DNA of 64,000 bases, taken from Dokdonia pacifica (GTDB lineage: Bacteria > Bacteroidota > Bacteroidia > Flavobacteriales > Flavobacteriaceae). Numbering within the stretch: position 1 is the first letter of the stretch; every line of letters starts with the position of its first letter. The position numbers and the translations under genes were made by a program. Below the pieces are notes generated by a model, which had not been told where the DNA came from, searched no databases, and saw only the letters and a list, made by a program, of their open reading frames with translations. The stretch lies in the NCBI RefSeq assembly GCF_900188275.1, contig NZ_FZNY01000001.1, forward strand, positions 744,001-808,000, read 5' to 3'. Below are positions 1-64,000 of this stretch, piece by piece.

Positions 1-477
1 ACACAAGAAAGCCTTTCTATAAAAGGACATGCATTAGAGCTACGCGTCTATGCAGAAGATCCTTTAAATGACTTTTTACCAAGTGTAGGAAATCTTTCTA
101 CATACATTCTTCCAGAAGGAAAAGGAATTCGAGTAGATAATGGTTTTGAACAAGGAATGGATATTCCTATTTATTATGATCCTATGCTTTCAAAGTTGAT
201 TGTATATGGTGATACAAGAGAGGAAGCTATAGAATTACTTTCATATGCTATAGATCATTATAAGGTAGAAGGTGCACAAACAACATTACCTTTTGGGAAA
301 TTTGTATGCGAACATGAAGCCTTTAGATCTGGAAATTTTGACACCCATTTTGTTAAAAAATACTACTCACCAGAAGCACTGAAAAAACAATACGAAGAAG
401 AAGCTAAAATTGCTGCACTTATTGCTGTAAAGCAACACATACAGGAGCAACATATTTTACGTTTACCAACTACATAA
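1..477 (+). CDS. Biotin carboxylase subunit of acyl-CoA carboxylase, C-terminal part (cut by window edge)
   Basis: The frame is open from the first base, so the start lies outside the window. The visible 158 residues match the C-terminal domain of biotin carboxylases: ELRVYAEDP, then FLPS, then [13 protein letters not shown]. This subunit carboxylates biotin with ATP and bicarbonate. The stop is 4 bases before the start of the carboxyltransferase gene, so the two are surely one operon and form a propionyl-/acyl-CoA carboxylase rather than the four-part acetyl-CoA carboxylase. No biotin-carrier (MKM) domain is seen here; it is probably a separate gene outside the window. Confidence 0.9.
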
Positions 478-481
478 ATCT

Positions 482-2023
482 ATGGATTCAAAAATAAAAG
501 CACTCAACGAAAAAATTGAACTCGCACATCTAGGAGGTGGCGAAAAACGTATTGAGAGACAACATCAAAAGAAAAAATTAACAGCTAGAGAACGTATTCA
601 TTATTTAGTAGATGATGGTTCTTTTGAAGAAATAGGAATTCTTGTCACACATCGTACCACAGATTTTGGTATGGAAAAAGAGATCTATTACGGAGATGGT
701 GTTGTTACAGGATATGGAACCGTAAACGGACGATTAATTTATCTTTTTGCACAGGATTTTACGGTGTTTGGAGGGGCATTATCTGAAACACATGCAGAGA
801 AAATATGTAAGGTCATGGACTTGGCGATGAAAGTAGGTGCCCCCTTAATAGGACTTAATGATTCTGGGGGAGCACGTATACAAGAGGGCGTTCGTTCGTT
901 AGGAGGGTATGCAGATATCTTCTACAGAAATGTGCAAGCATCTGGAGTGATTCCGCAGATTTCTGCTATTATGGGACCGTGTGCTGGTGGTGCCGTATAT
1001 TCTCCAGCCATGACAGATTTTACAATGATGGTGCAGGATACTAGTTATATGTTTGTAACTGGACCTAATGTTGTAAAAACAGTAACTAATGAAGAAGTGA
1101 CTTCAGAAGAGTTAGGAGGCGCAAGTACACACTCAGCAAAATCGGGAGTAGCGCATATTACTTCTTCAAATGATGCCCAGTGCCTCGAAGATTTAAAAAC
1201 ATTGTTGAGTTACTTACCTCAAAACAATAAAGAAACACCAAAAAAGCTACCATTTACTTTACAAGATGAAGTACGTGATCAGCTTGCAACTATCATCCCT
1301 GATAGTGCTAACAAACCGTATGACATGCATGAGGTGATTACAGGGATTATAGATGACGACTCTTTTTATGAAATTCATAAAGATTATGCAGAAAATATTA
1401 TTGTAGGTTTTGCTAGATTAGGAGGTCGTAGTATTGGTATTGTTGCAAATCAGCCTATGTTTTTGGCAGGTGTATTAGATGTAAATAGTTCTAAAAAAGC
1501 AGCCCGTTTTACACGTTTTTGTGATTGCTTTAATATTCCACTATTGGTATTGGTAGATGTTCCTGGATTTCTTCCTGGAACAGATCAGGAATGGAATGGT
1601 ATTATCACGCATGGCGCTAAATTACTCTATGCATTAAGTGAAGCTACCGTACCTAGAGTGACTGTCATTACCCGAAAGGCATATGGAGGAGCCTACGATG
1701 TAATGAACTCTAAACATATAGGTGCCGATCTAAATTATGCATGGCCAAGTGCAGAAATTGCAGTAATGGGTGCTAAAGGTGCTAGTGAGATTATCTTCAG
1801 AAAAGAGATCAAAGCAGCCGATGACCCTGAACAAAAACTACTTGAAAAAGAAAATGAATATGCCACTAAGTTTGCAAATCCATACAGAGCTGCTCAACGT
1901 GGATTTATAGATGAAGTGATCCTTCCAGAGCATTCTAGACGTAAATTAATAAAAGCCTTTAGTATGTTAGAAAATAAAAAAGTAGAACTCCCTAAAAAGA
2001 AGCATGGGAATATTCCTCTGTAA
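482..2023 (+). CDS. Acyl-CoA (propionyl-CoA type) carboxylase carboxyltransferase beta subunit
   Basis: A 513-residue crotonase-fold carboxyltransferase of the PccB type, full length for the family. It transfers CO2 from carboxybiotin to an acyl-CoA, most likely propionyl-CoA, feeding methylmalonyl-CoA and the TCA cycle. Visible marks are the N-terminal LTARERI segment, the [10 protein letters not shown] motif near residue 130, and the C-terminal [15 protein letters not shown] segment, where bacterial PccB proteins carry their second oxyanion site. It follows the biotin carboxylase gene by 4 bases. Substrate choice between acetyl-, propionyl- and methylcrotonyl-CoA cannot be settled from this sequence alone. 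Confidence 0.92.
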
Positions 2024-2054
2024 GTAGCAATAAAAGACCATAAAAAACAACCTT

Positions 2055-2525
2055 GTGAAAATTAAAAACGACGAATTAATTATAGATGGAATAGACAAGA
2101 TTATCTTGCGTCAACTCATGAAAGATGCACGTAAACCTATTCTCGAAATTGCACGTAAAGTGGGTATCTCTGGAGCTGCCATCCATCAGCGATTGCGTAA
2201 ACTAGAAAAGTCAGGGCTTCTAGCGGGATCAAAATTTATTATAGATCCAAAAGTATTAGGGTATCGCACCATGGCTTTTATAGGAGTATACCTAGATAGA
2301 GCTGCAAATAACGCACGAGCTGTTCGGCAGTTAGAAGATATTCCAGAAGTAATAGAATGCCATTACACCACTGGAAACTGGTCTATTCTTATTAAAATTT
2401 TATGTAAGAATAATGAAGATCTTATGAACTTGTTGAATAAAAAAATTCAAGCGATTGATGGGGTATCTAGAACAGAAACATTTATATCTTTAGATCAACA
2501 AATTGATAGGCAGATTAAAATCTAG
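2055..2525 (+). CDS. Lrp/AsnC family transcriptional regulator
   Basis: 156 residues with the standard two-part layout: a winged helix near residues 12-60 (DARKPILEIARKVGISGAAI is the recognition region) and an AsnC/RAM effector domain after residue 70. The best start is GTG at 2055, which gives the usual short N-terminus. It lies 31 bases after the carboxylase operon on the same strand and may sense an amino acid or acyl intermediate linked to it; this link is inference. A strong terminator follows directly. Confidence 0.9.
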   Translation: MKIKNDELIIDGIDKIILRQLMKDARKPILEIARKVGISGAAIHQRLRKLEKSGLLAGSKFIIDPKVLGYRTMAFIGVYLDRAANNARAVRQLEDIPEVIECHYTTGNWSILIKILCKNNEDLMNLLNKKIQAIDGVSRTETFISLDQQIDRQIKI

Positions 2526-2542
2526 CAAAAAAGAGTTGAAAC

Positions 2543-2575
2543 AAAAAGCCCTTTGAAAATTCAAAGGGCTTTTTT
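2543..2575 (+). terminator. Rho-independent terminator after the Lrp gene
   Basis: An inverted repeat AAAAAGCCCTTTGA / TCAAAGGGCTTTTTT ends in a T run. The A run on the other side lets it also serve the convergent TM2 gene. Confidence 0.92.
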
Positions 2576-2593
2576 AAATATAATAAGGTGTGA

Positions 2594-2935
2594 TTATAGT
2601 CCGTCCCAATTTCGCGTGAAGATGTTTATCCCATCAACAAGCCACCAAATACCTAATCCACCTAATGTAACGATGAATAAGATATTCCATCCTACTGGAC
2701 TTCCTAAATACCATCTATGCGCAGCAAATCCTCCTAAGAAGAACCAAAAAGCACCAGCTACCCACATATCTCTACCAGCAATACCCGCCGCTGGAGATGT
2801 AATAGCCTCTGCTTCTTCATCTGCAGTAATGGTTACATTCACATTTTCTACAGTTTTAGGTACTGGAAAACCTGCATGCATGTTTGTTACTGCAAAAAGA
2901 AGCAACGCAAAAGAAAGAATAATTTTAATTTTCAT
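2594..2935 (-). CDS. TM2 domain membrane protein with signal peptide
   Basis: 113 residues. An N-terminal signal peptide (to about residue 21, ending MHAG) is followed by an acidic linker and then two hydrophobic helices joined by a short turn. The helices carry the TM2 pattern: FFLGGFAAHRWYLG, then GGLGIWWLVDG. TM2 proteins are small inner-membrane proteins of unknown biochemical role. The gene is convergent with the Lrp gene and shares its terminator. Confidence 0.85.
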   Translation of the reverse strand: MKIKIILSFALLLFAVTNMHAGFPVPKTVENVNVTITADEEAEAITSPAAGIAGRDMWVAGAFWFFLGGFAAHRWYLGSPVGWNILFIVTLGGLGIWWLVDGINIFTRNWDGL

Positions 2936-2983
2936 AATAAATATTGATTAAATTAGACCCTTCTAAAATAGTCATTTTTTCCT

Positions 2984-3862
2984 ATGAAAAAACTCCTTTG
3001 TTTCTTTTTTGTTTTCACTTCTATCTCGCAATTCCTTTTTTCTCAGCAAAATACCTATGAATACCTTGGACTTATAAAGCTTAGTGATTCTGCATTTATT
3101 TCCTATAAACTTGACTTTGAAGAATTAGATGGTGTCATTAATGGATACTCTATCGCTAATATGGGAGGAGCTCATGAAACAAAATCAAATATAGAAGGAA
3201 TTTATAATGAAAAGACAAACGAGTTTTCTTTTAAAGAACTCAATGTTGTATACACCAAATCATCCTTAGATGAGTTTGATATTTGCTTAATTAATTTTAA
3301 TGGTAAATTACGAAATTTAAAGAAGAACAGAGCGTTTAGTGGTGATTTTAAAGGGCTTCGTGAGAATAACACTCCTTGTATAAATGGCATGATTATCATG
3401 ACCAATGCCGAAAAAGTTCAAAAACGTGTCGAAAAAGCACAGAAAAAAATATTAAAATCTAAACTAGTAAGTAAAGAGGTAAAAGAGAAAATAAATCTAA
3501 AGCGCAAATTAGATACCCTCACCATGAGTGTTGTTAAGAGTAATGAGAATCTCAATATTTTTACTAAAACCAAAAATGTTATAGTCTCAATATACGATGC
3601 TGGAAAAGTAGATGATGACCGTGTTAATTTATACCTAGATGGTGAGTTGATTTTAGAAAATTATTCTATCACACGTGAAAAAAAAGAAATCCCAATTACG
3701 ATTACAAAAGCATTAACCTCTATTAAAGTAACAGCACTTAATGTTGGAGAATCTGCCCCTAATACAGTAAAAGTAGAAATTCTTGACGGTACAAATCTTA
3801 TCACCACTCGAACAAGTCTAGACGCTAATGAAAGTGCAGAACTCACTCTCGTAAAAGAATAA
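2984..3862 (+). CDS. Secreted protein of unknown function
   Basis: 292 residues with a clear signal peptide (MKKLLCFFFVFTSISQFLFS, cleavage near residue 20). The N-terminal half reads as beta strands. The middle (about 140-185) is Lys/Glu-rich and probably helical. The C-terminal 100 residues form repeated beta strands (VIVSIYDAGKVDDDRVNLYLDG) that resemble an extracellular Ig-like or calcium-binding fold. I do not recognise the family. It is followed after 8 bases by a small membrane protein, so the two may be co-transcribed. Confidence 0.7.
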   Translation: MKKLLCFFFVFTSISQFLFSQQNTYEYLGLIKLSDSAFISYKLDFEELDGVINGYSIANMGGAHETKSNIEGIYNEKTNEFSFKELNVVYTKSSLDEFDICLINFNGKLRNLKKNRAFSGDFKGLRENNTPCINGMIIMTNAEKVQKRVEKAQKKILKSKLVSKEVKEKINLKRKLDTLTMSVVKSNENLNIFTKTKNVIVSIYDAGKVDDDRVNLYLDGELILENYSITREKKEIPITITKALTSIKVTALNVGESAPNTVKVEILDGTNLITTRTSLDANESAELTLVKE

Positions 3863-3870
3863 TATGTAGT

Positions 3871-4158
3871 ATGAACAAAATAGTGGGAATATGCATCGTA
3901 GTGCTAGCGCTATTTTTTTGTTGGTATTATGGTCATATGGTTTTTGAAGAGTTCTCTTATAAAAACCAATCTATATTTATTTGTTTTAGACCTCCTGTTC
4001 AAATATCTATTATCAATACGGTGTTAAGTCTATTTGGGATGGTAATAGGTATCAAAATATACCAGTCAAAATTGAAAATGCGTAAAGCTATACTCGTACT
4101 CACCTGTTTACTTACCCTAGGATTTGTATTAGAAGTATATGGATACAAGTTATTTTAG
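3871..4158 (+). CDS. Small three-helix membrane protein, unknown
   Basis: 95 residues with three predicted transmembrane helices (about 4-24, 45-63 and 71-90) and a short cytoplasmic Lys/Arg-rich link (QSKLKMRK). No family is recognised. It lies 8 bases downstream of the secreted protein at 2984 and is followed by a terminator, so it is the last gene of that unit. Confidence 0.65.
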   Translation: MNKIVGICIVVLALFFCWYYGHMVFEEFSYKNQSIFICFRPPVQISIINTVLSLFGMVIGIKIYQSKLKMRKAILVLTCLLTLGFVLEVYGYKLF

Positions 4159-4172
4159 CTTATTCCTTAACA

Positions 4173-4205
4173 TAAAAAAACCTACACATTTGTGTAGGTT
4201 TTTTT
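4173..4205. terminator. Bidirectional terminator
   Basis: A perfect stem CCTACACA / TGTGTAGG is flanked by seven A and seven T residues. It lies between convergent genes ending at 4158 and 4232 and can stop both. Confidence 0.93.
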
Positions 4206-4231
4206 ATTATGATTGTGATATCCTCTTCTAA

Positions 4232-4729
4232 TTACTGCACTGTATAATTTACATTAAATAGCGCTCCATTTGTAATTGTAACAGTATCATTACTATCTGT
4301 CGGATTAACTACTGTAGCAGAAAAAGAACCAAAAACAGTAAGTTCTTGTGAGTTAATTTCTGATATCGTAATAGCCCCTCCAAGCTCAGGAGTAGAACTA
4401 TATATAACGTCTAAAGAGTTAATTCTAATTTGCGCATTTCCAGAATCATCTATCGTGTAGGTTTGTACACCTATCTCTGGAGCATCTGCTGCATTAGAAC
4501 CTATCGTAATTGTAAGTGATCCTAAATCTGTAGGAGCTACTACAGATAACAACTTTCCGTCATTAGAAAGTGTTGCAGTCACATTATCTGTTCTTACATT
4601 TTGTCCATTTATTAAAGCTCTAAATTTTACTGGAGCTGCCTCAGCAGGTCCATCATCATCACTACTACAAGAAGCAACTACTAAAAGTGTTAGAACTAAA
4701 AAAGTGCATTTTAAAAAAGCATTTTTCAT
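4232..4729 (-). CDS. Beta-rich lipoprotein, DUF6252-like
   Basis: 165 residues. The signal peptide ends in a lipobox (LLVVASC, Cys near residue 21) followed by SSDDDG, typical of Bacteroidota surface or periplasmic lipoproteins. The rest is a beta-rich domain that contains FRALINGQ and a terminal GALFNVNYTVQ, a layout I associate with the DUF6252 family. That family call is from memory and uncertain. No function is known. Confidence 0.65.
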   Translation of the reverse strand: MKNAFLKCTFLVLTLLVVASCSSDDDGPAEAAPVKFRALINGQNVRTDNVTATLSNDGKLLSVVAPTDLGSLTITIGSNAADAPEIGVQTYTIDDSGNAQIRINSLDVIYSSTPELGGAITISEINSQELTVFGSFSATVVNPTDSNDTVTITNGALFNVNYTVQ

Positions 4730-4768
4730 AATACATTAATTGTTTTAAAATTAAACGATGTTTTGTTT

Positions 4769-4800
4769 AAAAACCCATACGATTGGTGTATGGGTTTTTA
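4769..4800. terminator. Terminator hairpin downstream of ahcY
   Basis: The stem AACCCATAC / GTATGGGTT (loop GATTGGT region) carries A and T runs on both sides. On the minus strand it would end the ahcY transcript. Confidence 0.8.
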
Positions 4801-4834
4801 TATAGTTTAACGCTTCGCTCTCTGATGGTCGCGA

Positions 4835-4856
4835 ACCTACCTGCCGGCAGGCAGGT
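4835..4856. repeat. CTGCCGGCA-type GC-rich palindrome
   Basis: The imperfect palindrome CCTGCCGGCAGGCAGG is unusually GC-rich for this AT-rich genome. A related copy lies at 35728. Both copies sit within 20 bases of a TTTCGCGAAAGC element. Confidence 0.6.
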
Positions 4857-4869
4857 CTCACGTATTCGA

Positions 4870-4881
4870 TTTCGCGAAAGC
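4870..4881. repeat. TTTCGCGAAAGC palindrome, half-decayed copy (intergenic)
   Basis: The core TTTCGCGAAA is intact and only the right arm keeps GC. It lies 23 bases beyond the ahcY stop. Weaker symmetry continues outward (CGTATTCG left, CGAACACG right). Confidence 0.8.
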
Positions 4882-4903
4882 GAACACGTATTTATTTTTC
4901 AGA

Positions 4904-6220
4904 TTAATACCTGTAGTACTCAGGCTTAAAAGGACCTTCTACAGTCACTCCAATATACTCTGCTTGATCTGGACGAAGAGTTTCTAATTCTACTCCAAGA
5001 CGTGCAAGGTGTAATGCAGCTACTTTTTCATCAAGGTGCTTAGGAAGCATGTATACTTCATTTTTGTATCTATCACTATGATTCCAAAGCTCGATTTGCG
5101 CTAGCGTTTGGTTTGTAAATGAATTACTCATCACAAAACTAGGGTGTCCTGTAGCACAACCTAAATTTACTAAACGACCTTCTGCAAGAACGATAATATC
5201 TTTTCCGTTGATGGTATATTTATCAACCTGTGGTTTGATCTCATCTTTTGTTGCACCGTGTGTATCGTTTAACCAAGCCATATCGATCTCATTATCAAAG
5301 TGACCTATATTACAAACGATTACTTTATCACGCATCGCTTCAAAATGACGTGCCTGAATGATATCTTTATTTCCTGTAGTTGTAATCACAACATCTGCAT
5401 TTCCTACAACCGTCTCAAGTCTCTTCACTTCAAAACCATCCATAGCTGCTTGTAAAGCACAGATAGGATCAATTTCAGTAACCGTTACAATAGAACCTGC
5501 ACCTTTAAAAGAAGCGGCTGTTCCTTTTCCTACATCACCATATCCACATACTACAACGCGTTTTCCTGCTAACATAGTATCTGTAGCACGACGTATAGCA
5601 TCTACGGCACTCTCACGACATCCATATTTGTTATCAAACTTCGATTTTGTAACAGAATCATTTACATTAATCGCAGGCATAGGAAGTGTTCCGTTTTTCA
5701 TACGCTCGTATAAACGGTGTACTCCTGTCGTAGTTTCTTCAGAAAGACCTTTGATATCACCTACTAATTCTGGGTAGCGATCTAAAACCATATTGGTAAG
5801 GTCACCTCCATCATCAAGAATCATATTTAATGGCTTACGATCTTCTCCAAAGAAAAGTGTTTGCTCAATACACCAATCAAACTCTTCTTCATTCATTCCT
5901 TTCCAAGCATATACTGGAATTCCAGCATCTGCAATAGCTGCTGCTGCTTGATCTTGTGTAGAAAATATATTACACGAGCTCCAAGTAACCTCAGCACCAA
6001 GTGCTTGTAATGTCTCAATTAATACGGCTGTCTGAATGGTCATGTGAAGACATCCAGCAATACGAGCTCCTTTAAGAGGTTGCTCATTTTTATATTCTTC
6101 ACGAAGAGACATCAATCCTGGCATCTCTGCTTCTGCAAGCTCGATCTCTTTACGACCCCAAGCCGCCAATGAAATATCTTTTACTTTGTACGGTACGTAC
6201 GGTGCTGTTTTTGTACTCAT
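4904..6220 (-). CDS. ahcY: Adenosylhomocysteinase
   Basis: 438 residues from the ATG at 6220 (MSTKTAPYV). An upstream in-frame ATG at 6283 would add 21 hydrophobic residues unlike the family, so it is rejected. The enzyme hydrolyses S-adenosylhomocysteine to adenosine and homocysteine in the methyl cycle and needs NAD. Visible marks are the [13 protein letters not shown] substrate region, the NAD-binding [11 protein letters not shown] loop, and the C-terminal FKPEYYRY signature. It is divergent from the phosphopantetheinyl transferase gene. Confidence 0.97.
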
Positions 6221-6281
6221 TATTAGTATCTTTGAATTATAGCAAATTGCGTGCAAAATTACATAATATCTTACAGTTCTC

Positions 6282-6905
6282 ATGCCTCTTTACAAAACAA
6301 TAACAATTAACCCGCAAACAACGGCCTATATTTGGAAGATTGAAGAGGATATTGATACGCTTTCGCGAAACATAAAACTCACCGATCACTGCCAGCAACG
6401 TGTAGATGGAATGAAGTCCGAATTACACCAACGAGGCTTTATGAGTGTACGTCATTTACTTGCTGAAGCTGGATATACCGATTTTGATTTGTATTACGAC
6501 ACCCAAGGAAAACCACATCTTAAAGATGGAAAACATATTTCCATCACCCACTCTTTTATCTTTTCTGGAATTATTGTGAGTGATCAAGAAGTTGGGATTG
6601 ATATTGAAATGCAACGCGATAAAATAATGCGTATTGCCCATAAATTTACACCTCTTGAAGAGTATAGAACGCTAGCAAACACAGAAGCTATTGTTAGAAA
6701 ACTCACCATCGTATGGGGTGCTAAAGAGTCATTATACAAACTATATGCTCAAGAAGGATTGAGTTTTTTAAAGCATATAGATGTACAAGATTTTTACTTT
6801 GATGATGCGCAAACTACCGCTAGTGTTACCTATAATGCAGAAAAAAGTAGCTATCATATTTTCTTCCTAGAGTTTGAAGGATTCACCTGTGTATATGCGT
6901 TTTGA
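6282..6905 (+). CDS. 4'-phosphopantetheinyl transferase (Sfp type)
   Basis: 207 residues. It moves phosphopantetheine from CoA to a serine of acyl or peptidyl carrier proteins. Family motifs are in order: GKPHL, then ISITHS (near residue 87), then GIDIE (near 106), then the [10 protein letters not shown] helix near 147. The Mg-binding acidic residues in GIDIE and WGAKE are present. The LSRN stretch at residues 27-30 is encoded by a TTTCGCGAAA palindrome. GGGP synthase follows after 68 bases on the same strand. Confidence 0.92.
6359..6370. repeat. GCTTTCGCGAAA palindrome inside the PPTase gene
   Basis: The left arm is complete and the right arm ends AAAC instead of AAAGC. It is read in the LSR(K/N) frame as TLSRN at residues 26-30. 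Confidence 0.85.
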
Positions 6906-6973
6906 TTCGAGATTAATAATTGTTGATTTAGAACTTAAATCTGTATGAAGCTTATTCCGTATTTTCGCCATAG

Positions 6974-7684
6974 ATGAACCTCTATCAAGATATACACACT
7001 GCCCAAGTACAGGGAAAATCATTACTAGCTATTCTAATTGATCCAGATAAGTTTGTAGCTGAGTACGCTTTCGCGAAAGCGTACCTAGAAAAAACCCCAT
7101 CTCAAACCACTCATTTTTTAGTAGGAGGAAGTTCTGACGCCTCGCAACATATAGAAGCGGTGGTTCGTATATTAAAAGAACTTTCTGCATTACCTGTGAT
7201 TCTATTTCCTGGTGATTATACTCAAATTACACCTGAAGCAGATGGCATTTTATTCTTATCATTACTCTCTGGCCGTAATCCAGAATACCTAATTGGACAA
7301 CAAGTAAAAGGAGCTTCTCACATTCAGAAAAGTAATCTAGAAGTCATCCCTACAGGATATATTCTGATAGATGGAGACAAAGAAACAGCCGTACAACGTG
7401 TAAGCAATACGTTACCCATACCTCAAAATGATATCACTTCTATTGTACATACTGCACTTGCTGGACAATATTTAGGAAAGAAATGTATCTATCTAGAGGC
7501 AGGAAGTGGCGCAAAAACCCCTGTCTCTTTACCCATTATAAAAGCCGTTCGAGAAGCTATAGATCTTCCATTGATTGTAGGTGGTGGTATTCGTTCTCAA
7601 AAAACCATGCAACATGCATATGAAGCAGGAGCCACCATGGTCGTTATTGGCACTGCTTTTGAAGAGGATCGTTGGGATACCTAA
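6974..7684 (+). CDS. Geranylgeranylglyceryl phosphate synthase family protein
   Basis: 236-residue TIM-barrel protein of the GGGPS/PcrB family. It is expected to join sn-glycerol-1-phosphate with a prenyl diphosphate, making an archaeal-type ether precursor. Motifs seen are ILIDPDK near the N-terminus, YLEAGSGAK for product binding, and the phosphate-binding LIVGGGIRS with GATMVVIGTAFE near the end. Bacteroidota enzymes of this family are known to be GGGP synthases. The YAFAKAY stretch at residues 31-37 is encoded by a 22-bp perfect palindrome. Confidence 0.92.
   Translation: MNLYQDIHTAQVQGKSLLAILIDPDKFVAEYAFAKAYLEKTPSQTTHFLVGGSSDASQHIEAVVRILKELSALPVILFPGDYTQITPEADGILFLSLLSGRNPEYLIGQQVKGASHIQKSNLEVIPTGYILIDGDKETAVQRVSNTLPIPQNDITSIVHTALAGQYLGKKCIYLEAGSGAKTPVSLPIIKAVREAIDLPLIVGGGIRSQKTMQHAYEAGATMVVIGTAFEEDRWDT
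7067..7080. repeat. GCTTTCGCGAAAGC palindrome inside the GGGPS gene
   Basis: The symmetry extends to a 22-bp perfect palindrome (7063-7084), the longest in the window. It is read in the AFAKA frame. Confidence 0.95.
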
Positions 7685-7714
7685 TAATCACATAGAAAGT
7701 CCTATTTTTATAGT

Positions 7715-8674
7715 ATGAAACTACAAACTGCCCTTTTACTCCTACTAATGCCCCTCGCCACCTATGCCCAAAAATTTCAAGTCCTAGATGCCGAAACGAA
7801 AACACCTGTCTCTTTTGCTACTATTTCTTTTGGTGATGGTAAAGGAACTTTTGCTGGAGAAGATGGAGTTTTTGATTTCCCAAAAGCAAAATATGCAGAT
7901 ATAGATTCATTACATATTTCGGCGATTGGTTTTAAAGAAGAAGGATTTAGCACAAATGATATCCCTGCTATTATTGCATTACAACCAGAGGCGAGTCAGC
8001 TTTCGGAAGTAATTGTTACAGCTCCCAAACGAGGAAAATATAAAACCAAAAAGAAAAAATCAGTTACCCATGAAGATATTCATACCTCATGGTTACCTAC
8101 TGTAGAGAGTGAAGTGGCTGTTCTTTTTAAGAGATACCAAGGTAAATCTACACGTATTGCAAAACTCTTGCTTCCTATTAATGCAGAGACACAATATAAA
8201 TCTAAAGGAAAAGGAAAGTTTGCAACTATTTTTAGAATTCAATTCTATGAAAATGATAATGGATTGCCCGGCAGAGCCATATCACATGAAAAAATAGTTT
8301 TTGCTATCAATCAAGATGCTGAAAAAGTATTTGAACTCAACATTCAATCCAAACAAATATTTATTCCTGAAGAAGGCATTTTTGCTTCACTTCAAGTATT
8401 AGGATATGCAGATGATAAAGGAAAATTAATTCAGTCTAAGAAATACCGAGAAGTCCCTACAAAACGAGGAGTTAAGAAAATATCGACGGCTTTTAGACCA
8501 TTACTTCCATTTACCAATGAATTTCCAGATCAAAAAACATATGTACGTCGCATTTTCTTAAACAATAAGAAATGGCAAGTATTTGATAAAACATACAACG
8601 AAAATTCAAATCTAATTAAGTCTGGTTCCCGAAATTATGGGATGGGCGCTACTTTTCATGTGTTTGAAGAATAA
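7715..8674 (+). CDS. Secreted protein with carboxypeptidase-like regulatory domain
   Basis: 319 residues. A signal peptide (LLLLLMPLATYAQ, cleavage near 18) precedes an Ig-like CarboxypepD_reg-type domain (FQVLDAETKTPVSFATISF ... VIVTAP, residues about 20-105), which is common at the N-terminus of Bacteroidota outer-membrane proteins. A Lys-rich linker (KRGKYKTKKKK) leads to a beta-rich C-terminal half of about 190 residues that I do not recognise. No beta-barrel repeat or T9SS tail is visible. It lies 30 bases after the GGGPS gene. Confidence 0.7.
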   Translation: MKLQTALLLLLMPLATYAQKFQVLDAETKTPVSFATISFGDGKGTFAGEDGVFDFPKAKYADIDSLHISAIGFKEEGFSTNDIPAIIALQPEASQLSEVIVTAPKRGKYKTKKKKSVTHEDIHTSWLPTVESEVAVLFKRYQGKSTRIAKLLLPINAETQYKSKGKGKFATIFRIQFYENDNGLPGRAISHEKIVFAINQDAEKVFELNIQSKQIFIPEEGIFASLQVLGYADDKGKLIQSKKYREVPTKRGVKKISTAFRPLLPFTNEFPDQKTYVRRIFLNNKKWQVFDKTYNENSNLIKSGSRNYGMGATFHVFEE

Positions 8675-8687
8675 GAAAGTATTAAAA

Positions 8688-8948
8688 ATGAATATATCTG
8701 TAGAACTTACCTTTACACCTTTACAAGACAATTACGAACCTCCTATTACTGCCTTTATTAAAAAACTAAGAGCTTCAGGGCTAACCGTATTAGAAAACCC
8801 ATTATCCACACAAGTTTATGGGGAATATGATGCTGTTATGAATATGCTTACTAAAGAGATAAAAGAAAGTTTTTCGGGTATAGATATTGGCCTATTTCAA
8901 ATGAAAATTGTTAAAACAGATCGTAGTGATTATGTCCCAGATTTTTGA
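8688..8948 (+). CDS. Thiamine-binding (MTH1187/YkoF-like) protein
   Basis: 86 residues from the ATG at 8688; an earlier ATG at 8637 lies inside the previous gene and is rejected. The sequence reads as a ferredoxin-like small domain (ISVELTFTPLQ, then VLENPLSTQVYGEYDAVM, then IVKTDRSDY) of the MTH1187/DUF77 family. Pfam names that family Thiamine_BP because its relatives bind thiamine. It overlaps the following PnuC-type gene by 17 bases. This, with the downstream TPP-riboswitch receptor, supports a vitamin B1 role. Confidence 0.75.
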   Translation: MNISVELTFTPLQDNYEPPITAFIKKLRASGLTVLENPLSTQVYGEYDAVMNMLTKEIKESFSGIDIGLFQMKIVKTDRSDYVPDF

Positions 8949-9564
8949 TTTTTTTATTGATGCATATAGGCAAACACCTACATGGATGATCATTCTAGAA
9001 GCTATTGCTTTTGTTTTTGGAATCCTGAGTGTTATCTATGCCAAAAAAGCAAATATTCTAGTATACCCAACAGGTTTAATTGCGACTATCATCACCGTTT
9101 ATTTACTATGGAAAGCTGGATATCTTGGTGACATGATGATGAATTTTTATTATTCAGTAATGAGTATTTATGGTTGGTGGAATTGGTCCCGAAAAAAGAA
9201 TAATAAAGTTGTAGTTCCTATTTCCAGAACAAATACTAAAGAAAAAGCCATCGGGTTTGGTCTTTTTGTGGCAACTATGGTAATTACCTACATGGTCTAC
9301 CTTTGGGATGGTAGAGAAATGGGCTTACCTAGCTATATAGACACATTTACATCGGGCATTTTCTTTACAGCCATGTGGTATATGGCTACTAAAAAACTAG
9401 AAAATTGGACCTTATGGATTTTTGCAGATTTAATCACAGTTCCTTTATATGCTTATAGAGGTTTAGGAATGTTATCATTACAATATTTAATATTTACGAT
9501 CCTTGCCATTCAAGGGTATCTCGCATGGAAGAAGCACTTAGACAACAGCCCAGCAACAGTATAA
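8932..9564 (+). CDS. PnuC-family vitamin transporter, probably thiamine (PnuT) or nicotinamide riboside
   Basis: 210 residues from MSQIFDFF; the longer start at 8908 adds residues inside the upstream gene. About seven hydrophobic helices are visible. The PnuC marks are SIYGWWNW near the middle and WTLWIFADLITVPLYAYRG near the end. PnuC proteins carry an unphosphorylated vitamin in by facilitated diffusion, and a kinase then traps it. The neighbours (thiamine-binding protein upstream, NadR-like kinase overlapping downstream by 40 bases) leave open thiamine or nicotinamide riboside; thiamine is favoured by context only. Confidence 0.85.
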   Translation: MSQIFDFFIDAYRQTPTWMIILEAIAFVFGILSVIYAKKANILVYPTGLIATIITVYLLWKAGYLGDMMMNFYYSVMSIYGWWNWSRKKNNKVVVPISRTNTKEKAIGFGLFVATMVITYMVYLWDGREMGLPSYIDTFTSGIFFTAMWYMATKKLENWTLWIFADLITVPLYAYRGLGMLSLQYLIFTILAIQGYLAWKKHLDNSPATV

Positions 9565-10085
9565 GAATCTGTCTTTTTGGTCCAGAGAGTAGTGGGAAGA
9601 GTACGCTTTCGCGAAAGCTATCCCAGCATTATAACGCCCCGTTAGTACCTGAATTTGCTAGAGAATACCTTCAAAAACTCTGGGATGAAGAACAAAAAAT
9701 ATGCAGACCTAAAGATTTACTACCTATTGCTGCAGGGCAAATGCAACTTGAAAATAAGGCAGTCCTAACCAACCCGCCTCTTATTATCTGTGATACCGAT
9801 TTATTAACCACAAAAGTGTATAGCGAAGCCTATTATGAAGGTTGGTGTCCAAATTTACTTGCGAAATATGCCCTAAAAAACACCTATGATTTGTATCTTT
9901 TAACCTACATTGATACACCTTGGCAAGCAGATGATTTAAGAGATCGCCCTGAAAGAAGACAAGAAATGTTTGATCATTTTAAAAATGCATTAGAACACAA
10001 TAACAGACCTTATATGCTGTTAAAAGGTTCGGTAGAAGAGCGCATGCAGCTAGCTACAAAAACTATAAACCTACTATTACATTGA
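9525..10085 (+). CDS. NadR-like nucleoside/vitamin kinase (P-loop ATPase)
   Basis: 186 residues. The Walker A motif GPESSGKSTL lies at residues 19-28, followed by PEFAREYL and CDTDLLTTKVY, as in the ribosylnicotinamide kinase domain of NadR. There is no N-terminal adenylyltransferase domain. The role is probably to phosphorylate and trap the vitamin carried by the PnuC-type transporter whose gene it overlaps. TLSRKLSQ in the P-loop helix is encoded by the GCTTTCGCGAAAGC palindrome, so a repeat lies at a catalytic element. Confidence 0.85.
   Translation: MEEALRQQPSNSIRICLFGPESSGKSTLSRKLSQHYNAPLVPEFAREYLQKLWDEEQKICRPKDLLPIAAGQMQLENKAVLTNPPLIICDTDLLTTKVYSEAYYEGWCPNLLAKYALKNTYDLYLLTYIDTPWQADDLRDRPERRQEMFDHFKNALEHNNRPYMLLKGSVEERMQLATKTINLLLH
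9605..9618. repeat. GCTTTCGCGAAAGC palindrome inside the NadR-like gene
   Basis: It is read in the LSRK frame, directly after the Walker A lysine codon, so the repeat forms the helix that follows the P-loop. Confidence 0.95.
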
Positions 10086-11635
10086 ATTTTACGCAAAAAG
10101 ATACCGAAACACTCTTAAAAAAAGGAATTACTCAAGAACAAGTACACAGTCAAATCGAACTGTTTAAACAAGGATTACCTTATATAGACCTAAGAGATCC
10201 TGCAATTATTGGTCATGGTATCTATGCTTACACAGAGGAAGAAGAAAAAGCATTTATTACTTATTTTGAAGCACAAAAAGGAACATTAGACCTTCTAAAG
10301 TTTATACCTGCTTCGGGTGCAGCAACTCGTATGTTCAAATTTTTATTTGAATTTATAGAAGATTATGACTCCTCTAAAGAAACGGTAAACGCCTATATCA
10401 ATAGAAAAAAAGCACAAGATTTACGCCTGTTTTTTGTAGGACTAGACAGTTTTCCTTTCTACAAGAAAGTGCGCAAAAGGCTTAAAAAAACGTATGGTAA
10501 AAAAGATCAAACTAATGTAGATTTAAATCGCATTCGTTTTGTAAAAATGATGTTAGAAGAAGAAGGCCTCAACTTTGGAAACAAGCCCAAAGGACTCTTC
10601 CCTTTTCACAAATATAAATCTCATAATGCTTCTGCATTTGAAGAACACCTTTTTGAAGCAGCACTCTATGCAAAAACAAAAGATACTGCTCGATTACATT
10701 TTACCATTTCTAAAGAGCATTATCAAAAATTTGAAAAGCAGTTCTCAAAAACACAAAAACGAATAGAAGAGAAAACAGCAACCACATTTGATATTACGTA
10801 TTCCTTCCAATCATCTGCTACAGATACCGTTGCTGTAACTGCAACTAATGAGCCTTTTAGACAGGACAATGGCTGTATGTTATTTAGGCCTGGTGGTCAT
10901 GGATCATTAATTCAAAACCTTAATGAGCAAGAAGCCGATATCATTTTTATAAAAAACATAGATAATGTAGTAGTACACACCTATGAAAAAGAAGTTGCCT
11001 ATTATAAAAAAGTGCTTGCTGGAAAGCTTTTAAAATTACAACAACAGGCTTTTTCTTATTTACAACAAATGGATGATCATGAAATTTCTGAAACAGAGAT
11101 TTTAGAAATTGTTCATTTTCTACAGAATGAATTTAGTTTAAAACTAGCGAGAGATTTTGAAAAATTCTCTCAAAAATATCAAATCGAATATCTTAGAGAA
11201 CAACTCGACAAACCTATACGTGTATGTGGTATGGTAAAAAATGAAGGAGAACCTGGCGGTGGTCCTTTTTGGGTAAAGCATGAAAGTGGTCGTATTAGTC
11301 TTCAAATTGTAGAAAGTGTTCAAATAGATCCTAATAATCCTCACCAACAAAGTATCGTTACACAAGCGACACATTTCAACCCAGTAGACCTTGTTTGCGG
11401 TGTCAAAAATTACAAAGGAGAAAAATATGATCTCACCCAGTTTATAGATCCAAAAGCAGCTTTTATTGCGCATAAAACCGTCACTGGAAAACCTATAAAG
11501 GCATTAGAGCATCCTGGTCTTTGGAATGGCGCTATGGCCTTCTGGAATACTATATTTGTAGAAGTACCGCTTATTACATTCAACCCTGTAAAAACAGTAA
11601 ATGACCTTCTTAAACCTGCACACTTGATGAAGTAA
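10082..11635 (+). CDS. DUF4301 family protein
   Basis: 517 residues. The start is TTG at 10082, overlapping the stop of the kinase gene by four bases (TTGA), which signals translational coupling. Motifs such as FIPASGAATRMFK near residue 75, FRPGGHGSLIQNLN near 280 and VCGMVKNEGEPGGGPFW near 380 fit DUF4301, a Bacteroidota family of unknown function with a nucleotidyltransferase-like appearance (GGHG, a sugar-nucleotide style loop). Co-transcription with the vitamin genes hints at a cofactor role, but that is inference. Confidence 0.8.
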   Translation: MNFTQKDTETLLKKGITQEQVHSQIELFKQGLPYIDLRDPAIIGHGIYAYTEEEEKAFITYFEAQKGTLDLLKFIPASGAATRMFKFLFEFIEDYDSSKETVNAYINRKKAQDLRLFFVGLDSFPFYKKVRKRLKKTYGKKDQTNVDLNRIRFVKMMLEEEGLNFGNKPKGLFPFHKYKSHNASAFEEHLFEAALYAKTKDTARLHFTISKEHYQKFEKQFSKTQKRIEEKTATTFDITYSFQSSATDTVAVTATNEPFRQDNGCMLFRPGGHGSLIQNLNEQEADIIFIKNIDNVVVHTYEKEVAYYKKVLAGKLLKLQQQAFSYLQQMDDHEISETEILEIVHFLQNEFSLKLARDFEKFSQKYQIEYLREQLDKPIRVCGMVKNEGEPGGGPFWVKHESGRISLQIVESVQIDPNNPHQQSIVTQATHFNPVDLVCGVKNYKGEKYDLTQFIDPKAAFIAHKTVTGKPIKALEHPGLWNGAMAFWNTIFVEVPLITFNPVKTVNDLLKPAHLMK

Positions 11636-11647
11636 TTTTAAATCATT

Positions 11648-12049
11648 TTGGACAAAGAACTCCTTCATAACGAACTTACCTTTAAAGCTTCTAGAAGTAG
11701 TGGTCCTGGCGGACAACACGTTAACAAAACAAGTACACGCATAGAGCTCTACTGGTCTTTAAAAGACTCTTTAGTCTTTTCTGAAGATCAAAAAATACGC
11801 TTACGCGAAAAACTACACAACCGTCTTACCAAAGAGCAAATATTGATCCTGTCTTCTGGACGAACACGAAGTCAGCTCAAGAATAAAGAGCAGGTCATCA
11901 AACGATTTTTCGAACTTTTAGAAGAAGCCTTAACACCTCCTAAAAAACGCAAAAAATCAAAACCTACCTACGCTTCAAAAGTCAAAAGATTACAATCAAA
12001 AAAGCAACATTCTGAAAAGAAAGCCAGTCGTAAAAAACCTGATTTTTGA
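11648..12049 (+). CDS. arfB: Alternative ribosome-rescue factor (peptidyl-tRNA hydrolase), ArfB type
   Basis: 133 residues with a TTG start 12 bases after DUF4301. The catalytic GGQ lies in SSGPGGQHVNKTSTR at about residues 17-31, as in release factor domain 3. The basic C-terminal tail (KKRKKSKPTYASKVKRL onward) is the segment that enters the mRNA channel of stalled ribosomes. The length matches ArfB (YaeJ) and is too short for RF1/RF2. It frees nascent chains from stalled ribosomes lacking a stop codon. Confidence 0.92.
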   Translation: MDKELLHNELTFKASRSSGPGGQHVNKTSTRIELYWSLKDSLVFSEDQKIRLREKLHNRLTKEQILILSSGRTRSQLKNKEQVIKRFFELLEEALTPPKKRKKSKPTYASKVKRLQSKKQHSEKKASRKKPDF

Positions 12050-12203
12050 TCGTAGTGCGACAGACAAAGAATTAGTTCTCTGAAGCTTTCCCTAAAATTT
12101 AAAAATCTTATCGAAGACATACCTTACCCGTTAGAGTCAAGAGTTTTTTGATGCTGCGTTACTTTTTTTACAGATAAATTACATTTTATTCTTTTTTACG
12201 TAG

Positions 12204-12211
12204 TACTTTTG
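12204..12211 (+). promoter_or_regulatory. -7 promoter element for the TPP-riboswitch transcript
   Basis: TACTTTTG matches the Bacteroidota consensus TANNTTTG. It places the transcription start near 12217, just before the riboswitch. No clear TTTG -33 element is seen upstream. Confidence 0.6.
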
Positions 12212-12214
12212 TAT

Positions 12215-12303
12215 CATCTCAAAGGGGTGCTAGATTAATTTTATAATTAAGAAAGCTGAGATTATACCCATTGAACCTAGAACAGATAATGCTGTTTAGG
12301 GAG
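12215..12303 (+). promoter_or_regulatory. TPP riboswitch (THI element)
   Basis: Conserved THI blocks are in the right order: GGGGTGC at 12224, GCTGAGA at 12255, ACCC at 12267, GAACCT at 12273, GATAATGC at 12285, and closing TTTAGGGAG. It binds thiamine pyrophosphate and shuts down the gene downstream, here a TonB-dependent receptor. It is a confident call by sequence; a covariance-model search would settle the exact ends. Confidence 0.95.
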
Positions 12304-12308
12304 CCGAG

Positions 12309-12341
12309 CGTTAAAAAAATGTCTAGTAGACATTTTTAGCG
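12309..12341 (+). promoter_or_regulatory. Hairpin between riboswitch and terminator
   Basis: The inverted repeat TTAAAAAAATGTC / GACATTTTTAGCG lies right after the aptamer and before a second hairpin. It may be part of the expression platform. Confidence 0.5.
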
Positions 12342-12347
12342 AAGGAG

Positions 12348-12381
12348 TCAGGAGGCGTGTTGGCCTAATCCTGATTTTATT
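12348..12381 (+). terminator. Probable riboswitch-controlled terminator
   Basis: The stem TCAGG-AGGC / GCCT-AA-TCCTGA is followed by TTTTATTT. It sits 125 bases before the receptor start codon, where premature termination would block expression. Confidence 0.6.
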
Positions 12382-12506
12382 TGGCTTGAGATCGTTATAT
12401 GTTAATATATAACTACTCTTCAAATCCGTACGTTTTGTATGGGGTATTCTCTATTTTAAAAACCAGGATAATTACCCTTTTTATTCTTAACAAACCAACA
12501 TTACGG

Positions 12507-14879
12507 ATGAAAAAAATCCTATTTATTGTTTTTGTACTATGTACAGTTATTAGTTTTGGTCAAACCTACACGGTTTCTGGAACAGTAAGTGATTTAAATG
12601 GCCCTATTTCAGGAGCAATTGTAACCAAAAAAGGAGGAACAAATGAAGTAATTACAGATGTGAACGGGAAGTATCTTATTGAATTAACAAGAGGTTCTCA
12701 CACACTTATCTTTAAGGCTTTAGATCAAGAAATTGAGCATATTATTAGAGTTACGAAAGATGCTATATTAGATATTAATTTTGGACTTGATGGTAAACTA
12801 GATGAAGTACTTGTGCGTGCTGTACGTGTAAATGCAGACTCTCCAATTACCCACTCCAACTTGAGTAAAGAGCAACTGGCAGAGCGTAACTTAGGGCAAG
12901 ATATTGCTACACAAATCAAATTCCTTCCTAATGTGGTAACCACCTCAGATGCAGGAGCTGGTATTGGATATACTGGTTTTAGAGTACGTGGAACAGGAAA
13001 TCAAGGAATTAACGTAACCATTAATGGAATTCCATATAATGATGCAGAGAGTGCTACTAGCTTTTTTGTAAACCTACAAGACTTTACCTCATCTGTAGAA
13101 AACCTACAATTACAACGTGGTGTAGGAACTTCTACCAACGGACCAGGAGCTTTTGGAGCAAGTTTAAATATCCTAACAGATGCAGTATCTGACGAAGCTT
13201 ATGGAAGCACATCACACTCATTTGGATCGTTTGGCACTAGACGTCATAATGTAAAGTTCAGTACAGGACTTTTAAATGATCACATAGAAATTTCAGGTCG
13301 TTTATCACAAATAAAATCTGATGGATATATAGATCGTGCATCGTCAGATCTAAAATCATACTTCCTTCAAGCAGCATATAAAGATGATAATACGCTAATC
13401 AAAGTGATCAACTTTGCAGGATCTGAGGTAACCTACCAATCTTGGTTTGGAGTAGATGCAGAAACAGCAGCAAACAACCCAACGTTTAATCCTGCAGGTC
13501 AGTTTACAGATGAAAATGGAAATATCAGATTTCATGAAAACCAAGTAGATGATTATAAACAAGATCATTATCAAGTACACTGGAATCAACGATATAATAA
13601 CAATTGGAGCACTAACCTTAGTTTTAACTACACCTATGGACGTGGTTTCTTTGAAGAATATGAAGAAGATGACGATCTTGACTTTTATGGCATCTCTCCT
13701 GTTACTATTGGTGGTGAGACTATTGAAACTTCAGATCTTATTCGCCGTCGTTGGTTAGACAATGATTTTTATGTGGTAAATGCCAATGTGAATTATAAAG
13801 ACACGCAATGGGATTTTACGTCAGGATTATACTGGAGTCAGTATAATGGAGATCATTTTGGTGAAGTTATTTGGGCACGTTTTGCAAGTGATTCTGAAAT
13901 AGGTGACAACTATTATTTTGGAACGGGAGAAAAGGGAGAATTTTCTGCTTTCGCGAAAGCTACCTATAGAGTAAACAATCAGTGGAGCGTATATGGAGAT
14001 CTTCAAGGAAGGTTTATCAATTATGAAACAGATGGTATTAATTCTGATGTACAAGAATTTATTGTAGATGAATCATATAGTTTTTTCAACCCTAAAGCAG
14101 GTGTTACGTATAAACTTGATGAAAAAAATCAATTTTATGGAAGTTATGCAAGAGCAAATCGTGAGCCTAACCGTACTGATTTTGAAAATGGCGCACCAAG
14201 ACCAGAACGTCTTAATGATTTTGAATTAGGATGGAGATATAATTCATCAAAAGTAAAGCTAAATATAAACGGATATTATCTGGACTTCCGCGATCAACTA
14301 GTTGTCTCTGGCATTGATGATGTAGGAGCACCTATACGTACTAATAGTGGACAGAGTTATAGAGCTGGTGTCGAAATAGAGGCTGCGGTACAACTAACTT
14401 CAAAATTAAGTGTGTATCCAAATCTTGCGGTAAGTACCAACAAGAATAAAGATTTCTTATTTCAAAGAGATGGTGTATTACAAAATCTTGGAGATACAAA
14501 CATCTCATTCTCTCCTGATGTTGTAGCTGGAAACACTATTCAATATGTTCCTGTAAAAGGACTTACGTTACAATTCTTATCAAAATTTGTAGGAGAGCAA
14601 TACTTAGGAAATATAGACAGCCCTACTTCACTTTTAGATAGTTATTTTGTAAATGATTTTAATGTAACCTACGAATTGGGTGAAATTGCATTTTTTAAAG
14701 GAGTTACATTAAACCTATTGGTTAATAATGTATTTGATGAGCGATTTATCTCTAATGGATACTTCTTTACGTTTGATGATGACTTTAGTGTTCCTGGAGA
14801 AATCACTACTGTTGAAGGTGCAGGATTTTATCCGCAAGCAGGTACTAACTTCTTAGTGGGAACTACCTTGAGATTTTAA
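12507..14879 (+). CDS. TPP-riboswitch-controlled TonB-dependent receptor, probably for thiamine
   Basis: 790 residues from the ATG at 12507 (signal peptide MKKILFIVFVLCTVISFGQ); an upstream ATG at 12399 would put 36 odd residues before the signal peptide and is rejected. An N-terminal carboxypeptidase-like domain (about 20-95), a plug domain (GFRVRGTGNQGINVTINGIPY) and a 22-strand-type barrel ending GTTLRF are seen. Control by a TPP riboswitch strongly suggests import of thiamine or a thiamine precursor across the outer membrane. SAFAKATY in the barrel comes from the palindrome. A terminator follows. Confidence 0.9.
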   Translation: MKKILFIVFVLCTVISFGQTYTVSGTVSDLNGPISGAIVTKKGGTNEVITDVNGKYLIELTRGSHTLIFKALDQEIEHIIRVTKDAILDINFGLDGKLDEVLVRAVRVNADSPITHSNLSKEQLAERNLGQDIATQIKFLPNVVTTSDAGAGIGYTGFRVRGTGNQGINVTINGIPYNDAESATSFFVNLQDFTSSVENLQLQRGVGTSTNGPGAFGASLNILTDAVSDEAYGSTSHSFGSFGTRRHNVKFSTGLLNDHIEISGRLSQIKSDGYIDRASSDLKSYFLQAAYKDDNTLIKVINFAGSEVTYQSWFGVDAETAANNPTFNPAGQFTDENGNIRFHENQVDDYKQDHYQVHWNQRYNNNWSTNLSFNYTYGRGFFEEYEEDDDLDFYGISPVTIGGETIETSDLIRRRWLDNDFYVVNANVNYKDTQWDFTSGLYWSQYNGDHFGEVIWARFASDSEIGDNYYFGTGEKGEFSAFAKATYRVNNQWSVYGDLQGRFINYETDGINSDVQEFIVDESYSFFNPKAGVTYKLDEKNQFYGSYARANREPNRTDFENGAPRPERLNDFELGWRYNSSKVKLNINGYYLDFRDQLVVSGIDDVGAPIRTNSGQSYRAGVEIEAAVQLTSKLSVYPNLAVSTNKNKDFLFQRDGVLQNLGDTNISFSPDVVAGNTIQYVPVKGLTLQFLSKFVGEQYLGNIDSPTSLLDSYFVNDFNVTYELGEIAFFKGVTLNLLVNNVFDERFISNGYFFTFDDDFSVPGEITTVEGAGFYPQAGTNFLVGTTLRF
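13947..13960. repeat. GCTTTCGCGAAAGC palindrome inside the thiamine receptor gene
   Basis: It is read in the AFAKA frame within a barrel strand (EFSAFAKATYR). Confidence 0.95.
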
Positions 14880-14900
14880 TAAAAATATATTCTTATATGT

Positions 14901-14930
14901 AAAAAACCCACTCGATTGAGTGGGTTTTTT
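14901..14930. terminator. Bidirectional terminator
   Basis: The stem ACCCACTC / GAGTGGGT with flanking A6 and T6 runs lies between the convergent receptor and the lipoprotein gene. Confidence 0.93.
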
Positions 14931-14952
14931 ATCTTTCTATATGTCTGTTTTA

Positions 14953-15375
14953 TTAATTAGAAACAACAATAACATCGCCGCTCTGCTCTACACGATAAGG
15001 CACCATTGCAAAATCCAAGACCTCTCCCGATGCTTGTCCTGTAAAAAGATTATACGTATGTGCATCGTCACACTGGCATACTACTTCAATCCCATCTATC
15101 ACCATTGTAGAACATTCATTAGGACTGTGATTAGGATCTGATGCTTCCCATGCAAGTAATCCACTACCTGTATTGATTACAAAAATACCTCGCACTCCTC
15201 CGTTAGGAACATATATAGGGTTACTTGGGATTTGTAAATCTAACGCATTGATATTTCCTAATTGAATTGAAAAACCAATATCAACAATAAAAGGATTATT
15301 AGAACGTCTATTATCATCTGATGAACATCCTGCTAATAGCAAAATGATACAACTAAAAAGTAAGGTATTACGCAT
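14953..15375 (-). CDS. Rieske-like lipoprotein with degenerate cluster ligands
   Basis: 140 residues. A lipobox (LLLAGC, Cys near 17) is followed by SSDD. The C-terminal half resembles a Rieske fold: SDPNHSPNECSTM, then VVCQCDDAHTYNLFTGQ. A true Rieske [2Fe-2S] site needs C-x-H and C-x-x-H. Here the first pair is broken and the second reads CQCDDAH, so cluster binding is doubtful. Such lipoproteins recur in Flavobacteriaceae; the function is unknown. Confidence 0.65.
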   Translation of the reverse strand: MRNTLLFSCIILLLAGCSSDDNRRSNNPFIVDIGFSIQLGNINALDLQIPSNPIYVPNGGVRGIFVINTGSGLLAWEASDPNHSPNECSTMVIDGIEVVCQCDDAHTYNLFTGQASGEVLDFAMVPYRVEQSGDVIVVSN

Positions 15376-15411
15376 GTAAATATTTTATAAGTGTTTATGA
15401 AAACTAAGTAC

Positions 15412-15425
15412 GCTTTCGCGAAAGC
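15412..15425. repeat. GCTTTCGCGAAAGC palindrome (intergenic)
   Basis: It lies between the divergent lipoprotein and greA genes. The outer arms are TAC / ATA, so symmetry ends just outside the 14-mer apart from a central TA pair. Confidence 0.93.
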
Positions 15426-15498
15426 ATACACAGTAAAGTTTGCAATTTACTACAAAACGACGTACCCAGTAAAATATTTCGTATATTCGTAATACATG

Positions 15499-15540
15499 TC
15501 CCGTGAAAGTGGGATTTTTTTATTCCCGCCCTGTCGGGAA
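15499..15540 (+). promoter_or_regulatory. Two tandem CCC/GGG hairpins in the greA leader
   Basis: First, TCCCGTGAAAGTGGGA followed by seven T residues resembles a short terminator or attenuator. Second, TTCCCGCCCTGTCGGGAA follows immediately. Both lie 52-93 bases before greA on the same strand. Whether they regulate greA or are repeat elements is unclear. Confidence 0.5.
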
Positions 15541-15591
15541 TTCTTATGTTATACAATGACGCCTATCTAAAAGGCATTAAAAATACAGAAT

Positions 15592-16068
15592 ATGGGTAAA
15601 GTAAATTATTACACTGCCGAAGGTTTACAAAAACTTAAAGACGAACTTAATCATTTACGAGATATAGAACGTCCTAAAGCATCACAAGCAATTGCAGAAG
15701 CTAGAGATAAAGGAGATTTAAGTGAAAATGCCGAATATGATGCTGCCAAAGAAGCACAAGGAATGCTAGAAATGCGCATCTCACAAATGGAAGAACTTGC
15801 TTCTAATGCACGTATCATAGATGAATCCCAATTGGATACTAGTAAAGTACTTATACACTCTACTGTTAAGATTAAAAACCAAATCAATGGAATGGTAATG
15901 ACCTATAAACTTGTGGCCCAAAATGAAGCCGATGTAAAAACAGGTAAAATCTCTGTAGATTCTCCTATTGGAAAAGGACTTTTAGGGAAAGAAGTAGGCG
16001 ATGTTGCCGAAATCCAAGTACCTAAAGGTGTTATGAAATTTGATGTTATAGAAATCACAAGAGACTAA
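15592..16068 (+). CDS. greA: Transcription elongation factor GreA
   Basis: 158 residues, exact family length. The N-terminal coiled coil contains LRDIERPKASQAIAEARDKG DLSENAEYDAAKEAQ; the acidic tip residues (D-L-S-E-N-A-E-Y) enter the polymerase secondary channel to stimulate transcript cleavage. The C-terminal FKBP-like domain ends SPIGKGLLGKEVGDV. A HIT-family gene follows after 5 bases. Confidence 0.97.
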   Translation: MGKVNYYTAEGLQKLKDELNHLRDIERPKASQAIAEARDKGDLSENAEYDAAKEAQGMLEMRISQMEELASNARIIDESQLDTSKVLIHSTVKIKNQINGMVMTYKLVAQNEADVKTGKISVDSPIGKGLLGKEVGDVAEIQVPKGVMKFDVIEITRD

Positions 16069-16073
16069 AAGTA

Positions 16074-16466
16074 ATGGCAAGTATCTTTACAAAAATTATT
16101 AATCGCGAAATTCCTGGACACATTGTTCATGAAGATGATCGTCATATTGCAATATTAGATATAAACCCTAATACCAAAGGGCATACCTTATGTATTCCTA
16201 AAGAAGAGGTAGATCGTATTTTTGATCTTTCAGAAGAGGCTTATCTTGATTTAATGGCATTTTCTAGAACCGTAGCTATTGCTTTAGAAAAAGCTGTGCC
16301 TTGCGAGCGTATAGGTGTAAGTGTGATTGGATTAGAAGTACCTCATGTGCATGTACATTTACTGCCCTTACAATCTATGGAAGATGCACGTTTTATCAAT
16401 AAGGCATCCTTAACTTCAGATGATTTTAAACAACTTATTCAAGATATTAAAGCACATTTAGCGTAA
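16074..16466 (+). CDS. HIT family nucleotide-binding protein
   Basis: 130 residues. The histidine triad is HVHVHLLPL near residue 92-100, preceded by the FTKIINREIPG start typical of HINT-type purine nucleoside phosphoramidases. It is co-transcribed with greA (5-base gap). Its last 9 bases overlap the convergent NUDIX gene. Confidence 0.92.
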   Translation: MASIFTKIINREIPGHIVHEDDRHIAILDINPNTKGHTLCIPKEEVDRIFDLSEEAYLDLMAFSRTVAIALEKAVPCERIGVSVIGLEVPHVHVHLLPLQSMEDARFINKASLTSDDFKQLIQDIKAHLA

Positions 16467-17039
16467 GATCCCTTGTAATTTTAGATACTGCAATAATATC
16501 ACTGTTTTTGCATCCTTAATTTCTCCTGTTTTGATCATGTTATACGCTTTCGCGAAAGCGTACTCATGTACCAAAATATCTTCATGCTCTTCTATAACAC
16601 CGCCTCCTTCACTTACCTTATCTTTTTCGGAATAAGCAGCTATAAAGAGATGAACAGTTTCGGTTACAGAACCCGGAGACATATATAAATCCATGACACT
16701 TTCTACCTTAGAAAGATGATAGCCAGTTTCTTCTTCTATCTCTTTTTTTATGGCAGTTTCTGGATCATGATGATCTAACAACCCTGCACATACTTCAATA
16801 AGCATTCCACTTGGGTTTCCATTATAATACGTAGGCATTCGGAACTGCTCTGTTAAAATAACAGTATTCTTTTCTTTATTGTATAAAATAACGGCTGCAC
16901 CATTCCCTCGGTCGTATACTTCGCGTACTTGGGGCTCCCAATTTCCTTTAGAGTCACGATAATCAAACGTAACTTTATGTAAGATTGCCCAGTTATCTGA
17001 TAATAAGGTTTTTTTAATATTCTTTATATACTCAGGCAT
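16458..17039 (-). CDS. NUDIX hydrolase, NudK (GDP-mannose pyrophosphatase) type
   Basis: 193 residues from the ATG at 17039; a GTG three bases upstream is possible. The Nudix box reads GLLDHHDPETAIKKEIEEETGY with the metal-binding E-E in IEEETG. It fits the NudK/ADP-sugar pyrophosphatase branch (EQFRMPTY, then YMSPGSVTETVHLF). The substrate cannot be fixed by sequence. EYAFAKAYN near residue 160 is palindrome-encoded. It starts 8 bases inside the end of the histidine kinase gene, so the two are translationally coupled. Confidence 0.85.
   Translation of the reverse strand: MPEYIKNIKKTLLSDNWAILHKVTFDYRDSKGNWEPQVREVYDRGNGAAVILYNKEKNTVILTEQFRMPTYYNGNPSGMLIEVCAGLLDHHDPETAIKKEIEEETGYHLSKVESVMDLYMSPGSVTETVHLFIAAYSEKDKVSEGGGVIEEHEDILVHEYAFAKAYNMIKTGEIKDAKTVILLQYLKLQGILR
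16546..16559. repeat. GCTTTCGCGAAAGC palindrome inside the NUDIX gene
   Basis: The symmetry extends to the 20-mer TACGCTTTCGCGAAAGCGTA (16543-16562). It is read in the AFAKA frame on the minus strand. Confidence 0.95.
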
Positions 17040-18225
17040 CACTTACCAATTTTAATTGAATTTGCATGGTTGTTCCTTTATCTATTTCGCTTTTAAGAAC
17101 TCCTACTTTACCGTCATGATACTCTTCTATGATTCTTTTTGCGAGAGATAATCCTAATCCCCAACCGCGTTTTTTAGTAGTAAAGCCTGGTTCAAAAATG
17201 CTATTGAATTTATTCTTTTGAATTCCTTTACCTGTATCAGAGATAAGTACTTTGGCATAATTTGCATCTCGAGTAATCACTACCGTCAAATCTCCTTTTC
17301 CTTTCATCGCATCTATGGCATTCTTAAACATATTTTCAATAGTCCATCCATATAATTGCTTGTTAAGCATCACAGGAAGTTCTCCTTCTGGAAGGTCTAT
17401 TGAGAATTTAATGAGCTTTGAACTTCGATTTTCTAAATAATCAAAAGTAACTTTGGTTTCTTCTATAATATCAACCTCTACTAAATCAGGTATAGATCCG
17501 ATTTTACTAAAACGATCGGTAATAGTCTCTAACCGATCAATATCCTTGACCATTTCTTTAATATAATCAGGATTCACATCTTCTGTTTTCAAGATTTCTG
17601 TCCATCCAACTAAGGATGAAAGTGGTGTTCCTATCTGATGCGCTGTTTCTTTTGCCATCCCAGCCCAAAGTAAATTCTGAGCAGAAGATTTTGAAGTCAA
17701 ATAGTAAAAATAAATAATGGCTATAAACAATATGACAATAACAAGAAGTGCTATAGGGAAGTATTTAATTTGGCCCAATGTAGATGAATTTCCATAATAA
17801 ATAGTACTAGATTTTACACCATCCCATACAATATCTATAGGCTCATTGGTAAGCGCATACTCCTTAGCAAGTTGTGCTAATTCTTCTTGAGACAATGCAT
17901 CTCCATTAGGGATATTGAGAGGTATATACACCTCATCTTCAATATTATAATCAAGTGTTGGGATGGTATTATTCCCAGAAACAATTAATAGATATAGATT
18001 ACTTAATGATGCATCTAATTGTCTTGCATCTTTTCCTTTCGGTAAAATATCTGCTGTTTCTGCAAGTGCTTTTTGAGCTGCAGCAAATATTTCCATCTTA
18101 CTACGCTCAGATTCTTTAAGTTGCTCAAAAAACAAAAGTACATTCCACAGAATAAGTGTGGTAATCACTAGGGAAGATATAATCATAAACCACCTCGCGT
18201 ATTGAGGCTTCGGACTAAAATTCAT
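17032..18225 (-). CDS. Membrane sensor histidine kinase
   Basis: 397 residues. TM helix 1 is at about 13-33, a periplasmic sensor at 34-155, and TM helix 2 at about 156-176. The phospho-acceptor box is AKETAHQIGTPLSSLVGW (His196). The ATP domain has N box NMFKNAIDAM, G1 DTGKGI, F box FEPGFTT and G2 GWGLGLSLAK. No HAMP domain or response regulator is nearby, so its partner is elsewhere. The sensor ligand is unknown. Confidence 0.93.
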   Translation of the reverse strand: MNFSPKPQYARWFMIISSLVITTLILWNVLLFFEQLKESERSKMEIFAAAQKALAETADILPKGKDARQLDASLSNLYLLIVSGNNTIPTLDYNIEDEVYIPLNIPNGDALSQEELAQLAKEYALTNEPIDIVWDGVKSSTIYYGNSSTLGQIKYFPIALLVIVILFIAIIYFYYLTSKSSAQNLLWAGMAKETAHQIGTPLSSLVGWTEILKTEDVNPDYIKEMVKDIDRLETITDRFSKIGSIPDLVEVDIIEETKVTFDYLENRSSKLIKFSIDLPEGELPVMLNKQLYGWTIENMFKNAIDAMKGKGDLTVVITRDANYAKVLISDTGKGIQKNKFNSIFEPGFTTKKRGWGLGLSLAKRIIEEYHDGKVGVLKSEIDKGTTMQIQLKLVSDA

Positions 18226-18395
18226 ATAAAAGCACTTTCATTAAATATAGAATTAAAGTCTTAAAAATACACCTTGAAAAAGGAAAAACTTTGCTTCTAC
18301 TACCAATTAAGCAACAAACGAAAGAATCTTACCTATAGTATATATCGTTTTATGATTGCATTCTCTCTTTTCCTACCTTTGACAAAACACTTTAT

Positions 18396-19271
18396 ATGCA
18401 AACAATAAATCCAAAGGAAATTGCTATTCCAAAATTATTTGGACATTTGACCGGAGCTGTAGGACCACGTCCCATAGCTTTTGCCAGTACTGTAGATGTA
18501 AAAGGGAATGTAAATTTAGCTCCTTTTAGTTTTTTTAATGTTTTTGGTGCAAACCCTCCTATTTTAGTGTTTTCTCCTTCTAGAAGTGGTCGTGATAATA
18601 GTACAAAAAACACCTTAGATAATGTATTGGAAGTTCCAGAAACTACCATAAACATTGTAGATTATGCGATGGTACAACAAATGAGTTTAGCGAGTACTGC
18701 ATATCCAAAAGGCATTAATGAGTTTACAAAAGCGGGACTTACAGAGCTTGCTTCTGAAACCATACAGCCTCCTCGTGTAGCAGAATCTCCCGTGCAGTTT
18801 GAATGTAAGGTAATTGAAGTAAAGCCTCTGGGGACTGAAGGTGGTGCAGGAAATCTCGTAATATGCGAAATTGTTAAAATACACATAAAAGAAGACATTT
18901 TAGATACTAATGGCGCCATAGATCCGTTAAAAATAGATCAAGTAGCTCGTATGGGCGGCAATTGGTATAGCCGTGCAAATAAAGGGTTATTTGAAGTTCC
19001 AAAACCTATTGCACAATTAGGAATAGGTATAGATCAAATTCCTGAATCTATTAGATTAAGTACCATACTCACAGGAAATGATCTTGGAATGCTAGGTAAT
19101 GTAGAGCAACTTCCTACAGCAAAAGAAATTTCAGATTTTGTTACCGAAACTCCTGAAATTAGCAAATTAGTGCAAATAGGAGATCAAAATATGCTACATA
19201 CAAAAGCAAAAGAGTATCTCATTGAACAAAATGTGAATAAAGCGTGGAAAGTTCTGCTTGCTAAACTTTAA
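18396..19271 (+). CDS. Flavin reductase family protein (FMN-binding split barrel)
   Basis: 291 residues. The N-terminal split barrel carries GAVGPRPIAFASTVD and NLAPFSFFNVFGANPPILVFSP, which bind FMN in the flavin reductase/DIM6 family. The extra C-terminal 90 residues are usual in the Bacteroidota branch. It probably supplies reduced flavin or acts as a flavoprotein; the partner is unknown. A likely -7 element TACCTTTG lies at 18374-18381. Confidence 0.87.
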   Translation: MQTINPKEIAIPKLFGHLTGAVGPRPIAFASTVDVKGNVNLAPFSFFNVFGANPPILVFSPSRSGRDNSTKNTLDNVLEVPETTINIVDYAMVQQMSLASTAYPKGINEFTKAGLTELASETIQPPRVAESPVQFECKVIEVKPLGTEGGAGNLVICEIVKIHIKEDILDTNGAIDPLKIDQVARMGGNWYSRANKGLFEVPKPIAQLGIGIDQIPESIRLSTILTGNDLGMLGNVEQLPTAKEISDFVTETPEISKLVQIGDQNMLHTKAKEYLIEQNVNKAWKVLLAKL

Positions 19272-19311
19272 TTTTTAGCTACATTTACACCCTATAATTC
19301 TTATTTGAGAG

Positions 19312-19695
19312 ATGGAAGTACAAGGAAAAGTAAAAATGATCGGAGAAACACAAACCTTCGGTAATAATGGATTCAGAAAACGTGAAATCGTTGTGACAAC
19401 AGAAGAGCAATATCCACAGCATATTATGGTGGAATTTGTTCAGGATAAAACAGATTTGCTAAACAATTATCAAGTTGGGCAAAATGTGAAAATTAGTATC
19501 AATTTAAGAGGTCGCGAGTGGGTAAATCCACAAGGCGAAACAAAATATTTTAATAGTATACAGGGATGGCGCATAGAAAACTTACAAGCTGCAGCACCAC
19601 AAGGAGCTCCAGATATGCCACCAGTACCACCAGCAGATGCTTTTGAGCCTGCAAGTAACCTGAATACTGAAGATCATGATGATTTACCTTTTTAG
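19312..19695 (+). CDS. DUF3127 domain protein
   Basis: 127 residues with the DUF3127 pattern (GKVKMIGETQTFGNNGFRKRE, then NLRGREW, then YFNSIQGWRIE), an OB-like fold that resembles single-strand DNA-binding proteins. The C-terminal 35 residues are a disordered Pro/Ala-rich tail ending EDHDDLPF. That acidic DLPF end closely resembles the SSB C-terminal peptide (DDIPF) that docks repair proteins. This suggests a DNA-metabolism role, by inference. Confidence 0.85.
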   Translation: MEVQGKVKMIGETQTFGNNGFRKREIVVTTEEQYPQHIMVEFVQDKTDLLNNYQVGQNVKISINLRGREWVNPQGETKYFNSIQGWRIENLQAAAPQGAPDMPPVPPADAFEPASNLNTEDHDDLPF

Positions 19696-19729
19696 GTAAT
19701 CATCTTGGAACCCCTAAAAGTTCCACTTC

Positions 19730-19762
19730 ACCCGCAGTTATCCCCTTAGCTGCGGGTTTTTT
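19730..19762 (+). terminator. Terminator after the DUF3127 gene
   Basis: The stem ACCCGCAG / CTGCGGGT is followed by T6. Confidence 0.92.
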
Positions 19763-19867
19763 ATGCCCGATTTACAATCATAACTTAAAAGCTTTTTACC
19801 CGTATCACTCATAAATCCTTTTTAGTATCTTTCTACTCTCTGTAAATCGTAATCGCGTAATCACCAT

Positions 19868-21226
19868 ATGTCTATCACAAAAACTATAGAAACGCTTTTT
19901 CAAAAGTATATTCCATCTCCTTTCGTAATAGCCATTATATTAACACTACTCACTATGGTGTTAGCATTATTATTTACAGAAAACCCTTCTGAAACAGCAC
20001 ATCCTATTACGATTCTAACATTTTGGGAAGAAGGCATCTGGAATAACAATTTATTGGTCTTTGCTTATCAAATGATGCTCATCCTCGTTTTAGGCCACGT
20101 ATTGGTATTAAGCAAACCCATGAACTGGTTAATCTCTCAAATAACCGTATATGCAAAAGATACTTCAAGTGCTGTAATTCTTGTAAGCATCACAACCATG
20201 CTTGTCGCATTTTTTAATTGGGGATTAGGACTCATTTTTGGCGCTATTATAGCACGCAAAATTGGAGAAGCCGCCGTAGAGAAAGGTTTTAAAATCAATT
20301 ATCCTCTTGTAGGAGCTGCAGGATATATTGGACTTATGGTTTGGCATGGAGGTATGAGCGGGTCTGCTCCACTAAAAGTAGCCGAAGAAGGGCATCTTGC
20401 CTCATTAATGAATGGCATTGCATCACCAGAAGTTATTGCACAACTTCCTAGTAAAATAACAGATGGACAAACCATTTTTAGCTGGTGGAATCTTCTCATT
20501 TTTGGAATCCTTCTGATCGTAATTCCTTTTACGTTTTATTTGCTTTCGCGAAATGGAAAAACAACCGCACTCCCTGATTTTAGTACTTCTAAAAAGTTTT
20601 CTGAACACCCTCAAAAACAAGACAAACTCGACAACTCTAAATTACTAGCTATAGGGTTTGGTTTCATACTTCTTATTGCCTTTTTTGCTAGATATTATGG
20701 AAAGTCATTATCTCCTAATATGCTTAATTTCCTAATGCTTGGGTTAGGTATTATCCTACACGGAAATTTCAAAAACTTCCTTAAAGCTGTAGAAGAAGCC
20801 ATTGGGGGAGCCAGTGGAATTTTAATTCAATTCCCATTGTATTTTGGAATCATGGGAATCATGAAAAGCACAGGAATGGTGACGATGATCAGTGATGGAT
20901 TTATTGCAATTGCTACAGAAACAACACTCCCTATATTTACATTTTTTAGCGCAGGACTCGTCAATATTTTTGTGCCAAGCGGTGGCGGGCAATGGGCCAT
21001 TCAAGGTCCTATTGTTATAGAAAGCGCCCTTTCACTAGGCGTTCCTTTACCCAAAGCAATCATGGCATTGGCCTATGGAGATCAAGTCACCAATATGTTA
21101 CAACCCTTTTGGGCATTACCATTATTAGGCATTACAAAACTAAAAGCCAAAGAAATACTTCCTTACACTCTTATTCTTATGGTAGTAGGAAGCGCTATTT
21201 ATATCTTAGGGTTACTGTTATTATGA
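19868..21226 (+). CDS. Short-chain fatty acid transporter, AtoE family
   Basis: 452 residues, about 10-12 hydrophobic helices. The family marks include the glycine-rich VPSGGGQWAIQGPI and the AYGDQVTNMLQPFWALPLLG segment near the C-terminus. It likely imports short-chain fatty acids; the exact substrate is unknown. LLSRNGK near residue 227 is encoded by a decayed palindrome. The aat gene follows after 12 bases on the same strand. Confidence 0.88.
   Translation: MSITKTIETLFQKYIPSPFVIAIILTLLTMVLALLFTENPSETAHPITILTFWEEGIWNNNLLVFAYQMMLILVLGHVLVLSKPMNWLISQITVYAKDTSSAVILVSITTMLVAFFNWGLGLIFGAIIARKIGEAAVEKGFKINYPLVGAAGYIGLMVWHGGMSGSAPLKVAEEGHLASLMNGIASPEVIAQLPSKITDGQTIFSWWNLLIFGILLIVIPFTFYLLSRNGKTTALPDFSTSKKFSEHPQKQDKLDNSKLLAIGFGFILLIAFFARYYGKSLSPNMLNFLMLGLGIILHGNFKNFLKAVEEAIGGASGILIQFPLYFGIMGIMKSTGMVTMISDGFIAIATETTLPIFTFFSAGLVNIFVPSGGGQWAIQGPIVIESALSLGVPLPKAIMALAYGDQVTNMLQPFWALPLLGITKLKAKEILPYTLILMVVGSAIYILGLLLL
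20542..20553. repeat. GCTTTCGCGAAA palindrome inside the AtoE-family gene
   Basis: The right arm is lost (AAATGG). It is read in the LSR frame in a loop between two helices. Confidence 0.85.
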
Positions 21227-21238
21227 TTAAAAACTAGC

Positions 21239-21877
21239 ATGCATATTCTCACAGATCATATCGCTTTTCCTCATCCTTCTCATGCCGAAGAAGACGGGTT
21301 ACTTGCCGTAGGTGGAGATTTACAGCCAGATAGGTTGATGTTAGCCTATTATTCTGGAATATTCCCTTGGTTTAATGAAGGGCAAATGGCATTATGGTGG
21401 AGTCCTGATCCGCGTATGGTAGTCAAGCCTCAAGAAGTATATGTCTCAAAATCTATGCGTAAAGTGTTACGTGACAACTCCTTTAAAGTGACATATAATC
21501 AATGTTTTCTTGAAGTTATTCTAGCCTGTAAACGCATCAAAAGAGAAGGGCAACACGACACTTGGATCACTAATGCTATGGTGGAAGCTTATCTAAAACT
21601 ATACGAAATGGGGCACTGTATTTCTGTAGAGGTTTGGCAAGAAGATCAATTGGTAGGAGGGCTCTATGGCATCGATTTAAAAGACAAAGGTATTTTCTGT
21701 GGAGAAAGTATGTTTGCCAAAGTGAGCAACGCCAGTAAAGTAGGATTTATTACGCTTTCGCGAAAGCTAACCCAGCAAAACTACCGTCTTATTGATTGTC
21801 AAACATACACAAATCACCTTGCTAGTTTGGGAGCCAAAGAAATTCCTAGAGAAGATTTTTTAAAGTATCTATCTTAA
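21239..21877 (+). CDS. aat: Leucyl/phenylalanyl-tRNA-protein transferase
   Basis: 212 residues, usual length. Motifs are GLLAVGGDLQPDRLMLAYYSGIFPW (near residue 19), WWSPDPRMV and GGLYGI. It adds Leu or Phe to proteins with N-terminal Arg or Lys, marking them for ClpS/ClpAP in the N-degron pathway. TLSRKLTQQNY near the C-terminus is palindrome-encoded. Confidence 0.96.
   Translation: MHILTDHIAFPHPSHAEEDGLLAVGGDLQPDRLMLAYYSGIFPWFNEGQMALWWSPDPRMVVKPQEVYVSKSMRKVLRDNSFKVTYNQCFLEVILACKRIKREGQHDTWITNAMVEAYLKLYEMGHCISVEVWQEDQLVGGLYGIDLKDKGIFCGESMFAKVSNASKVGFITLSRKLTQQNYRLIDCQTYTNHLASLGAKEIPREDFLKYLS
21754..21767. repeat. GCTTTCGCGAAAGC palindrome inside aat
   Basis: It is read in the LSRK frame (ITLSRKLTQ), in the same protein context (TLSRKL) as the copy in the NadR-like kinase. 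Confidence 0.95.
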
Positions 21878-21926
21878 ATGAATAGTAACTTAAATCCCTC
21901 TCCGTCTGAGAGAAGCTAAATGAGTA

Positions 21927-22502
21927 TTAAGAAAGCGCTTGCACCTCTTTATAACGATAACAACCTACCGCATGATCATTGACCATCCCAATAGCTTGCA
22001 TAAATGCATAGATCACCGTAGACCCTACAAACTTAAAACCTCGCTTTTTTAAATCTTTACTTATCTGATCACTCAATGGGGTATTAGCAGGACAATCCTT
22101 ATAGTGATTCCAACTATTCTGAATGGGTGTATCATCTACAAATGCCCATAAATATTTAGAAAAACTGCCAAATTCTTTTTGGATCTCCATATAACATTGT
22201 GCGTTAGTGACCGTTGCACGTACTTTCAATTTATTACGGATAATGCCCGCATCTTGAAGAAGATCTGCAATTTTATTTTCATCATATTGCGCAATACGCT
22301 TATAATCAAAACGATCAAAAGCTACTCTAAAATTATCTCGCTTACGCAAAATAGTAATCCAACTCAGTCCCGCTTGAAAAGTCTCTAAGACTAAAAATTC
22401 AAATAATAAATCCTCATCTCTTAGAGGAGTTCCCCACTCATTATCGTGATAAGATTCGTATAGATCGTCGCCTACACACCAACCACACTTGTGTTTTGTC
22501 AT
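21927..22502 (-). CDS. tag: DNA-3-methyladenine glycosylase I
   Basis: 191 residues, normal for Tag. The start reads KCGWCVGDDLYESYHDNEWG with the Cys zinc ligand, then FQAGLSWITILRKR (helix-hairpin region) and the C-terminal MVNDHAVGCYRY carrying the second His-Cys zinc ligands. It excises 3-methyladenine from alkylated DNA. The gene is convergent with aat; a short CTCTCC / GAGAGA hairpin at 21898-21914 may separate them. Confidence 0.96.
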   Translation of the reverse strand: MTKHKCGWCVGDDLYESYHDNEWGTPLRDEDLLFEFLVLETFQAGLSWITILRKRDNFRVAFDRFDYKRIAQYDENKIADLLQDAGIIRNKLKVRATVTNAQCYMEIQKEFGSFSKYLWAFVDDTPIQNSWNHYKDCPANTPLSDQISKDLKKRGFKFVGSTVIYAFMQAIGMVNDHAVGCYRYKEVQALS

Positions 22503-22654
22503 AAGTAATCATTTATCGGAGTTATCTTATAAAGATATACCCTTCACTACATTTAAAAAAGTAAACTAATAAAAACCATCAAAACAATAAATAAATCTTT
22601 TTAAAGCAACCCTTTAAAAAGATTTGAGTCTTGTTTATACATCAACCAATCATC

Positions 22655-25297
22655 ATGAAAAAAATTACATTATTACTATTTGTATTCATATACGGAGCGA
22701 TACAAGCGCAAATTATTGACTTTCCCGATGAAAATTTAAAGAATGCATTGCTGAACCATAATCCAACAATTGACACTAATAATAATAACGAAATTGAAAT
22801 AAGCGAAGCCGCAAATTTTAATCACGAGCACTTGAACTTACAATTCAAAGGAATCACAGATATTACAGGTTTAGAAAACTTTACATCCATAGAAAAATTT
22901 ATTATTGGTCATAATGATATCACCTCTGCGGATATAAGTGTACTTCCTTGGGCAAAAGATATTGGACTAAATGGTAACGAACTAACAGAAATAGATATAT
23001 CTTCTAATCTTGCCTTAGAAGTATTAACAATAAGCAATAATGATATCTTAGATTTAGATATTTCTAACAATATAGATTTAGTAATCGTACGTGCTGGAGG
23101 TAATGAGTTAACAGAAATAGACTTATCATCTAATCTTGCTCTAGAAGAGCTTTATATCAATAATAATGATCTTTCTAGTATAGACATTTCTAACAATACC
23201 AATTTATTAGTTTTGAATACTGGAGGTAATAATTTAACTACTCTTGATACATCCAATAATCTCGCACTAGAAAGTCTCAACGTTTTTTTAACAGATATAA
23301 GCACATTAGATCTATCATTAAATAATCTCAAAAGCATTGATATATCAGGAGCATTATTTACAAATTTTGATGATTTTAATTCCCAAATAGAATTAGAAAA
23401 TATCGATGTAGGTTCTACTCAGATTTCAATACTTGACACTAGTATTTTTCCTAGCTTAAAATACCTTGCAACTCAGTTTTCAGATATAACAGAATTAGAT
23501 TTATCTCAAAACCTTGAATTATGGGCATTATATGTTGGATACTCTGGAATGACTACAGTAGATATCAGTAATAATTTAGATCTAAGATCTCTTATTATTT
23601 GGCAAGGATTGACTTCTATAGATGTCTCTCAAAATCTTGAATTAAGATCTATACAATTATCAAACTCAAATCTAACATCGCTTGACCTTAGTAATAACAA
23701 TAAACTCTGTTATGTGACTGCCTCAAATACAGATTTAGAATACATTAATATTAAAAACGGTAACAACACAAATCTTGATCCAGATTCTCCATGCTCTCTG
23801 GACGATTCTGGAGGAGGTATAGGAGGTGTAAAATTTAGAGTTGATAATAATGATAACCTTGCAGTTATATGTGTTGATGAACTTGATTATGCTCTCGCAA
23901 ATTTTAATGTTCCAGATTCAGCAACACTACTAGAGTCTTGTCCAGGAAGTTTAGGAGACACAAATCAACTTACAGGCACTATATCTTATGATGAAAATAA
24001 TGATGGATGTGATCCAAATGACCAAGCTATTTCTACCATGGTACATAGTACCGATGGGGTAACTGAATTTGCAACTATAGCTGAACTGACCGGAGATTTT
24101 AATATATATGTTTTGGAAGGAGTCTATGATACTCAAGTGCTTGGTTTACCTAATTATTTTGCAACAGACCCAATTATACATCAAAATACTTTTACAGGGT
24201 TTGGTCAAACTGAAAATATAGATTACTGTATAACAGCTACTACCAATCTAAATGACTTATCTGTAACGTTAATTCCAACAAGTGAGGCAAGGCCTGGATT
24301 TGAAGCCAATTACCAAATTATATATACCAATATAGGTACGACCACGGTCTCTGGAAGTGTTGACCTTACCTTTGATGATGCCCTTGTAAATCTTGAGCTA
24401 GCTAATCCTGTCCCTACCAATAATAATGGGAATATACTCTCTTGGGATTTTACAGACCTTCAACCGTTAACTAGTAGAACTATTGATATCACCATGCTTG
24501 TAGAGCAACCGCCCACTGTTGTCGGTGATGACATTCTACAATATATAGCAGCTATTTCTCCAAATAATGACGATCAAACACCTGATGATAATACCTTTGA
24601 GTTAAATCAAATCGTGGTGAATTCCTATGACCCAAATGATAAAACATGTCTTGAAGGAGAAGAAGTCCTTATTGAAGATGCAGATGAATACTTACATTAT
24701 TTAATTCGTTTTCAAAATACAGGAACTGCATCAGCTATCAATGTTAGAGTAGCAGATCAACTGGATGAAAAATTAGATTGGACAACACTCGTTATAGAAT
24801 CACTAAGCCATCCTGGAAGAACAGAAATAATGAATGGGCGTGACATTTCTTTCATATTTGATGATATAAACTTACCGCATGAAGATGCAGATCCTGAAGG
24901 AAGTAACGGATTTATTTCCTATAAAATAAAACCTAAGGAAGATGTAGTACTAGGAGATACCATTGAAAATACTGCTTATATCTTCTTTGATTTTAATCCT
25001 CCTATCATTACAAATACTACAGAAACTACTTTTGTAGAAACATTGGCTATAGATGATAGTGCTGCAATAACTCTTGAGGTGTATCCAAACCCTACATCAG
25101 ATATTTTATACATTAATAGTAATGAACCTTTAGAAAAACTAACTATTTATAACAGTCTAGGGCAATCTATTAAAACTAAAGATTTAGAAGGCTTAAATAG
25201 TCAAATAGACATGAGTAATCTAGATAGAGGCATATACTTTATCTCACTACAAGCTATTTCTGGAGCTTCTGAATACAAACAAATCATTAAAAAATAA
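22655..25297 (+). CDS. T9SS-secreted leucine-rich-repeat-like surface protein with DUF7619-type domain
   Basis: 880 residues from MKKITLLLFVF; an upstream ATG at 22631 puts eight residues before the signal peptide. About 15 irregular LRR-like repeats of 20-23 residues (LEVLTISNNDILDLDISNNIDL pattern) span residues 60-370. A C-terminal region with YDPNDKTCLEGEEVL and FQNTGTASAINVRVADQLD fits DUF7619. A type IX sorting domain (VYPNPTSDILYINS ... GIYFISL ... KQIIKK) closes the protein. It is probably an adhesin or surface recognition protein. Confidence 0.88.
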   Translation: MKKITLLLFVFIYGAIQAQIIDFPDENLKNALLNHNPTIDTNNNNEIEISEAANFNHEHLNLQFKGITDITGLENFTSIEKFIIGHNDITSADISVLPWAKDIGLNGNELTEIDISSNLALEVLTISNNDILDLDISNNIDLVIVRAGGNELTEIDLSSNLALEELYINNNDLSSIDISNNTNLLVLNTGGNNLTTLDTSNNLALESLNVFLTDISTLDLSLNNLKSIDISGALFTNFDDFNSQIELENIDVGSTQISILDTSIFPSLKYLATQFSDITELDLSQNLELWALYVGYSGMTTVDISNNLDLRSLIIWQGLTSIDVSQNLELRSIQLSNSNLTSLDLSNNNKLCYVTASNTDLEYINIKNGNNTNLDPDSPCSLDDSGGGIGGVKFRVDNNDNLAVICVDELDYALANFNVPDSATLLESCPGSLGDTNQLTGTISYDENNDGCDPNDQAISTMVHSTDGVTEFATIAELTGDFNIYVLEGVYDTQVLGLPNYFATDPIIHQNTFTGFGQTENIDYCITATTNLNDLSVTLIPTSEARPGFEANYQIIYTNIGTTTVSGSVDLTFDDALVNLELANPVPTNNNGNILSWDFTDLQPLTSRTIDITMLVEQPPTVVGDDILQYIAAISPNNDDQTPDDNTFELNQIVVNSYDPNDKTCLEGEEVLIEDADEYLHYLIRFQNTGTASAINVRVADQLDEKLDWTTLVIESLSHPGRTEIMNGRDISFIFDDINLPHEDADPEGSNGFISYKIKPKEDVVLGDTIENTAYIFFDFNPPIITNTTETTFVETLAIDDSAAITLEVYPNPTSDILYINSNEPLEKLTIYNSLGQSIKTKDLEGLNSQIDMSNLDRGIYFISLQAISGASEYKQIIKK

Positions 25298-25414
25298 AAG
25301 AAAACACGATTGTATTTCATTATTCTGTGAGGTATTCTCATTTTGACTTTAAAAAATGTAATTTTGACAATTATAGTGATGTAAGTATGTCTTTTCTTTG
25401 TCGACTCACAGACT

Positions 25415-26041
25415 ATGAAAACAATGGTAGAAAAATCAAGAGAACAAATTGTACAAGAAGCGCTTCCAAAAGCGATCACGTATCAATCATATAGACAACT
25501 AATGGATGATCATGCTGCTCAAGAAACGAGCACGGGTCCTAACCAAACTGAAGCACTAACTAACTATACGATGCTCAATCAACGTCGTATGAAACGTTTA
25601 GACAAAACCACAAAAATCCAAGAAGCAGAAATTGCAAAAATTCAAAATTTTAAAGGAGATGTTACTTGGCTTGTTATTACAGAAAGTTGGTGTGGTGATG
25701 CTGCTCAAACAATGCCTGTAATGCAAAAAATAGCTGAGCTTAATGACGGGATTGATGTAAAGGTGATATTACGTGATGAAAACCTGGAACTAATAGACGC
25801 TTTTTTATATAATGGAGGACGCTCTATTCCAAAGCTTGTCGCTATAGATAATACTTCTGGAAATGTACTAGCAGATTGGGGACCACGTCCATCTGAAGCT
25901 ACCAAGATGGTAAATGACTATAAAGAAGCACACGGTAAGCTCACTCCAGAATTCAAACAAGACTTACAAGTTTGGTACAATAAAGATAAAGGACAGAATA
26001 CAATAGAAGACCTAGTATCTCTCTTAGAAAATCAAAATTAA
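25415..26041 (+). CDS. Thioredoxin-family protein with one active-site cysteine
   Basis: 208 residues. The thioredoxin fold centres on VITESWCGDAAQTMPVM, where the usual C-x-x-C is C-G-D-A, so the resolving cysteine is missing. The cis-proline loop reads RSIPKLVAID. Without the second Cys it cannot be a standard disulfide reductase; monothiol chemistry is possible. The N-terminal 70 residues are helical. Its last 18 bases overlap the convergent membrane-protein gene. Confidence 0.85.
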   Translation: MKTMVEKSREQIVQEALPKAITYQSYRQLMDDHAAQETSTGPNQTEALTNYTMLNQRRMKRLDKTTKIQEAEIAKIQNFKGDVTWLVITESWCGDAAQTMPVMQKIAELNDGIDVKVILRDENLELIDAFLYNGGRSIPKLVAIDNTSGNVLADWGPRPSEATKMVNDYKEAHGKLTPEFKQDLQVWYNKDKGQNTIEDLVSLLENQN

Positions 26042-26737
26042 TAGCTTAATCAAAAGTATATTTATAATACCATATAGCACTAACGCTATAACAAAAGGAG
26101 TTTTTAAAACACTAGAAGTAATTGAAGTTGTTTTAGAAATTCCTTTCATTATTTTATGCTCTTCTATGGCAGCCCCTTCTTCTATATCTTCTTGCGCTAT
26201 CACCGCTTCTATTTCGGTTGCCTTTACTTTTACTAATCTAGAAAAAACAAGATCCGTAATAAAAGTAAACGGAAGAGCGAAAAATTTAATTCTCTTTTCT
26301 AGTACTTTCTTTAATGATGGTTTTATAACAAATAAAGCAACTCCCCGAAATACATCTTTAAAAGAAGTACTTACAGAAACCCCTTCTGATCGTTGAGTTC
26401 CTAATTGTCGCGTATCATTATATACATGAATTGCCGTTTCGGTAGTGATTAAAATTACTTTATTAAGATCGTCCCGTATTCTATTTATGAGTCGGATTGC
26501 TGATATCAGAATAATGGTAGGAAGTGACACAACAAAAAGCAATAGAAATAAAAGAATAACTAAAAGGATGTATTCATTTTGAAAATACGCATAAACAAAT
26601 AAAATTACACTCGCAATTAATACAGTAAGCCCTAATATTCTCCCTATATACAATGGAAAAAAAATGGCATCCGAAATAGTTTCTGCAACCTCATCTACTT
26701 CATACTTGCTGTAGTCTATTCTATTATTTTTTTGCAT
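26024..26737 (-). CDS. Membrane protein of unknown function (LemA-cluster)
   Basis: 237 residues with two long hydrophobic helices at about 33-85 and another at the C-terminus (FVIALVLYGIINILLIKLLILIF). A central charged region (residues 90-190) is cytoplasmic by the positive-inside rule. No family is recognised. It is the third gene of a minus-strand unit with LemA and DUF3137, 9 bases after the latter, and probably acts with them at the membrane. Confidence 0.65.
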   Translation of the reverse strand: MQKNNRIDYSKYEVDEVAETISDAIFFPLYIGRILGLTVLIASVILFVYAYFQNEYILLVILLFLLLFVVSLPTIILISAIRLINRIRDDLNKVILITTETAIHVYNDTRQLGTQRSEGVSVSTSFKDVFRGVALFVIKPSLKKVLEKRIKFFALPFTFITDLVFSRLVKVKATEIEAVIAQEDIEEGAAIEEHKIMKGISKTTSITSSVLKTPFVIALVLYGIINILLIKLLILIF

Positions 26738-26746
26738 CGTCTTAGA

Positions 26747-27808
26747 TTATGATTTTGTCCAAATTCTCGTATCTAAATTAAAGTCCTTTACCATTTTTTT
26801 CAGAGAATGTAATTCATCAATATATCTGGTAAAATAGGTTTCGTCTTTAACTTTCTTTTTCAGGTTTGCTGCAAAGTAATTTCTGGAATTAGGAACGGTT
26901 AAGAAAATAGTTCCGTTTTGAAAACTTACTACAGGCCACTTTTTTTCTTGTTGGTGTAAATGCTCTATAGCTTGAATAATTGCAGGAGATAAGACATAAA
27001 ATGCAGTTTGTTCATTGGTGCCTAATACATTATATGCTTGATTAATTAATGGATTTTCAACGGTTATTTTTTTGAAAGTAGTCCCAAAGAAATAGTCATC
27101 CAGTTTATCATTTATGTTTTCTAAATTTTTAGGCATTAGTAAAACTTGCCCACTAAAATGCTTATGGAAATCAGCACTCATATACATCCCTTGATAAAAT
27201 ATCTTTGTTTCCTTAACAAGCCCTATGGGCAGCTCATCAATATTGCCACTACCTTCCCCTCCAAATAATTGCGCTATAATTATAATAGGAATTAAGATCA
27301 ATGCAAATAGAATAAGTAAGATCGTTTTAAACCAATTGACATATTCTTTTTTAAAACATATTTCTCCAAACTCGACATCTACACCATCTACTTTTCCTTG
27401 AATAAGATCATCACCTGTAAGAGAGATATACGTTGCAAAAAAAGACTTATTAAATAACCCACTCTTTTTTATCGTTTCATAATTGATGTGATAAGGATAA
27501 TATTTTAAATTAGGGTCTGTTTTTTCAATGATAGTGGGTATGATCTTGTCTTTGATGCGAGATTCATAAACATTCCTTGGTTTAGGAATGGCAGTTAAAA
27601 TAAAATATAGTATTAAGCACCCAAAACCCCAAAAACCAAAAGGAATAATAATAAAAAGAGTGATAATAAATAAAACTCCTGTTGCTATAAAGGACAATGC
27701 CCTGAGAGGAATTACAATCAAATTATACAAAAACTGTAAACCTCTAAAAGACAAGCGCATTCTTTCTACAGAAGAAGCTTTTTTACGTAAAAACTCGTTT
27801 AACTCCAA
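26747..27808 (-). CDS. DUF3137 domain membrane protein
   Basis: 353 residues. An N-terminal double helix (about 34-70) is followed by a segment that fits DUF3137 (FFATYISLTGDDLIQGKVDGVDVEF), then a third helix (about 157-177) and a soluble tail. DUF3137 is often found next to LemA, as here, 7 bases downstream. The function is unknown; with LemA it may form a membrane scaffold. Confidence 0.82.
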   Translation of the reverse strand: MELNEFLRKKASSVERMRLSFRGLQFLYNLIVIPLRALSFIATGVLFIITLFIIIPFGFWGFGCLILYFILTAIPKPRNVYESRIKDKIIPTIIEKTDPNLKYYPYHINYETIKKSGLFNKSFFATYISLTGDDLIQGKVDGVDVEFGEICFKKEYVNWFKTILLILFALILIPIIIIAQLFGGEGSGNIDELPIGLVKETKIFYQGMYMSADFHKHFSGQVLLMPKNLENINDKLDDYFFGTTFKKITVENPLINQAYNVLGTNEQTAFYVLSPAIIQAIEHLHQQEKKWPVVSFQNGTIFLTVPNSRNYFAANLKKKVKDETYFTRYIDELHSLKKMVKDFNLDTRIWTKS

Positions 27809-27815
27809 AGGTGTA

Positions 27816-28406
27816 TTATTTAAAAAGTTGACCTACTTGAGGAGTTGATCTTTCTATTTCTGTAGCTTCAAAATAAATTTTTGGTTTGTATTCTAAAAAC
27901 CCAGCCATGATATTACTAGGAATAGACTCAACACTATTATTAAATGATATAACGCTTGCATTATAAGCCCTTCTAGAGGCACTCAATTGTTCTTCCATTT
28001 CTGCAAGTGTACGTTGTAAATGCATCATATTCTCATTAGACTTGATGTCTGGATAATTTTCCATAGTGACACTAAGCTGTCCTAATAATTGAGACATTTC
28101 ATTTTCTAAACCAAATCTCTCTTTGGTATCTAGACCATCACTTATTTTGCTTCGTAATGCTGTTATTTTTTCAAAAAGTGTAGACTCATGGGTCATTATC
28201 TTCTGGACACTCTGTACAACATTAGGAATTAAATCATATCGCTTTTTAAGCATTACATCTACACCGCTAAAAGAAAATTCTACTTGATTCTTTTTTCTTA
28301 CTAAAGCATTGTAAGAGAATATCAGTATAGGAATTGTAATAAAGAAAACTGGAAGTGTAACAATTACAAGAACCACCATTATAATTGTTGCAGTAGATTT
28401 TGTCAT
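27816..28406 (-). CDS. LemA family protein
   Basis: 196 residues. One N-terminal transmembrane helix (about 6-29) is followed by the LemA signature YNALVRKKNQVEFSFSGVDVMLKKRYDLIPN, then a long four-helix coiled bundle ending YKPKIYFEATEIERS. LemA proteins are membrane anchored with cytoplasmic helices; the biochemical role is not settled. It is the first gene of the unit that runs into DUF3137. Confidence 0.92.
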   Translation of the reverse strand: MTKSTATIIMVVLVIVTLPVFFITIPILIFSYNALVRKKNQVEFSFSGVDVMLKKRYDLIPNVVQSVQKIMTHESTLFEKITALRSKISDGLDTKERFGLENEMSQLLGQLSVTMENYPDIKSNENMMHLQRTLAEMEEQLSASRRAYNASVISFNNSVESIPSNIMAGFLEYKPKIYFEATEIERSTPQVGQLFK

Positions 28407-28473
28407 AAAAATTCGATTTTCATAAAAGTATCAAATTAAAATGACAAATAATAACATTATAGAGATTGATAAA

Positions 28474-29199
28474 TTACCCTTGAAAGTTAAACGTAATCGT
28501 ACCTTTTTGAGAAACCGTAGAGGTACTATTAAACAGTGCATCAGAAGCATATGAAAGTGCCTGATCAATCAGACATCCATTAGAAGAAGTAGATGCCTTT
28601 TTATTGTACTCTTTTTTAGTGATCGTTCCTGTACTATTCACTTCTATATCAAGTACAATTTTTCCTATAGCATCACAGGTATAAACAGGATTAGGGATGA
28701 CAATCGCATTTCTCCCTTTAAGATTATAGGACACCGTACTCTCTCTATTTCCTTTTTTACTATTGCGTTCTTTCTCCCGCTCTTCAATCTGCGCTTTGAT
28801 CAATTCATTACGTTCTGCCATGGCGAGTTCGCGAGATTTCTTATGCTCTTCTAATAACTTTTCATTTTCGGCTTCTAGATCTTCTACACTTTGTAGTTGC
28901 TGTTGCTCTATTGCTTTTCGAATAGGATCGTCTTCAGAAAACAGTGCTTTGCTTTCGTTACGCAATTCATTAGAGTTATATGCCTGATGACTTTTTACTT
29001 TTGCTGTTTGAGTAGTCGTTTCTTTCTCTTCCTGAGTTTCTTCTACAATAGGTTCTTGAATTACAGGAATCTCTATAAACTCTTCTTCAGGGTTTGGGTT
29101 TTGATAAGGCTTCACTCCTAAAAAGAAAAACACAAGCACCAAAAAACATGCGCCCGAAAACGTAATAAGCATGGATTTATCTTGTGAACTCAACTTCAT
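28474..29199 (-). CDS. TonB-like energy transducer
   Basis: 241 residues. The N-terminal signal anchor (about 9-28) precedes a Glu/Pro-rich periplasmic spacer (FIEIPVIQEPIVEETQEEKE), a long charged helix (about 100-145), and a C-terminal beta-alpha region (CDAIGKIVLDIEVNSTGTI ... TITFNFQG) like the TonB C-terminus. It probably transmits proton-motive force to TonB-dependent receptors. Only the topology is strong, and ExbB/ExbD are not nearby. Confidence 0.75.
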   Translation of the reverse strand: MKLSSQDKSMLITFSGACFLVLVFFFLGVKPYQNPNPEEEFIEIPVIQEPIVEETQEEKETTTQTAKVKSHQAYNSNELRNESKALFSEDDPIRKAIEQQQLQSVEDLEAENEKLLEEHKKSRELAMAERNELIKAQIEEREKERNSKKGNRESTVSYNLKGRNAIVIPNPVYTCDAIGKIVLDIEVNSTGTITKKEYNKKASTSSNGCLIDQALSYASDALFNSTSTVSQKGTITFNFQG

Positions 29200-29252
29200 A
29201 AGGGGTCTAAAATAATCAAAATCTCCTATACTAGGTAAACGATTAACAGTCT

Positions 29253-29972
29253 TTAGCTATTATCTCGAGCTGCAAAACTATTCTCAAACGTCACAATATC
29301 TTGTGCATTATCTACGCAGTAATCTCCTATTTTGGTTCTTTTAAGTGCAATAAGATGCGCTCCACTATCTAACCCTTTCCCCATATCATACGCAAGTGAT
29401 CGGATATAGGTGCCTTTACTACAACGCACTCTAAAATCTACTTCAGGCATAACAATTCGGGTGATTTCAAAATCATATATAGTGATTTCGCGAGTAGGAA
29501 CTTCGACTTCTTCGCCTGCTCTTGCAAATTCATACAGGCGTTTTCCATCTTTCTTTAAAGCTGAAAATACAGGAGGGCGTTGTTGGATGGTTCCTTGGTA
29601 CGCTTTCGCGAAAGCGTATACAGCCTCCTCCGTAATATGATCTGTAGAGAAGGTTTCATTTATTTCTGTTTCCAAGTCGTACGAAGGTGTTGTAGCACCA
29701 AGCTTTACTGTGCCGGTATACTCCTTTTCCTGTCCCATAAACTCATTAATACGCTTAGTAAACTTACCTGTACAGATAATCATTAATCCTGTTGCTAGCG
29801 GATCTAAAGTCCCTGCATGACCCACTTTAATCTTCTTTATATTCAGATTTTTTCGGATAAGCCATCGCACCTTATTGACCAACTGAAAGGAAGTCCATTC
29901 CAACGGTTTGTCAAACAGTAATACCTGCCCATCTTTATAATCTTGATCTGTGAGGTTTGAGTCTTGAGACAT
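29253..29972 (-). CDS. truB: tRNA pseudouridine(55) synthase TruB
   Basis: 239 residues from MSQDSNL at 29972; a longer ATG at 30008 lies inside uppP. The catalytic Asp is in HAGTLDPLATGLM, followed by YTGTVKLG and RPPVFSALKKDG and the final GTYIRSLAYDMG. It converts U55 of tRNA to pseudouridine. VYAFAKAYQ near residue 110 is encoded by a 20-bp palindrome in a variable linker. It lies 4 bases after uppP. Confidence 0.96.
   Translation of the reverse strand: MSQDSNLTDQDYKDGQVLLFDKPLEWTSFQLVNKVRWLIRKNLNIKKIKVGHAGTLDPLATGLMIICTGKFTKRINEFMGQEKEYTGTVKLGATTPSYDLETEINETFSTDHITEEAVYAFAKAYQGTIQQRPPVFSALKKDGKRLYEFARAGEEVEVPTREITIYDFEITRIVMPEVDFRVRCSKGTYIRSLAYDMGKGLDSGAHLIALKRTKIGDYCVDNAQDIVTFENSFAARDNS
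29602..29615. repeat. GCTTTCGCGAAAGC palindrome inside truB
   Basis: The symmetry extends to the 20-mer at 29599-29618. It is read in the AFAKA frame on the minus strand and encodes the same YAFAKAY heptapeptide as the copies in the GGGPS and NUDIX genes. Confidence 0.95.
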
Positions 29973-29976
29973 ACTA

Positions 29977-30774
29977 TTATCGATTATATAAACTAAATCC
30001 AATAGCAATCAACCCAACAATCAAACAGTAAATTGCAAACCAAGAAAGTTTACTTTTCTTCACTAGTTTAATCATCCAAGTACAGGCTACAAGACCTGCG
30101 ATAAAGGCAGCAAGAAATCCTATAATAAGTACAGAAACATTCCCGCCTCCTGTTGTTAAATCTCCTCCTAAAATATCTTTGACAATCTTTCCTAAGATTA
30201 ATGGAATGACCATTAAAAATGAAAAACGAGCGGCTTTGCTTTTATCGTTTCCTAATAATACTGAAGTAGATATGGTAGCACCACTTCGGGAAATCCCTGG
30301 AATCATAGCAATTGCTTGAGATATTCCTATAATAAATGCATTCGAAAAAGATACTTTTTTCTGTGTATCTTTTGCCTTATCTGCCATCCATAACAACACT
30401 GCTGTCAAAATAAGCATGCAACCTACTAAAAGAATATTTCCTCCAAATAATGCTTCTAATTGTTCTTCAAAAAACAACCCAACAATCACCGCTGGAATCA
30501 TAGATAGTATAATCTTAGCAGAAAATTGTGTTTCTTCATTCCATTTAAATGACAATAAGCCTCGTATAATTTCCCAAATATCTTTTCTAAAAACAACAAT
30601 TGTACTTAAGGCTGTTGCAAAATGAACTACTACCGTAAACATTAAGCTCTCTTCAGGTACAGAAGTATCTCCAAGAATAGCTTTCCCTAACTCAAGGTGA
30701 CCACTAGAGGAAACAGGTAAAAATTCGGTAAGACCTTGGATAATACCAAGTAAAAGGGCGTCTAAATTATTCAT
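29977..30774 (-). CDS. uppP: Undecaprenyl-diphosphatase
   Basis: 265 residues from MNNLDALL; 12 extra residues of the longer frame are not family-like. About eight helices are visible. The active-site motifs are GLTEFLPVSSSGHLEL near the N-terminus and GISRSGATIS in the middle. It recycles the C55 lipid carrier of cell-wall synthesis and gives bacitracin tolerance. It is followed by truB; the usual upstream DUF3098 and ftsX are displaced by 3.2-5 kb. Confidence 0.97.
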   Translation of the reverse strand: MNNLDALLLGIIQGLTEFLPVSSSGHLELGKAILGDTSVPEESLMFTVVVHFATALSTIVVFRKDIWEIIRGLLSFKWNEETQFSAKIILSMIPAVIVGLFFEEQLEALFGGNILLVGCMLILTAVLLWMADKAKDTQKKVSFSNAFIIGISQAIAMIPGISRSGATISTSVLLGNDKSKAARFSFLMVIPLILGKIVKDILGGDLTTGGGNVSVLIIGFLAAFIAGLVACTWMIKLVKKSKLSWFAIYCLIVGLIAIGFSLYNR

Positions 30775-30914
30775 GGGTGCAAAGATGCGGTTACTCAAGC
30801 AAAATGACAAATAATAACGAAAAGAGTATCTTCAGAAAAATAATTAGTAAGCAGGGCTAGTAAAATCTAGTTTTCAATTGTTTAATACATGGATAACACT
30901 ATAAACTAACTGCT

Positions 30915-33173
30915 ATGAAAAAAACCCTCCTGACATTAATATTTCTATTGTGCATACAAACCATCGCATTTTCTCAAAATCAAGCTAATCCATGGCTCGA
31001 AACTTCAGAAACACGCACAAACTCAATGAATAAAGAGTATAGAAATTTTACTCCTAATCATTACAACTTGTACTCACTAAACATTGATCAATTACAACAA
31101 CGTATTAATACCGTTCCTTTGCGAGATAGTAATGTGGTTTCTGATGTAATTGTTTCTTTTCCTACTATCAATGGAAAAATAGAAAATTTTAGAATTTATG
31201 AAGCTCCTGTATTAGATGAAGCATTAACAGAAAGATATCCATCTATCAGGTCCTATCTAGGTCAACATATAAAAAACACATCTACTGTCATACGTTTTAG
31301 CGTTTCTAATAATGGCGTACACGGAATGATTACTTCTGGTTCTCATAAAACAGTATACATTGATCCATATACAGAGAATAAGGAGTTTTATATGGCATAC
31401 TCCCGTGAAGACATTCCTGATAATGCTTTTGCAAATGAGTTTTTTGAGTGTCGTGCTGACGATATCATTACTACACCTTTAGAAAATAATGAAGCTCTTC
31501 CTGCAAGAAATGCAGATGACAGCACTCTAAGAACCTATAGACTTGCCGTAGTTTGCACAGGAGAATACTCTGCATATCATCTTAATAATCAAGGTATAGA
31601 TCCTGATGCAAACGATGAAGAGAAAAAAGAAGCTGTACTTAGTGCCATTAATACGTCTATGACGCGAGTAAATGGGATTTTTGAAAGAGATTTAGCACTT
31701 ACCATGGTTGTGATAGATAACAATACAGATATTATATTCTTAGACCCTGCAACAGATGGTTTGACAAACAATGACCCTTTTGAGCTTTTAGAAGAATCTC
31801 AAGACATTTGTGACGATGTTATTGGAAATCCAAATTATGATATTGGTCACGTATTTAGCACACAAGGCGGTGGTGTTGCCTTTTTAAATTCTCCTTGTGT
31901 TACAGGATTAAAAGCGCAAGGTGTTACAGGTATCAATAATCCAATTGGAGATTTCTTTAATGTAGACTATGTAGCTCATGAAATGGGACATCAGTTTGGG
32001 GGTAATCATCCTCAAAATAATAATTGTCAAAGAACCAGTGTTTCTATAGAAACAGGAAGTGGATCTTCTATCATGGGATATGCTGGGATTTGTGCGCCAA
32101 ATGTTCAAAATAACAGTGATGATTATTTTAACGGAGTGAGTATTGCAGAAATGTGGAATAATATAAGTGCAGGAGCTTCTTCAAGTTGTCCAGAAATGTC
32201 TTCTACAGAAAATCAAGCACCTATTATTACTCCAACAGAAAACTTTATGATTCCTATTAGTACACCATTTGTATTAAAAGGAAATGCAACAGATCCAGAA
32301 GAAAACGAAATCACTTATTGCTGGGAACAAATTGATGCTACACCAGCACCAATGCCTCCAAGTCCTACCTCAGCCAATGGCCCATTATTTAGAACATTGG
32401 ACCCTACCGTAAATGCTGACAGGTATATGCCTGCCTTAAGCACTGTCGTTGCAGGAGATTTAGGAAGCACTTGGGAACAACTTCCTTCCGTAAGCCGTTC
32501 TATGTCTTTTAGATTAACCATTAGAGATAATGCTACTATAGGAGGTGCCACAGCTAGTGAAGACATGACTGTCACTTCAACAGATAGTGCAGGGCCTTTT
32601 ATAGTCACTTCTCAAGCAACAAATGAAAGTTGGGATTTAAATACAACACAAACAATTACTTGGGATGTAGCCAATACAGATGCAGCTCCCATTAATGAAG
32701 CTGCTGTTAATATCTTCCTATCTACAGATGGAGGTGAAACATTCCCGACACAACTTGCTACAAATGTCCCTAATAATGGTTCGACATCTATTGTTGTGCC
32801 AAGTAGTCTAGATCCCACTACAGAAGCAAGAGTATTAGTTATGGGAGTTGTGAGTCCGTTTTACCAAATAAATACAGCCAATTTTACAATCACTGATGTT
32901 TTAGGGATTTCAGATCTCGATAGTTCTAATTTTGAACTATTCCCTAATCCTACAACTGGAATAGTTGATATACGTTTTACGTCGTCAAGCAATAAAGTAT
33001 CAATAGTACTGTACGATCTTGCTGGTCGAAAAATCTCAGAAGAAACAGAGGAAACCATTACAAATGCTCCTTTTACAAAAACACTCAACTATCAATACCT
33101 TCCAAAAGGAATCTATTTTATGAAAATTTCTGATGGAGATCTTATAAGCACCCAGCGACTTATTAAGAAATAA
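30915..33173 (+). CDS. T9SS-secreted reprolysin-like zinc metalloprotease
   Basis: 752 residues. Signal peptide MKKTLLTLIFLLCIQTIAFS is followed by a propeptide-like region to about 200, then a catalytic domain with the zinc site HEMGHQFGGNH (first His at about residue 355) and a following Met-turn region (SSIMGYAG). A further beta-rich region and a type IX sorting domain (LFPNPTTGIVDIRF ... GIYFMKI ... RLIKK) end it. It is an extracellular protease of the metzincin type. A strong terminator follows. Confidence 0.93.
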   Translation: MKKTLLTLIFLLCIQTIAFSQNQANPWLETSETRTNSMNKEYRNFTPNHYNLYSLNIDQLQQRINTVPLRDSNVVSDVIVSFPTINGKIENFRIYEAPVLDEALTERYPSIRSYLGQHIKNTSTVIRFSVSNNGVHGMITSGSHKTVYIDPYTENKEFYMAYSREDIPDNAFANEFFECRADDIITTPLENNEALPARNADDSTLRTYRLAVVCTGEYSAYHLNNQGIDPDANDEEKKEAVLSAINTSMTRVNGIFERDLALTMVVIDNNTDIIFLDPATDGLTNNDPFELLEESQDICDDVIGNPNYDIGHVFSTQGGGVAFLNSPCVTGLKAQGVTGINNPIGDFFNVDYVAHEMGHQFGGNHPQNNNCQRTSVSIETGSGSSIMGYAGICAPNVQNNSDDYFNGVSIAEMWNNISAGASSSCPEMSSTENQAPIITPTENFMIPISTPFVLKGNATDPEENEITYCWEQIDATPAPMPPSPTSANGPLFRTLDPTVNADRYMPALSTVVAGDLGSTWEQLPSVSRSMSFRLTIRDNATIGGATASEDMTVTSTDSAGPFIVTSQATNESWDLNTTQTITWDVANTDAAPINEAAVNIFLSTDGGETFPTQLATNVPNNGSTSIVVPSSLDPTTEARVLVMGVVSPFYQINTANFTITDVLGISDLDSSNFELFPNPTTGIVDIRFTSSSNKVSIVLYDLAGRKISEETEETITNAPFTKTLNYQYLPKGIYFMKISDGDLISTQRLIKK

Positions 33174-33203
33174 GAGCTGCTTGCTAATTAGCCATTACTA
33201 TTC

Positions 33204-33247
33204 AAAAAAGAGGTTGTCTAATATGTAGTTAGACAACCTCTTTTTTT
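33204..33247. terminator. Strong bidirectional terminator
   Basis: A 15-bp stem AGAGGTTGTCTA / TAGACAACCTCT with A6 and T7 flanks lies between the convergent protease and lipoprotein genes. Confidence 0.95.
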
Positions 33248-33791
33248 ATAATTTAATATTAGAGACTATAATATCTATTCCGTCTATTTGATAGTTTAAG
33301 TCAAAGCTAATTTCATTTTTAGCATTTCTCTTTATAGCTAATCTACCTTGTGTAATTAAGTGATATCCCGCTTGCCCTCGGCAAAAACACTGTTTATTGA
33401 GCAGTAGTTTTAGTTTAGATAAAGATGCATCTTTTAAAACCATGATTCCTTTTAATCCTTTAGGAACTTGAAACATAATCGTTTCTTTATAATCACCATC
33501 AGCTATTCCTTCTTTTGCTGGAACAGCATATGTAAATTCAACTAGTTCCCCTTCTCCTTCAGTAAATAAAGGATACATAGCTCCTGTAGTATCTGTCTCA
33601 ATAGAATATGATCCTTTTTTAATAGCTATAGCACAATCTCCATTATTAGGACAACTATCATTATTAATCTGGATACTAGTTGTATCATTCTTAAATGCCA
33701 CTTCTTTTTTTATTGTACTACAACCAGATATGAGTATAGAGATCATGACAACTATAAAAAACATCCTTGTATTTCTAATGTATTGTTTCAT
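33246..33791 (-). CDS. Lipoprotein of unknown function
   Basis: 181 residues. The lipobox is ILISGC (Cys at about residue 24), followed by STIKKEVAFKND. The mature part is beta-rich with no recognised domain; NNDSCPNNGDCAIAIKKGSY contains two cysteines that could pair. It is a single gene of the accessory stretch that separates uppP from DUF3098. Confidence 0.65.
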   Translation of the reverse strand: MKQYIRNTRMFFIVVMISILISGCSTIKKEVAFKNDTTSIQINNDSCPNNGDCAIAIKKGSYSIETDTTGAMYPLFTEGEGELVEFTYAVPAKEGIADGDYKETIMFQVPKGLKGIMVLKDASLSKLKLLLNKQCFCRGQAGYHLITQGRLAIKRNAKNEISFDLNYQIDGIDIIVSNIKL

Positions 33792-34001
33792 ATACTGTTT
33801 TTAAATTATGTAGTTCTCAAGACGTCTATACCACTAAAGTAAGAAAACTATTTACGGTAATGATCATATAATGATTAAGGCACTATGAAAAATAATAATG
33901 AAAAGGGTGTTGCTAGAAAAACAATTTAAAAAAACGAATTCCTAGTATTACTTATTTTAAAAAATCTACTGAACTTTCAACCAGTAAGAATAACTGAGTT
34001 A

Positions 34002-34274
34002 TTACTCTTTCCCTTTATTAGGGTTTAAAAGAATTGCATATACTTCAATACCAAACCCTATTAAGACAATGGCAGGTGCAAGACGTATACGTCTCCAAGA
34101 ATATATTTCAGGGTTAAACACATTAGGGTCATCACTACCACCTCCAGACATCAAAATAAAACCAAGCGCAATAACAGCAAGACCAATAAGCATCCATTGG
34201 TAATTTTTCTTACCAAAAATAAATTCTGTTTGATGCTTTTGTGAAGCTGCTGTTTTACGTTTTTGCTCTCCCAT
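34002..34274 (-). CDS. DUF3098 membrane protein
   Basis: 90 residues. The pattern FIFGKKNYQWMLIGLAVIALGFILMSGG with a second helix APAIVLIGFGIEVYAILL marks DUF3098, a Bacteroidota family usually found between ftsX and uppP. Here it lies between them too, but separated from each by inserted genes. A short polar N-terminus (GEQKRKTAASQKHQ) is cytoplasmic. The function is unknown; it may act in envelope growth with its neighbours. Confidence 0.85.
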   Translation of the reverse strand: MGEQKRKTAASQKHQTEFIFGKKNYQWMLIGLAVIALGFILMSGGGSDDPNVFNPEIYSWRRIRLAPAIVLIGFGIEVYAILLNPNKGKE

Positions 34275-34329
34275 TATTCTGGCCCGTGTATGTGGGTGTT
34301 TTTATTATAATTCAAATATACGAGTATAT

Positions 34330-34665
34330 TTAATTAAACTCAGTAAATAAAATCTCATCTCCTACTGTTATTTGTGCAATATGATTAGAAGAAGACCCTA
34401 TAAGGGTGCTTGCAAGATGCAAAGTAACATTTTTATTTAATACTTTCTTACGAACGCCTTCTATCGTATATCCCTGCTCTAACCCTCTATTGATGTAATA
34501 GATTCCTCCATTATATTCCGCAAAGACAATATCTTTATCACCACCTTCATACACTCTTGATACGGTAATTTGTTTCACATCACAGTCTTCTTTTTTAGGA
34601 TTCTGGATAAGACAGGAAACACATAAAAATGATACTAAAAACGAAAGAATAATAATACGACGCAT
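34330..34665 (-). CDS. Small lipoprotein of unknown function
   Basis: 111 residues. Signal MRRIIILSFLVSFLCVSC is a lipobox (Cys at about 18). The mature 93 residues are mixed alpha/beta with no recognised domain (VYEGGDKDIVFAEYNGG). It is a single minus-strand gene in the accessory stretch between DUF3098 and ftsX. Confidence 0.6.
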   Translation of the reverse strand: MRRIIILSFLVSFLCVSCLIQNPKKEDCDVKQITVSRVYEGGDKDIVFAEYNGGIYYINRGLEQGYTIEGVRKKVLNKNVTLHLASTLIGSSSNHIAQITVGDEILFTEFN

Positions 34666-34726
34666 AGAAAGAGATTTTAACCCATTAACGTATAGCGCAT
34701 TAAAATATTTTATGATTAAACTGACT

Positions 34727-35623
34727 TTATTGAGTGATTACAGCATCTGTAATACCATCTAATGCAGTATTTACCTTTTGAACAACTTCTGTTTTATCAG
34801 TAATTCCATGACGATTGGTTAAGAAAGTAGCATCAAAATAAGATACATAAACCGTCCCGTTTGCGTCTTCATGCACCAATACTTTTAAAGGAAGATCAAT
34901 ACCAATACTTTGATTACTTTGCATAAGTAATGTACCTACTTTTGGATTTCCAAAAATTAACACACGTGTGGGACGTAATTCAAGATCAACACTCGCAGCG
35001 GCTTTATCATGAGGTACAATAGCCATGATATGTAATCCTTTTGCTGTGATAACTTCTTGTAGCTTTTCAAAAGTTTCATCAGCGGTATATGGGCTTTCTT
35101 TTGTAATCAACTGCGGTGTAATAGCTGCTACAGAAGCTCCTTCTATTTCATTATTACCTGCAAATCCTGCTAACGCTCCATTTACTTTAGTAATGACTGC
35201 TTGTGGTTCTGAAATACCATATCGACTTGTAAGGGTAGTCGCATTATAATAACTCACTTGAGCATCTCCTGCTTCATCTTCCCATACTAGTATTTTTAGA
35301 GGAAGATCCAATCCAATTCGCTGGTCTTGTTGCATTAATAAAGTGCCTCCTTTAGGGTTTCCAAAAATGAGCGTACGTGTAGGACGTAATTCAAGACCTG
35401 CTTTTGTTGCTGCAATACTATGATCAATATTGGCAATGATTTTAAATCCCTTTTCTTCCAGTTGTGAAATTAAAGTATCTGCAAGTTGGGATACCGTTTT
35501 TTCATTAGATACGGTGATAAATTCAGAAGTTCTCATAGATGATGTCGTTGTCGGTTTTTGCTGTTTTTGTGTACAGCTTATACCCAGCATCAACAAAAAC
35601 AAGAAATAGATTCCATTTTTCAT
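34727..35623 (-). CDS. Lipoprotein with two tandem DUF302 domains
   Basis: 298 residues. The lipobox is MLGISC. Two copies of DUF302 are visible. The first has LELRPTRTLIFGNPKGGTLL and LDLPLKILVWED, and the second has LELRPTRVLIFGNPKVGTLL and IDLPLKVLVHED. Each spans about 120 residues, so an internal duplication made the gene. DUF302 is a ferredoxin-like fold of unclear function, and most members have one copy. It is adjacent to a palindrome at 35697. Confidence 0.88.
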   Translation of the reverse strand: MKNGIYFLFLLMLGISCTQKQQKPTTTSSMRTSEFITVSNEKTVSQLADTLISQLEEKGFKIIANIDHSIAATKAGLELRPTRTLIFGNPKGGTLLMQQDQRIGLDLPLKILVWEDEAGDAQVSYYNATTLTSRYGISEPQAVITKVNGALAGFAGNNEIEGASVAAITPQLITKESPYTADETFEKLQEVITAKGLHIMAIVPHDKAAASVDLELRPTRVLIFGNPKVGTLLMQSNQSIGIDLPLKVLVHEDANGTVYVSYFDATFLTNRHGITDKTEVVQKVNTALDGITDAVITQ

Positions 35624-35696
35624 AACATCGGTTTTGTCGTAAGGAATGATAAATTTATACGGTTATGTCATAACATTTATGATAGTTGCATTATAC

Positions 35697-35710
35697 GCTT
35701 TCGCGAAAGC
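35697..35710. repeat. GCTTTCGCGAAAGC palindrome (intergenic)
   Basis: It lies between the ftsX and DUF302 genes (both minus strand). A CTGCCGGCA-type repeat lies 18 bases downstream. Confidence 0.93.
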
Positions 35711-35727
35711 GAGTTTACAAGACTTGT

Positions 35728-35745
35728 CTGCCGGCAAAGGCAGGT
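35728..35745. repeat. CTGCCGGCA-type repeat, second copy
   Basis: CTGCCGGCAAAGGCAGGT resembles the copy at 4835 with a two-base difference in the spacer. Both sit beside a TTTCGCGAAA palindrome. Confidence 0.55.
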
Positions 35746-35796
35746 TCAACTTACACTATTGAGTGCGTCTTGTAGACTTCTCCATAGTTAGTTTCA

Positions 35797-36675
35797 CTAA
35801 TAATACAACTCGTCGGTACGTAAATTCAAGAAACGTTGTGTCGCAAAAAAAGTACTGATCCAAGTGATAAAAATACCTAGTAGAAATACGCCTAAGAATA
35901 GTGCTCCTATCATCAATTTATCATCTAATAATGCTAGGTCTGGAAACTGCTCGTTGAGGTAGTATAATATGGCAGCCATCCCAATAAGTGCTAGTAATGC
36001 TCCTAGCATACCTAATCGCACGCTTCTCCATACAAAAGGACGACGTATAAAACGCTTAGTCGCTCCCACCATTTGCATGGTTTTTATCGTAAATCTTTTG
36101 GCATATACAGATAAACGTATCGAACTATTAATTAATAAAACTGCAATAAATGTAAATATCACACTCACAATAAGCACCCAAAAGCTGATACGCTTGATAT
36201 TATCATTTAGTAAACTAATGAGTCGTTTATTATATGTGACCTCGTCTACAAAGTCTTTTGAGGCAATTTCATCAGAGATTTCTTTGGTTTTTTCAAAAGA
36301 AACATAATCTGCCTTTAAATAAAGATCTATGCTATTCTGGAGTGGATTATAACCTAAATAATCCATAAAATTTTCACCAATCTCTTCACTATGCTCCTCT
36401 GCTGCAGTTTCTTTAGATACAAAAACAGAAGACTTCGTATACTCGGCTAATGCCAGTGATTTTTGAAGTTGTTTGATCTCAACATCTTTCGCACTGTTTT
36501 TAAGATATACAGAAATCACCACTTTTTCCTTTACATGATCAGCTACCTTTTTAGCGTTTATAACAACAATACCTAATGCGCCCAATAGAGATAACACCAA
36601 TGTAATACTAATGATTACAGAGAAATATGAAAAAAATAATCGGCGTTTTTGATACCGTTCAAATGAGGATGCCAT
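35797..36675 (-). CDS. ftsX: Cell-division ABC transporter permease FtsX
   Basis: 292 residues. TM1 is at about 17-38, followed by a periplasmic ECD (about 40-170; KEKVVISVYLKNSAKDVEIKQL) and three further helices, the four-helix FtsX layout. The cytoplasmic KTMQMVGATKRFIRRPF motif is the family marker after TM2. With FtsE it couples to cell-wall hydrolases at the division site. ftsE is not in the window. Confidence 0.94.
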   Translation of the reverse strand: MASSFERYQKRRLFFSYFSVIISITLVLSLLGALGIVVINAKKVADHVKEKVVISVYLKNSAKDVEIKQLQKSLALAEYTKSSVFVSKETAAEEHSEEIGENFMDYLGYNPLQNSIDLYLKADYVSFEKTKEISDEIASKDFVDEVTYNKRLISLLNDNIKRISFWVLIVSVIFTFIAVLLINSSIRLSVYAKRFTIKTMQMVGATKRFIRRPFVWRSVRLGMLGALLALIGMAAILYYLNEQFPDLALLDDKLMIGALFLGVFLLGIFITWISTFFATQRFLNLRTDELYY

Positions 36676-36778
36676 AAATACAATTCAGATTTGTGTTGTA
36701 AAAATAACAATGATTTTTACATACTTCTATAAACAACGTTTAAAGTTTCCACATTGTTATACACGCTACTTCTCATTT

Positions 36779-37681
36779 ATGAGTATCTTTTGCGTCAGAA
36801 AAAAAATAGAACTCATAAATTTCCTCAAAGACATAAAAATTTCCAGACCTGGATTATGGTTTCCAACTGTATGGATTTATTTAGTTCCTTTTAGTCTGGA
36901 GACTAGTTTTTGGGAACAGCCTATTTTTTGGATCGGACTTTTCTTTGTCACTTTTCCACTTAATTATTTAGTGTATGGTCTTAATGACTACAATGATATT
37001 GCGTCAGATAAAGTAAATGATCGTAAAGGGAATTTCCTTTTTGGTGCTAAAGCTTCACAAGAACATCTAACCAAAGTTCCCAAAAAAATAGCGCTTGTCC
37101 TTTTACCTTTTATTATTTATTTCACTTTTCTGTCTGGCGTCTATATGTTACTCTTATTAGCATTTATGATTGTCATTAATATCATCTATAACTTTAAACC
37201 TTTCCGAATCAAAGAACGCCCACCATTTGAGATTTGCATTCAGATTGGGTATGTATTTACTGCTTTTTTTAGTGTATTATTGAATGATCTCACCATGATC
37301 CCGTGGCAAACCATTTTATACTTAACCCTATTTGCATTTCAAGCACATATTGCTGGTGAAATCATGGATATAGAACCCGACAGACTTGCCAATAAAAAAA
37401 CCACCGCAACCTTGATAGGGCGCAAAAACACCAAGTACCTCATGCTAGTTCTGTTATTATTAGAAACTTATATTCTTGCTATCTGGTTTCAAGATTATAT
37501 ACTAGCAGGATTTCTAGGGATTTTTTCTATATGGTTGCTCTTAGATGTCTTTGTTTTCTTTAAAGAAAAACCCTATTCCGTAGCTCAAATGAAACTCTTT
37601 GGTATCGCCATGAACTTATCGGCACTTGCCTCGATGCTTTGGGCATTGTATTCTGGAAAACTATTGCATCCCGTTTTTTAG
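36779..37681 (+). CDS. UbiA-family prenyltransferase
   Basis: 300 residues from MSIFCVRKK; a longer frame from 36710 begins with residues unlike the family. Eight or nine helices are seen. The two Asp-rich motifs are GLNDYNDIASDKVNDRKG and GEIMDIEPDRLANKK, which bind prenyl diphosphate through Mg. It is a membrane transferase adding a prenyl chain to an acceptor not identifiable here. It could act after GGGP synthase (6974) in ether-lipid formation, but pigment or quinone roles are equally possible. Confidence 0.87.
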   Translation: MSIFCVRKKIELINFLKDIKISRPGLWFPTVWIYLVPFSLETSFWEQPIFWIGLFFVTFPLNYLVYGLNDYNDIASDKVNDRKGNFLFGAKASQEHLTKVPKKIALVLLPFIIYFTFLSGVYMLLLLAFMIVINIIYNFKPFRIKERPPFEICIQIGYVFTAFFSVLLNDLTMIPWQTILYLTLFAFQAHIAGEIMDIEPDRLANKKTTATLIGRKNTKYLMLVLLLLETYILAIWFQDYILAGFLGIFSIWLLLDVFVFFKEKPYSVAQMKLFGIAMNLSALASMLWALYSGKLLHPVF

Positions 37682-37689
37682 TTTTTTCC

Positions 37690-37703
37690 GCTTTCGCGAA
37701 AGC
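37690..37703. repeat. GCTTTCGCGAAAGC palindrome (intergenic)
   Basis: It starts 9 bases after the stop codon of the UbiA-family gene. The next bases TTAAAAAATT do not continue the symmetry. Confidence 0.93.
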
Positions 37704-37769
37704 TTAAAAAATTAAGGCTAAAAAAATCAAATAACACTATATCTATAATTACTACATATTGCTATTTTG

Positions 37770-37945
37770 GCATTTCGAAAAGTTGTCGTGAAATTTGAAG
37801 TGAGCATCTCGTAAAATTTCATACTGTTTGAGCGTAGCGAGTTTATGAAATTTAGCGATCGAACAATAAATTTAGACAAGGTTTCGTCTGCCTAGACTTT
37901 TTTGTTTCTTTTTTTGGCAATGAAAAAAAGAAAATATAGCTTTAA
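37770..37945 (+). repeat. Noncoding repeat-like element with two inverted repeats
   Basis: This stretch has no reading frame. It contains an inverted repeat AAATTTCATA ... TATGAAATTT with GAGCGTAGCGAG in the loop, and a hairpin TTTCTTTTTTT-GGCA-ATGAAAAAAAGAAA ending 3 bases before the panE region. I recall the TTTTTGGCAATGAAAAAAAG block from many Flavobacteriaceae intergenic regions, but cannot check it here. Confidence 0.5.
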
Positions 37946-37948
37946 AAT

Positions 37949-38875
37949 ATGAAAATTCTAATCTACGGTACAGGAGGAGTGGGTGGTTTTATAGGAGGAA
38001 AACTAGCACAAACCCAACATCAAATAACACTCATTGCACGTGGCGCTCACCTGAAAGCCATACAAGAACGCGGATTACAAGTACAAAGTATTACCGGTGA
38101 TTTTACAGCACACCCACACCTAGCAACAGATGATGTATCTAATATTGATACGCCAGACCTAGTCATTTTTGGCACAAAATCATGGCAACTTAAAGAAGCA
38201 TCTACTGTTATATTGCAATATACAAATAAAGATACTGTGTTCTTACCCTTACAAAACGGAGCAAACAACACAGCAATACTCAACAGCGTACTTCCAAACG
38301 AACAAGTACTCTCGGGACTTTGTCGCATGATTAGTTTTATCAAAAGCCCTGGCGTGATTTCAAATCCTGACATTCCGCCTTCCTTTCTTTTTGGCGAACA
38401 AGATAATACCCGCACTCCAAGAGTAACAGCTATTTTAGAGGTATTTAAAGAAGCTGGATTGAATGCCAATATCCCAGAAAACATCCAAGTAGCGATTTGG
38501 CAAAAATTTCTATTTATTACTACCGTAAGCGCTATTGGTGGTTTGACCAGAGCATCCATAGGTGTTATGCGAGACAGTCCTTATATCAAAGATCTCATGC
38601 TCAAAACCGCACAAGAAGTCTATGCGGTAGCGCATGCCAAAGGCATTGCATTACCAGAAAATACCATAGACAAAGCTTTTGCCGCCATTGCACGACAAGC
38701 ACCCGAAACAACAGCCTCTACACAACGTGATCTGATGGAAGGAAAACCTAGCGAACTCGAAAACTTTAATGGTTTTATCGTAAAAGAAGGGAAAAGAGTA
38801 GGAGTACCTACACCTGTAAATGAGATGATTTATCAATTATTATTACCTCAGGAGAATAGCGCAAGAAAAGGGTAA
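37949..38875 (+). CDS. panE: 2-dehydropantoate 2-reductase
   Basis: 308 residues. The NADPH-binding GTGGVGGFIGGKLA lies at residues 7-20, and the ketopantoate reductase ApbA C-terminal domain follows (WQKFLFITTVSAIGGLTRASIG). The conserved lysine helix is the KFLF region. It reduces ketopantoate to pantoate for pantothenate and CoA. Being a family with several ketoacid reductases, panE is likely but not proven. Confidence 0.87.
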   Translation: MKILIYGTGGVGGFIGGKLAQTQHQITLIARGAHLKAIQERGLQVQSITGDFTAHPHLATDDVSNIDTPDLVIFGTKSWQLKEASTVILQYTNKDTVFLPLQNGANNTAILNSVLPNEQVLSGLCRMISFIKSPGVISNPDIPPSFLFGEQDNTRTPRVTAILEVFKEAGLNANIPENIQVAIWQKFLFITTVSAIGGLTRASIGVMRDSPYIKDLMLKTAQEVYAVAHAKGIALPENTIDKAFAAIARQAPETTASTQRDLMEGKPSELENFNGFIVKEGKRVGVPTPVNEMIYQLLLPQENSARKG

Positions 38876-38878
38876 AAA

Positions 38879-38926
38879 AATCACTCAATCACCTCATTTT
38901 AAAATATATTAAGTGACTGAGTGATT
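38879..38926. repeat. Inverted repeat after panE
   Basis: AATCACTCAATCAC / GTGACTGAGTGATT (one mismatch) forms a 14-bp stem with a 20-base AT-rich loop. A further block (ACGAAGAATTGTATCGA) lies beyond the right arm. Related sequence is found at 46463-46530. Between here and leuS I also see tandem TAGAGT...ACTCTA repeats (38970-39004) but no gene. Confidence 0.55.
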
Positions 38927-39154
38927 CTGAGGTACGAAGAATTGTATCGAAATCACCAACTCAAAAAAATAGAGTACTACTCTATTTTAGAGTGTTACTC
39001 TATTTCAAATACTACTTATTTACTACAACTATTACTTATATACAGATGAAATAGGTCAAATAATCGTAAATTTGCCGGCTTAAAACAGCATGATGCTGTG
39101 ATTTATAAATAATACATTCGTCTTGATTCTTGGCTCTTTTCAGTCCTGAGTCAT

Positions 39155-39166
39155 TTTCGCGAAAGC
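39155..39166. repeat. TTTCGCGAAAGC palindrome, half-decayed copy (intergenic)
   Basis: The left arm is TTTT instead of GCTTT. It lies 16 bases before the leuS start codon, so it is in the leuS leader. Confidence 0.85.
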
Positions 39167-39182
39167 GAAAAAACCATACATT

Positions 39183-42059
39183 ATGAAATACCATTTCAAC
39201 GAAATAGAAGCCAAATGGCAAAAATATTGGGCAGACAACGGCACATTTCACGCCAGCAACACCAGCGATAAGCCTAAATATTATGTACTCGACATGTTCC
39301 CATATCCATCGGGAGCAGGACTGCATGTGGGCCATCCATTAGGGTATATTGCCAGTGATGTCTATGCGAGATACAAGCGTTTGAAAGGGTTTAATGTATT
39401 ACATCCACAAGGCTATGATTCGTTTGGATTGCCTGCCGAGCAATATGCAATTCAGACAGGACAGCATCCTGCAACCACCACCAAAGTAAACATAGAAGGT
39501 GGTGTAGATAATCAAGGTAATGTCATTGCTGGATACCGCAATCAGTTGGATAAAATAGGATTCTCTTTTGACTGGAGTCGTGAGGTACGCACCTCAGACC
39601 CTGCTTATTACAAATGGACGCAATGGATTTTTACCGAGTTATATAACGCTTGGTACAATAATGATAGCAATAAAGCAGAAGGCATTGATACGTTGGTGTC
39701 CGCTTTCGCGAAAGCGGGTAATGAAAGCATAAATGCCGTATGCGATGATGATGTAACCATCTTTACAGCCGATGAGTGGAATGCCTATACTGACAAAGAA
39801 CAACAGACAATTCTTTTAAAATATAGATTGACCTACCTAGCCGAAACCGAAGTAAATTGGTGTCCGGCGTTAGGAACTGTACTAGCAAATGATGAAATTG
39901 TAAACGGCGTTTCAGAACGTGGTGGACATCCTGTAGTACGTAAAAAAATGACCCAATGGTCGATGCGTATTTCTGCTTATGCAGAACGTTTAATCCAAGG
40001 ACTAGACACCATTGATTGGAGTGAATCTATCAAAGAAACGCAACGCAACTGGATTGGAAAATCAGTGGGTGCGATGGTTTCTTTCCAATTAAAAGACCAC
40101 GCAGAAAAAATAGATGTGTTTACGACACGTCCTGATACCATTTTTGGAGTTTCATTTATGACATTGGCACCAGAGCATGAATTGGTGGAAAAAATCACTA
40201 CTCCTGAACAAAAAGAAGCCGTTGAAGCATACATCGAAGCGACTTCAAAACGTTCTGAACGTGAACGTATGGCCGATGTAAAAACCATTTCTGGAGTATT
40301 TACTGGAGCCTATGCCGAGCATCCATTTACCAAAGAGCCCGTTCCTGTATGGATTGGGGATTATGTATTGGCAGGTTATGGAACTGGTGCTGTGATGGCC
40401 GTTCCATGTGGAGATCAGCGTGATTATGATTTTGCAAAGAAATTTGATATTCCTATTCCAAATGTGTTTGAAGGGATTGATATTTCTGAAGAAGCATTTG
40501 CAGATAAAGCAGCAACAGTAATTGCAAATAGTGATTTCTTAAACGGATTAAAATATAAGAAAGCCGTAAAACTAGCGATTTACGAATTAGAAAAAATAGG
40601 CGCAGGAACAGGTAAAACCAATTATCGTTTACGCGATGCGGTATTTAGCCGTCAGCGTTATTGGGGAGAGCCTTTCCCAGTATATTATGTAGATGGTATG
40701 CCACAGATGATTGCCTTAGAGCATTTACCTGTTGAGCTTCCTGCGATTGAAAAATACTTACCTACCGAAGATGGGGCACCGCCATTAGGTCGCGCCGATG
40801 TTTGGTCATGGGATACTAAGACAAATACTGTTGTTTCCAATGATCTTATCTCTCCCTCTGGGGGAGATGTCCAAGGGACAGAGGGGGTTTATCCTTTAGA
40901 GTTAAATACCATGCCTGGATGGGCAGGAAGTAGTTGGTACTTCATAAAGTATATGGATAACACTACTGAGGATGGGTCTGTTCCTAAAGAAGCACTAGAC
41001 TATTGGGGTAATGTAGATTTATATATTGGAGGTTCGGAACACGGGACAGGTCACTTATTATATAGTAGATTCTGGACAAAATTCTTACACGATCGTGGAT
41101 ATCTAGGTATCGATGAGCCGTTTCAAAAAATGATCAATCAAGGAATGATTTTGGGAACAAGTGCTATTGCTTATAGAATAAGTGGCACAAATACTTATGT
41201 TTCTGCAGGATTGAAGAATCAACATGAAACAGAAGGAATTCATATCGATGTAAATATGGTAAATGCATCTGATGAGATTGATATTGAAACACTAAAAAAT
41301 TGGCAACCTCAATTTAAAAATGCAGAATTCATCTTAGAAGAAGATAAATTTGTGGTTGGGCGCGAAGTAGAAAAAATGTCTAAGCGCTGGTATAATGTTG
41401 TCAATCCAGATGACATCTGTAATCAATATGGAGCAGACACCTTACGTATGTATGAGATGTTCTTAGGGCCGTTGGAGCAAGCAAAACCTTGGAATACGGC
41501 TGGAATTACAGGGGTGCATAACTTTTTGAAGAAGCTATGGAGATTGTATCATTCGGGAGCAGAAGAAGCATTTCACGCAACCGATACAGCGCCTACAAAA
41601 GATAACCTAAAGACCCTTCATAAAACCATCAAGAAGGTAGAGGAAGATATCGAGAACTTTAGTTTTAATACTTCTGTATCTACGTTTATGATTGCAGGGA
41701 ATGAGTTGGCTACACAAAAATGTACGTCTAGAGCAATCTTAGAACCGCTTCTTATTTTAATTGCGCCATATGCACCACATATTGCTGAGGAGTTATGGAA
41801 TAAGCTTGGGCATACGGAAAGTATTTCTGAAGCCCCATTTCCAATTTTTGAAGAGAAGCATTTGGTAGAGAGTTCGAAGAACTACCCGATCTCTTTTAAT
41901 GGAAAAATGAAGTTTACATTAGAACTTCCGCTAGACTATACAAAAGATCAAATAGAGGAAGTCGTGATGGCACACGAAAAAACAAAACAGTATCTAGGAG
42001 ACCGCACCCCGAAAAAGGTGATTATCGTGCCTGGAAAGATTGTCAATATAGTGGGATAA
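39183..42059 (+). CDS. leuS: Leucyl-tRNA synthetase
   Basis: 958 residues. Class I marks are FPYPSGAGLHVGHPLGY (HIGH, near 40) and KMSKRWYN (KMSKS, near 736). The editing domain holds TFGVSFMTLAPEHE and GTGAVMAVPCGDQRD. The family shows a conserved insertion near 165-210 in Bacteroidota. The AFAKAGN part at 174-180 is encoded by a palindrome. At about 557-569, SPSGGDVQGTEGV is encoded by a TCTCCC/GGGAGATGTC hairpin repeat in frame. It charges tRNA-Leu. Confidence 0.97.
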   Translation: MKYHFNEIEAKWQKYWADNGTFHASNTSDKPKYYVLDMFPYPSGAGLHVGHPLGYIASDVYARYKRLKGFNVLHPQGYDSFGLPAEQYAIQTGQHPATTTKVNIEGGVDNQGNVIAGYRNQLDKIGFSFDWSREVRTSDPAYYKWTQWIFTELYNAWYNNDSNKAEGIDTLVSAFAKAGNESINAVCDDDVTIFTADEWNAYTDKEQQTILLKYRLTYLAETEVNWCPALGTVLANDEIVNGVSERGGHPVVRKKMTQWSMRISAYAERLIQGLDTIDWSESIKETQRNWIGKSVGAMVSFQLKDHAEKIDVFTTRPDTIFGVSFMTLAPEHELVEKITTPEQKEAVEAYIEATSKRSERERMADVKTISGVFTGAYAEHPFTKEPVPVWIGDYVLAGYGTGAVMAVPCGDQRDYDFAKKFDIPIPNVFEGIDISEEAFADKAATVIANSDFLNGLKYKKAVKLAIYELEKIGAGTGKTNYRLRDAVFSRQRYWGEPFPVYYVDGMPQMIALEHLPVELPAIEKYLPTEDGAPPLGRADVWSWDTKTNTVVSNDLISPSGGDVQGTEGVYPLELNTMPGWAGSSWYFIKYMDNTTEDGSVPKEALDYWGNVDLYIGGSEHGTGHLLYSRFWTKFLHDRGYLGIDEPFQKMINQGMILGTSAIAYRISGTNTYVSAGLKNQHETEGIHIDVNMVNASDEIDIETLKNWQPQFKNAEFILEEDKFVVGREVEKMSKRWYNVVNPDDICNQYGADTLRMYEMFLGPLEQAKPWNTAGITGVHNFLKKLWRLYHSGAEEAFHATDTAPTKDNLKTLHKTIKKVEEDIENFSFNTSVSTFMIAGNELATQKCTSRAILEPLLILIAPYAPHIAEELWNKLGHTESISEAPFPIFEEKHLVESSKNYPISFNGKMKFTLELPLDYTKDQIEEVVMAHEKTKQYLGDRTPKKVIIVPGKIVNIVG
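39702..39715. repeat. GCTTTCGCGAAAGC palindrome inside leuS
   Basis: The symmetry extends to the 18-mer CCGCTTTCGCGAAAGCGG. It is read in the AFAKA frame, replacing codons of the Bacteroidota-specific insertion rather than adding new ones (as judged from remembered relatives). Confidence 0.95.
40850..40888. repeat. TCTCCC..GGGAGATGTC..GACAGAGGG element inside leuS
   Basis: Two hairpins, CTCCCTCTGGGGGAG and TGTCCAAGGGACA, match the architecture of the intergenic copies at 43514 and 43748. It is 39 bases, so in frame, and encodes 13 residues of the synthetase between NDLI and YPLELNTMPGW. Confidence 0.85.
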
Positions 42060-42073
42060 CACCTCACTCAAAC

Positions 42074-42096
42074 CCTCTCCATGTGAGAGGATTTTT
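42074..42096 (+). terminator. Hairpin after leuS
   Basis: CCTCTC-CATGT-GAGAGG is followed by ATTTTTAATTT, 15 bases after the leuS stop. It may be a weak terminator or a remnant of the TCTCCC repeat family. Confidence 0.5.
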
Positions 42097-42109
42097 AATT
42101 TAACATCGT

Positions 42110-42676
42110 ATGAACGTTATTATTTTTGGACCTCCACTTGCAGGAAAAGGAACACAAAGCAAGAAGATCATTCAAGATTTTGGATTGACTCATCTTTCTA
42201 CTGGAGATGTACTAAGAGCAGAAAAAGCACAAAAAACTGAATTAGGAATCAAAGCTGCTGAGTATAGCAGTAAAGGCTTATTAGTCCCTGATCATTTAAC
42301 AGCCCAAATTGTAGAACGCTTTTATCACAACCATAAAAACGAAAAAGGAATCTTATTTGATGGATATCCAAGAAATACCATACAAGCGGAACACTTATTA
42401 CAAGTAATTGCAGAAGGTGGAGAAACGATCGATAAAGTGATTTTCTTAAAGGTTCCTAAGGAGGAACTTCTCAAAAGAGCTATCAAAAGAGCGGAAGCCG
42501 AAAATAGAGCTGATGACAAAGACAGCTCGATTGTCTTGACTCGAATAGACGAATTCCAAAATGGAACTATTCCTGCAATACAGCACATAAGAGCATCAGG
42601 AACTACAGTTGTTGAGATAGATGGAAATCAATCTATAGATGCTATTTATAAAACCATCAATACCCATTTAAAATAA
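42110..42676 (+). CDS. Adenylate-kinase-like nucleoside monophosphate kinase
   Basis: 188 residues. The P-loop is GPPLAGKGTQSKK at residues 7-19, then the NMP motif HLSTGDVLRAE and FDGYPRNTIQAEHL. The lid region (KRAEAENRADDKDSS) is of the short type without zinc Cys. This is probably a second adenylate kinase or a related kinase. It is followed after 6 bases by a zinc-ribbon protein. Confidence 0.87.
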   Translation: MNVIIFGPPLAGKGTQSKKIIQDFGLTHLSTGDVLRAEKAQKTELGIKAAEYSSKGLLVPDHLTAQIVERFYHNHKNEKGILFDGYPRNTIQAEHLLQVIAEGGETIDKVIFLKVPKEELLKRAIKRAEAENRADDKDSSIVLTRIDEFQNGTIPAIQHIRASGTTVVEIDGNQSIDAIYKTINTHLK

Positions 42677-42682
42677 AACAAA

Positions 42683-43237
42683 ATGTGTAGATATTCGATG
42701 TCATCTTATAAACCACATTATGCTTGCTTTACATGTAGAAAGACCTTCAAAAGACGGTTATTGAGGGATATTTTAGATGGATATACGAACGATGTTGAGG
42801 AAACCCCTGCCTCCTGTCCAGAATGCAATGGTCACATGGCTGATATGGGATTAGATTTTAAATCTCCTAAGAAAAAAGACATCAAAGCATGGGATCATAT
42901 GGCTACGCTTTATAGTGTTGATATTACATTTCATTCATGCGGTTGTTCTGGACCTGGGTACATTCCTAATGATACGGAACAACTAAAGGAGCATTTCGAA
43001 AACATTAAAAAGACGTATTTAGAACATCAGTATTTTTGGGCACGAAGAAAAGAAGATCCAGAGACACAATCTCAAATAGCAAAGGATCAACGTCAACATT
43101 GGATTTTTCTTGGTAAGATTCCTCAAGAGTTAAAAAAAGGTACTAAAAACAAACCCAAATATGATGCAACAGAAGCATTAATCTATTGGGGTAAAAAAGT
43201 AGCTGAAATTGAAAGAAAAATAAACACACTAACTTAG
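42683..43237 (+). CDS. Zinc-ribbon-like protein of unknown function
   Basis: 184 residues. An early four-cysteine set (HYACFTCRKTFKRR, then ASCPECNGHM) forms a zinc ribbon near residues 13-52. A further HSCGCSGPG lies near 90. The second half is helical and charged. An internal ATG five codons downstream (MSSYKPHYAC) is an equally good start. Family unknown. It sits between the kinase and SemiSWEET genes with 6-base gaps, forming one operon. Confidence 0.7.
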   Translation: MCRYSMSSYKPHYACFTCRKTFKRRLLRDILDGYTNDVEETPASCPECNGHMADMGLDFKSPKKKDIKAWDHMATLYSVDITFHSCGCSGPGYIPNDTEQLKEHFENIKKTYLEHQYFWARRKEDPETQSQIAKDQRQHWIFLGKIPQELKKGTKNKPKYDATEALIYWGKKVAEIERKINTLT

Positions 43238-43243
43238 TAATCT

Positions 43244-43504
43244 ATGAATGGTATAGAAATTTTAGGCTTTGCTGCTGCTGTATTAACTACAGCTTCGTTT
43301 TTACCACAGGTATATCAAACATGGAAGACCAAGGATGTCTCTGCATTGTCCCTACCTATGCTTACGATGTTTCTTACTGGAATTACCCTTTGGTTTATTT
43401 ATGGAATATACAAAGACAGTCCTTCTTTAGTCATTGCCAATGGTATTACGATTGTCTCTGTTTTTTTATTGGTGTACTTTAAATTGAAATACGGGAAGAA
43501 ATAA
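43244..43504 (+). CDS. SemiSWEET-type sugar transporter
   Basis: 86 residues, three helices. The PQ-loop motif is LPQVYQTWKTKDVSALS near residue 20, and ANGITIVSVFLL is helix 3. One triple-helix bundle per chain fits SemiSWEET, which works as a dimer to carry sugars. It is the last gene of the kinase operon. Confidence 0.92.
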   Translation: MNGIEILGFAAAVLTTASFLPQVYQTWKTKDVSALSLPMLTMFLTGITLWFIYGIYKDSPSLVIANGITIVSVFLLVYFKLKYGKK

Positions 43505-43513
43505 ATTCCCTCT

Positions 43514-43558
43514 GATCCCTCTGTCTGCTTTGCAGACATCTCCCTTCAAGAAGGGAGA
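43514..43558. repeat. Double-hairpin REP-like element, copy A
   Basis: The hairpins GTCTGC-TTT-GCAGAC and CTCCCTTC-AA-GAAGGGAG are joined by AT. Read on the minus strand it is TCTCCC..GGGAGATGTC..GACAGAGGGA. It lies in the 341-base gene-free gap before the DUF559 pseudogene. No gene is seen between copies A and B. Confidence 0.8.
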
Positions 43559-43747
43559 GGCTTTTGTTCTCGGCTATAAACAACTTCTTGTTATTCTTAA
43601 TCATCTTCTCGTTCATAAAAAAGAATCCTAAAAAATAAAAGCTTCTAAATTAACATAACACATACTTTATCATACTAGTAAGTGAAGCTTTTAATCAAAA
43701 AAGGGTTTTATTTATAATTAAACATTCTATATAAACTACAAGCAAAG

Positions 43748-43802
43748 GCTTCTCCCTTTTTGAAAAGGGAGATGTCAAAAACGCTGTTTTTGACAGAGGG
43801 AT
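43748..43802. repeat. Double-hairpin REP-like element, copy B
   Basis: The hairpins CTCCCTTTTTGAAAAGGGAG and TGTCAAAAAC-GCT-GTTTTTGACA lie in inverted orientation to copy A, then AGAGGGA. It has the same frame as copy A, but the arms differ and stay complementary within each copy. Confidence 0.82.
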
Positions 43803-43845
43803 TGGCGAAGCTGTAAGCTAGCCCAAAAACCAGTATATTTAAGCA

Positions 43846-44210
43846 ATGACTATCCATTCTAGAAAATACTTAGAGTCCTATCGAAAATCATTACGCAATA
43901 ATGCAACACCCGCAGACGATTCTTATGGAAGCATCTTAAAAATAAACAGTTGGATGGAAAACGGTTTTTAAGGCAACATAGCATCCTTAATTATATTGTC
44001 GATTTTTACTGTCCTTCTGAAAAACTAATTGTAGAACTAGACGGACAAGTTCATTATAATGAAGAAGCCCAAGCATATGATATTAAACGAACAAAAGAGC
44101 TAGAAAAACTAGGATTTACAATCATACGATTTGAAAACAAAATGGTATTTGACCTACTTCCAAGTGTACTTATAGAAATTAAAGAGCACTTTAAAAGCAT
44201 TTCATCGTAA
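43846..44210 (+). pseudogene. DUF559 endonuclease-like gene broken by a frameshift
   Basis: The 5' part (MTIHSRKYLESYRKSLRNN, TPA) and 3' part (WKHLKNKQLDGKRFLRQHS onward) are the two halves of one DUF559 protein in frames that differ by one. The break lies between 43915 and 43925, where one base appears to be missing. The 3' half keeps the PD-(D/E)xK-like core (IVDFYCPSEKLIVELDGQVH). As written, the first half stops at 43970. The gene is flanked by copies A and B of the hairpin element upstream. It may be a recent inactivation or a sequencing error. Confidence 0.8.
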
Positions 44211-44307
44211 AGTTCCTGCAGAATATCTGCCAAAATAGCATCTTAAAAGCTTGGTCTTATTTTTGACGTACTTTTTGTAATTTTAAAATTATTAAAATCA
44301 ACATAGT

Positions 44308-45009
44308 ATGTTAGGAGGATATATGGGTTACTATATTATTGTAGGAGCCATCGCTTTAATAAGCGGATTAGTAAGTTCAAAACTTAAAAGTAAATTCAAG
44401 CACTATTCTAAATTACATTTACGCAACGGAATGTCTGGAGCAGAAATTGCAGAAAAAATGCTTGCAGATAATGGAATACGAGATGTCAAAGTAGTTTCTG
44501 TACGCGGGCAACTCACAGATCATTACAACCCAAGAAATAAAACGGTAAATTTAAGTGAGGTAGTATATAGTCAGCGTAACGCTGCCGCTGCCGCTGTGGC
44601 CGCTCATGAAGTAGGTCATGCTGTACAGCATGCCACTGCCTATAGCTGGCTTACCATGCGATCACAACTCGTACCTATGGTAAACATTGCGTCCAAAATG
44701 AGTATGTGGGTGATTATGGGAGGTGTGGCACTGATGGCGACTACAAAAATAGGAGGCACTGTTGCTATTGTAGGGCTTGCCTTATATGCCGTAGGAACAC
44801 TCTTTAGTTTTATCACATTACCTGTAGAGTATGATGCAAGTAATCGTGCATTGGCATGGCTTGAGTCAGAAAATATGGTAACTCGCGAAGAACATGCTGG
44901 AGCAAAAGATGCTTTAAAATGGGCCGCTCGCACCTATGTCGTTGCAGCATTAGGATCACTAGCAACATTACTTTATTTTGCATTACAGGTATTTGGAAGT
45001 AGGCGTTAA
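44308..45009 (+). CDS. Membrane zinc metallopeptidase, YugP family
   Basis: 233 residues. The zinc site HEVGHAVQH is at about residues 100-108, with N-terminal and several later helices (VPMVNIASKMSMWVIMGGVALM). The downstream LPVEYDASNRALAWLE holds a further likely ligand (Glu/Asp). The YugP-like family is widespread and its substrate is unknown. It stands alone between the DUF559 remnant and trxA. Confidence 0.88.
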   Translation: MLGGYMGYYIIVGAIALISGLVSSKLKSKFKHYSKLHLRNGMSGAEIAEKMLADNGIRDVKVVSVRGQLTDHYNPRNKTVNLSEVVYSQRNAAAAAVAAHEVGHAVQHATAYSWLTMRSQLVPMVNIASKMSMWVIMGGVALMATTKIGGTVAIVGLALYAVGTLFSFITLPVEYDASNRALAWLESENMVTREEHAGAKDALKWAARTYVVAALGSLATLLYFALQVFGSRR

Positions 45010-45260
45010 GTATGTAATCTTAAAAGTTTCAAATAGACTTGCGTGAGGGATAGCAGTGGATACCCCGTAGGAATGAAGGTACTGAAATGACAAGGCGTAT
45101 GAACGTATAGCCCGACCGAAGCCCTGAATGTAGTGAAGGGCGAAGGGCACGCCAAAAAAGCAAAAAAAGAAGAAAGGACAAATTGACAAACACAGTGGTA
45201 TCAAGCCATTCAATGGCATCATAGGCAAAGTTGATACTATGGCTGTAAGCTTTGGCAAAA
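45010..45260. ncRNA. Candidate conserved noncoding element before trxA
   Basis: A GC-richer block in the gene-free gap has GCGTGAGGGATAGCAGTGGA, TATAGCCCGACC and GGGCGAAGGGCACGCC; GCGTG near the left and CACGCC at the right can pair. I recall similar blocks between genes of many Flavobacteriaceae, with spurious translations in databases. No reading frame has family support. Whether it is a transcribed RNA or a repeat is unknown. Confidence 0.45.
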
Positions 45261-45314
45261 TATTTGACTAAGTTTGCATATCAAATTGGATTAAAACTTT
45301 AAAATTATATAGTT

Positions 45315-45635
45315 ATGGCATTAGAAATCACAGATGCAACATTTGAAGAAGCAGTATTAAATAGTGACAAACCTGTACTGGTAGACTTTTGGGCTGCTTG
45401 GTGTGGACCTTGTCGTATGGTAGGACCGGTAATCGAAGAAATTTCTGGAGAGTATGAAGGAAAAGCGGTAGTTGGAAAAGTAGACGTAGATGCAAATCAA
45501 GAATTTGCAGCAAAATACGGCGTACGTAACATCCCTACAGTATTAATGTTTAAAAACGGAGAAGTAGTAGGACGTCAAGTAGGTGTTGCTCCTAAAAAAG
45601 TATACACAGACGCTATTGATGGTCTTTTAAACTAA
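45315..45635 (+). CDS. trxA: Thioredoxin
   Basis: 106 residues, normal size. The active site is WAAWCGPCRM (Cys30 and Cys33) with the cis-Pro motif VRNIPTVLMFKNG. It reduces disulfides in the cytosol and supplies ribonucleotide reductase and peroxiredoxins. It is the only gene between the 45010 element and its terminator. Confidence 0.97.
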   Translation: MALEITDATFEEAVLNSDKPVLVDFWAAWCGPCRMVGPVIEEISGEYEGKAVVGKVDVDANQEFAAKYGVRNIPTVLMFKNGEVVGRQVGVAPKKVYTDAIDGLLN

Positions 45636-45655
45636 GACTCTCTTAAGATTATATA

Positions 45656-45686
45656 AAAGGTTTGGTGTAGTGCCAAACCTTTTTTA
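45656..45686 (+). terminator. Terminator after trxA
   Basis: The stem AAGGTTTGG / CCAAACCTT with loop TGTAGTG is followed by T6. Confidence 0.94.
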
Positions 45687-45801
45687 TTTTAGTGAAATAG
45701 AAAACAAATCGTCTTTGATGATGCTGTTTCTATTATTGAACTAACCTCGCTGAAAAGCGGGGTCTTCTAAAATTTAGAAAAAGGTTGTTTTAAGTATATC
45801 C

Positions 45802-45813
45802 GCTTTCGCGAAA
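45802..45813. repeat. GCTTTCGCGAAA palindrome, half-decayed copy (intergenic)
   Basis: The right arm reads AAAATAAA. It lies 103 bases before the ClpP start codon. Confidence 0.85.
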
Positions 45814-45868
45814 ATAAAATTACAATAGACCTCAAGTTCTAATCGAAATTAAATTAATAGTTATAAGA

Positions 45869-45912
45869 TTCCCATTGCGGGAATGAAAAGATACCCGTCT
45901 TTACGGGCAGTA
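45869..45912 (+). promoter_or_regulatory. Tandem CCC/GGG hairpins in the clpP leader
   Basis: TTCCC-ATTGC-GGGAA and ACCCGT-CTTT-ACGGG lie just before the clpP start at 45916. The layout resembles the pair before greA (15499). Confidence 0.5.
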
Positions 45913-45915
45913 AAC

Positions 45916-46464
45916 ATGGAAAAAAAAACCAAAGTACAAGACGCAATAGATAACTCCCTTCTTGACCAACGTAAAATATTCCTTTGGGGAATGGTAGAAG
46001 ATAGTAGCGCAAAACACGTTATAGATCGTTTATTATATTTAGATTCTATCAATAATGATGAGATTCAATTATTCATCAATAGTCCTGGTGGATATGTTAC
46101 TTCTGGATTTGCGATGTATGATACGATAAAGCAAATCAAGAGTCCTGTATCTACTATTTGCACAGGACTCGCTGCAAGTATGGGATCATTATTACTATCT
46201 GTAGGAGAAAAAGGACGTCGTTTTATACAACCACATGCTCGTGTGATGATACACCAACCTTCTGGTGGTGCTCAAGGACAAGCAAGTGATATTGAAATTA
46301 CAGCACAAGAGATTATCAAAACAAAAGAGTTAAGTGCACAAATCTTAGCCGATAATTGTGGACAGACTTTTGAAAAAATTATGAAAGATTTCCAACGTGA
46401 CCATTGGATGGGCGCGCAGGAGTCTGTAGACTACGGTATCGTAGACGGGGTTTACGAAGGGTAA
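45916..46464 (+). CDS. clpP: ATP-dependent Clp protease proteolytic subunit, ClpP-like
   Basis: 182 residues from the ATG at 45916; an upstream in-frame ATG (45883) falls inside the leader hairpins. The catalytic triad is complete: Ser88 in TGLAASMGS, His113 in VMIHQPSGG and Asp162 in FQRDHWMG. It degrades unfolded or tagged proteins with ClpX or another unfoldase. No clpX follows, so this may be a second ClpP copy. Confidence 0.9.
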   Translation: MEKKTKVQDAIDNSLLDQRKIFLWGMVEDSSAKHVIDRLLYLDSINNDEIQLFINSPGGYVTSGFAMYDTIKQIKSPVSTICTGLAASMGSLLLSVGEKGRRFIQPHARVMIHQPSGGAQGQASDIEITAQEIIKTKELSAQILADNCGQTFEKIMKDFQRDHWMGAQESVDYGIVDGVYEG

Positions 46465-46530
46465 CTTCGATACGATTTTCAGATTCTCCTTTTAAGAGGA
46501 TCTAAAAATCACTCAGTCACCTCGTATCTA
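46463..46530. repeat. Repeat-like sequence after clpP
   Basis: CTTCGATACGATTTTC, then an AGATTCTCC/AGAGGATCT hairpin, then AATCACTCAGTCACC. Both outer blocks resemble the panE downstream element (38879-38960) on the opposite strand. Confidence 0.4.
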
Positions 46531-46594
46531 TAGTTTTTTATCATAAATTCGGATTCACAACCGATTTCGTTTTTCTAATTTCAACTTTCCTTCT

Positions 46595-47530
46595 GTGGAC
46601 ATCAAATCCGAATTACATAAAACCGCCGGTTTTGGCAATCTAGAACTTCTTGCAAAGCAAGTGGTAGAAGGTTTTATTTCTGGAATGCATAAGAGTCCGT
46701 TTCATGGGTTTTCTGCCGAATTTGCAGAGCATAAAGTGTATAATAACGGAGAGAGCACCAAACATATTGATTGGAAATTATATGCCAAAACAGATCGTTT
46801 GTATACAAAACGATATGAAGAAGAAACGAATTTACGATGTCATCTTATTGTAGATAATAGTAGCTCTATGCACTACCCTACGGTAGCTGAGTATGGCATT
46901 GATCAATTAAATAAGATTAGTTTTTCGGCATTGGCAAGTGCTGCTATTATGAATCTTATGAAAAAACAGCGAGATGCTGTTGGGTTGAGTATTTATAGTG
47001 AGGGCTATGATTTTTATGCTTCAGAAAAAGGAAGTGATCGTCATCATCATATGTTGTTAGATCAATTAGGGGGTACGCTTGATCCCGCTTTCGCGAAAGC
47101 GGAAAAAAAGACAGCTACCTATGCACACTTACATCTTATTGCCGAGAAACTCAAGAGACGTTCTTTGGTTTTTCTATTTTCAGATATGTTTCAGAGTGAT
47201 GTAGAACAGGAGCAACTCTTTGAAGCATTACAACATTTAAAGTATAATAAACATGAGGTGGTCCTTTTTCATACCTATAGTGATGAAAAGGAATACAACT
47301 TTAAGTTTTCTAACGCTCCTAAGCGTTTTGTAGACGTTGAGACAGGAGAACATATCAATTTATATGCAGATGCGATTAGAGACACCTATAAAGCGTCTGT
47401 AGAAACGTATTTTAAGAATTTACAATTACGGTGTGCGCAATACAGGATTAAGTACATTCCTGCAGTGATTGAAAAGGGATTTAGTCCTATTTTGACTACA
47501 TTTTTAGTGGAGCGACAAAAATTTGTGTGA
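46595..47530 (+). CDS. DUF58 domain protein
   Basis: 311 residues, starting at GTG 46595 (MDIKSELHK). The DUF58 signature is FHGFSAEFAEHKVYNNGESTKHIDWKLYAKT near residue 35-65, then a von Willebrand-like site LIVDNSSSMHY with Asp-x-Ser-x-Ser. These proteins accompany MoxR ATPases and aerotolerance operons; no MoxR gene is in the window. DPAFAKAEKK near 165 is palindrome-encoded. Confidence 0.92.
   Translation: MDIKSELHKTAGFGNLELLAKQVVEGFISGMHKSPFHGFSAEFAEHKVYNNGESTKHIDWKLYAKTDRLYTKRYEEETNLRCHLIVDNSSSMHYPTVAEYGIDQLNKISFSALASAAIMNLMKKQRDAVGLSIYSEGYDFYASEKGSDRHHHMLLDQLGGTLDPAFAKAEKKTATYAHLHLIAEKLKRRSLVFLFSDMFQSDVEQEQLFEALQHLKYNKHEVVLFHTYSDEKEYNFKFSNAPKRFVDVETGEHINLYADAIRDTYKASVETYFKNLQLRCAQYRIKYIPAVIEKGFSPILTTFLVERQKFV
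47087..47100. repeat. GCTTTCGCGAAAGC palindrome inside the DUF58 gene
   Basis: The symmetry extends to CCGCTTTCGCGAAAGCGG (47085-47102). It is read in the AFAKA frame. Confidence 0.95.
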
Positions 47531-47546
47531 TTTTTTTATTTTTTTG

Positions 47547-47577
47547 TTTGCACATATAAAAAGAGAGTGTATATTTG
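47547..47577 (+). promoter_or_regulatory. Promoter of tRNA-Asp
   Basis: TTTG (47547-47550), a 19-base spacer, then TATATTTG (47570-47577) fit the Bacteroidota sigma consensus and lie 18 bases before the tRNA. Confidence 0.88.
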
Positions 47578-47595
47578 CACCCGCAACAGCGCAAC

Positions 47596-47669
47596 GGTCT
47601 GGTAGTTCAGCTGGTTAGAATATCTGCCTGTCACGCAGGGGGTCGCGGGTTCGAGTCCCGTCCAGACCG
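47596..47669 (+). tRNA. tRNA-Asp (anticodon GTC)
   Basis: 74 nt. Acceptor GGTCTGG pairs with CCAGACC, the anticodon loop is CTGTCAC with GTC, and the T-arm is GCGGGTTCGAGTCCCGT. CCA is not encoded. The surrounding 392-base gap otherwise holds a promoter, a terminator and two small hairpins (CTACGT/ACGTAG at 47719 and a weak terminator at 47760), but no gene. Confidence 0.98.
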
Positions 47670-47675
47670 CAAGTA

Positions 47676-47702
47676 AAGCCCTCAGTCCGAGGGCTTTTTT
47701 TT
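47676..47702 (+). terminator. Terminator of tRNA-Asp
   Basis: The stem AAGCCCTC / GAGGGCTT is followed by T7. Confidence 0.93.
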
Positions 47703-47922
47703 ATAAGAAGTTGTGTTGGCTACGTCACACGTAGCAGGCTTTGTAGTTGAAGCCGATGAGAAGCTTTTCCTGTCATAAGGAGAGGCTTTTTTTGTCACCT
47801 CTCCTATATGAACTACCAATTAGCTATTTTAAACTACATAACATACATTCTAATTGATATGACCTCCAACAACCAATACCTAATAAACATATAACACACC
47901 AAATAAATTCGTTTATTAGGTA

Positions 47923-48657
47923 TTAGAACTTAATTTCTTCTTTTAATAGTTTTAATACTTCAGGGGCATCTTTAAACTGCTCTTCCAAATTATAGATAAC
48001 TTGTTTATATGGGTTATAACCGAGTTCTATTAATCGTTCATTGCGATAGTTTTCTACAAAACGATAAATCATAAATGAGCGAGATCCATTCGTGTCTTCT
48101 AGATATGCTTGTAGTTTTATAGAGAGCGGCTCACGCCATTGTAATGCTATAAGCATATCTTCTGGTGTAACCTCATCAAGTCCAGGCATGGTATCTAATG
48201 ACATTATCATCTCTTTATTATACCAGTATCTCTTCCTGAGATCAATCCAACTAGGTATTTTTTCTGTATTAAACTTTTTAACGACTTCTTGAATACTGTT
48301 TCCAGAAACAATAGGCGTCATGGCTATTTTTTTTCCATCCGTTGTTTTTTCAATATCGAGGATTGCATAGGGTTCTTTTTTCCTTTTATTATGAACTACA
48401 ATATGATTGGTCGGTAACTCTTTTTGTATATACATATATACTGTATCAATTCCTTTAAAATTGGTGGTGTTCCAAGGGGATTTAAAAACCATTTTATCTT
48501 TGTGTAATGTCCAACTATTTACTTCTCCATAATTGGCATACACAAACCATTCTTCTATGATATCATTTTTAGTAGTATCTGATATGTTTTGTGCTTTACA
48601 GGCTAGACACAATATCAGTAAACTCACAAATGTAATTACAGGTATTTTGAACTTCAT
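47923..48657 (-). CDS. Lipoprotein or exported protein of unknown function
   Basis: 244 residues. The signal peptide ends LLILCLACKAQ, a good lipobox (Cys near residue 20). The rest shows mixed alpha/beta features with no domain that I recognise (HNKRKKEPYAILDIE, then LGYNPYKQVIYNLEEQF). Single minus-strand gene between the two tRNA genes. Confidence 0.6.
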   Translation of the reverse strand: MKFKIPVITFVSLLILCLACKAQNISDTTKNDIIEEWFVYANYGEVNSWTLHKDKMVFKSPWNTTNFKGIDTVYMYIQKELPTNHIVVHNKRKKEPYAILDIEKTTDGKKIAMTPIVSGNSIQEVVKKFNTEKIPSWIDLRKRYWYNKEMIMSLDTMPGLDEVTPEDMLIALQWREPLSIKLQAYLEDTNGSRSFMIYRFVENYRNERLIELGYNPYKQVIYNLEEQFKDAPEVLKLLKEEIKF

Positions 48658-48836
48658 GATCTTATTTTTCCTTTAATGCGTTAAAAACAAAAAAGGTTAA
48701 CAAATATCTCTAAGAAAAGAGGCGTTCTTTTTTATATACAGCACTTTAGAAATAGGAGCTTCTCTTTTGACAGGCATTGATTTTAAATAAAAAAGAAGTA
48801 CTGCAAAAAAAAGTATCGTAAAAGTGCTAAATTCTT

Positions 48837-48866
48837 TTTGGTGAGTTATAAAAAAGTGTATATTTG
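48837..48866 (+). promoter_or_regulatory. Promoter of tRNA-Asn
   Basis: TTTG (48837-48840), 18 bases, TATATTTG (48859-48866), 23 bases before the tRNA. The upstream 48658-48836 stretch is AT-rich with no gene. Confidence 0.88.
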
Positions 48867-48889
48867 CATCCGCTTACAAAAAGTAACAC

Positions 48890-48963
48890 TCCTCCTTAGC
48901 TCAGTTGGTTAGAGCATCTGACTGTTAATCAGAGGGTCCTTGGTTCGAGCCCAAGAGGGGGAG
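48890..48963 (+). tRNA. tRNA-Asn (anticodon GTT)
   Basis: 74 nt. Acceptor TCCTCCT pairs with AGGGGGA (with G-T pairs), the anticodon loop is CTGTTAA with GTT, and the T-arm is CTTGGTTCGAGCCCAAG. CCA is not encoded. Part of its 3' end and terminator recurs in decayed form at 52716-52830. Confidence 0.98.
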
Positions 48964-48972
48964 CAAAAGCGC

Positions 48973-49002
48973 AAAACGTCACCAAAAAGGTGGCGTTTTT
49001 TT
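48973..49002 (+). terminator. Terminator of tRNA-Asn
   Basis: The stem AACGTCACC / GGTGGCGTT is followed by T7. Confidence 0.92.
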
Positions 49003-49036
49003 GTTTTAAACCTTTTTGGGCGAGAAGTTTATCTAG

Positions 49037-49085
49037 AGTGTCATACTGAGCTTGTCGAAGTGCGAAGTTGAAGGGAGTCCCTTTT
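49037..49085. repeat. GAGCTTGTCGAAG-type repeat after tRNA-Asn
   Basis: TCATACTGAGCTTGTCGAAGTGC followed by GAAGTTGAAGGGAGTCC. The ending recurs at 52799 (GAAGTCGAAGGGAGCTC). I recall this type from many Bacteroidota intergenic regions. Confidence 0.5.
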
Positions 49086-49177
49086 TTGTTATAAATCTCA
49101 AAAAACGCTTAAGTATTCCTAAAAATGTTACTTTAATTTTCTTTACATTCGTATTTACACTATAACATTTACTAAAA

Positions 49178-49576
49178 ATGAAATTTGCACCCATACTCTT
49201 TCTATTTTTTTTCGTATCAGTAACATCTTGTCAAGAGAGTGAGTCAACTAAATTGACTAACTTAAGTAAAGAAGTTTGTGAAAAACTGAAAAAAAGTCCT
49301 TTAGATACAAGTGAGGAAGCGAATAAAGAAAATCAAAGATTAGGTAAAATACCTATGCAGCTTCTGAATTTTTCTTCATTCACAGAACATATAGAAAATC
49401 TCTTACCGAAACACAAAAAAAATATTTTAGAATATTATCAAATTAATAAGATAAAAGATAAAGATCTTCTAAAGCTTTGGGAAGATTTAATCCCGTTAGT
49501 AGCTGATTGTTCAGATCTATCAGAGCAATATTTAAAGGATGGTTTTAAAATGTTCAAATCATCCAAGGGTTTGTAG
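49178..49576 (+). CDS. Small lipoprotein of unknown function
   Basis: 132 residues. The lipobox is VSVTSC (Cys near residue 18) followed by QESEST. The mature part is helical and Lys/Leu-rich (ENLLPKHKKNILEYYQINKI) with no recognised domain. It is the first gene after tRNA-Asn in the accessory stretch bounded by the tRNA-like duplicate. Confidence 0.6.
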   Translation: MKFAPILFLFFFVSVTSCQESESTKLTNLSKEVCEKLKKSPLDTSEEANKENQRLGKIPMQLLNFSSFTEHIENLLPKHKKNILEYYQINKIKDKDLLKLWEDLIPLVADCSDLSEQYLKDGFKMFKSSKGL

Positions 49577-49690
49577 GGAAGTAATTGTTTTCTTTATCAA
49601 TCTTATATGAAGAAAAAATTGTTAGTACCAAAACTTGCTACTGTCTACATGATCTATTTTGAATTCTACTTGTGAATACACACCTAAAAG

Positions 49691-50587
49691 TTATATAACA
49701 AACTCTTCTATAAGCACTACTTTTTCTTTAGGAACAAAGAAACAATTTCTAACACCGTTATCTTTCTCTCTTTGGATGGAGGATACTTTTGTAAGTCCAA
49801 GGCCTGTATGATTATAAAATACATAATCACGATCTATAAAAATAGCTTCTAGCTTATCTTCTATGACATTAAAAAGGGTTTCACAAATCACAATAGGACG
49901 ATGTGTGTCTAGCACTTTTTGTGCTCCTTCTAATATTAAATATTCAGAGCCTTCAGTATCAATTTTCATAAGATCAACTTTGTTTATTTTTTTTTCATCA
50001 AAGTATTGATCTAGCATAATACCATCTGCTTTTACTTTTGCATAATTAAGCTTGTCTTTACTAGTAGTAAGGTTATGTTCTCCAGAAAGATTATAAATCG
50101 TAGGAAATTTTGGGTTTGTTACATTATAAAAATCTAATTCTCCTGTTGTATTAGATAAGGCTAAAGGTTCTATTTGAATAGATGCTTCTAAGTTATTTAT
50201 TCTTACATTTTCAGAAGCATATATCATAGGTCCTTCTGAAGGTTCAAAAGCAATTACTTTTAATTTTGGGTTAAATTTTCCGCCAAGAATACTATAATAC
50301 CCAATATTAGTACCTACATCTAAAAAAACACCTACCTTTTTTATAAGTTTAATGAAGATAGACGTAAACTCAAACTTTTCTGGTCCTTTCCAAAATAACT
50401 CACGGGTCAAAAAACTTGTTTGATTCGTTTTAAAATAAATAGTTCCCACTTCATTAAAATGAACTTTAATTTTTCCAGAAGGGTAAATTTTAATTTTGGC
50501 TGGTAATACAGGAGCTAAGACATAATTGATATTACGAATTAATTTATTAATTTTTGGGTGATATATTATTCCGTAAAATAAGTTCAT
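49691..50587 (-). CDS. FkbM-family methyltransferase
   Basis: 298 residues. The SAM-binding motif I is FLDVGTNIGYYSILGG near residue 93, followed by VIAFEPSEG (motif II) and the metal-free LMKIDTEGSEYLILEG signature of FkbM. It adds a methyl group to a small molecule or sugar, possibly a surface glycan. The AT-rich composition resembles the accessory genes next to it. Confidence 0.87.
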   Translation of the reverse strand: MNLFYGIIYHPKINKLIRNINYVLAPVLPAKIKIYPSGKIKVHFNEVGTIYFKTNQTSFLTRELFWKGPEKFEFTSIFIKLIKKVGVFLDVGTNIGYYSILGGKFNPKLKVIAFEPSEGPMIYASENVRINNLEASIQIEPLALSNTTGELDFYNVTNPKFPTIYNLSGEHNLTTSKDKLNYAKVKADGIMLDQYFDEKKINKVDLMKIDTEGSEYLILEGAQKVLDTHRPIVICETLFNVIEDKLEAIFIDRDYVFYNHTGLGLTKVSSIQREKDNGVRNCFFVPKEKVVLIEEFVI

Positions 50588-50727
50588 ATAAGATCTAACA
50601 TAAAGGTGTAACCAAAGTCGAAATTACAAAATTTATAATGATCTCAGGTTTTTATGTGATAGACTATTTCCTACTCAAAAAAATAATGATATTCAGTATA
50701 CAGACAGTATCTATTTTAAAAGTATAC

Positions 50728-50741
50728 GCTTTCGCGAAAGC
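50728..50741. repeat. GCTTTCGCGAAAGC palindrome (intergenic)
   Basis: It lies between the divergent FkbM and LamG genes, within a 339-base gap. The gap also holds an ACTCATTGAG / CTCAATGAGT inverted repeat (50840-50872) and a weak hairpin AAGATG / CATCTT (50778-50815) with a TTTGAAT loop, but no gene. Confidence 0.93.
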
Positions 50742-50926
50742 GCATACAACTTAGACTTAATTCATAAAACATATCTCCAAGATGAGCAACGGCAAGGTTT
50801 GAATCCTGCATCTTTGATTTATAACCATTCTATAGCGGTTAACTCATTGAGAAGTAGCATTCACTCAATGAGTATTTTCACGAATCAATGAATCGCTATA
50901 TTTACAAAAATATTAATATAATCGCT

Positions 50927-51907
50927 ATGAATAAACTAATACTCCTTTTCTTATTCATTTTCACTTCTTTTTCTGTTTATGGACAAGATATTAATGAAGA
51001 TTTACTGCTTCATTATACGTTTAATAACACCTATCTCGATGCTACTGAAAATGGGTATGACGCTACTGATTTTGGAACCTCTTTTACTGAAGATCGGTTT
51101 GGGAATACAGACGGAGCATTACTATTTGATGGTGTAAATGATTATATAAATTTACCAAATATCGAAGCTCTAAAGCCAGATCTACCCGTATCCTTTTCTT
51201 TCTGGATACGTTATGATAGTGAAGATCCAGATGACAGAGATGTTTTTAATACTTCTTTTGAAGAAGATATAAATACAGGAATATATTTCAACTCTCAACA
51301 ATCTACAGGAAATTTTGCTGTAAATTATGGAGATGGATCTAGTAATTATACCTCTACTACCCGAAGAACGTATGTTAGTAATGAACCTATAAATACGGGT
51401 ACTTGGCAACATATAGCAATAGTTGTTTCTTCTCAAAATGACATGAAAATTTATGTAGATTGTAAAGAATACGAAGGTGAATATTCAGGAACGGGTGGTG
51501 ATTTACAATACTCAAACACTTCAGGAACCATAGGAAGGCACGATAGACAACTGGAAGTACCTGCAAATTACTTTAAAGGAGCCATAGATAATTTTAGGTA
51601 TTGGAATAAAGCACTTACTGAAGACGAAGTCACTCTTCTATGTGAAGAAGTTTTAGATATAGAGGAAGTACCTTTAGTAATTAAGGAGACAACTATGTAT
51701 CCAAATCCTACAGATGGTATTGTTCATTTTGATACAAAAAACAACACCTATGATACGGTAATCTTATTCAATAATATAGGACAAACTGTTTTAAGAACTG
51801 CTTATCAAAACACATTAGATTTTAGCAGATTACCCAAAGGAATCTATTATATACATTTTATTAAAAATAATATTCAACTTGAAATTAAAAAGGTGATCAT
51901 TAAATAA
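50927..51907 (+). CDS. T9SS-secreted LamG (concanavalin-like) protein
   Basis: 326 residues from MNKLILLFLFIF; an upstream ATG at 50888 gives 13 odd residues before the signal peptide. The LamG jelly-roll runs about 30-240 (LFDGVNDYINLPN, then TWQHIAIVVSSQNDMKIYVDCKE, then GAIDNFRYWNKAL). A type IX sorting domain (MYPNPTDGIVHFDT ... GIYYIHFI ... KKVIIK) ends it. It is probably a surface glycan-binding protein. Confidence 0.92.
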   Translation: MNKLILLFLFIFTSFSVYGQDINEDLLLHYTFNNTYLDATENGYDATDFGTSFTEDRFGNTDGALLFDGVNDYINLPNIEALKPDLPVSFSFWIRYDSEDPDDRDVFNTSFEEDINTGIYFNSQQSTGNFAVNYGDGSSNYTSTTRRTYVSNEPINTGTWQHIAIVVSSQNDMKIYVDCKEYEGEYSGTGGDLQYSNTSGTIGRHDRQLEVPANYFKGAIDNFRYWNKALTEDEVTLLCEEVLDIEEVPLVIKETTMYPNPTDGIVHFDTKNNTYDTVILFNNIGQTVLRTAYQNTLDFSRLPKGIYYIHFIKNNIQLEIKKVIIK

Positions 51908-51985
51908 CAGATATTTGCAAAAGAAATAAAATACAACATAAATAAACTCATGTTGTGTTTTTATATTCTGTTTACACTTTTTCGG

Positions 51986-52633
51986 ATGAATGTGATAAAA
52001 AAAATAGCAAGAAAATTCACCTTTTCTTCAGGTTTATTAGAAACTTATTTTCTTTCTAAAAAATATCTTAAACCTAAAGGATGGTTATTAAGTAGATACC
52101 TATATCAACCCGTGAAGTCAGATGGACAACCCATACCTTGGGTCACATATGCTTCATTACATTTTATTAATCAAAAATTAGCAAATACTTCTTTTAAGGT
52201 GTTTGAATATGGAAGTGGTAATTCTACATTATGGTTTTCAGAGCGAGTGCAGCATATTGTTTCTGTAGAGCATGACATTACTTACTATAATATTGTGAAA
52301 AGCAAATTACAATCACGTACTAATGTCACATATATTTTAGCCAATGTAGAGGATAACTATAGTAAAAAAGTATTGGATTATAAGAATGAGTTTGATATTA
52401 TTATCATAGATGGGCGAGAGCGTATTGCTTGTACCAAAAACAGCTTACAAGCTCTAAACGAAAAAGGAATTATTATATGGGATAATTCAGATAGAGAAAA
52501 ATACCAAGAAGCATATGATTTTCTAATGGCCGCTGGCTTTAAAAAAATTGATTTTAGAGGATTAGGTCCAATAGGTCATATAGAATGGCAAACATCTGTT
52601 TTTTATAGATCAGACAATTGTTTTAGTATATAA
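51986..52633 (+). CDS. SAM-dependent methyltransferase-like protein
   Basis: 215 residues from MNVIKKIARK; an upstream start at 51950 adds hydrophobic residues. Rossmann motif I is VFEYGSGNSTLWFS, with IVSVEHD (motif II) and FDIIIIDGRER (motif IV/V). It looks like the class I methyltransferases found near glycan genes. The substrate is unknown. It is the last gene before the decayed tRNA-Asn duplicate. Confidence 0.75.
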   Translation: MNVIKKIARKFTFSSGLLETYFLSKKYLKPKGWLLSRYLYQPVKSDGQPIPWVTYASLHFINQKLANTSFKVFEYGSGNSTLWFSERVQHIVSVEHDITYYNIVKSKLQSRTNVTYILANVEDNYSKKVLDYKNEFDIIIIDGRERIACTKNSLQALNEKGIIIWDNSDREKYQEAYDFLMAAGFKKIDFRGLGPIGHIEWQTSVFYRSDNCFSI

Positions 52634-52715
52634 ACAAAAACGGCTCGATGTCTAAGAGGGCTCTATTTTTTAGGCAAATCACTGAATATCCGCAAAATGC
52701 AGCTCGACAATGGAC

Positions 52716-52830
52716 TAAGAGAGGGAGCTTAAAAGAAAAGACATCATCTAAAAGGTGGCGTTTTTTAATTTTAAAGCCTTTTGGTCGAGAAGTTTATCCT
52801 GAGTGAAGTCGAAGGGAGCTCTACAATAAA
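52716..52830 (+). repeat. Decayed copy of the tRNA-Asn 3' end, terminator and flank
   Basis: ACTAAGAGAGGGAGC, then AAAAGGTGGCGTTTTTT, then GGTCGAGAAGTTTATC match the 48953-49035 stretch with mismatches and small gaps. It covers the tRNA acceptor end, its terminator and its flank, but lacks the tRNA body. The 311-base gap has no gene; a shorter CTCGATGTCTAAGAGGGCTC at 52643 may be another remnant. Confidence 0.65.
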
Positions 52831-52944
52831 AAAATACATATACAAACAAAGGGCATCAATTTCTTAATACCCTTTATTATGCATTCAATTTAGTAAGCAA
52901 ACTAATTCAAATCTTTTGAATGTTCTTTTAAGTATTGTATGCGC

Positions 52945-53616
52945 CTATTCATTTCTTATAGATTTTACAAGATGAATAGCGTGTTTTGTTTTATCTTCTA
53001 TGTTCTTATAATTCCAGTTTCCATCAGTATCTGGGGCTATAAGTTTTGACCCTATTCCTACACAGGTAACACCAGCTTTAAACCACTCCTCTAGACTTTC
53101 TCTGGTAGGTGAAACCCCACCAGTAGGCATTATCGAGGTCCATGGGCATGGCCCTTTTATGGCTTTTACAAACTGTGCTCCATAGGTTCCTCCAGGGAAT
53201 AGTTTTACAATCTCACAACCTAATTCTTCTGCTCTTGCAATTTCGGTTAAGGAGCCGCATCCTGGCGACCATAACACTTTTCTTCTATTACAAACAACAG
53301 CAATATCTTCTCTAAGAACTGGTGTTACTATAAAGTTTGCCCCCAATTGCATATAAAGCGATGCTGCTGCTCCATCTGTAATGGAACCTACACCTAATAT
53401 AAGTTGCGGTAATTCTGCTTTCGCGAAAGCGCATAACGCATCAAATACCTTATGAGCATTATCTCCACGACTCGTAAACTCAATTACTCTTGCGCCTCCA
53501 TTATAGCAAGCTCTTAAAATTTGTTTTCCTACTTCGAAAGACTCATTATAAAACAACGGCACGATTCCCGTGTCTCTCATCATTTGTGCTACTTCTATTC
53601 TCGTAAATCTTGCCAT
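52945..53616 (-). CDS. eda: 2-dehydro-3-deoxyphosphogluconate (KDPG) aldolase
   Basis: 223 residues. The Schiff-base lysine is in EIVKLFPGG, with the second phosphate-binding site PTGGVSPTRESLEEW. It splits KDPG to pyruvate and glyceraldehyde-3-phosphate, the last step of uronate and Entner-Doudoroff catabolism. It sits 3 bases after the kdgK gene. ALCAFAKAELP near residue 65 is palindrome-encoded. Confidence 0.94.
   Translation of the reverse strand: MARFTRIEVAQMMRDTGIVPLFYNESFEVGKQILRACYNGGARVIEFTSRGDNAHKVFDALCAFAKAELPQLILGVGSITDGAAASLYMQLGANFIVTPVLREDIAVVCNRRKVLWSPGCGSLTEIARAEELGCEIVKLFPGGTYGAQFVKAIKGPCPWTSIMPTGGVSPTRESLEEWFKAGVTCVGIGSKLIAPDTDGNWNYKNIEDKTKHAIHLVKSIRNE
53417..53430. repeat. 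GCTTTCGCGAAAGC palindrome inside eda
   Basis: It is read on the minus strand in the AFAKA frame. Confidence 0.95.
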
Positions 53617-53619
53617 AGG

Positions 53620-54642
53620 TTATCTTGATACTTTACCGGTTTGATCACCATCCATAAATCGTTCTATATCCTTTAGGGATACAAGGTTATAATCACCATA
53701 AATTGTATGTTTGAGACAACAGGATGCCACTGCAATGTCAATAGCCCGTTGCATATCTAATGGCGCATCCATAAGTCCAAAAACAAGACCTCCCATAAAG
53801 GCATCTCCACTTCCTACCCGATCTACTACGGGCGTTACTTCTTGAATATGTGCTTTAAAAATCTGTTCTCCATCGTATAATAGTCCACCTATGCGTTGAT
53901 GTGATGCACTTACTGAGTATCGCAATGTAGTTGCAACTTTTTTAAGATCTGGACAAAGTGCAAATAGCTTATCATAAAGCAGTGGAAGTGATTTCTCATC
54001 TTGATAATTGGGTTGAACTTTATTCTCACCAAGCATAAAATATGCAGTATCAATATCACCTAATATTAAATGACTATACGTGAGTAATTCTGGCATCACT
54101 TCTTTAGGTTCTTTTCCCCATTTCCATAATTTAGAACGATAATTTAAATCTGTAGAAATGGTTAATCCCATTTGTTTTGCCACTTTTATTGCTTTCAAGC
54201 ATTCTAAAGCTGCTTGTTCTGAAATAGCTGGTGTAATCCCACTCCAATGAAACCAACTAGCGCCTTCAAAAATAGTTTCCCAATCAAAAGAATCCTTGGT
54301 AATAGTTGCCATAGAACTACCCGCACGGTCATAAACTACATTACTAGCCCTAGTTCCAGCACCTGTTTCTAAAAAATAGATTCCAAGTCTGTCTCCACCT
54401 CTTAAAATATGCTTATTTCCTACACCAAGTTTATTAATTTCCTGGAGAGCTGTATCGCCTATTTCGTTGTTAGGAAGTCGTGTAACAAAATCTGTTTCAA
54501 CACCTAGATTACTTAGAGAAACAGCCACATTAAATTCACCACCACCATAGGTTGCTCCAAATGTTCTAGCTTGAGAAAATCTTAAGAAACGCTCTGTTGA
54601 GAGGCGTAACATAATTTCTCCAAAAGTGACTACTTTACTCAT
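53620..54642 (-). CDS. kdgK: 2-keto-3-deoxygluconate kinase (PfkB family)
   Basis: 340 residues. The PfkB signatures are GGGEFNVAVSLSNLG near the N-terminus and DRVGSGDAFMGGL near 275 with catalytic Asp. It phosphorylates 2-keto-3-deoxygluconate from the SDR/DEH pathway to KDPG, which eda then cleaves; the 3-base spacing to eda supports this. KDG is inferred by context since PfkB proteins have many substrates. Confidence 0.92.
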   Translation of the reverse strand: MSKVVTFGEIMLRLSTERFLRFSQARTFGATYGGGEFNVAVSLSNLGVETDFVTRLPNNEIGDTALQEINKLGVGNKHILRGGDRLGIYFLETGAGTRASNVVYDRAGSSMATITKDSFDWETIFEGASWFHWSGITPAISEQAALECLKAIKVAKQMGLTISTDLNYRSKLWKWGKEPKEVMPELLTYSHLILGDIDTAYFMLGENKVQPNYQDEKSLPLLYDKLFALCPDLKKVATTLRYSVSASHQRIGGLLYDGEQIFKAHIQEVTPVVDRVGSGDAFMGGLVFGLMDAPLDMQRAIDIAVASCCLKHTIYGDYNLVSLKDIERFMDGDQTGKVSR

Positions 54643-54703
54643 TTATAAGTTTTATAACTAAATTCTTTTTAGAAAAGAAATTTACGTCAAAATTAATTGA
54701 CCA

Positions 54704-55465
54704 TTAAATTCCCAACGCTTGTCCGCCACCTACTTGAATAGTTTCTGCTGTTAAGAAAGCGGCATCTTTACTTGCTAAAAACGATACAACAGAAGCTACA
54801 TCTTCTGGTTGTCCTAGACGCCCTAACATAATATTATTTGCCCAAGAAGCAAAAACTTCTGGTTTTGTCTCTTTTATTTGTTTATGGAAATCGGTGTCAA
54901 TAGTGCCGGGAGAGACTGCATTTACTCGAATACCATATTCGGCAAGATCTTTTGCTAATGCTCTTGTTATGGTGTGTACAGCAGCTTTTGATGTCCCATA
55001 AATTCCTGCTCCAGGACCTCCGGCATTCCATCCTGCATTAGATGTATAATTAATAATAGAAGGGTGTTCTCCGCTCTTAAGAAAAGGTATTGCGGCTCTA
55101 GAAGCGAAGAATACAGAATCTAAGTTTAGTGCCATTACAAAGCGGTAGAATTCGGTTGTCATCTCTTCAAATCTAGATCTTCCTCCTAAACCACCGGCGT
55201 TATTAACCAACACATCAATTCTACTATATTTTTCTCCGATTGCCTTTATATTAGAAGTCACATCTTCTTCTTTTGTTACGTCGAATCCATAATATTCAGC
55301 AGTGATTCCTTCTTTTGTTAACTCTTCTACTCTTTTTGCTCCTGCATCATCATCTATACCATTTAAAATTACAGTATATCCATCTTGACCTAATCTTTTT
55401 GCCACTGCAAAACCAATGCCTCCTGTAGCTCCTGTTACTATTGCTATTTTTCCGTTATTACTCAT
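54704..55465 (-). CDS. SDR-family reductase, probably DEH reductase of alginate catabolism
   Basis: 253 residues. The NAD(P)-binding TGATGGIGFAVAKRL is at about 10-24, and NNAGGLGGRS follows. The catalytic Ser-Tyr-Lys set is NYTSNAGW, then IYGTSKAAVHT. In Flavobacteriia, an SDR in this gene neighbourhood reduces 4-deoxy-5-erythro-hexoseulose uronate (DEH) to KDG. The next step is the kinase gene 62 bases away. The substrate is an inference. Confidence 0.85.
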   Translation of the reverse strand: MSNNGKIAIVTGATGGIGFAVAKRLGQDGYTVILNGIDDDAGAKRVEELTKEGITAEYYGFDVTKEEDVTSNIKAIGEKYSRIDVLVNNAGGLGGRSRFEEMTTEFYRFVMALNLDSVFFASRAAIPFLKSGEHPSIINYTSNAGWNAGGPGAGIYGTSKAAVHTITRALAKDLAEYGIRVNAVSPGTIDTDFHKQIKETKPEVFASWANNIMLGRLGQPEDVASVVSFLASKDAAFLTAETIQVGGGQALGI

Positions 55466-55499
55466 TATAATTATTTTTTAAATCTTTTTTTGAATAGGG

Positions 55500-56783
55500 T
55501 TAATTTTCTATATCTACTACTAATTTTACTTTTCTGATTAATAATAAAATAGATACTACCGCAAGCACAACTGATACTGTGATAGCTATAAATGCTGGCG
55601 TATACGATCCTTCTGTTGTTATTCTTCCTATAAACCAATTCATTATTATAGGTGAAAATGCTGCTACAGTTCCAGCGAGTCCAGCTAAGGTTCCTACTGA
55701 TGGGCCTCTAAATAAATCACTAGATAAGGTTTGAATATTACCAATGGCAAATTGAAAACCAAAAAGTGCTAATCCAGCTAGGTAAATAAATGTCATGTAG
55801 TTAGAATCATTTACAAATAATATGATAGACACAAAGCCTACTATAATTAAAATGCTCCCCAAAACGATACTTACTTTCCTACCTATATCTACAGAAGTAC
55901 GTTTTATGATTGCCTCAGTAAACAATCCTCCTAGGATCCCACCAGCAGCAGCCATTAGATAAGATATCCACATTGTATTTCCAATCTCTTCGATGCTCAG
56001 TCCAAATTTAGAATTCAAATAGATTGGCATCCAACCTGCAAAAAACCACCAAATTGGCTCTATAAAAAACCTACATAATAAAACTCCCCAAGGTTCTTTA
56101 AAACTTAATATTTTCCCTACGCTTAAACTTTTTGCTCCTTCTACAACTACGTTATTATTCTCAATACGATCATTAAGTATCAAGTTTCTTTCAGCTTCAG
56201 TAATCCAAGGATGATCTTTCGGTTTTGATTTATTTAAGATTAACCAAGGAATTATCCAAATTAGACCTACAGTCCCTAATATTATATAGGTAGATTTCCA
56301 TCCAAACTGCGCATACAAATAAACTATTATAACAGGGGCTATGACATTACCTATAGATGCTCCAGAATTAAAAATACCTTGTGCTAATGCTCTTTGTTTT
56401 ACAGGAAACCACTCTCCATTATTTTTTACAGTTCCTGGCCATAATCCTGCTTCTCCTAATCCAAGTAGACCGCGTACTATTGATAAAGAAACAATCCCTC
56501 TAGCTACAGCATGAAAAGCAGCTGCTAAAGACCACACTAGTATTGATAATGTAAAACCTATTCTAGTACCAATTTTATCATATAATCTACCAGATAAAAA
56601 TTTACTTGCAGCATAGGTTATCATAAAAACGTTAAGCATTAAAGCATAATCTGCATTATCCATCCCTAGATCCTCTCCCATCTGTGGCCACAATAATGCA
56701 AAAGCAGTCCTATCAACATAATTAATTACAGTAGCAATAAAAATTAGGCTTATAATCCACCATCGTAGTCCTTTTAGTTTCAT
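55500..56783 (-). CDS. MFS transporter (hexuronate/uronate type)
   Basis: 427 residues, 12 helices. The first helix contains INYVDRTAFALLWPQMGEDLG. The A-like motif (SGRLYDKIGTRIG) follows TM2. It resembles the ExuT/anion-cation symporter branch of MFS. It probably imports unsaturated uronate monomers or DEH released by lyases. It lies 34 bases from the SDR gene in the same operon. Confidence 0.87.
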   Translation of the reverse strand: MKLKGLRWWIISLIFIATVINYVDRTAFALLWPQMGEDLGMDNADYALMLNVFMITYAASKFLSGRLYDKIGTRIGFTLSILVWSLAAAFHAVARGIVSLSIVRGLLGLGEAGLWPGTVKNNGEWFPVKQRALAQGIFNSGASIGNVIAPVIIVYLYAQFGWKSTYIILGTVGLIWIIPWLILNKSKPKDHPWITEAERNLILNDRIENNNVVVEGAKSLSVGKILSFKEPWGVLLCRFFIEPIWWFFAGWMPIYLNSKFGLSIEEIGNTMWISYLMAAAGGILGGLFTEAIIKRTSVDIGRKVSIVLGSILIIVGFVSIILFVNDSNYMTFIYLAGLALFGFQFAIGNIQTLSSDLFRGPSVGTLAGLAGTVAAFSPIIMNWFIGRITTEGSYTPAFIAITVSVVLAVVSILLLIRKVKLVVDIEN

Positions 56784-56884
56784 AAATCTTTATTTTTTAC
56801 TTCGTTTTTAGTCAAAAAAGGCATACACTACCTAAGCCATATGAGAATAGCTATTGACATTTATATATGTTTTGTGGGTGATAC

Positions 56885-56898
56885 GCTTTCGCGAAAGC
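56885..56898. repeat. GCTTTCGCGAAAGC palindrome (intergenic)
   Basis: Full 20-mer TACGCTTTCGCGAAAGCGTA (56882-56901), 13 bases beyond the gntR stop codon and 98 bases before the MFS gene. On this strand it is between two minus-strand genes. Confidence 0.94.
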
Positions 56899-56913
56899 GT
56901 ACTCATCATTGTT

Positions 56914-57615
56914 TTAAATATTATAACAATATTGATATAAAGCCTTAAAATGTTTTTTCATCATCGCCTTTGCTTTTTGAGGATCTTGTTCTTCTATGGC
57001 TTCATAAATCCTTTTATGTTCCTCAATTCCTGATTGTGCCATTCCTGAGTCGCAAACATGATATTTTTCAAAGTTTGTAATAATCTCTGGAGTGATAATT
57101 AACATGAAGTTGTTCATAGTGCTATTTCCTGAAGCCCTTGCTATGGCTAGATGGAACAATAAATCTTCTTGCATGGCATCTTCACCATTGAGCACTTTAT
57201 CTGTATATGCATCTAGTGCATCTCGCATTTTTTTAAGATCATTATCTGTTCTTCTCAAGGCTGCAAGACGAGCTGTTTTAAGTTCTAATAAAATTCTAGT
57301 TTCAACCAGTGATTTAAAATCTGGAGCTTCAAGTGTTAAGATGTCATCTATCATTCCATTAAGTGCAATAACACCTATATTTGCTACAAATGTCCCACTT
57401 TGCGGAATTGATTTTAACAGTCCATAAAATTCCAATTTCTGAATTGCCTCACGAATAATACCTCTTGTTACTTTAAATTTTTCCGAAAGCATTCGTTCTG
57501 AAGGTAATTTATCTCCAGGCTCTAGATTCTTGTGATTAATTAAGTCTCCGATCTTTGCAATTACCTGCTTCTGAATCGAGTAGTTCCCATTTAAATTAAG
57601 AATTTCTACTTTCAT
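56914..57615 (-). CDS. FadR/UxuR-type GntR transcriptional regulator
   Basis: 233 residues. The winged helix is at about residues 20-85 (EPGDKLPSERMLSEKFKVTRGIIREAIQKLE), and the C-terminal FCD ligand domain is helical (NSTMNNFMLIITPEI). It probably controls the uronate locus. A TTGGTTATCCAA site lies 20 bases upstream of its start codon (57635) and resembles three sites before susC, consistent with autoregulation and shared control. The ligand is probably a KDG-type metabolite. Confidence 0.9.
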   Translation of the reverse strand: MKVEILNLNGNYSIQKQVIAKIGDLINHKNLEPGDKLPSERMLSEKFKVTRGIIREAIQKLEFYGLLKSIPQSGTFVANIGVIALNGMIDDILTLEAPDFKSLVETRILLELKTARLAALRRTDNDLKKMRDALDAYTDKVLNGEDAMQEDLLFHLAIARASGNSTMNNFMLIITPEIITNFEKYHVCDSGMAQSGIEEHKRIYEAIEEQDPQKAKAMMKKHFKALYQYCYNI

Positions 57616-57634
57616 AAACTTTTTTTTTCAATAA

Positions 57635-57646
57635 TTGGTTATCCAA
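57635..57646. promoter_or_regulatory. Putative GntR operator before the regulator gene
   Basis: TTGGTTATCCAA is one base off the perfect dyad and fits the FadR/UxuR-type TGGTNNACCA pattern. It suggests autoregulation. Confidence 0.6.
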
Positions 57647-57735
57647 AATGGACACTCTAAGTTAAATAAAACTCATAGAACAGTAATATCTATCAAAAAC
57701 TTTTTTGTTCCATAAAAGCTTTTGATCTTTTAAGT

Positions 57736-57771
57736 AATTCTTACTGGCTAAAAATTAAGCCAGTAAGAATT
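57736..57771. terminator. 14-bp perfect hairpin downstream of susD
   Basis: AATTCTTACTGGCT / AGCCAGTAAGAATT with an 8-base AT loop, between susD and the gntR gene. No T run on the minus strand, so it may be an mRNA 3' stabiliser or processing site rather than an intrinsic terminator. Confidence 0.6.
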
Positions 57772-57855
57772 AAAACACTTTTTGAACAAACGGCTAATCA
57801 TATGCATTAATAATTAAGGTTTTATCTGTAAACTCAAAAAACATATCATATTCAT

Positions 57856-59193
57856 TTAGTATCCTGGATTCTGTATGATTACACCATCACTAACAAGAAT
57901 TTCTGAAATTGGAATAGGAGCTACTAAATAGTTTGCATCTGGAAAATTCAATACCGATTGTGCAGTACCTGTTCTAACTAAATCAAACCATCTTTGTCCT
58001 TCAAAAGCTAGCTCTAATCTTCTTTCATCTGCAATAGCTTGTCTAACTAACGCCTGTGTATTAAGTACTGTGTGGTCTAAGGTTGTTAATCCAGCTCTAG
58101 TGCGTATAGGATCTAATAGGTCAAGTACGTTTTCTGGTGAAGCGCCATTTTCATTTAGTGCTTCTGCATATAATAGGATAATATCTCCTAACCTTAGTTC
58201 TATCCAATCGTGATCAGGTCCTCCTGTTTGAGGAAACTTTGGAGATGCTAAAGCTTCTTCATCAATAGTTACTGCTCTTCTTAAATCTCCAACCTCATCA
58301 TCAAGCACATCATCTGCTACTGCATCAAAAGCAGCAATCAAAGAAACATCTAATGGCATAAGAGCTTTTGTATCAAGGCCTGCAAACCATGACCAAAATT
58401 CAGAAAAACCATACTCATCAACGATAGAGCTTGATACTTGAGTAGCAAATATAATTTCTGAATTCAAATCATTTGCCTCTCCAAATATATCTGCAAAGTT
58501 ATCTAGTAAGCTAATATCTGCAGCTGCAGCTCCATTAACAACCGCGGCAAGTTGCGCTTCTGCATTACCAAAATTTCCTAGGTGCATATATACTCTACCT
58601 AACAAAGCTTGCGCTGCGATTTGTGATGCTCTACCCGTTGATAATTCTGAATTATCTAAAGCTGCTATTGCGTCTTGTAAATCAGGAATGATTACATTAT
58701 TGTATACATCAGCAGCGGGCTGTCTTTCTAAAATTGAAGTATCTGAGACATCTGGCTCGGCTTCTAAACGTATAGACACATCGCCAAAAACTTGTACTAA
58801 TTTAAAATATGTCAATGCCCTTAAAAATTGAGCTTCACCTACTTCAGTAGCATCCGATGAATTTAAAATTACATTATTTGCACTTAATATTGATCTATAC
58901 GCTGCCGTATATAGAGGCCCGAAGAATTGATCCTCCATATCAGTTAAATCACTATTAAATCTATCAAATGCAGGAAATGGTTCTTCTTCCATTAAGGCAT
59001 TATCAGCTCTAAAATCACCCATGACCGCCACAGGTGTAACAATGCCTAGCTGATAGAAATATGCTGCATTTAAAACTCCTGAAAAATCTGTTAAAGATCC
59101 TGAACTAGCAATGTTTGGCGGAGCTTGATCCAAATCTGTGCTACAGGCTATTGCTAACAACAATGATCCTAAAAATATATATACTTTTTTCAT
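57856..59193 (-). CDS. SusD/RagB glycan-binding lipoprotein
   Basis: 445 residues from MKKVYIF; the earlier ATG adds 8 residues before the signal peptide. The lipobox is LLLAIACS. The helical TPR-like core contains RLRYAEALNENG-like LGDIILLYAEALNENGA and the C-terminal LAFEGQRWFDLVRTG signature. It binds oligosaccharides at the cell surface over the SusC pore whose gene lies 11 bases upstream. The substrate is probably alginate oligomers, by neighbours only. Confidence 0.95.
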   Translation of the reverse strand: MKKVYIFLGSLLLAIACSTDLDQAPPNIASSGSLTDFSGVLNAAYFYQLGIVTPVAVMGDFRADNALMEEEPFPAFDRFNSDLTDMEDQFFGPLYTAAYRSILSANNVILNSSDATEVGEAQFLRALTYFKLVQVFGDVSIRLEAEPDVSDTSILERQPAADVYNNVIIPDLQDAIAALDNSELSTGRASQIAAQALLGRVYMHLGNFGNAEAQLAAVVNGAAAADISLLDNFADIFGEANDLNSEIIFATQVSSSIVDEYGFSEFWSWFAGLDTKALMPLDVSLIAAFDAVADDVLDDEVGDLRRAVTIDEEALASPKFPQTGGPDHDWIELRLGDIILLYAEALNENGASPENVLDLLDPIRTRAGLTTLDHTVLNTQALVRQAIADERRLELAFEGQRWFDLVRTGTAQSVLNFPDANYLVAPIPISEILVSDGVIIQNPGY

Positions 59194-59203
59194 TTTTCTT
59201 ATT

Positions 59204-62200
59204 TTAAAAATTAACATTTAAACCAAGCGTAAAGCTTCTAACAATAGGGCTTGCACCTACTTGTACTCCATAGGTAGTAGGTCCTGCATAACCACTATTT
59301 GTAGTTTCAACACCTTCTGGATTAAAAGAGGTGTACTCACTTGACCATAAATACAGTAAGTTCGTAGCTGCAAGATAGATTCTTGCAGATCTCACTCCTG
59401 CTTTGCTTGTTAGACTAGGATCAAGTGTATAACCAACAGTTAAGTTTCTTAATGCTACATAAGATGCGTCTTGTATTGCAGAAGATGTTTGATCTCTTGC
59501 TCGTGTATAATGACGTCCACTAGCATCTGCAATATTATCATCATTAGCATCAAAACTATCTCTTAGTCTTCCACCAAATTGTGATTGCCAATACAGTGGG
59601 TCAACATTAAAAACTTCTGCTCCTTGAGATCCTTGCCATTGCATTGACAAGTCAAAATCTTTATAGCTTATTGAGCTATTAAAACCCCAATAAAAATCAG
59701 GTGTATTTTGACCTATTTTTACTAAATCTCCACCTTCTTCAACGGTTCTAGTAGCATCAATTACACCATCACCATTTTGATCTTTAACATAAACTTCACC
59801 ACTATCTGCACCAAGGGTTCTTGTAGGATCTTCTATATGTTCAGACTCGACAAGACCTTCACTTTCTAATCCCCACATCTCACCAATTTCTCCACCTACA
59901 TAATTTCTAAATATGGGACCTCTACCACTCTGACCATAAATTTGTCGCGGCAATTCATCCAAACCATTTAAATCTGTAATTTCTGTATTCACAGTAGATA
60001 GATTGGCTCCAACTCTTACTGTGAAATCTTGTTTTTGTATAACGTTTGCAGATAAATCAAACTCTATCCCAGAACTTCTCACATCTCCAGCATTAAGTCT
60101 TACTGAAGGAGTTCCAAATTGCTCAGACACACTGAAATTAATTAAAATATCTTCAATATCAGATGTATAGTAATCTACTCCTAATCTAATACGACTGTTT
60201 AGGAAACCTAGATCAGTTCCATAATTTGTCTCTGTATTTGTTTGCCAAGTCAAATTAGGATTTGCCACATCTGACGGGATTAGAAATCCAGTACCAAAAA
60301 TGGTTGGTTGAGGGTTTAAAAGACTCAATGAACTATATGCTCCTAAGTCAGAAACAGTCCCTAAGGATCCCGTACTAAATCTTAGTTTTAATAAATTCAA
60401 TATGTCTGAATTATAAAAAGATTCGTTATGTATATTCCATCCTAATGAAAGCGCTGGAAATGTTTGAGATCTATTATTTGCGCCAAATCGAGAGTCACCA
60501 TCTCTTCTCACAGATGCTGATACTAAGTAACGGTCGTCATACGCATAATTAATTCTTCCAAAAACACTCCTTCTTACAATGGTTTCATCTCTTTCAGTTG
60601 TTGTAATATCTGCAGGATCTAACAGATTAAAATTAATAATCTCCCCGTTTGGAACATTTGTACCTCGTAAAGCAGTTCCTATATTACGAAAGTTTTGAAC
60701 TTCAAATCCAGCTACCGCAGCTATATCATGCTTATCAATCACTTTTGCATAGTTTAAAGTAGTCTCACTTAAGATAGAAGTTCTTTTTAAATCTGTTTGA
60801 TCTAAGTTTGTTTGAGTAGAACGTGCTCTAGAATCTGCCTCAAGTCCTCTATAGCGATATTGCTGAGTATCTAAAACATCTGCTCCTAGAACAGTTTTTA
60901 TATTTAATCCATCTATAATACTATATTGTAAATAGGTGTTAGCATTCACAAAAAACGTTCTTTCTGTTCGTTCTTGATTATTAAGTTTTGTAGCTGGGCC
61001 AGCATCTCCTGATCCTCCAATACCATTACCAGATCTTCCATAGTGCCAGTCTTGTGCTGTATCACCTGGTTGTAATGTAAAAATACTATTATTAAAACCA
61101 GAAGCAGTACCAAATTCACCACCTCTATACCCTTCATCAAAGGGAGCAAGTCCTAAAGCTACTGCTTGATCATTTAATTGTTGAACAAACGCAATAGACT
61201 CTTCTGTATGAAATACAGGGTGAACACCATAGGCTCTTAAGAGATCTCTCTGATCATGAGCTAATAATGCTCTATCTGAATAAAATCCATTGAAGCTTAT
61301 TCCTGTCTTAAACTTGTCCTTTACTTTTGCATCGACGCTCATTCGTGCGTTTACTCTTTCAAATTCCTGAGTTATTGCGACACCTTCGGTATCTAAATAC
61401 CCAATGGACGCAAAATAATTTACATCTTCAGAACCTCCACTCATGCTAAAGTCATGATTCATCGTATGTCCTGTTTGAAATAACCATTCTTCAGGGCTTA
61501 TAGCTCCTGGTGAATTTCTAAAGGCATTTATTCTGAAATTTACTAAAGCAGGATCTACTTCAGAAACATCAAAACTACCATTAGCAATATTTCTCTCTAT
61601 GGTATTTGCCCATTCTCCAGCATTTAAAAGCAGATTGTCTCTTTGATACTTATCAGATATACTAAAGTAATTATTGTAACTAAAGCTAATTTTTCCTTGT
61701 TTCCCTTTTTTGGTAGTAACTAAAATAACACCATTTGCTCCCCTAGAACCATAAATAGCTGCTGAAGCAGCATCTTTTAATACTTCCAAACTTTCAATAT
61801 CATTTGGGTTAACAGTAGCTAAGCTTCCAGTAATTGGATACCCATCCACAACAATTAAGGGATTTGAATTACCATTAATAGAAGAAGCTGCTCTCACCTG
61901 AATTCTTGGATCAGCTCCAGGTTCTCCGCTTTGATTTTGAATCAATACCCCTGCCAATTTACCTGCTAATGCATCATCGACACGATTTGCTTGTATAGCT
62001 GCAACTTCGCCTCCATCTACTTTAGCAATAGCGCCTGTTAAATGACTCTTTTTTCGGGTACCATACCCAACTACAACGACTTCATCTAGTGCATTATCTA
62101 TTGCAAGTACTACATTTAAAGTAGGTTGCCCTGTAATAGTAATCGTCTGAGTTGCAAAACCTACATAAGAAAATTGGAGAACATCTCCTACAGATACCGT

Positions 62201-62392
62201 TATTTGATAGTTACCCTCAAAATCTGTTGTTGCACCCGTTTGAGTACTTTCAATGATTACATTTACACCGGGAATAGCAATGCCATCAGCACCAGATGTA
62301 ACGTTTCCAGTCAATTCATAACTGTCTTGAGCAAAAAGCATAGCCCCATACAGAAAGAAGAATACTAAGGAAAGCTTAGTTTTTACATTCAT
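59204..62392 (-). CDS. SusC/RagA TonB-linked outer membrane transporter
   Basis: 1062 residues. Signal peptide MNVKTKLSLVFFFLYGAMLF is followed by a carboxypeptidase-like domain (about 25-100), the TonB-box-type DEVVVVGYGTRKK, a plug with IQVRAASSINGNSNPLIVVDG and ASAAIYGSRGANGVILVTTKKG, and a large barrel ending SFTLGLNVNF. It imports oligosaccharides with SusD in a TonB-dependent way. Three putative operators lie 177-214 bases upstream. Confidence 0.97.
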   Translation of the reverse strand: MNVKTKLSLVFFFLYGAMLFAQDSYELTGNVTSGADGIAIPGVNVIIESTQTGATTDFEGNYQITVSVGDVLQFSYVGFATQTITITGQPTLNVVLAIDNALDEVVVVGYGTRKKSHLTGAIAKVDGGEVAAIQANRVDDALAGKLAGVLIQNQSGEPGADPRIQVRAASSINGNSNPLIVVDGYPITGSLATVNPNDIESLEVLKDAASAAIYGSRGANGVILVTTKKGKQGKISFSYNNYFSISDKYQRDNLLLNAGEWANTIERNIANGSFDVSEVDPALVNFRINAFRNSPGAISPEEWLFQTGHTMNHDFSMSGGSEDVNYFASIGYLDTEGVAITQEFERVNARMSVDAKVKDKFKTGISFNGFYSDRALLAHDQRDLLRAYGVHPVFHTEESIAFVQQLNDQAVALGLAPFDEGYRGGEFGTASGFNNSIFTLQPGDTAQDWHYGRSGNGIGGSGDAGPATKLNNQERTERTFFVNANTYLQYSIIDGLNIKTVLGADVLDTQQYRYRGLEADSRARSTQTNLDQTDLKRTSILSETTLNYAKVIDKHDIAAVAGFEVQNFRNIGTALRGTNVPNGEIINFNLLDPADITTTERDETIVRRSVFGRINYAYDDRYLVSASVRRDGDSRFGANNRSQTFPALSLGWNIHNESFYNSDILNLLKLRFSTGSLGTVSDLGAYSSLSLLNPQPTIFGTGFLIPSDVANPNLTWQTNTETNYGTDLGFLNSRIRLGVDYYTSDIEDILINFSVSEQFGTPSVRLNAGDVRSSGIEFDLSANVIQKQDFTVRVGANLSTVNTEITDLNGLDELPRQIYGQSGRGPIFRNYVGGEIGEMWGLESEGLVESEHIEDPTRTLGADSGEVYVKDQNGDGVIDATRTVEEGGDLVKIGQNTPDFYWGFNSSISYKDFDLSMQWQGSQGAEVFNVDPLYWQSQFGGRLRDSFDANDDNIADASGRHYTRARDQTSSAIQDASYVALRNLTVGYTLDPSLTSKAGVRSARIYLAATNLLYLWSSEYTSFNPEGVETTNSGYAGPTTYGVQVGASPIVRSFTLGLNVNF

Positions 62393-62537
62393 AATTAATA
62401 ATTTAAGATTGAATTAATTTGTTTTTTAAATAATTCTCAAAAAAAATTAAATGCTGTAATTTTTATAAACGATTTATTACTTTTACAACAAATAAGTTCT
62501 TTGAGCTTATTTATACTTCCTATCAGAAGTTAACTAG

Positions 62538-62568
62538 AAGGACAGTCCTCGAAGCTGTCCTTTTTTTA
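62538..62568 (+). terminator. Plus-strand terminator hairpin in the susC upstream region
   Basis: AAGGACAG / CTGTCCTT followed by T7 on the plus strand, opposite to the direction of susC. No plus-strand gene lies before it, so it could end an antisense RNA or be part of the susC leader. The 331-base gap holds this, the operators and no gene. Confidence 0.7.
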
Positions 62569-62606
62569 TTGGTTTTCCAAACTGGTAAACCAGATTGGTT
62601 TACCAA
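62569..62606. promoter_or_regulatory. Three tandem putative GntR operators
   Basis: Sites TTGGTTTTCCAA (62569), CTGGTAAACCAG (62582) and TTGGTTTACCAA (62595) lie on an exact 13-bp period. The second and third are perfect 12-bp dyads. They match the FadR/UxuR-type pattern and the site before the regulator gene. Confidence 0.65.
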
Positions 62607-62723
62607 ATATGATAATAAATATTTGTTAATGCAAATTATAATGTTAAAAATTTAAGATTTTTATAAAAAAACATCTTATGTTTTGTGTTATCCTTACAAC
62701 AAAGGGCACATATTGTATCAAGC

Positions 62724-63071
62724 TTATTCCATAAAATCTTCTCTAATTGGACTAAAAACATCAATAAGTATCCCTGCTTTAGTACAAATTGCCCCATGCA
62801 TTACGTTTGGTGGTATATAGAAAGAGTCACCGCCTCGAACTATTTTTGTCTCATTTCCAATGGTTAATTCGTATTCTCCACTTTCGACATATGTAACTTG
62901 AGAATGATAATGCTGATGCATTACTCCAACTGCTCCAACCTGGAAGTCAACTTTTACCAGCATAATCTTATCGTCATATCCCATAATTTTACGTTTGAGA
63001 CCTTCACCTACAGTTTCCCATTCGATATCATCACCGAATATGAATTCTTTACTTGCTCCAAATGATTTCAT
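62724..63071 (-). CDS. kdgF: KdgF-type cupin (unsaturated uronate ring opening)
   Basis: 115 residues, single cupin. Metal-ligand histidines are in MHQHYHSQVTYVESGEYEL (residues about 46-64) and the second motif FYIPPNVMHGA. KdgF converts the unsaturated monouronates from alginate and pectin to linear keto-acids (DEH/DKI). It has no signal peptide, so it is cytoplasmic. Together with the SDR, kdgK and eda genes it completes the pathway from monomer to pyruvate. Confidence 0.92.
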   Translation of the reverse strand: MKSFGASKEFIFGDDIEWETVGEGLKRKIMGYDDKIMLVKVDFQVGAVGVMHQHYHSQVTYVESGEYELTIGNETKIVRGGDSFYIPPNVMHGAICTKAGILIDVFSPIREDFME

Positions 63072-63188
63072 AATTTTATTTTTAATTTATCTTTCTTAGT
63101 TATGTGAGATCCTTCTAAAGAAATCTCATTATTATTAATTTTTCTGAATTACAGAAAGCACGAATCTCCTACAAATTAGACTATATAA

Positions 63189-63202
63189 GCTTTCGCGAAA
63201 GC
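63189..63202. repeat. GCTTTCGCGAAAGC palindrome (intergenic)
   Basis: The symmetry extends to AAGCTTTCGCGAAAGCTT (63187-63204). It lies between the terminal SDR and kdgF, both minus strand. Confidence 0.94.
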
Positions 63203-63279
63203 TTAATAAATCAACACTTTTAAATAAGAATATTCATTTTCATTATGTATTAAACTCGTGCTCTGATTTAGAAAATCTA

Positions 63280-64000
63280 TTACATATTGTATACCCCACC
63301 GTTGATGTCAAGGGTAGCGCCAGTGATAAAACCATCATATTCGGATGCTAAGTACAAAACTGCTCGTGCTACGTCTGCTGCATTACCTGCTCGTTGGATT
63401 GGAATATTTGCTATTGTTGCATCTGCCGATTTTTTTGTTGTATGGGTATTGTGAAATGATGTGCCAAGAATAAGACCTGGTGCAACAGCATTTACTCGAA
63501 TGCCAAGAGGTCCTAATTCTGTAGAAAGTGCTCGGGTTAGTGTTAATATTGCACCTTTACTAGTGGCATACGCTAACGATCCCGGATGACCTCCTTTACG
63601 CCCTGCGAGCGATGCCAAATTAATAATACTGCTGTTCTCATTTTCTGCTAAATAGGGAGTCGCTGCTCGTGTCACAAACATCATGGATGTAAGATTGATA
63701 TCCATTACTTTGTGCCAGAACTCAGTTTCTATTTCGTTTAGCATTTTACGGGCAACAAGTGAACCTGCGTTGTTAATCAGAATATCCAATCTACCAAACG
63801 CTTCTATTGTTTTTTCAATCACTGCATTCGCATCAGCTTCTTTTGTTAAGTCTCCAGATATAGTGACTGCTTTCTGTCCCTTGTTGATTGCATATTCCAT
63901 CAATTGGTTTGCCATTTCAGCACTAGAGAAATAGTGGATAGCAACATTAGCTCCACTATCAATAAAGTGTCTGGTAATTGATTCCCCTATCCCTTGAGCA
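63280..64000 (-). CDS. SDR-family oxidoreductase (5' end cut by window edge)
   Basis: The frame stays open to 64000, so the start is outside. The visible 239 residues begin just before the glycine-rich NADP loop remnant (AQGIGESI), followed by NNAGSLVARK and the catalytic INLASLAG, then LAYATSKGAI (Ser-Tyr-Lys), and end GATLDINGGVYNM. It is a second SDR of the uronate locus, 209 bases before kdgF. It could be the true DEH reductase or an isomer-specific partner of the one at 54704. Confidence 0.9.
   Translation of the reverse strand, partial: AQGIGESITRHFIDSGANVAIHYFSSAEMANQLMEYAINKGQKAVTISGDLTKEADANAVIEKTIEAFGRLDILINNAGSLVARKMLNEIETEFWHKVMDINLTSMMFVTRAATPYLAENENSSIINLASLAGRKGGHPGSLAYATSKGAILTLTRALSTELGPLGIRVNAVAPGLILGTSFHNTHTTKKSADATIANIPIQRAGNAADVARAVLYLASEYDGFITGATLDINGGVYNM

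What the first reader, a model, noticed from the sequence alone, without database searches (positions are those of the whole stretch)
4870..63202. Dispersed palindrome GCTTTCGCGAAAGC, 20 copies in 64 kb, intergenic and coding
I counted 20 sites with core TTTCGCGAAA: 15 are the perfect 14-mer and 5 have one arm lost. Four extend to 20-22 bp (TACGCTTTCGCGAAAGCGTA). Nine are intergenic, eleven are inside genes of unrelated function. A random 14-mer would be expected far less than once. The sites occur in housekeeping genes, on both sides of operons and at irregular spacing of 0.5-8 kb. This behaviour is like HIP1 of cyanobacteria or a DNA-uptake or methylation-linked site, not like a mobile element. 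The biological role is unknown. The central TCGCGA could be a methylation site.
Basis: partly seen in the sequence, partly recalled or inferred. Interest (0 to 1): 0.78.

Follow-up and report, generated by a model that had tools for sequence, protein, structure and literature searches.

The report
Clade-wide repeated palindrome in Dokdonia DNA
A short mirror-symmetric DNA word occurs more than a thousand times in this marine bacterium, is often kept letter for letter at the same places in related genera and also in resident viruses, and probably marks DNA for a protein that has not been identified.

Summary
In detail: 20 TTTCGCGAAA cores, 15 perfect 14-mers, 11 in genes, 9 between; a codon-preserving shuffle gives 0.07 coding copies against 11. 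The own genome holds 1195 copies against 15 of the reversed control. Of 585 bacterial genomes counted, five in three genera (Dokdonia and two unnamed) have 559-1195 copies; the rest have 34 or fewer. The word is under selection as DNA: where amino acids agree, 6 of 7 site windows are unchanged in D. sinensis (control 11.8%) and 4 of 4 in G481 (control 5.9%). Sites avoid each other below about 1 kb. Some phage contigs and mobile islands, picked because they hold several copies, carry it too; two isolated phages of other hosts have none. No C5, N4/N6 or D12 methyltransferase family is shared by the five genomes; G533 (700 copies) has none of the three. Best reading: a dispersed binding site for an unidentified clade-specific protein in DNA maintenance or self-recognition, HIP-like in behaviour. 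DNA uptake, Chi-like and architectural roles remain open.

The parts
4870..4879 (.). core with right arm GCG, left arm lost; intergenic, 24 bp past the 3' end of the S-adenosylhomocysteine hydrolase gene
6361..6370 (.). core with left arm only; in a 4'-phosphopantetheinyl transferase ORF (LSRN frame)
   Evidence: not kept in G497, G533, G304, G481 or L022
7067..7080 (.). 14-mer (inside a 22-mer) in the PcrB/GGGP synthase ORF (AFAKA frame)
   Evidence: core kept in G497, G533 and G304 (in the last two with small alignment gaps beside it), not in G481
9605..9618 (.). 14-mer in an AAA_28 ORF (LSRK frame)
   Evidence: kept in G497 and G481, not in G533 or G304
13947..13960 (.). 14-mer in a TonB-dependent receptor ORF (AFAKA frame)
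   Evidence: kept in G497 and G481, not in G533 or G304
15412..15425 (.). 14-mer, intergenic between divergent genes
16546..16559 (.). 14-mer (inside a 20-mer) in a NUDIX ORF, minus strand (AFAKA frame)
   Evidence: kept in G481, lost in G497 by synonymous changes
20544..20553 (.). core with left arm only; short-chain fatty-acid transporter ORF
   Evidence: not kept in G481
21754..21767 (.). 14-mer in leucyl/phenylalanyl-tRNA-protein transferase ORF (LSRK frame)
   Evidence: kept in G497 and G481, not in G533 or G304
29602..29615 (.). 14-mer (inside a 20-mer) in truB, minus strand (AFAKA frame)
   Evidence: kept in G497, not in G481
35697..35710 (.). 14-mer, intergenic
37690..37703 (.). 14-mer, intergenic, 10 bp after a stop codon
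39155..39164 (.). core with right arm, intergenic, 18 bp before leuS
   Evidence: core kept in Dokdonia 3-709 (L022), one mismatch in D. sinensis (L024)
39702..39715 (.). 14-mer in leuS (AFAKA frame); aligns without gap to other genera
   Evidence: kept in L021, L022 and L024/G497, not in G481
45804..45813 (.). core with left arm only, intergenic
47087..47100 (.). 14-mer in a DUF58 ORF (AFAKA frame)
   Evidence: kept in G497, not in L022
50728..50741 (.). 14-mer, intergenic between divergent genes
53417..53430 (.). 14-mer in a KDPG/KHG aldolase ORF, minus strand (AFAKA frame); not compared with relatives
56885..56898 (.). 14-mer (inside a 20-mer), intergenic
63189..63202 (.). 14-mer, intergenic

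Best explanation
Each copy is a double-stranded DNA binding site for a symmetric (dimeric) sequence-specific protein of the Dokdonia clade that acts on DNA living in these cells: chromosome, temperate phages, mobile islands. Sites arise by point mutation where the encoded protein tolerates it and are then held by selection. A second site within about 1 kb adds little, so sites settle at about one per 3-6 kb. The likeliest job is DNA maintenance or self-recognition: an architectural anchor, or a two-way counterpart of a Chi site. Shown: genome-wide enrichment, clade restriction among the genomes counted, substitution in place at leuS, DNA-level conservation, short-range self-avoidance, carriage by some phages and islands. 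Inferred: that a protein reads it, that it is a dimer, the balance of mutation and selection, and the job.
For: 1195 copies against 15 control; five enriched of 585 genomes. Window coding sites at orthologous codons: 7 of 9 kept in G497 (control 5.3%), 4 of 9 in G481 at 63% nucleotide identity (control 2.0%), 1 of 5 in each of G533 and G304 (3.4 and 3.2%), 1 of 3 in L022 (10.7%). With identical amino acids 6 of 7 (G497), 4 of 4 (G481) and 1 of 1 (G533) are kept; controls 11.8, 5.9 and 13.6%. The leuS site aligns without gap to eight sequences of other Flavobacteriaceae, seven of them of named genera. In G000 the 30 one-mismatch words are near background (21 against 14.1); the 15 symmetric double mutants are at background and spacers of 1, 2, 3, 4 bases give 3, 0, 0, 0 copies, so sequence and not just a hairpin is constrained. 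Spacings under 1 kb: 11 against 26.4 (G000) and 6 against 19.2 (G481), coding/intergenic class preserved. 1-7 copies in each of 40 sampled 20-kb windows of G481. Arm dialects by genus. Seven phage contigs: 36 sites in 221 kb, 0.163/kb, against 0.125-0.174/kb in host coding sequence; G542 and its relative G553 share 2 sites at 61% identity (control 1.6%); two isolated phages of other hosts have 0.
Against: No reader protein was found. ParB shows no clade-specific residue and RecC is absent. In G481 one-mismatch words are enriched (112 against 35.5), most at half-site position 3 (53 against 5.5), also at 1, 2 and 5 but not at 4. Intergenic density is 6-7 times coding density in G000, G497, G533 and G304 but equal in G481, unexplained; in G000 it is 1.1/kb in tandem and convergent gaps against 0.5/kb in divergent ones (43 sites), so a second use near 3' ends is possible. 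The overall spread of spacings in G000 does not differ from random (CV 0.94, P 0.27); only short distances are depleted. G533 and G304 keep only 1 of 5 window sites each. Phage contigs and islands were chosen because they held several sites, and other phage pairs share few or none (G552-G544 1, G545-G541 0, G542-G545 0; G552-G550 3 of 3 but at 86% identity, control 49%). Relatively even spread and a sharp drop to one-mismatch words are also known for uptake sequences.
Confidence: 0.5

Rival explanations
1. DNA uptake sequence: a competence receptor binds the word on incoming DNA, so uptake bias plus recombination accumulates it, as in Pasteurellaceae and Neisseriaceae.
For: Lineage restriction and arm dialects, coding and intergenic copies, short-range self-avoidance. 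Over-representation falls about 180-fold (G000) and 36-fold (G481) from exact to one-mismatch words (ratios of figures) against 92- and 82-fold reported for known uptake sequences, with another expectation model, so only the order of size compares (PMC1939737, passages). Riemerella, called a member of Flavobacteriaceae there, takes up its own DNA preferentially (PMC7965970, abstract start and passages).
Against: Known uptake words are directional (recalled); this is a palindrome. Some phages and islands carry it, with sites shared between related phages. Competence of Dokdonia was not examined here.
Confidence: 0.18
2. Two-way Chi-like site: a helicase-nuclease stops degrading and loads RecA at the word, from either side because it is palindromic.
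For: Density of one per 4.6 kb against one per 4.5 kb for 1,008 E. coli Chi sites and about one per 3 kb without strand bias for the Pseudomonas Chi word in P. fluorescens (PMC5959072, passages). A saturating benefit fits the spacing; temperate phages holding sites would fit protection from a host nuclease.
Against: Reported Chi words are 5-8 bases and read from one side (recalled); this is 10-14 bases. RecC was found in 0 of 36 genomes; AddAB was not examined.
Confidence: 0.18
3. Methylation-linked HIP: an orphan methyltransferase recognises the core and mutation or repair bias multiplies it (Elhai model).
For: Palindrome with internal TCGCGA; HIPs in cyanobacteria go with cognate methyltransferases (PMC4390886, passages including the abstract and one section). 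TTTCACGAAA, a transition at the inner C, is 8 against 2.6 in G481.
Against: PF00145 in 2 of 5 enriched genomes, PF01555 in 2 of 5, PF02086 in 2 of 5; G533 has none of the three. No transition-specific excess: the transversions at the inner C are raised as much (7 against 2.9, 6 against 2.8) and the outer C transition is not (2 against 4.4). The conserved 10-14 bases exceed usual methyltransferase words (recalled).
Confidence: 0.08
4. Short mobile or REP-like element that inserts itself.
For: Many copies, extended 20-22-mers, more intergenic in four of five genomes; small alignment gaps beside the GGGP synthase site in G533 and G304.
Against: Gapless alignment at leuS with genomes lacking it, orthologous copies retained across genera, copies avoid each other.
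Confidence: 0.03
5. Transcription terminator or RNA hairpin multiplied in intergenic DNA.
For: Intergenic excess in four of five genomes and fewer copies in divergent gaps in G000; weak arm covariation at positions 4 and 6 (z 3.8 and 2.7).
Against: 231 of 324 sampled copies are coding (70/116, 15/26, 10/22, 6/12 and 130/148 in G000, G497, G533, G304, G481), in all three frames in G000 and G481; symmetric double mutants are not enriched; G481 has no intergenic excess.
Confidence: 0.05

Closest known systems
HIP1 and alternate HIPs of cyanobacteria (PMC4390886)
   Same: Dispersed exact palindrome, extended symmetrically, lineage-specific; compared by its author with Chi sites
   Different: Different word and phylum; about 216 per Mb against 1000-2000 per Mb; longer; no shared methyltransferase in the three families tested; also carried by some temperate phages and islands
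USS/DUS uptake sequences
   Same: Lineage-specific, many copies, dialects, relatively even spread, steep loss of over-representation with one mismatch
   Different: Palindromic; wider spacing than the ~1 kb of USS; shared between related phages
Chi sites
   Same: Copy density, over-representation, spread over the genome
   Different: Longer, palindromic so without orientation; RecC absent
parS / Noc-binding sites
   Same: TTTC...GAAA palindrome (recalled)
   Different: Two-base instead of four-base centre; no ParB-family gene or ParB residue peculiar to carriers

Membership tests
Highly iterated palindromes (HIP) | short palindrome far above expectation, dispersed in coding and intergenic DNA | tested here: met
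Highly iterated palindromes (HIP) | cognate methyltransferase present where the palindrome is abundant | tested here: not met
   PF00145, PF01555, PF02086: none shared by all five; G533 lacks all three. Other methyltransferase families not tested
Highly iterated palindromes (HIP) | about 1000-2000 copies per Mb | tested here: not met
   1195 in 5.52 Mb against the range in the section read
DNA uptake sequence | raises DNA uptake by competent cells | not testable with these tools
   needs an uptake assay
DNA uptake sequence | directional, non-palindromic word (recalled) | tested here: not met
   perfect palindrome; arm difference by replichore in G481 -0.28 (s.e. 0.21) and -0.01 (s.e. 0.16), not clear
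DNA uptake sequence | one-mismatch forms much less over-represented than the exact word | tested here: met
   searches set beside
Chi site | attenuates a RecBCD/AddAB-type nuclease | not testable with these tools
   RecC found in 0 of 36 genomes; AddAB not examined
Chi site | short word (5-8 bases) read in one orientation | tested here: not met
   10-14 base palindrome
REP/MITE or insertion element | copies are insertions relative to relatives | tested here: not met
   gapless in the leuS alignment; orthologous copies. Tested closely at one site; small gaps flank one other site in two genomes
ParB/Noc site | cognate ParB/Noc protein specific to carriers | tested here: not met
   chromosomal ParB as in non-carriers; no carrier-specific residue among 4 enriched and 16 other sequences

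The most novel reading that the evidence does not exclude
A bacterial clade uses a palindromic DNA address, read without regard to orientation by an undescribed protein, as a self-DNA mark that chromosomes, temperate phages and mobile islands profit from carrying at a minimum density: a two-way Chi-like or self-recognition code outside cyanobacteria and independent of methylation.
Probability: 0.3. Interest if true: 0.9.

Novelty: new variant of a known kind. Interest (0 to 1): 0.72.

Why it matters
Why some genomes fill with one palindrome has been open since HIP1. Here is a case in a culturable clade in which selection on the DNA can be measured site by site, three main methyltransferase families can be set aside, spacing suggests diminishing returns, and some phages and islands carry the same word. 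That makes the reader protein findable by a pull-down and the function testable by moving one site.

Tried and rejected
Insertion/mobile element: gapless alignment at leuS. C5, N4/N6 and D12 methyltransferases: no common family. RecBCD: RecC in 0 of 36 genomes. Noc-like ParB paralogue: none peculiar to carriers; six parS- and Noc-type words absent from the DNA scanned. Hairpin/RNA structure: weak covariation at two arm positions; symmetric double mutants at background. I first took the scarcity of one-mismatch words as evidence against an uptake-driven origin; published uptake-sequence figures show a similar drop, so I withdrew that. Equivalent palindromes in the 80 leuS loci: besides the two Dokdonia loci only three weak ones with 4 copies each. 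Paper searches on the 10-mer, on overrepresented palindromes with uptake in Flavobacteria, on Dokdonia with palindrom, and on Flavobacteriaceae with palindromic sequence showed no report of the motif in titles or abstract starts (10, 0, 5 and 0 papers); none of those listed papers was opened. HIP1 with purifying selection: 0 papers. Chi with AddAB and Bacteroidetes: 1 paper, not opened. PMC5217627 was looked through for palindromes and Flavobacteria without a relevant passage.
Full report
OBSERVATION. The window holds 20 exact TTTCGCGAAA and 15 exact GCTTTCGCGAAAGC, as described; four are full 20-mers. 11 are in ORFs and 9 between them. A codon-preserving shuffle gives 0.07 coding copies on average against 11 (200 shuffles); in another 400 kb of the same genome 0.65 against 58 (40 shuffles). 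The own genome (5.52 Mb, 31 contigs) has 1195 cores against 15 of the reversed word.

DISTRIBUTION. I counted the core in 585 bacterial genomes (295 of the class, 245 more of the family, 45 more around G481; draws, not whole groups). Five are enriched: G000 1195 and G497 1107 (same genus), G533 700 and G304 595 (genus g166), G481 559 (genus g343, one genome). The next highest is 34, with a control of 21. A phylum draw of 395 genomes with the 14-mer gave 903 in G000 and at most 6 elsewhere. Of 80 named leuS loci, Dokdonia sp. 3-709 (11 in 22.9 kb) and D. sinensis (8 in 23.0 kb) are dense; the other 78 hold 0 or 1, including a 9.4-kb contig labelled Crocinitomix, close to the window, that carries the leuS site.

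ORIGIN AND SELECTION. The leuS site aligns without a gap to eight sequences that lack it, so there it is a substitution, not an insertion. At orthologous codons 7 of 9 window sites are kept in G497, 4 of 9 in G481, 1 of 5 in G533, 1 of 5 in G304 and 1 of 3 in L022, against 5.3, 2.0, 3.4, 3.2 and 10.7% for other 10-mers. The GGGP synthase site has small alignment gaps beside it in G533 and G304. Restricting to windows where all four amino acids agree, 6 of 7 (G497), 4 of 4 (G481) and 1 of 1 (G533) site windows are identical against 11.8, 5.9 and 13.6% of controls. So the DNA word itself is under selection. If observed over expected is read as a mutation-selection balance, ln(O/E) gives about 4.6-5.6; that is a model-based inference.

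WHAT IS RECOGNISED. In 464 kb of G000 the exact core occurs 112 times (0.41 expected) while its 30 one-mismatch words total 21 (14.1 expected). In 900 kb of G481 the core occurs 148 times (1.28 expected) and one-mismatch words are enriched (112 against 35.5): by half-site position 16 against 5.4, 13 against 4.2, 53 against 5.5, 9 against 12.0 and 21 against 8.3 (sums), so only the outer C of CGCG is strict there. Symmetric double mutants are at background in G000 and spacers of 1, 2, 3 and 4 bases give 3, 0, 0 and 0 copies. Arms begin with GC in 85-100%; the commonest five bases are GCGTA in Dokdonia and GCGGA in g166, with no strong preference in g343, like dialects. Arm covariation is weak. 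Near-misses show no transition-specific excess: in G481 the outer C transition is 2 against 4.4, the inner 8 against 2.6 but the two transversions there are raised as much.

ARRANGEMENT. Forty 20-kb windows spaced along the single contig of G481 hold 137 sites, 1 to 7 each. Keeping coding and intergenic classes, spacings below 500 bp are 3 against 15.3 expected in G000 and 1 against 10.0 in G481; below 1 kb 11 against 26.4 and 6 against 19.2 (3000 simulations). The overall variation of spacing in G000 does not differ from random (CV 0.94, P 0.27). Coding density is 0.125-0.174 per kb in the sampled parts of the five genomes; intergenic density is 0.80-1.23 per kb in four but 0.18 in G481, which I cannot explain.

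MOBILE DNA. Whole-record counts for 17 records, some nearly identical to each other, gave 1-8 copies. Seven records, chosen for having many, hold 36 sites in 221 kb (0.163/kb). G542 is Mu-like by its transposase and tail sheath, and G553 matches it in 42 genes; G552 has an integrase and phrog_9 terminase, G545 and G541 have integrases. In aligned genes G542 and G553 (61% identity) share 2 of 5 and 3 sites (control 1.6%); G552 and G544 (59%) 1 of 3 and 2 (control 2.1%); G552 and G550 3 of 3 (86%, control 49%); G545-G541, G542-G545 and G542-L339 share none. The isolated phages nearest by terminase or portal protein, Cellulophaga phage phi39:1 and Winogradskyella phage Peternella_1, have none. 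In several non-enriched genomes the few copies cluster; in G452, G395 and G306 part of them lie in islands with RND-efflux genes homologous to stretches of G000 and G481. In G435 and G248 the clustered cores lack the arms and look unrelated. Choosing records for multiple sites biases density upward; the shared positions do not depend on it.

WHO READS IT. Not identified. PF00145 is in G497 and G304 only among the five, PF01555 in G304 and G481 only, PF02086 in G000 and G497 only; G533 has none of the three. RecC was found in 0 of 36 genomes. ParB is present in 37 of 37, single-copy in four of the five enriched genomes, with a second relative in G000 that also occurs in non-enriched genomes; no residue separates four enriched from 16 other ParB sequences.

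READING. A dimeric clade-specific protein binding each site, with a benefit that saturates within a few kb and extends to resident mobile DNA, accounts for most of the data. An uptake sequence, a Chi-like stop signal and an architectural anchor are three jobs such a site could have. Density matches Chi (1,008 in E. coli, one per 4.5 kb; PMC5959072, passages); the mismatch profile and relatively even spread match uptake sequences (PMC1939737 and PMC7811141, passages); palindromy and dispersal match HIPs (PMC4390886, passages and one section), whose methyltransferase link fails here for the families tested.

Noticed in passing
L344-L345, L348-L349, L352, L354-L357 (genomes G452, G395, G306): Islands with efflux genes (RND pump, CusB/HlyD-type and FUR-type proteins identified in G452) homologous to stretches of G000 (L019-L020) and G481 (L254) carry the palindrome inside genes although their present hosts are not enriched.
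   Followed up: partly
G000:C21:57288-90252 (in L003-L005): 33-kb stretch without any site, GC 0.329, with a D12 methyltransferase hit at 67486-68124: possibly acquired DNA.
   Followed up: no
L049, L039, L095, L025: Over-represented TCTTCGGAA / CTTCGGAAA words in other Flavobacteriaceae loci; they read as a TTC-TTCG-GAA hairpin, perhaps terminators.
   Followed up: no
L021 (CAKZPK010000246.1): Contig filed under an uncultured Crocinitomix MAG encodes a LeuRS 91% identical to the window's and has the leuS palindrome: probably a misbinned Dokdonia-like contig.
   Followed up: no
window 4806-4884: Intergenic stretch with CCTGCCGGCAGGCAGG beside site 4870 has partial matches at several places in G481: a separate intergenic repeat.
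   Followed up: no
L353 (G435:C1:15001-35000): Three cores within 6 kb in a shared context ending TTTTTCGCGAAAGACAGAC: a different local repeat that happens to contain the core.
   Followed up: no
G000:C21:474432-474719: Second ParB-family protein (616-aa frame) also in G436, G452, G306, G368 and G395; in G306 and G395 it lies in the fetched site-carrying stretches.
   Followed up: no
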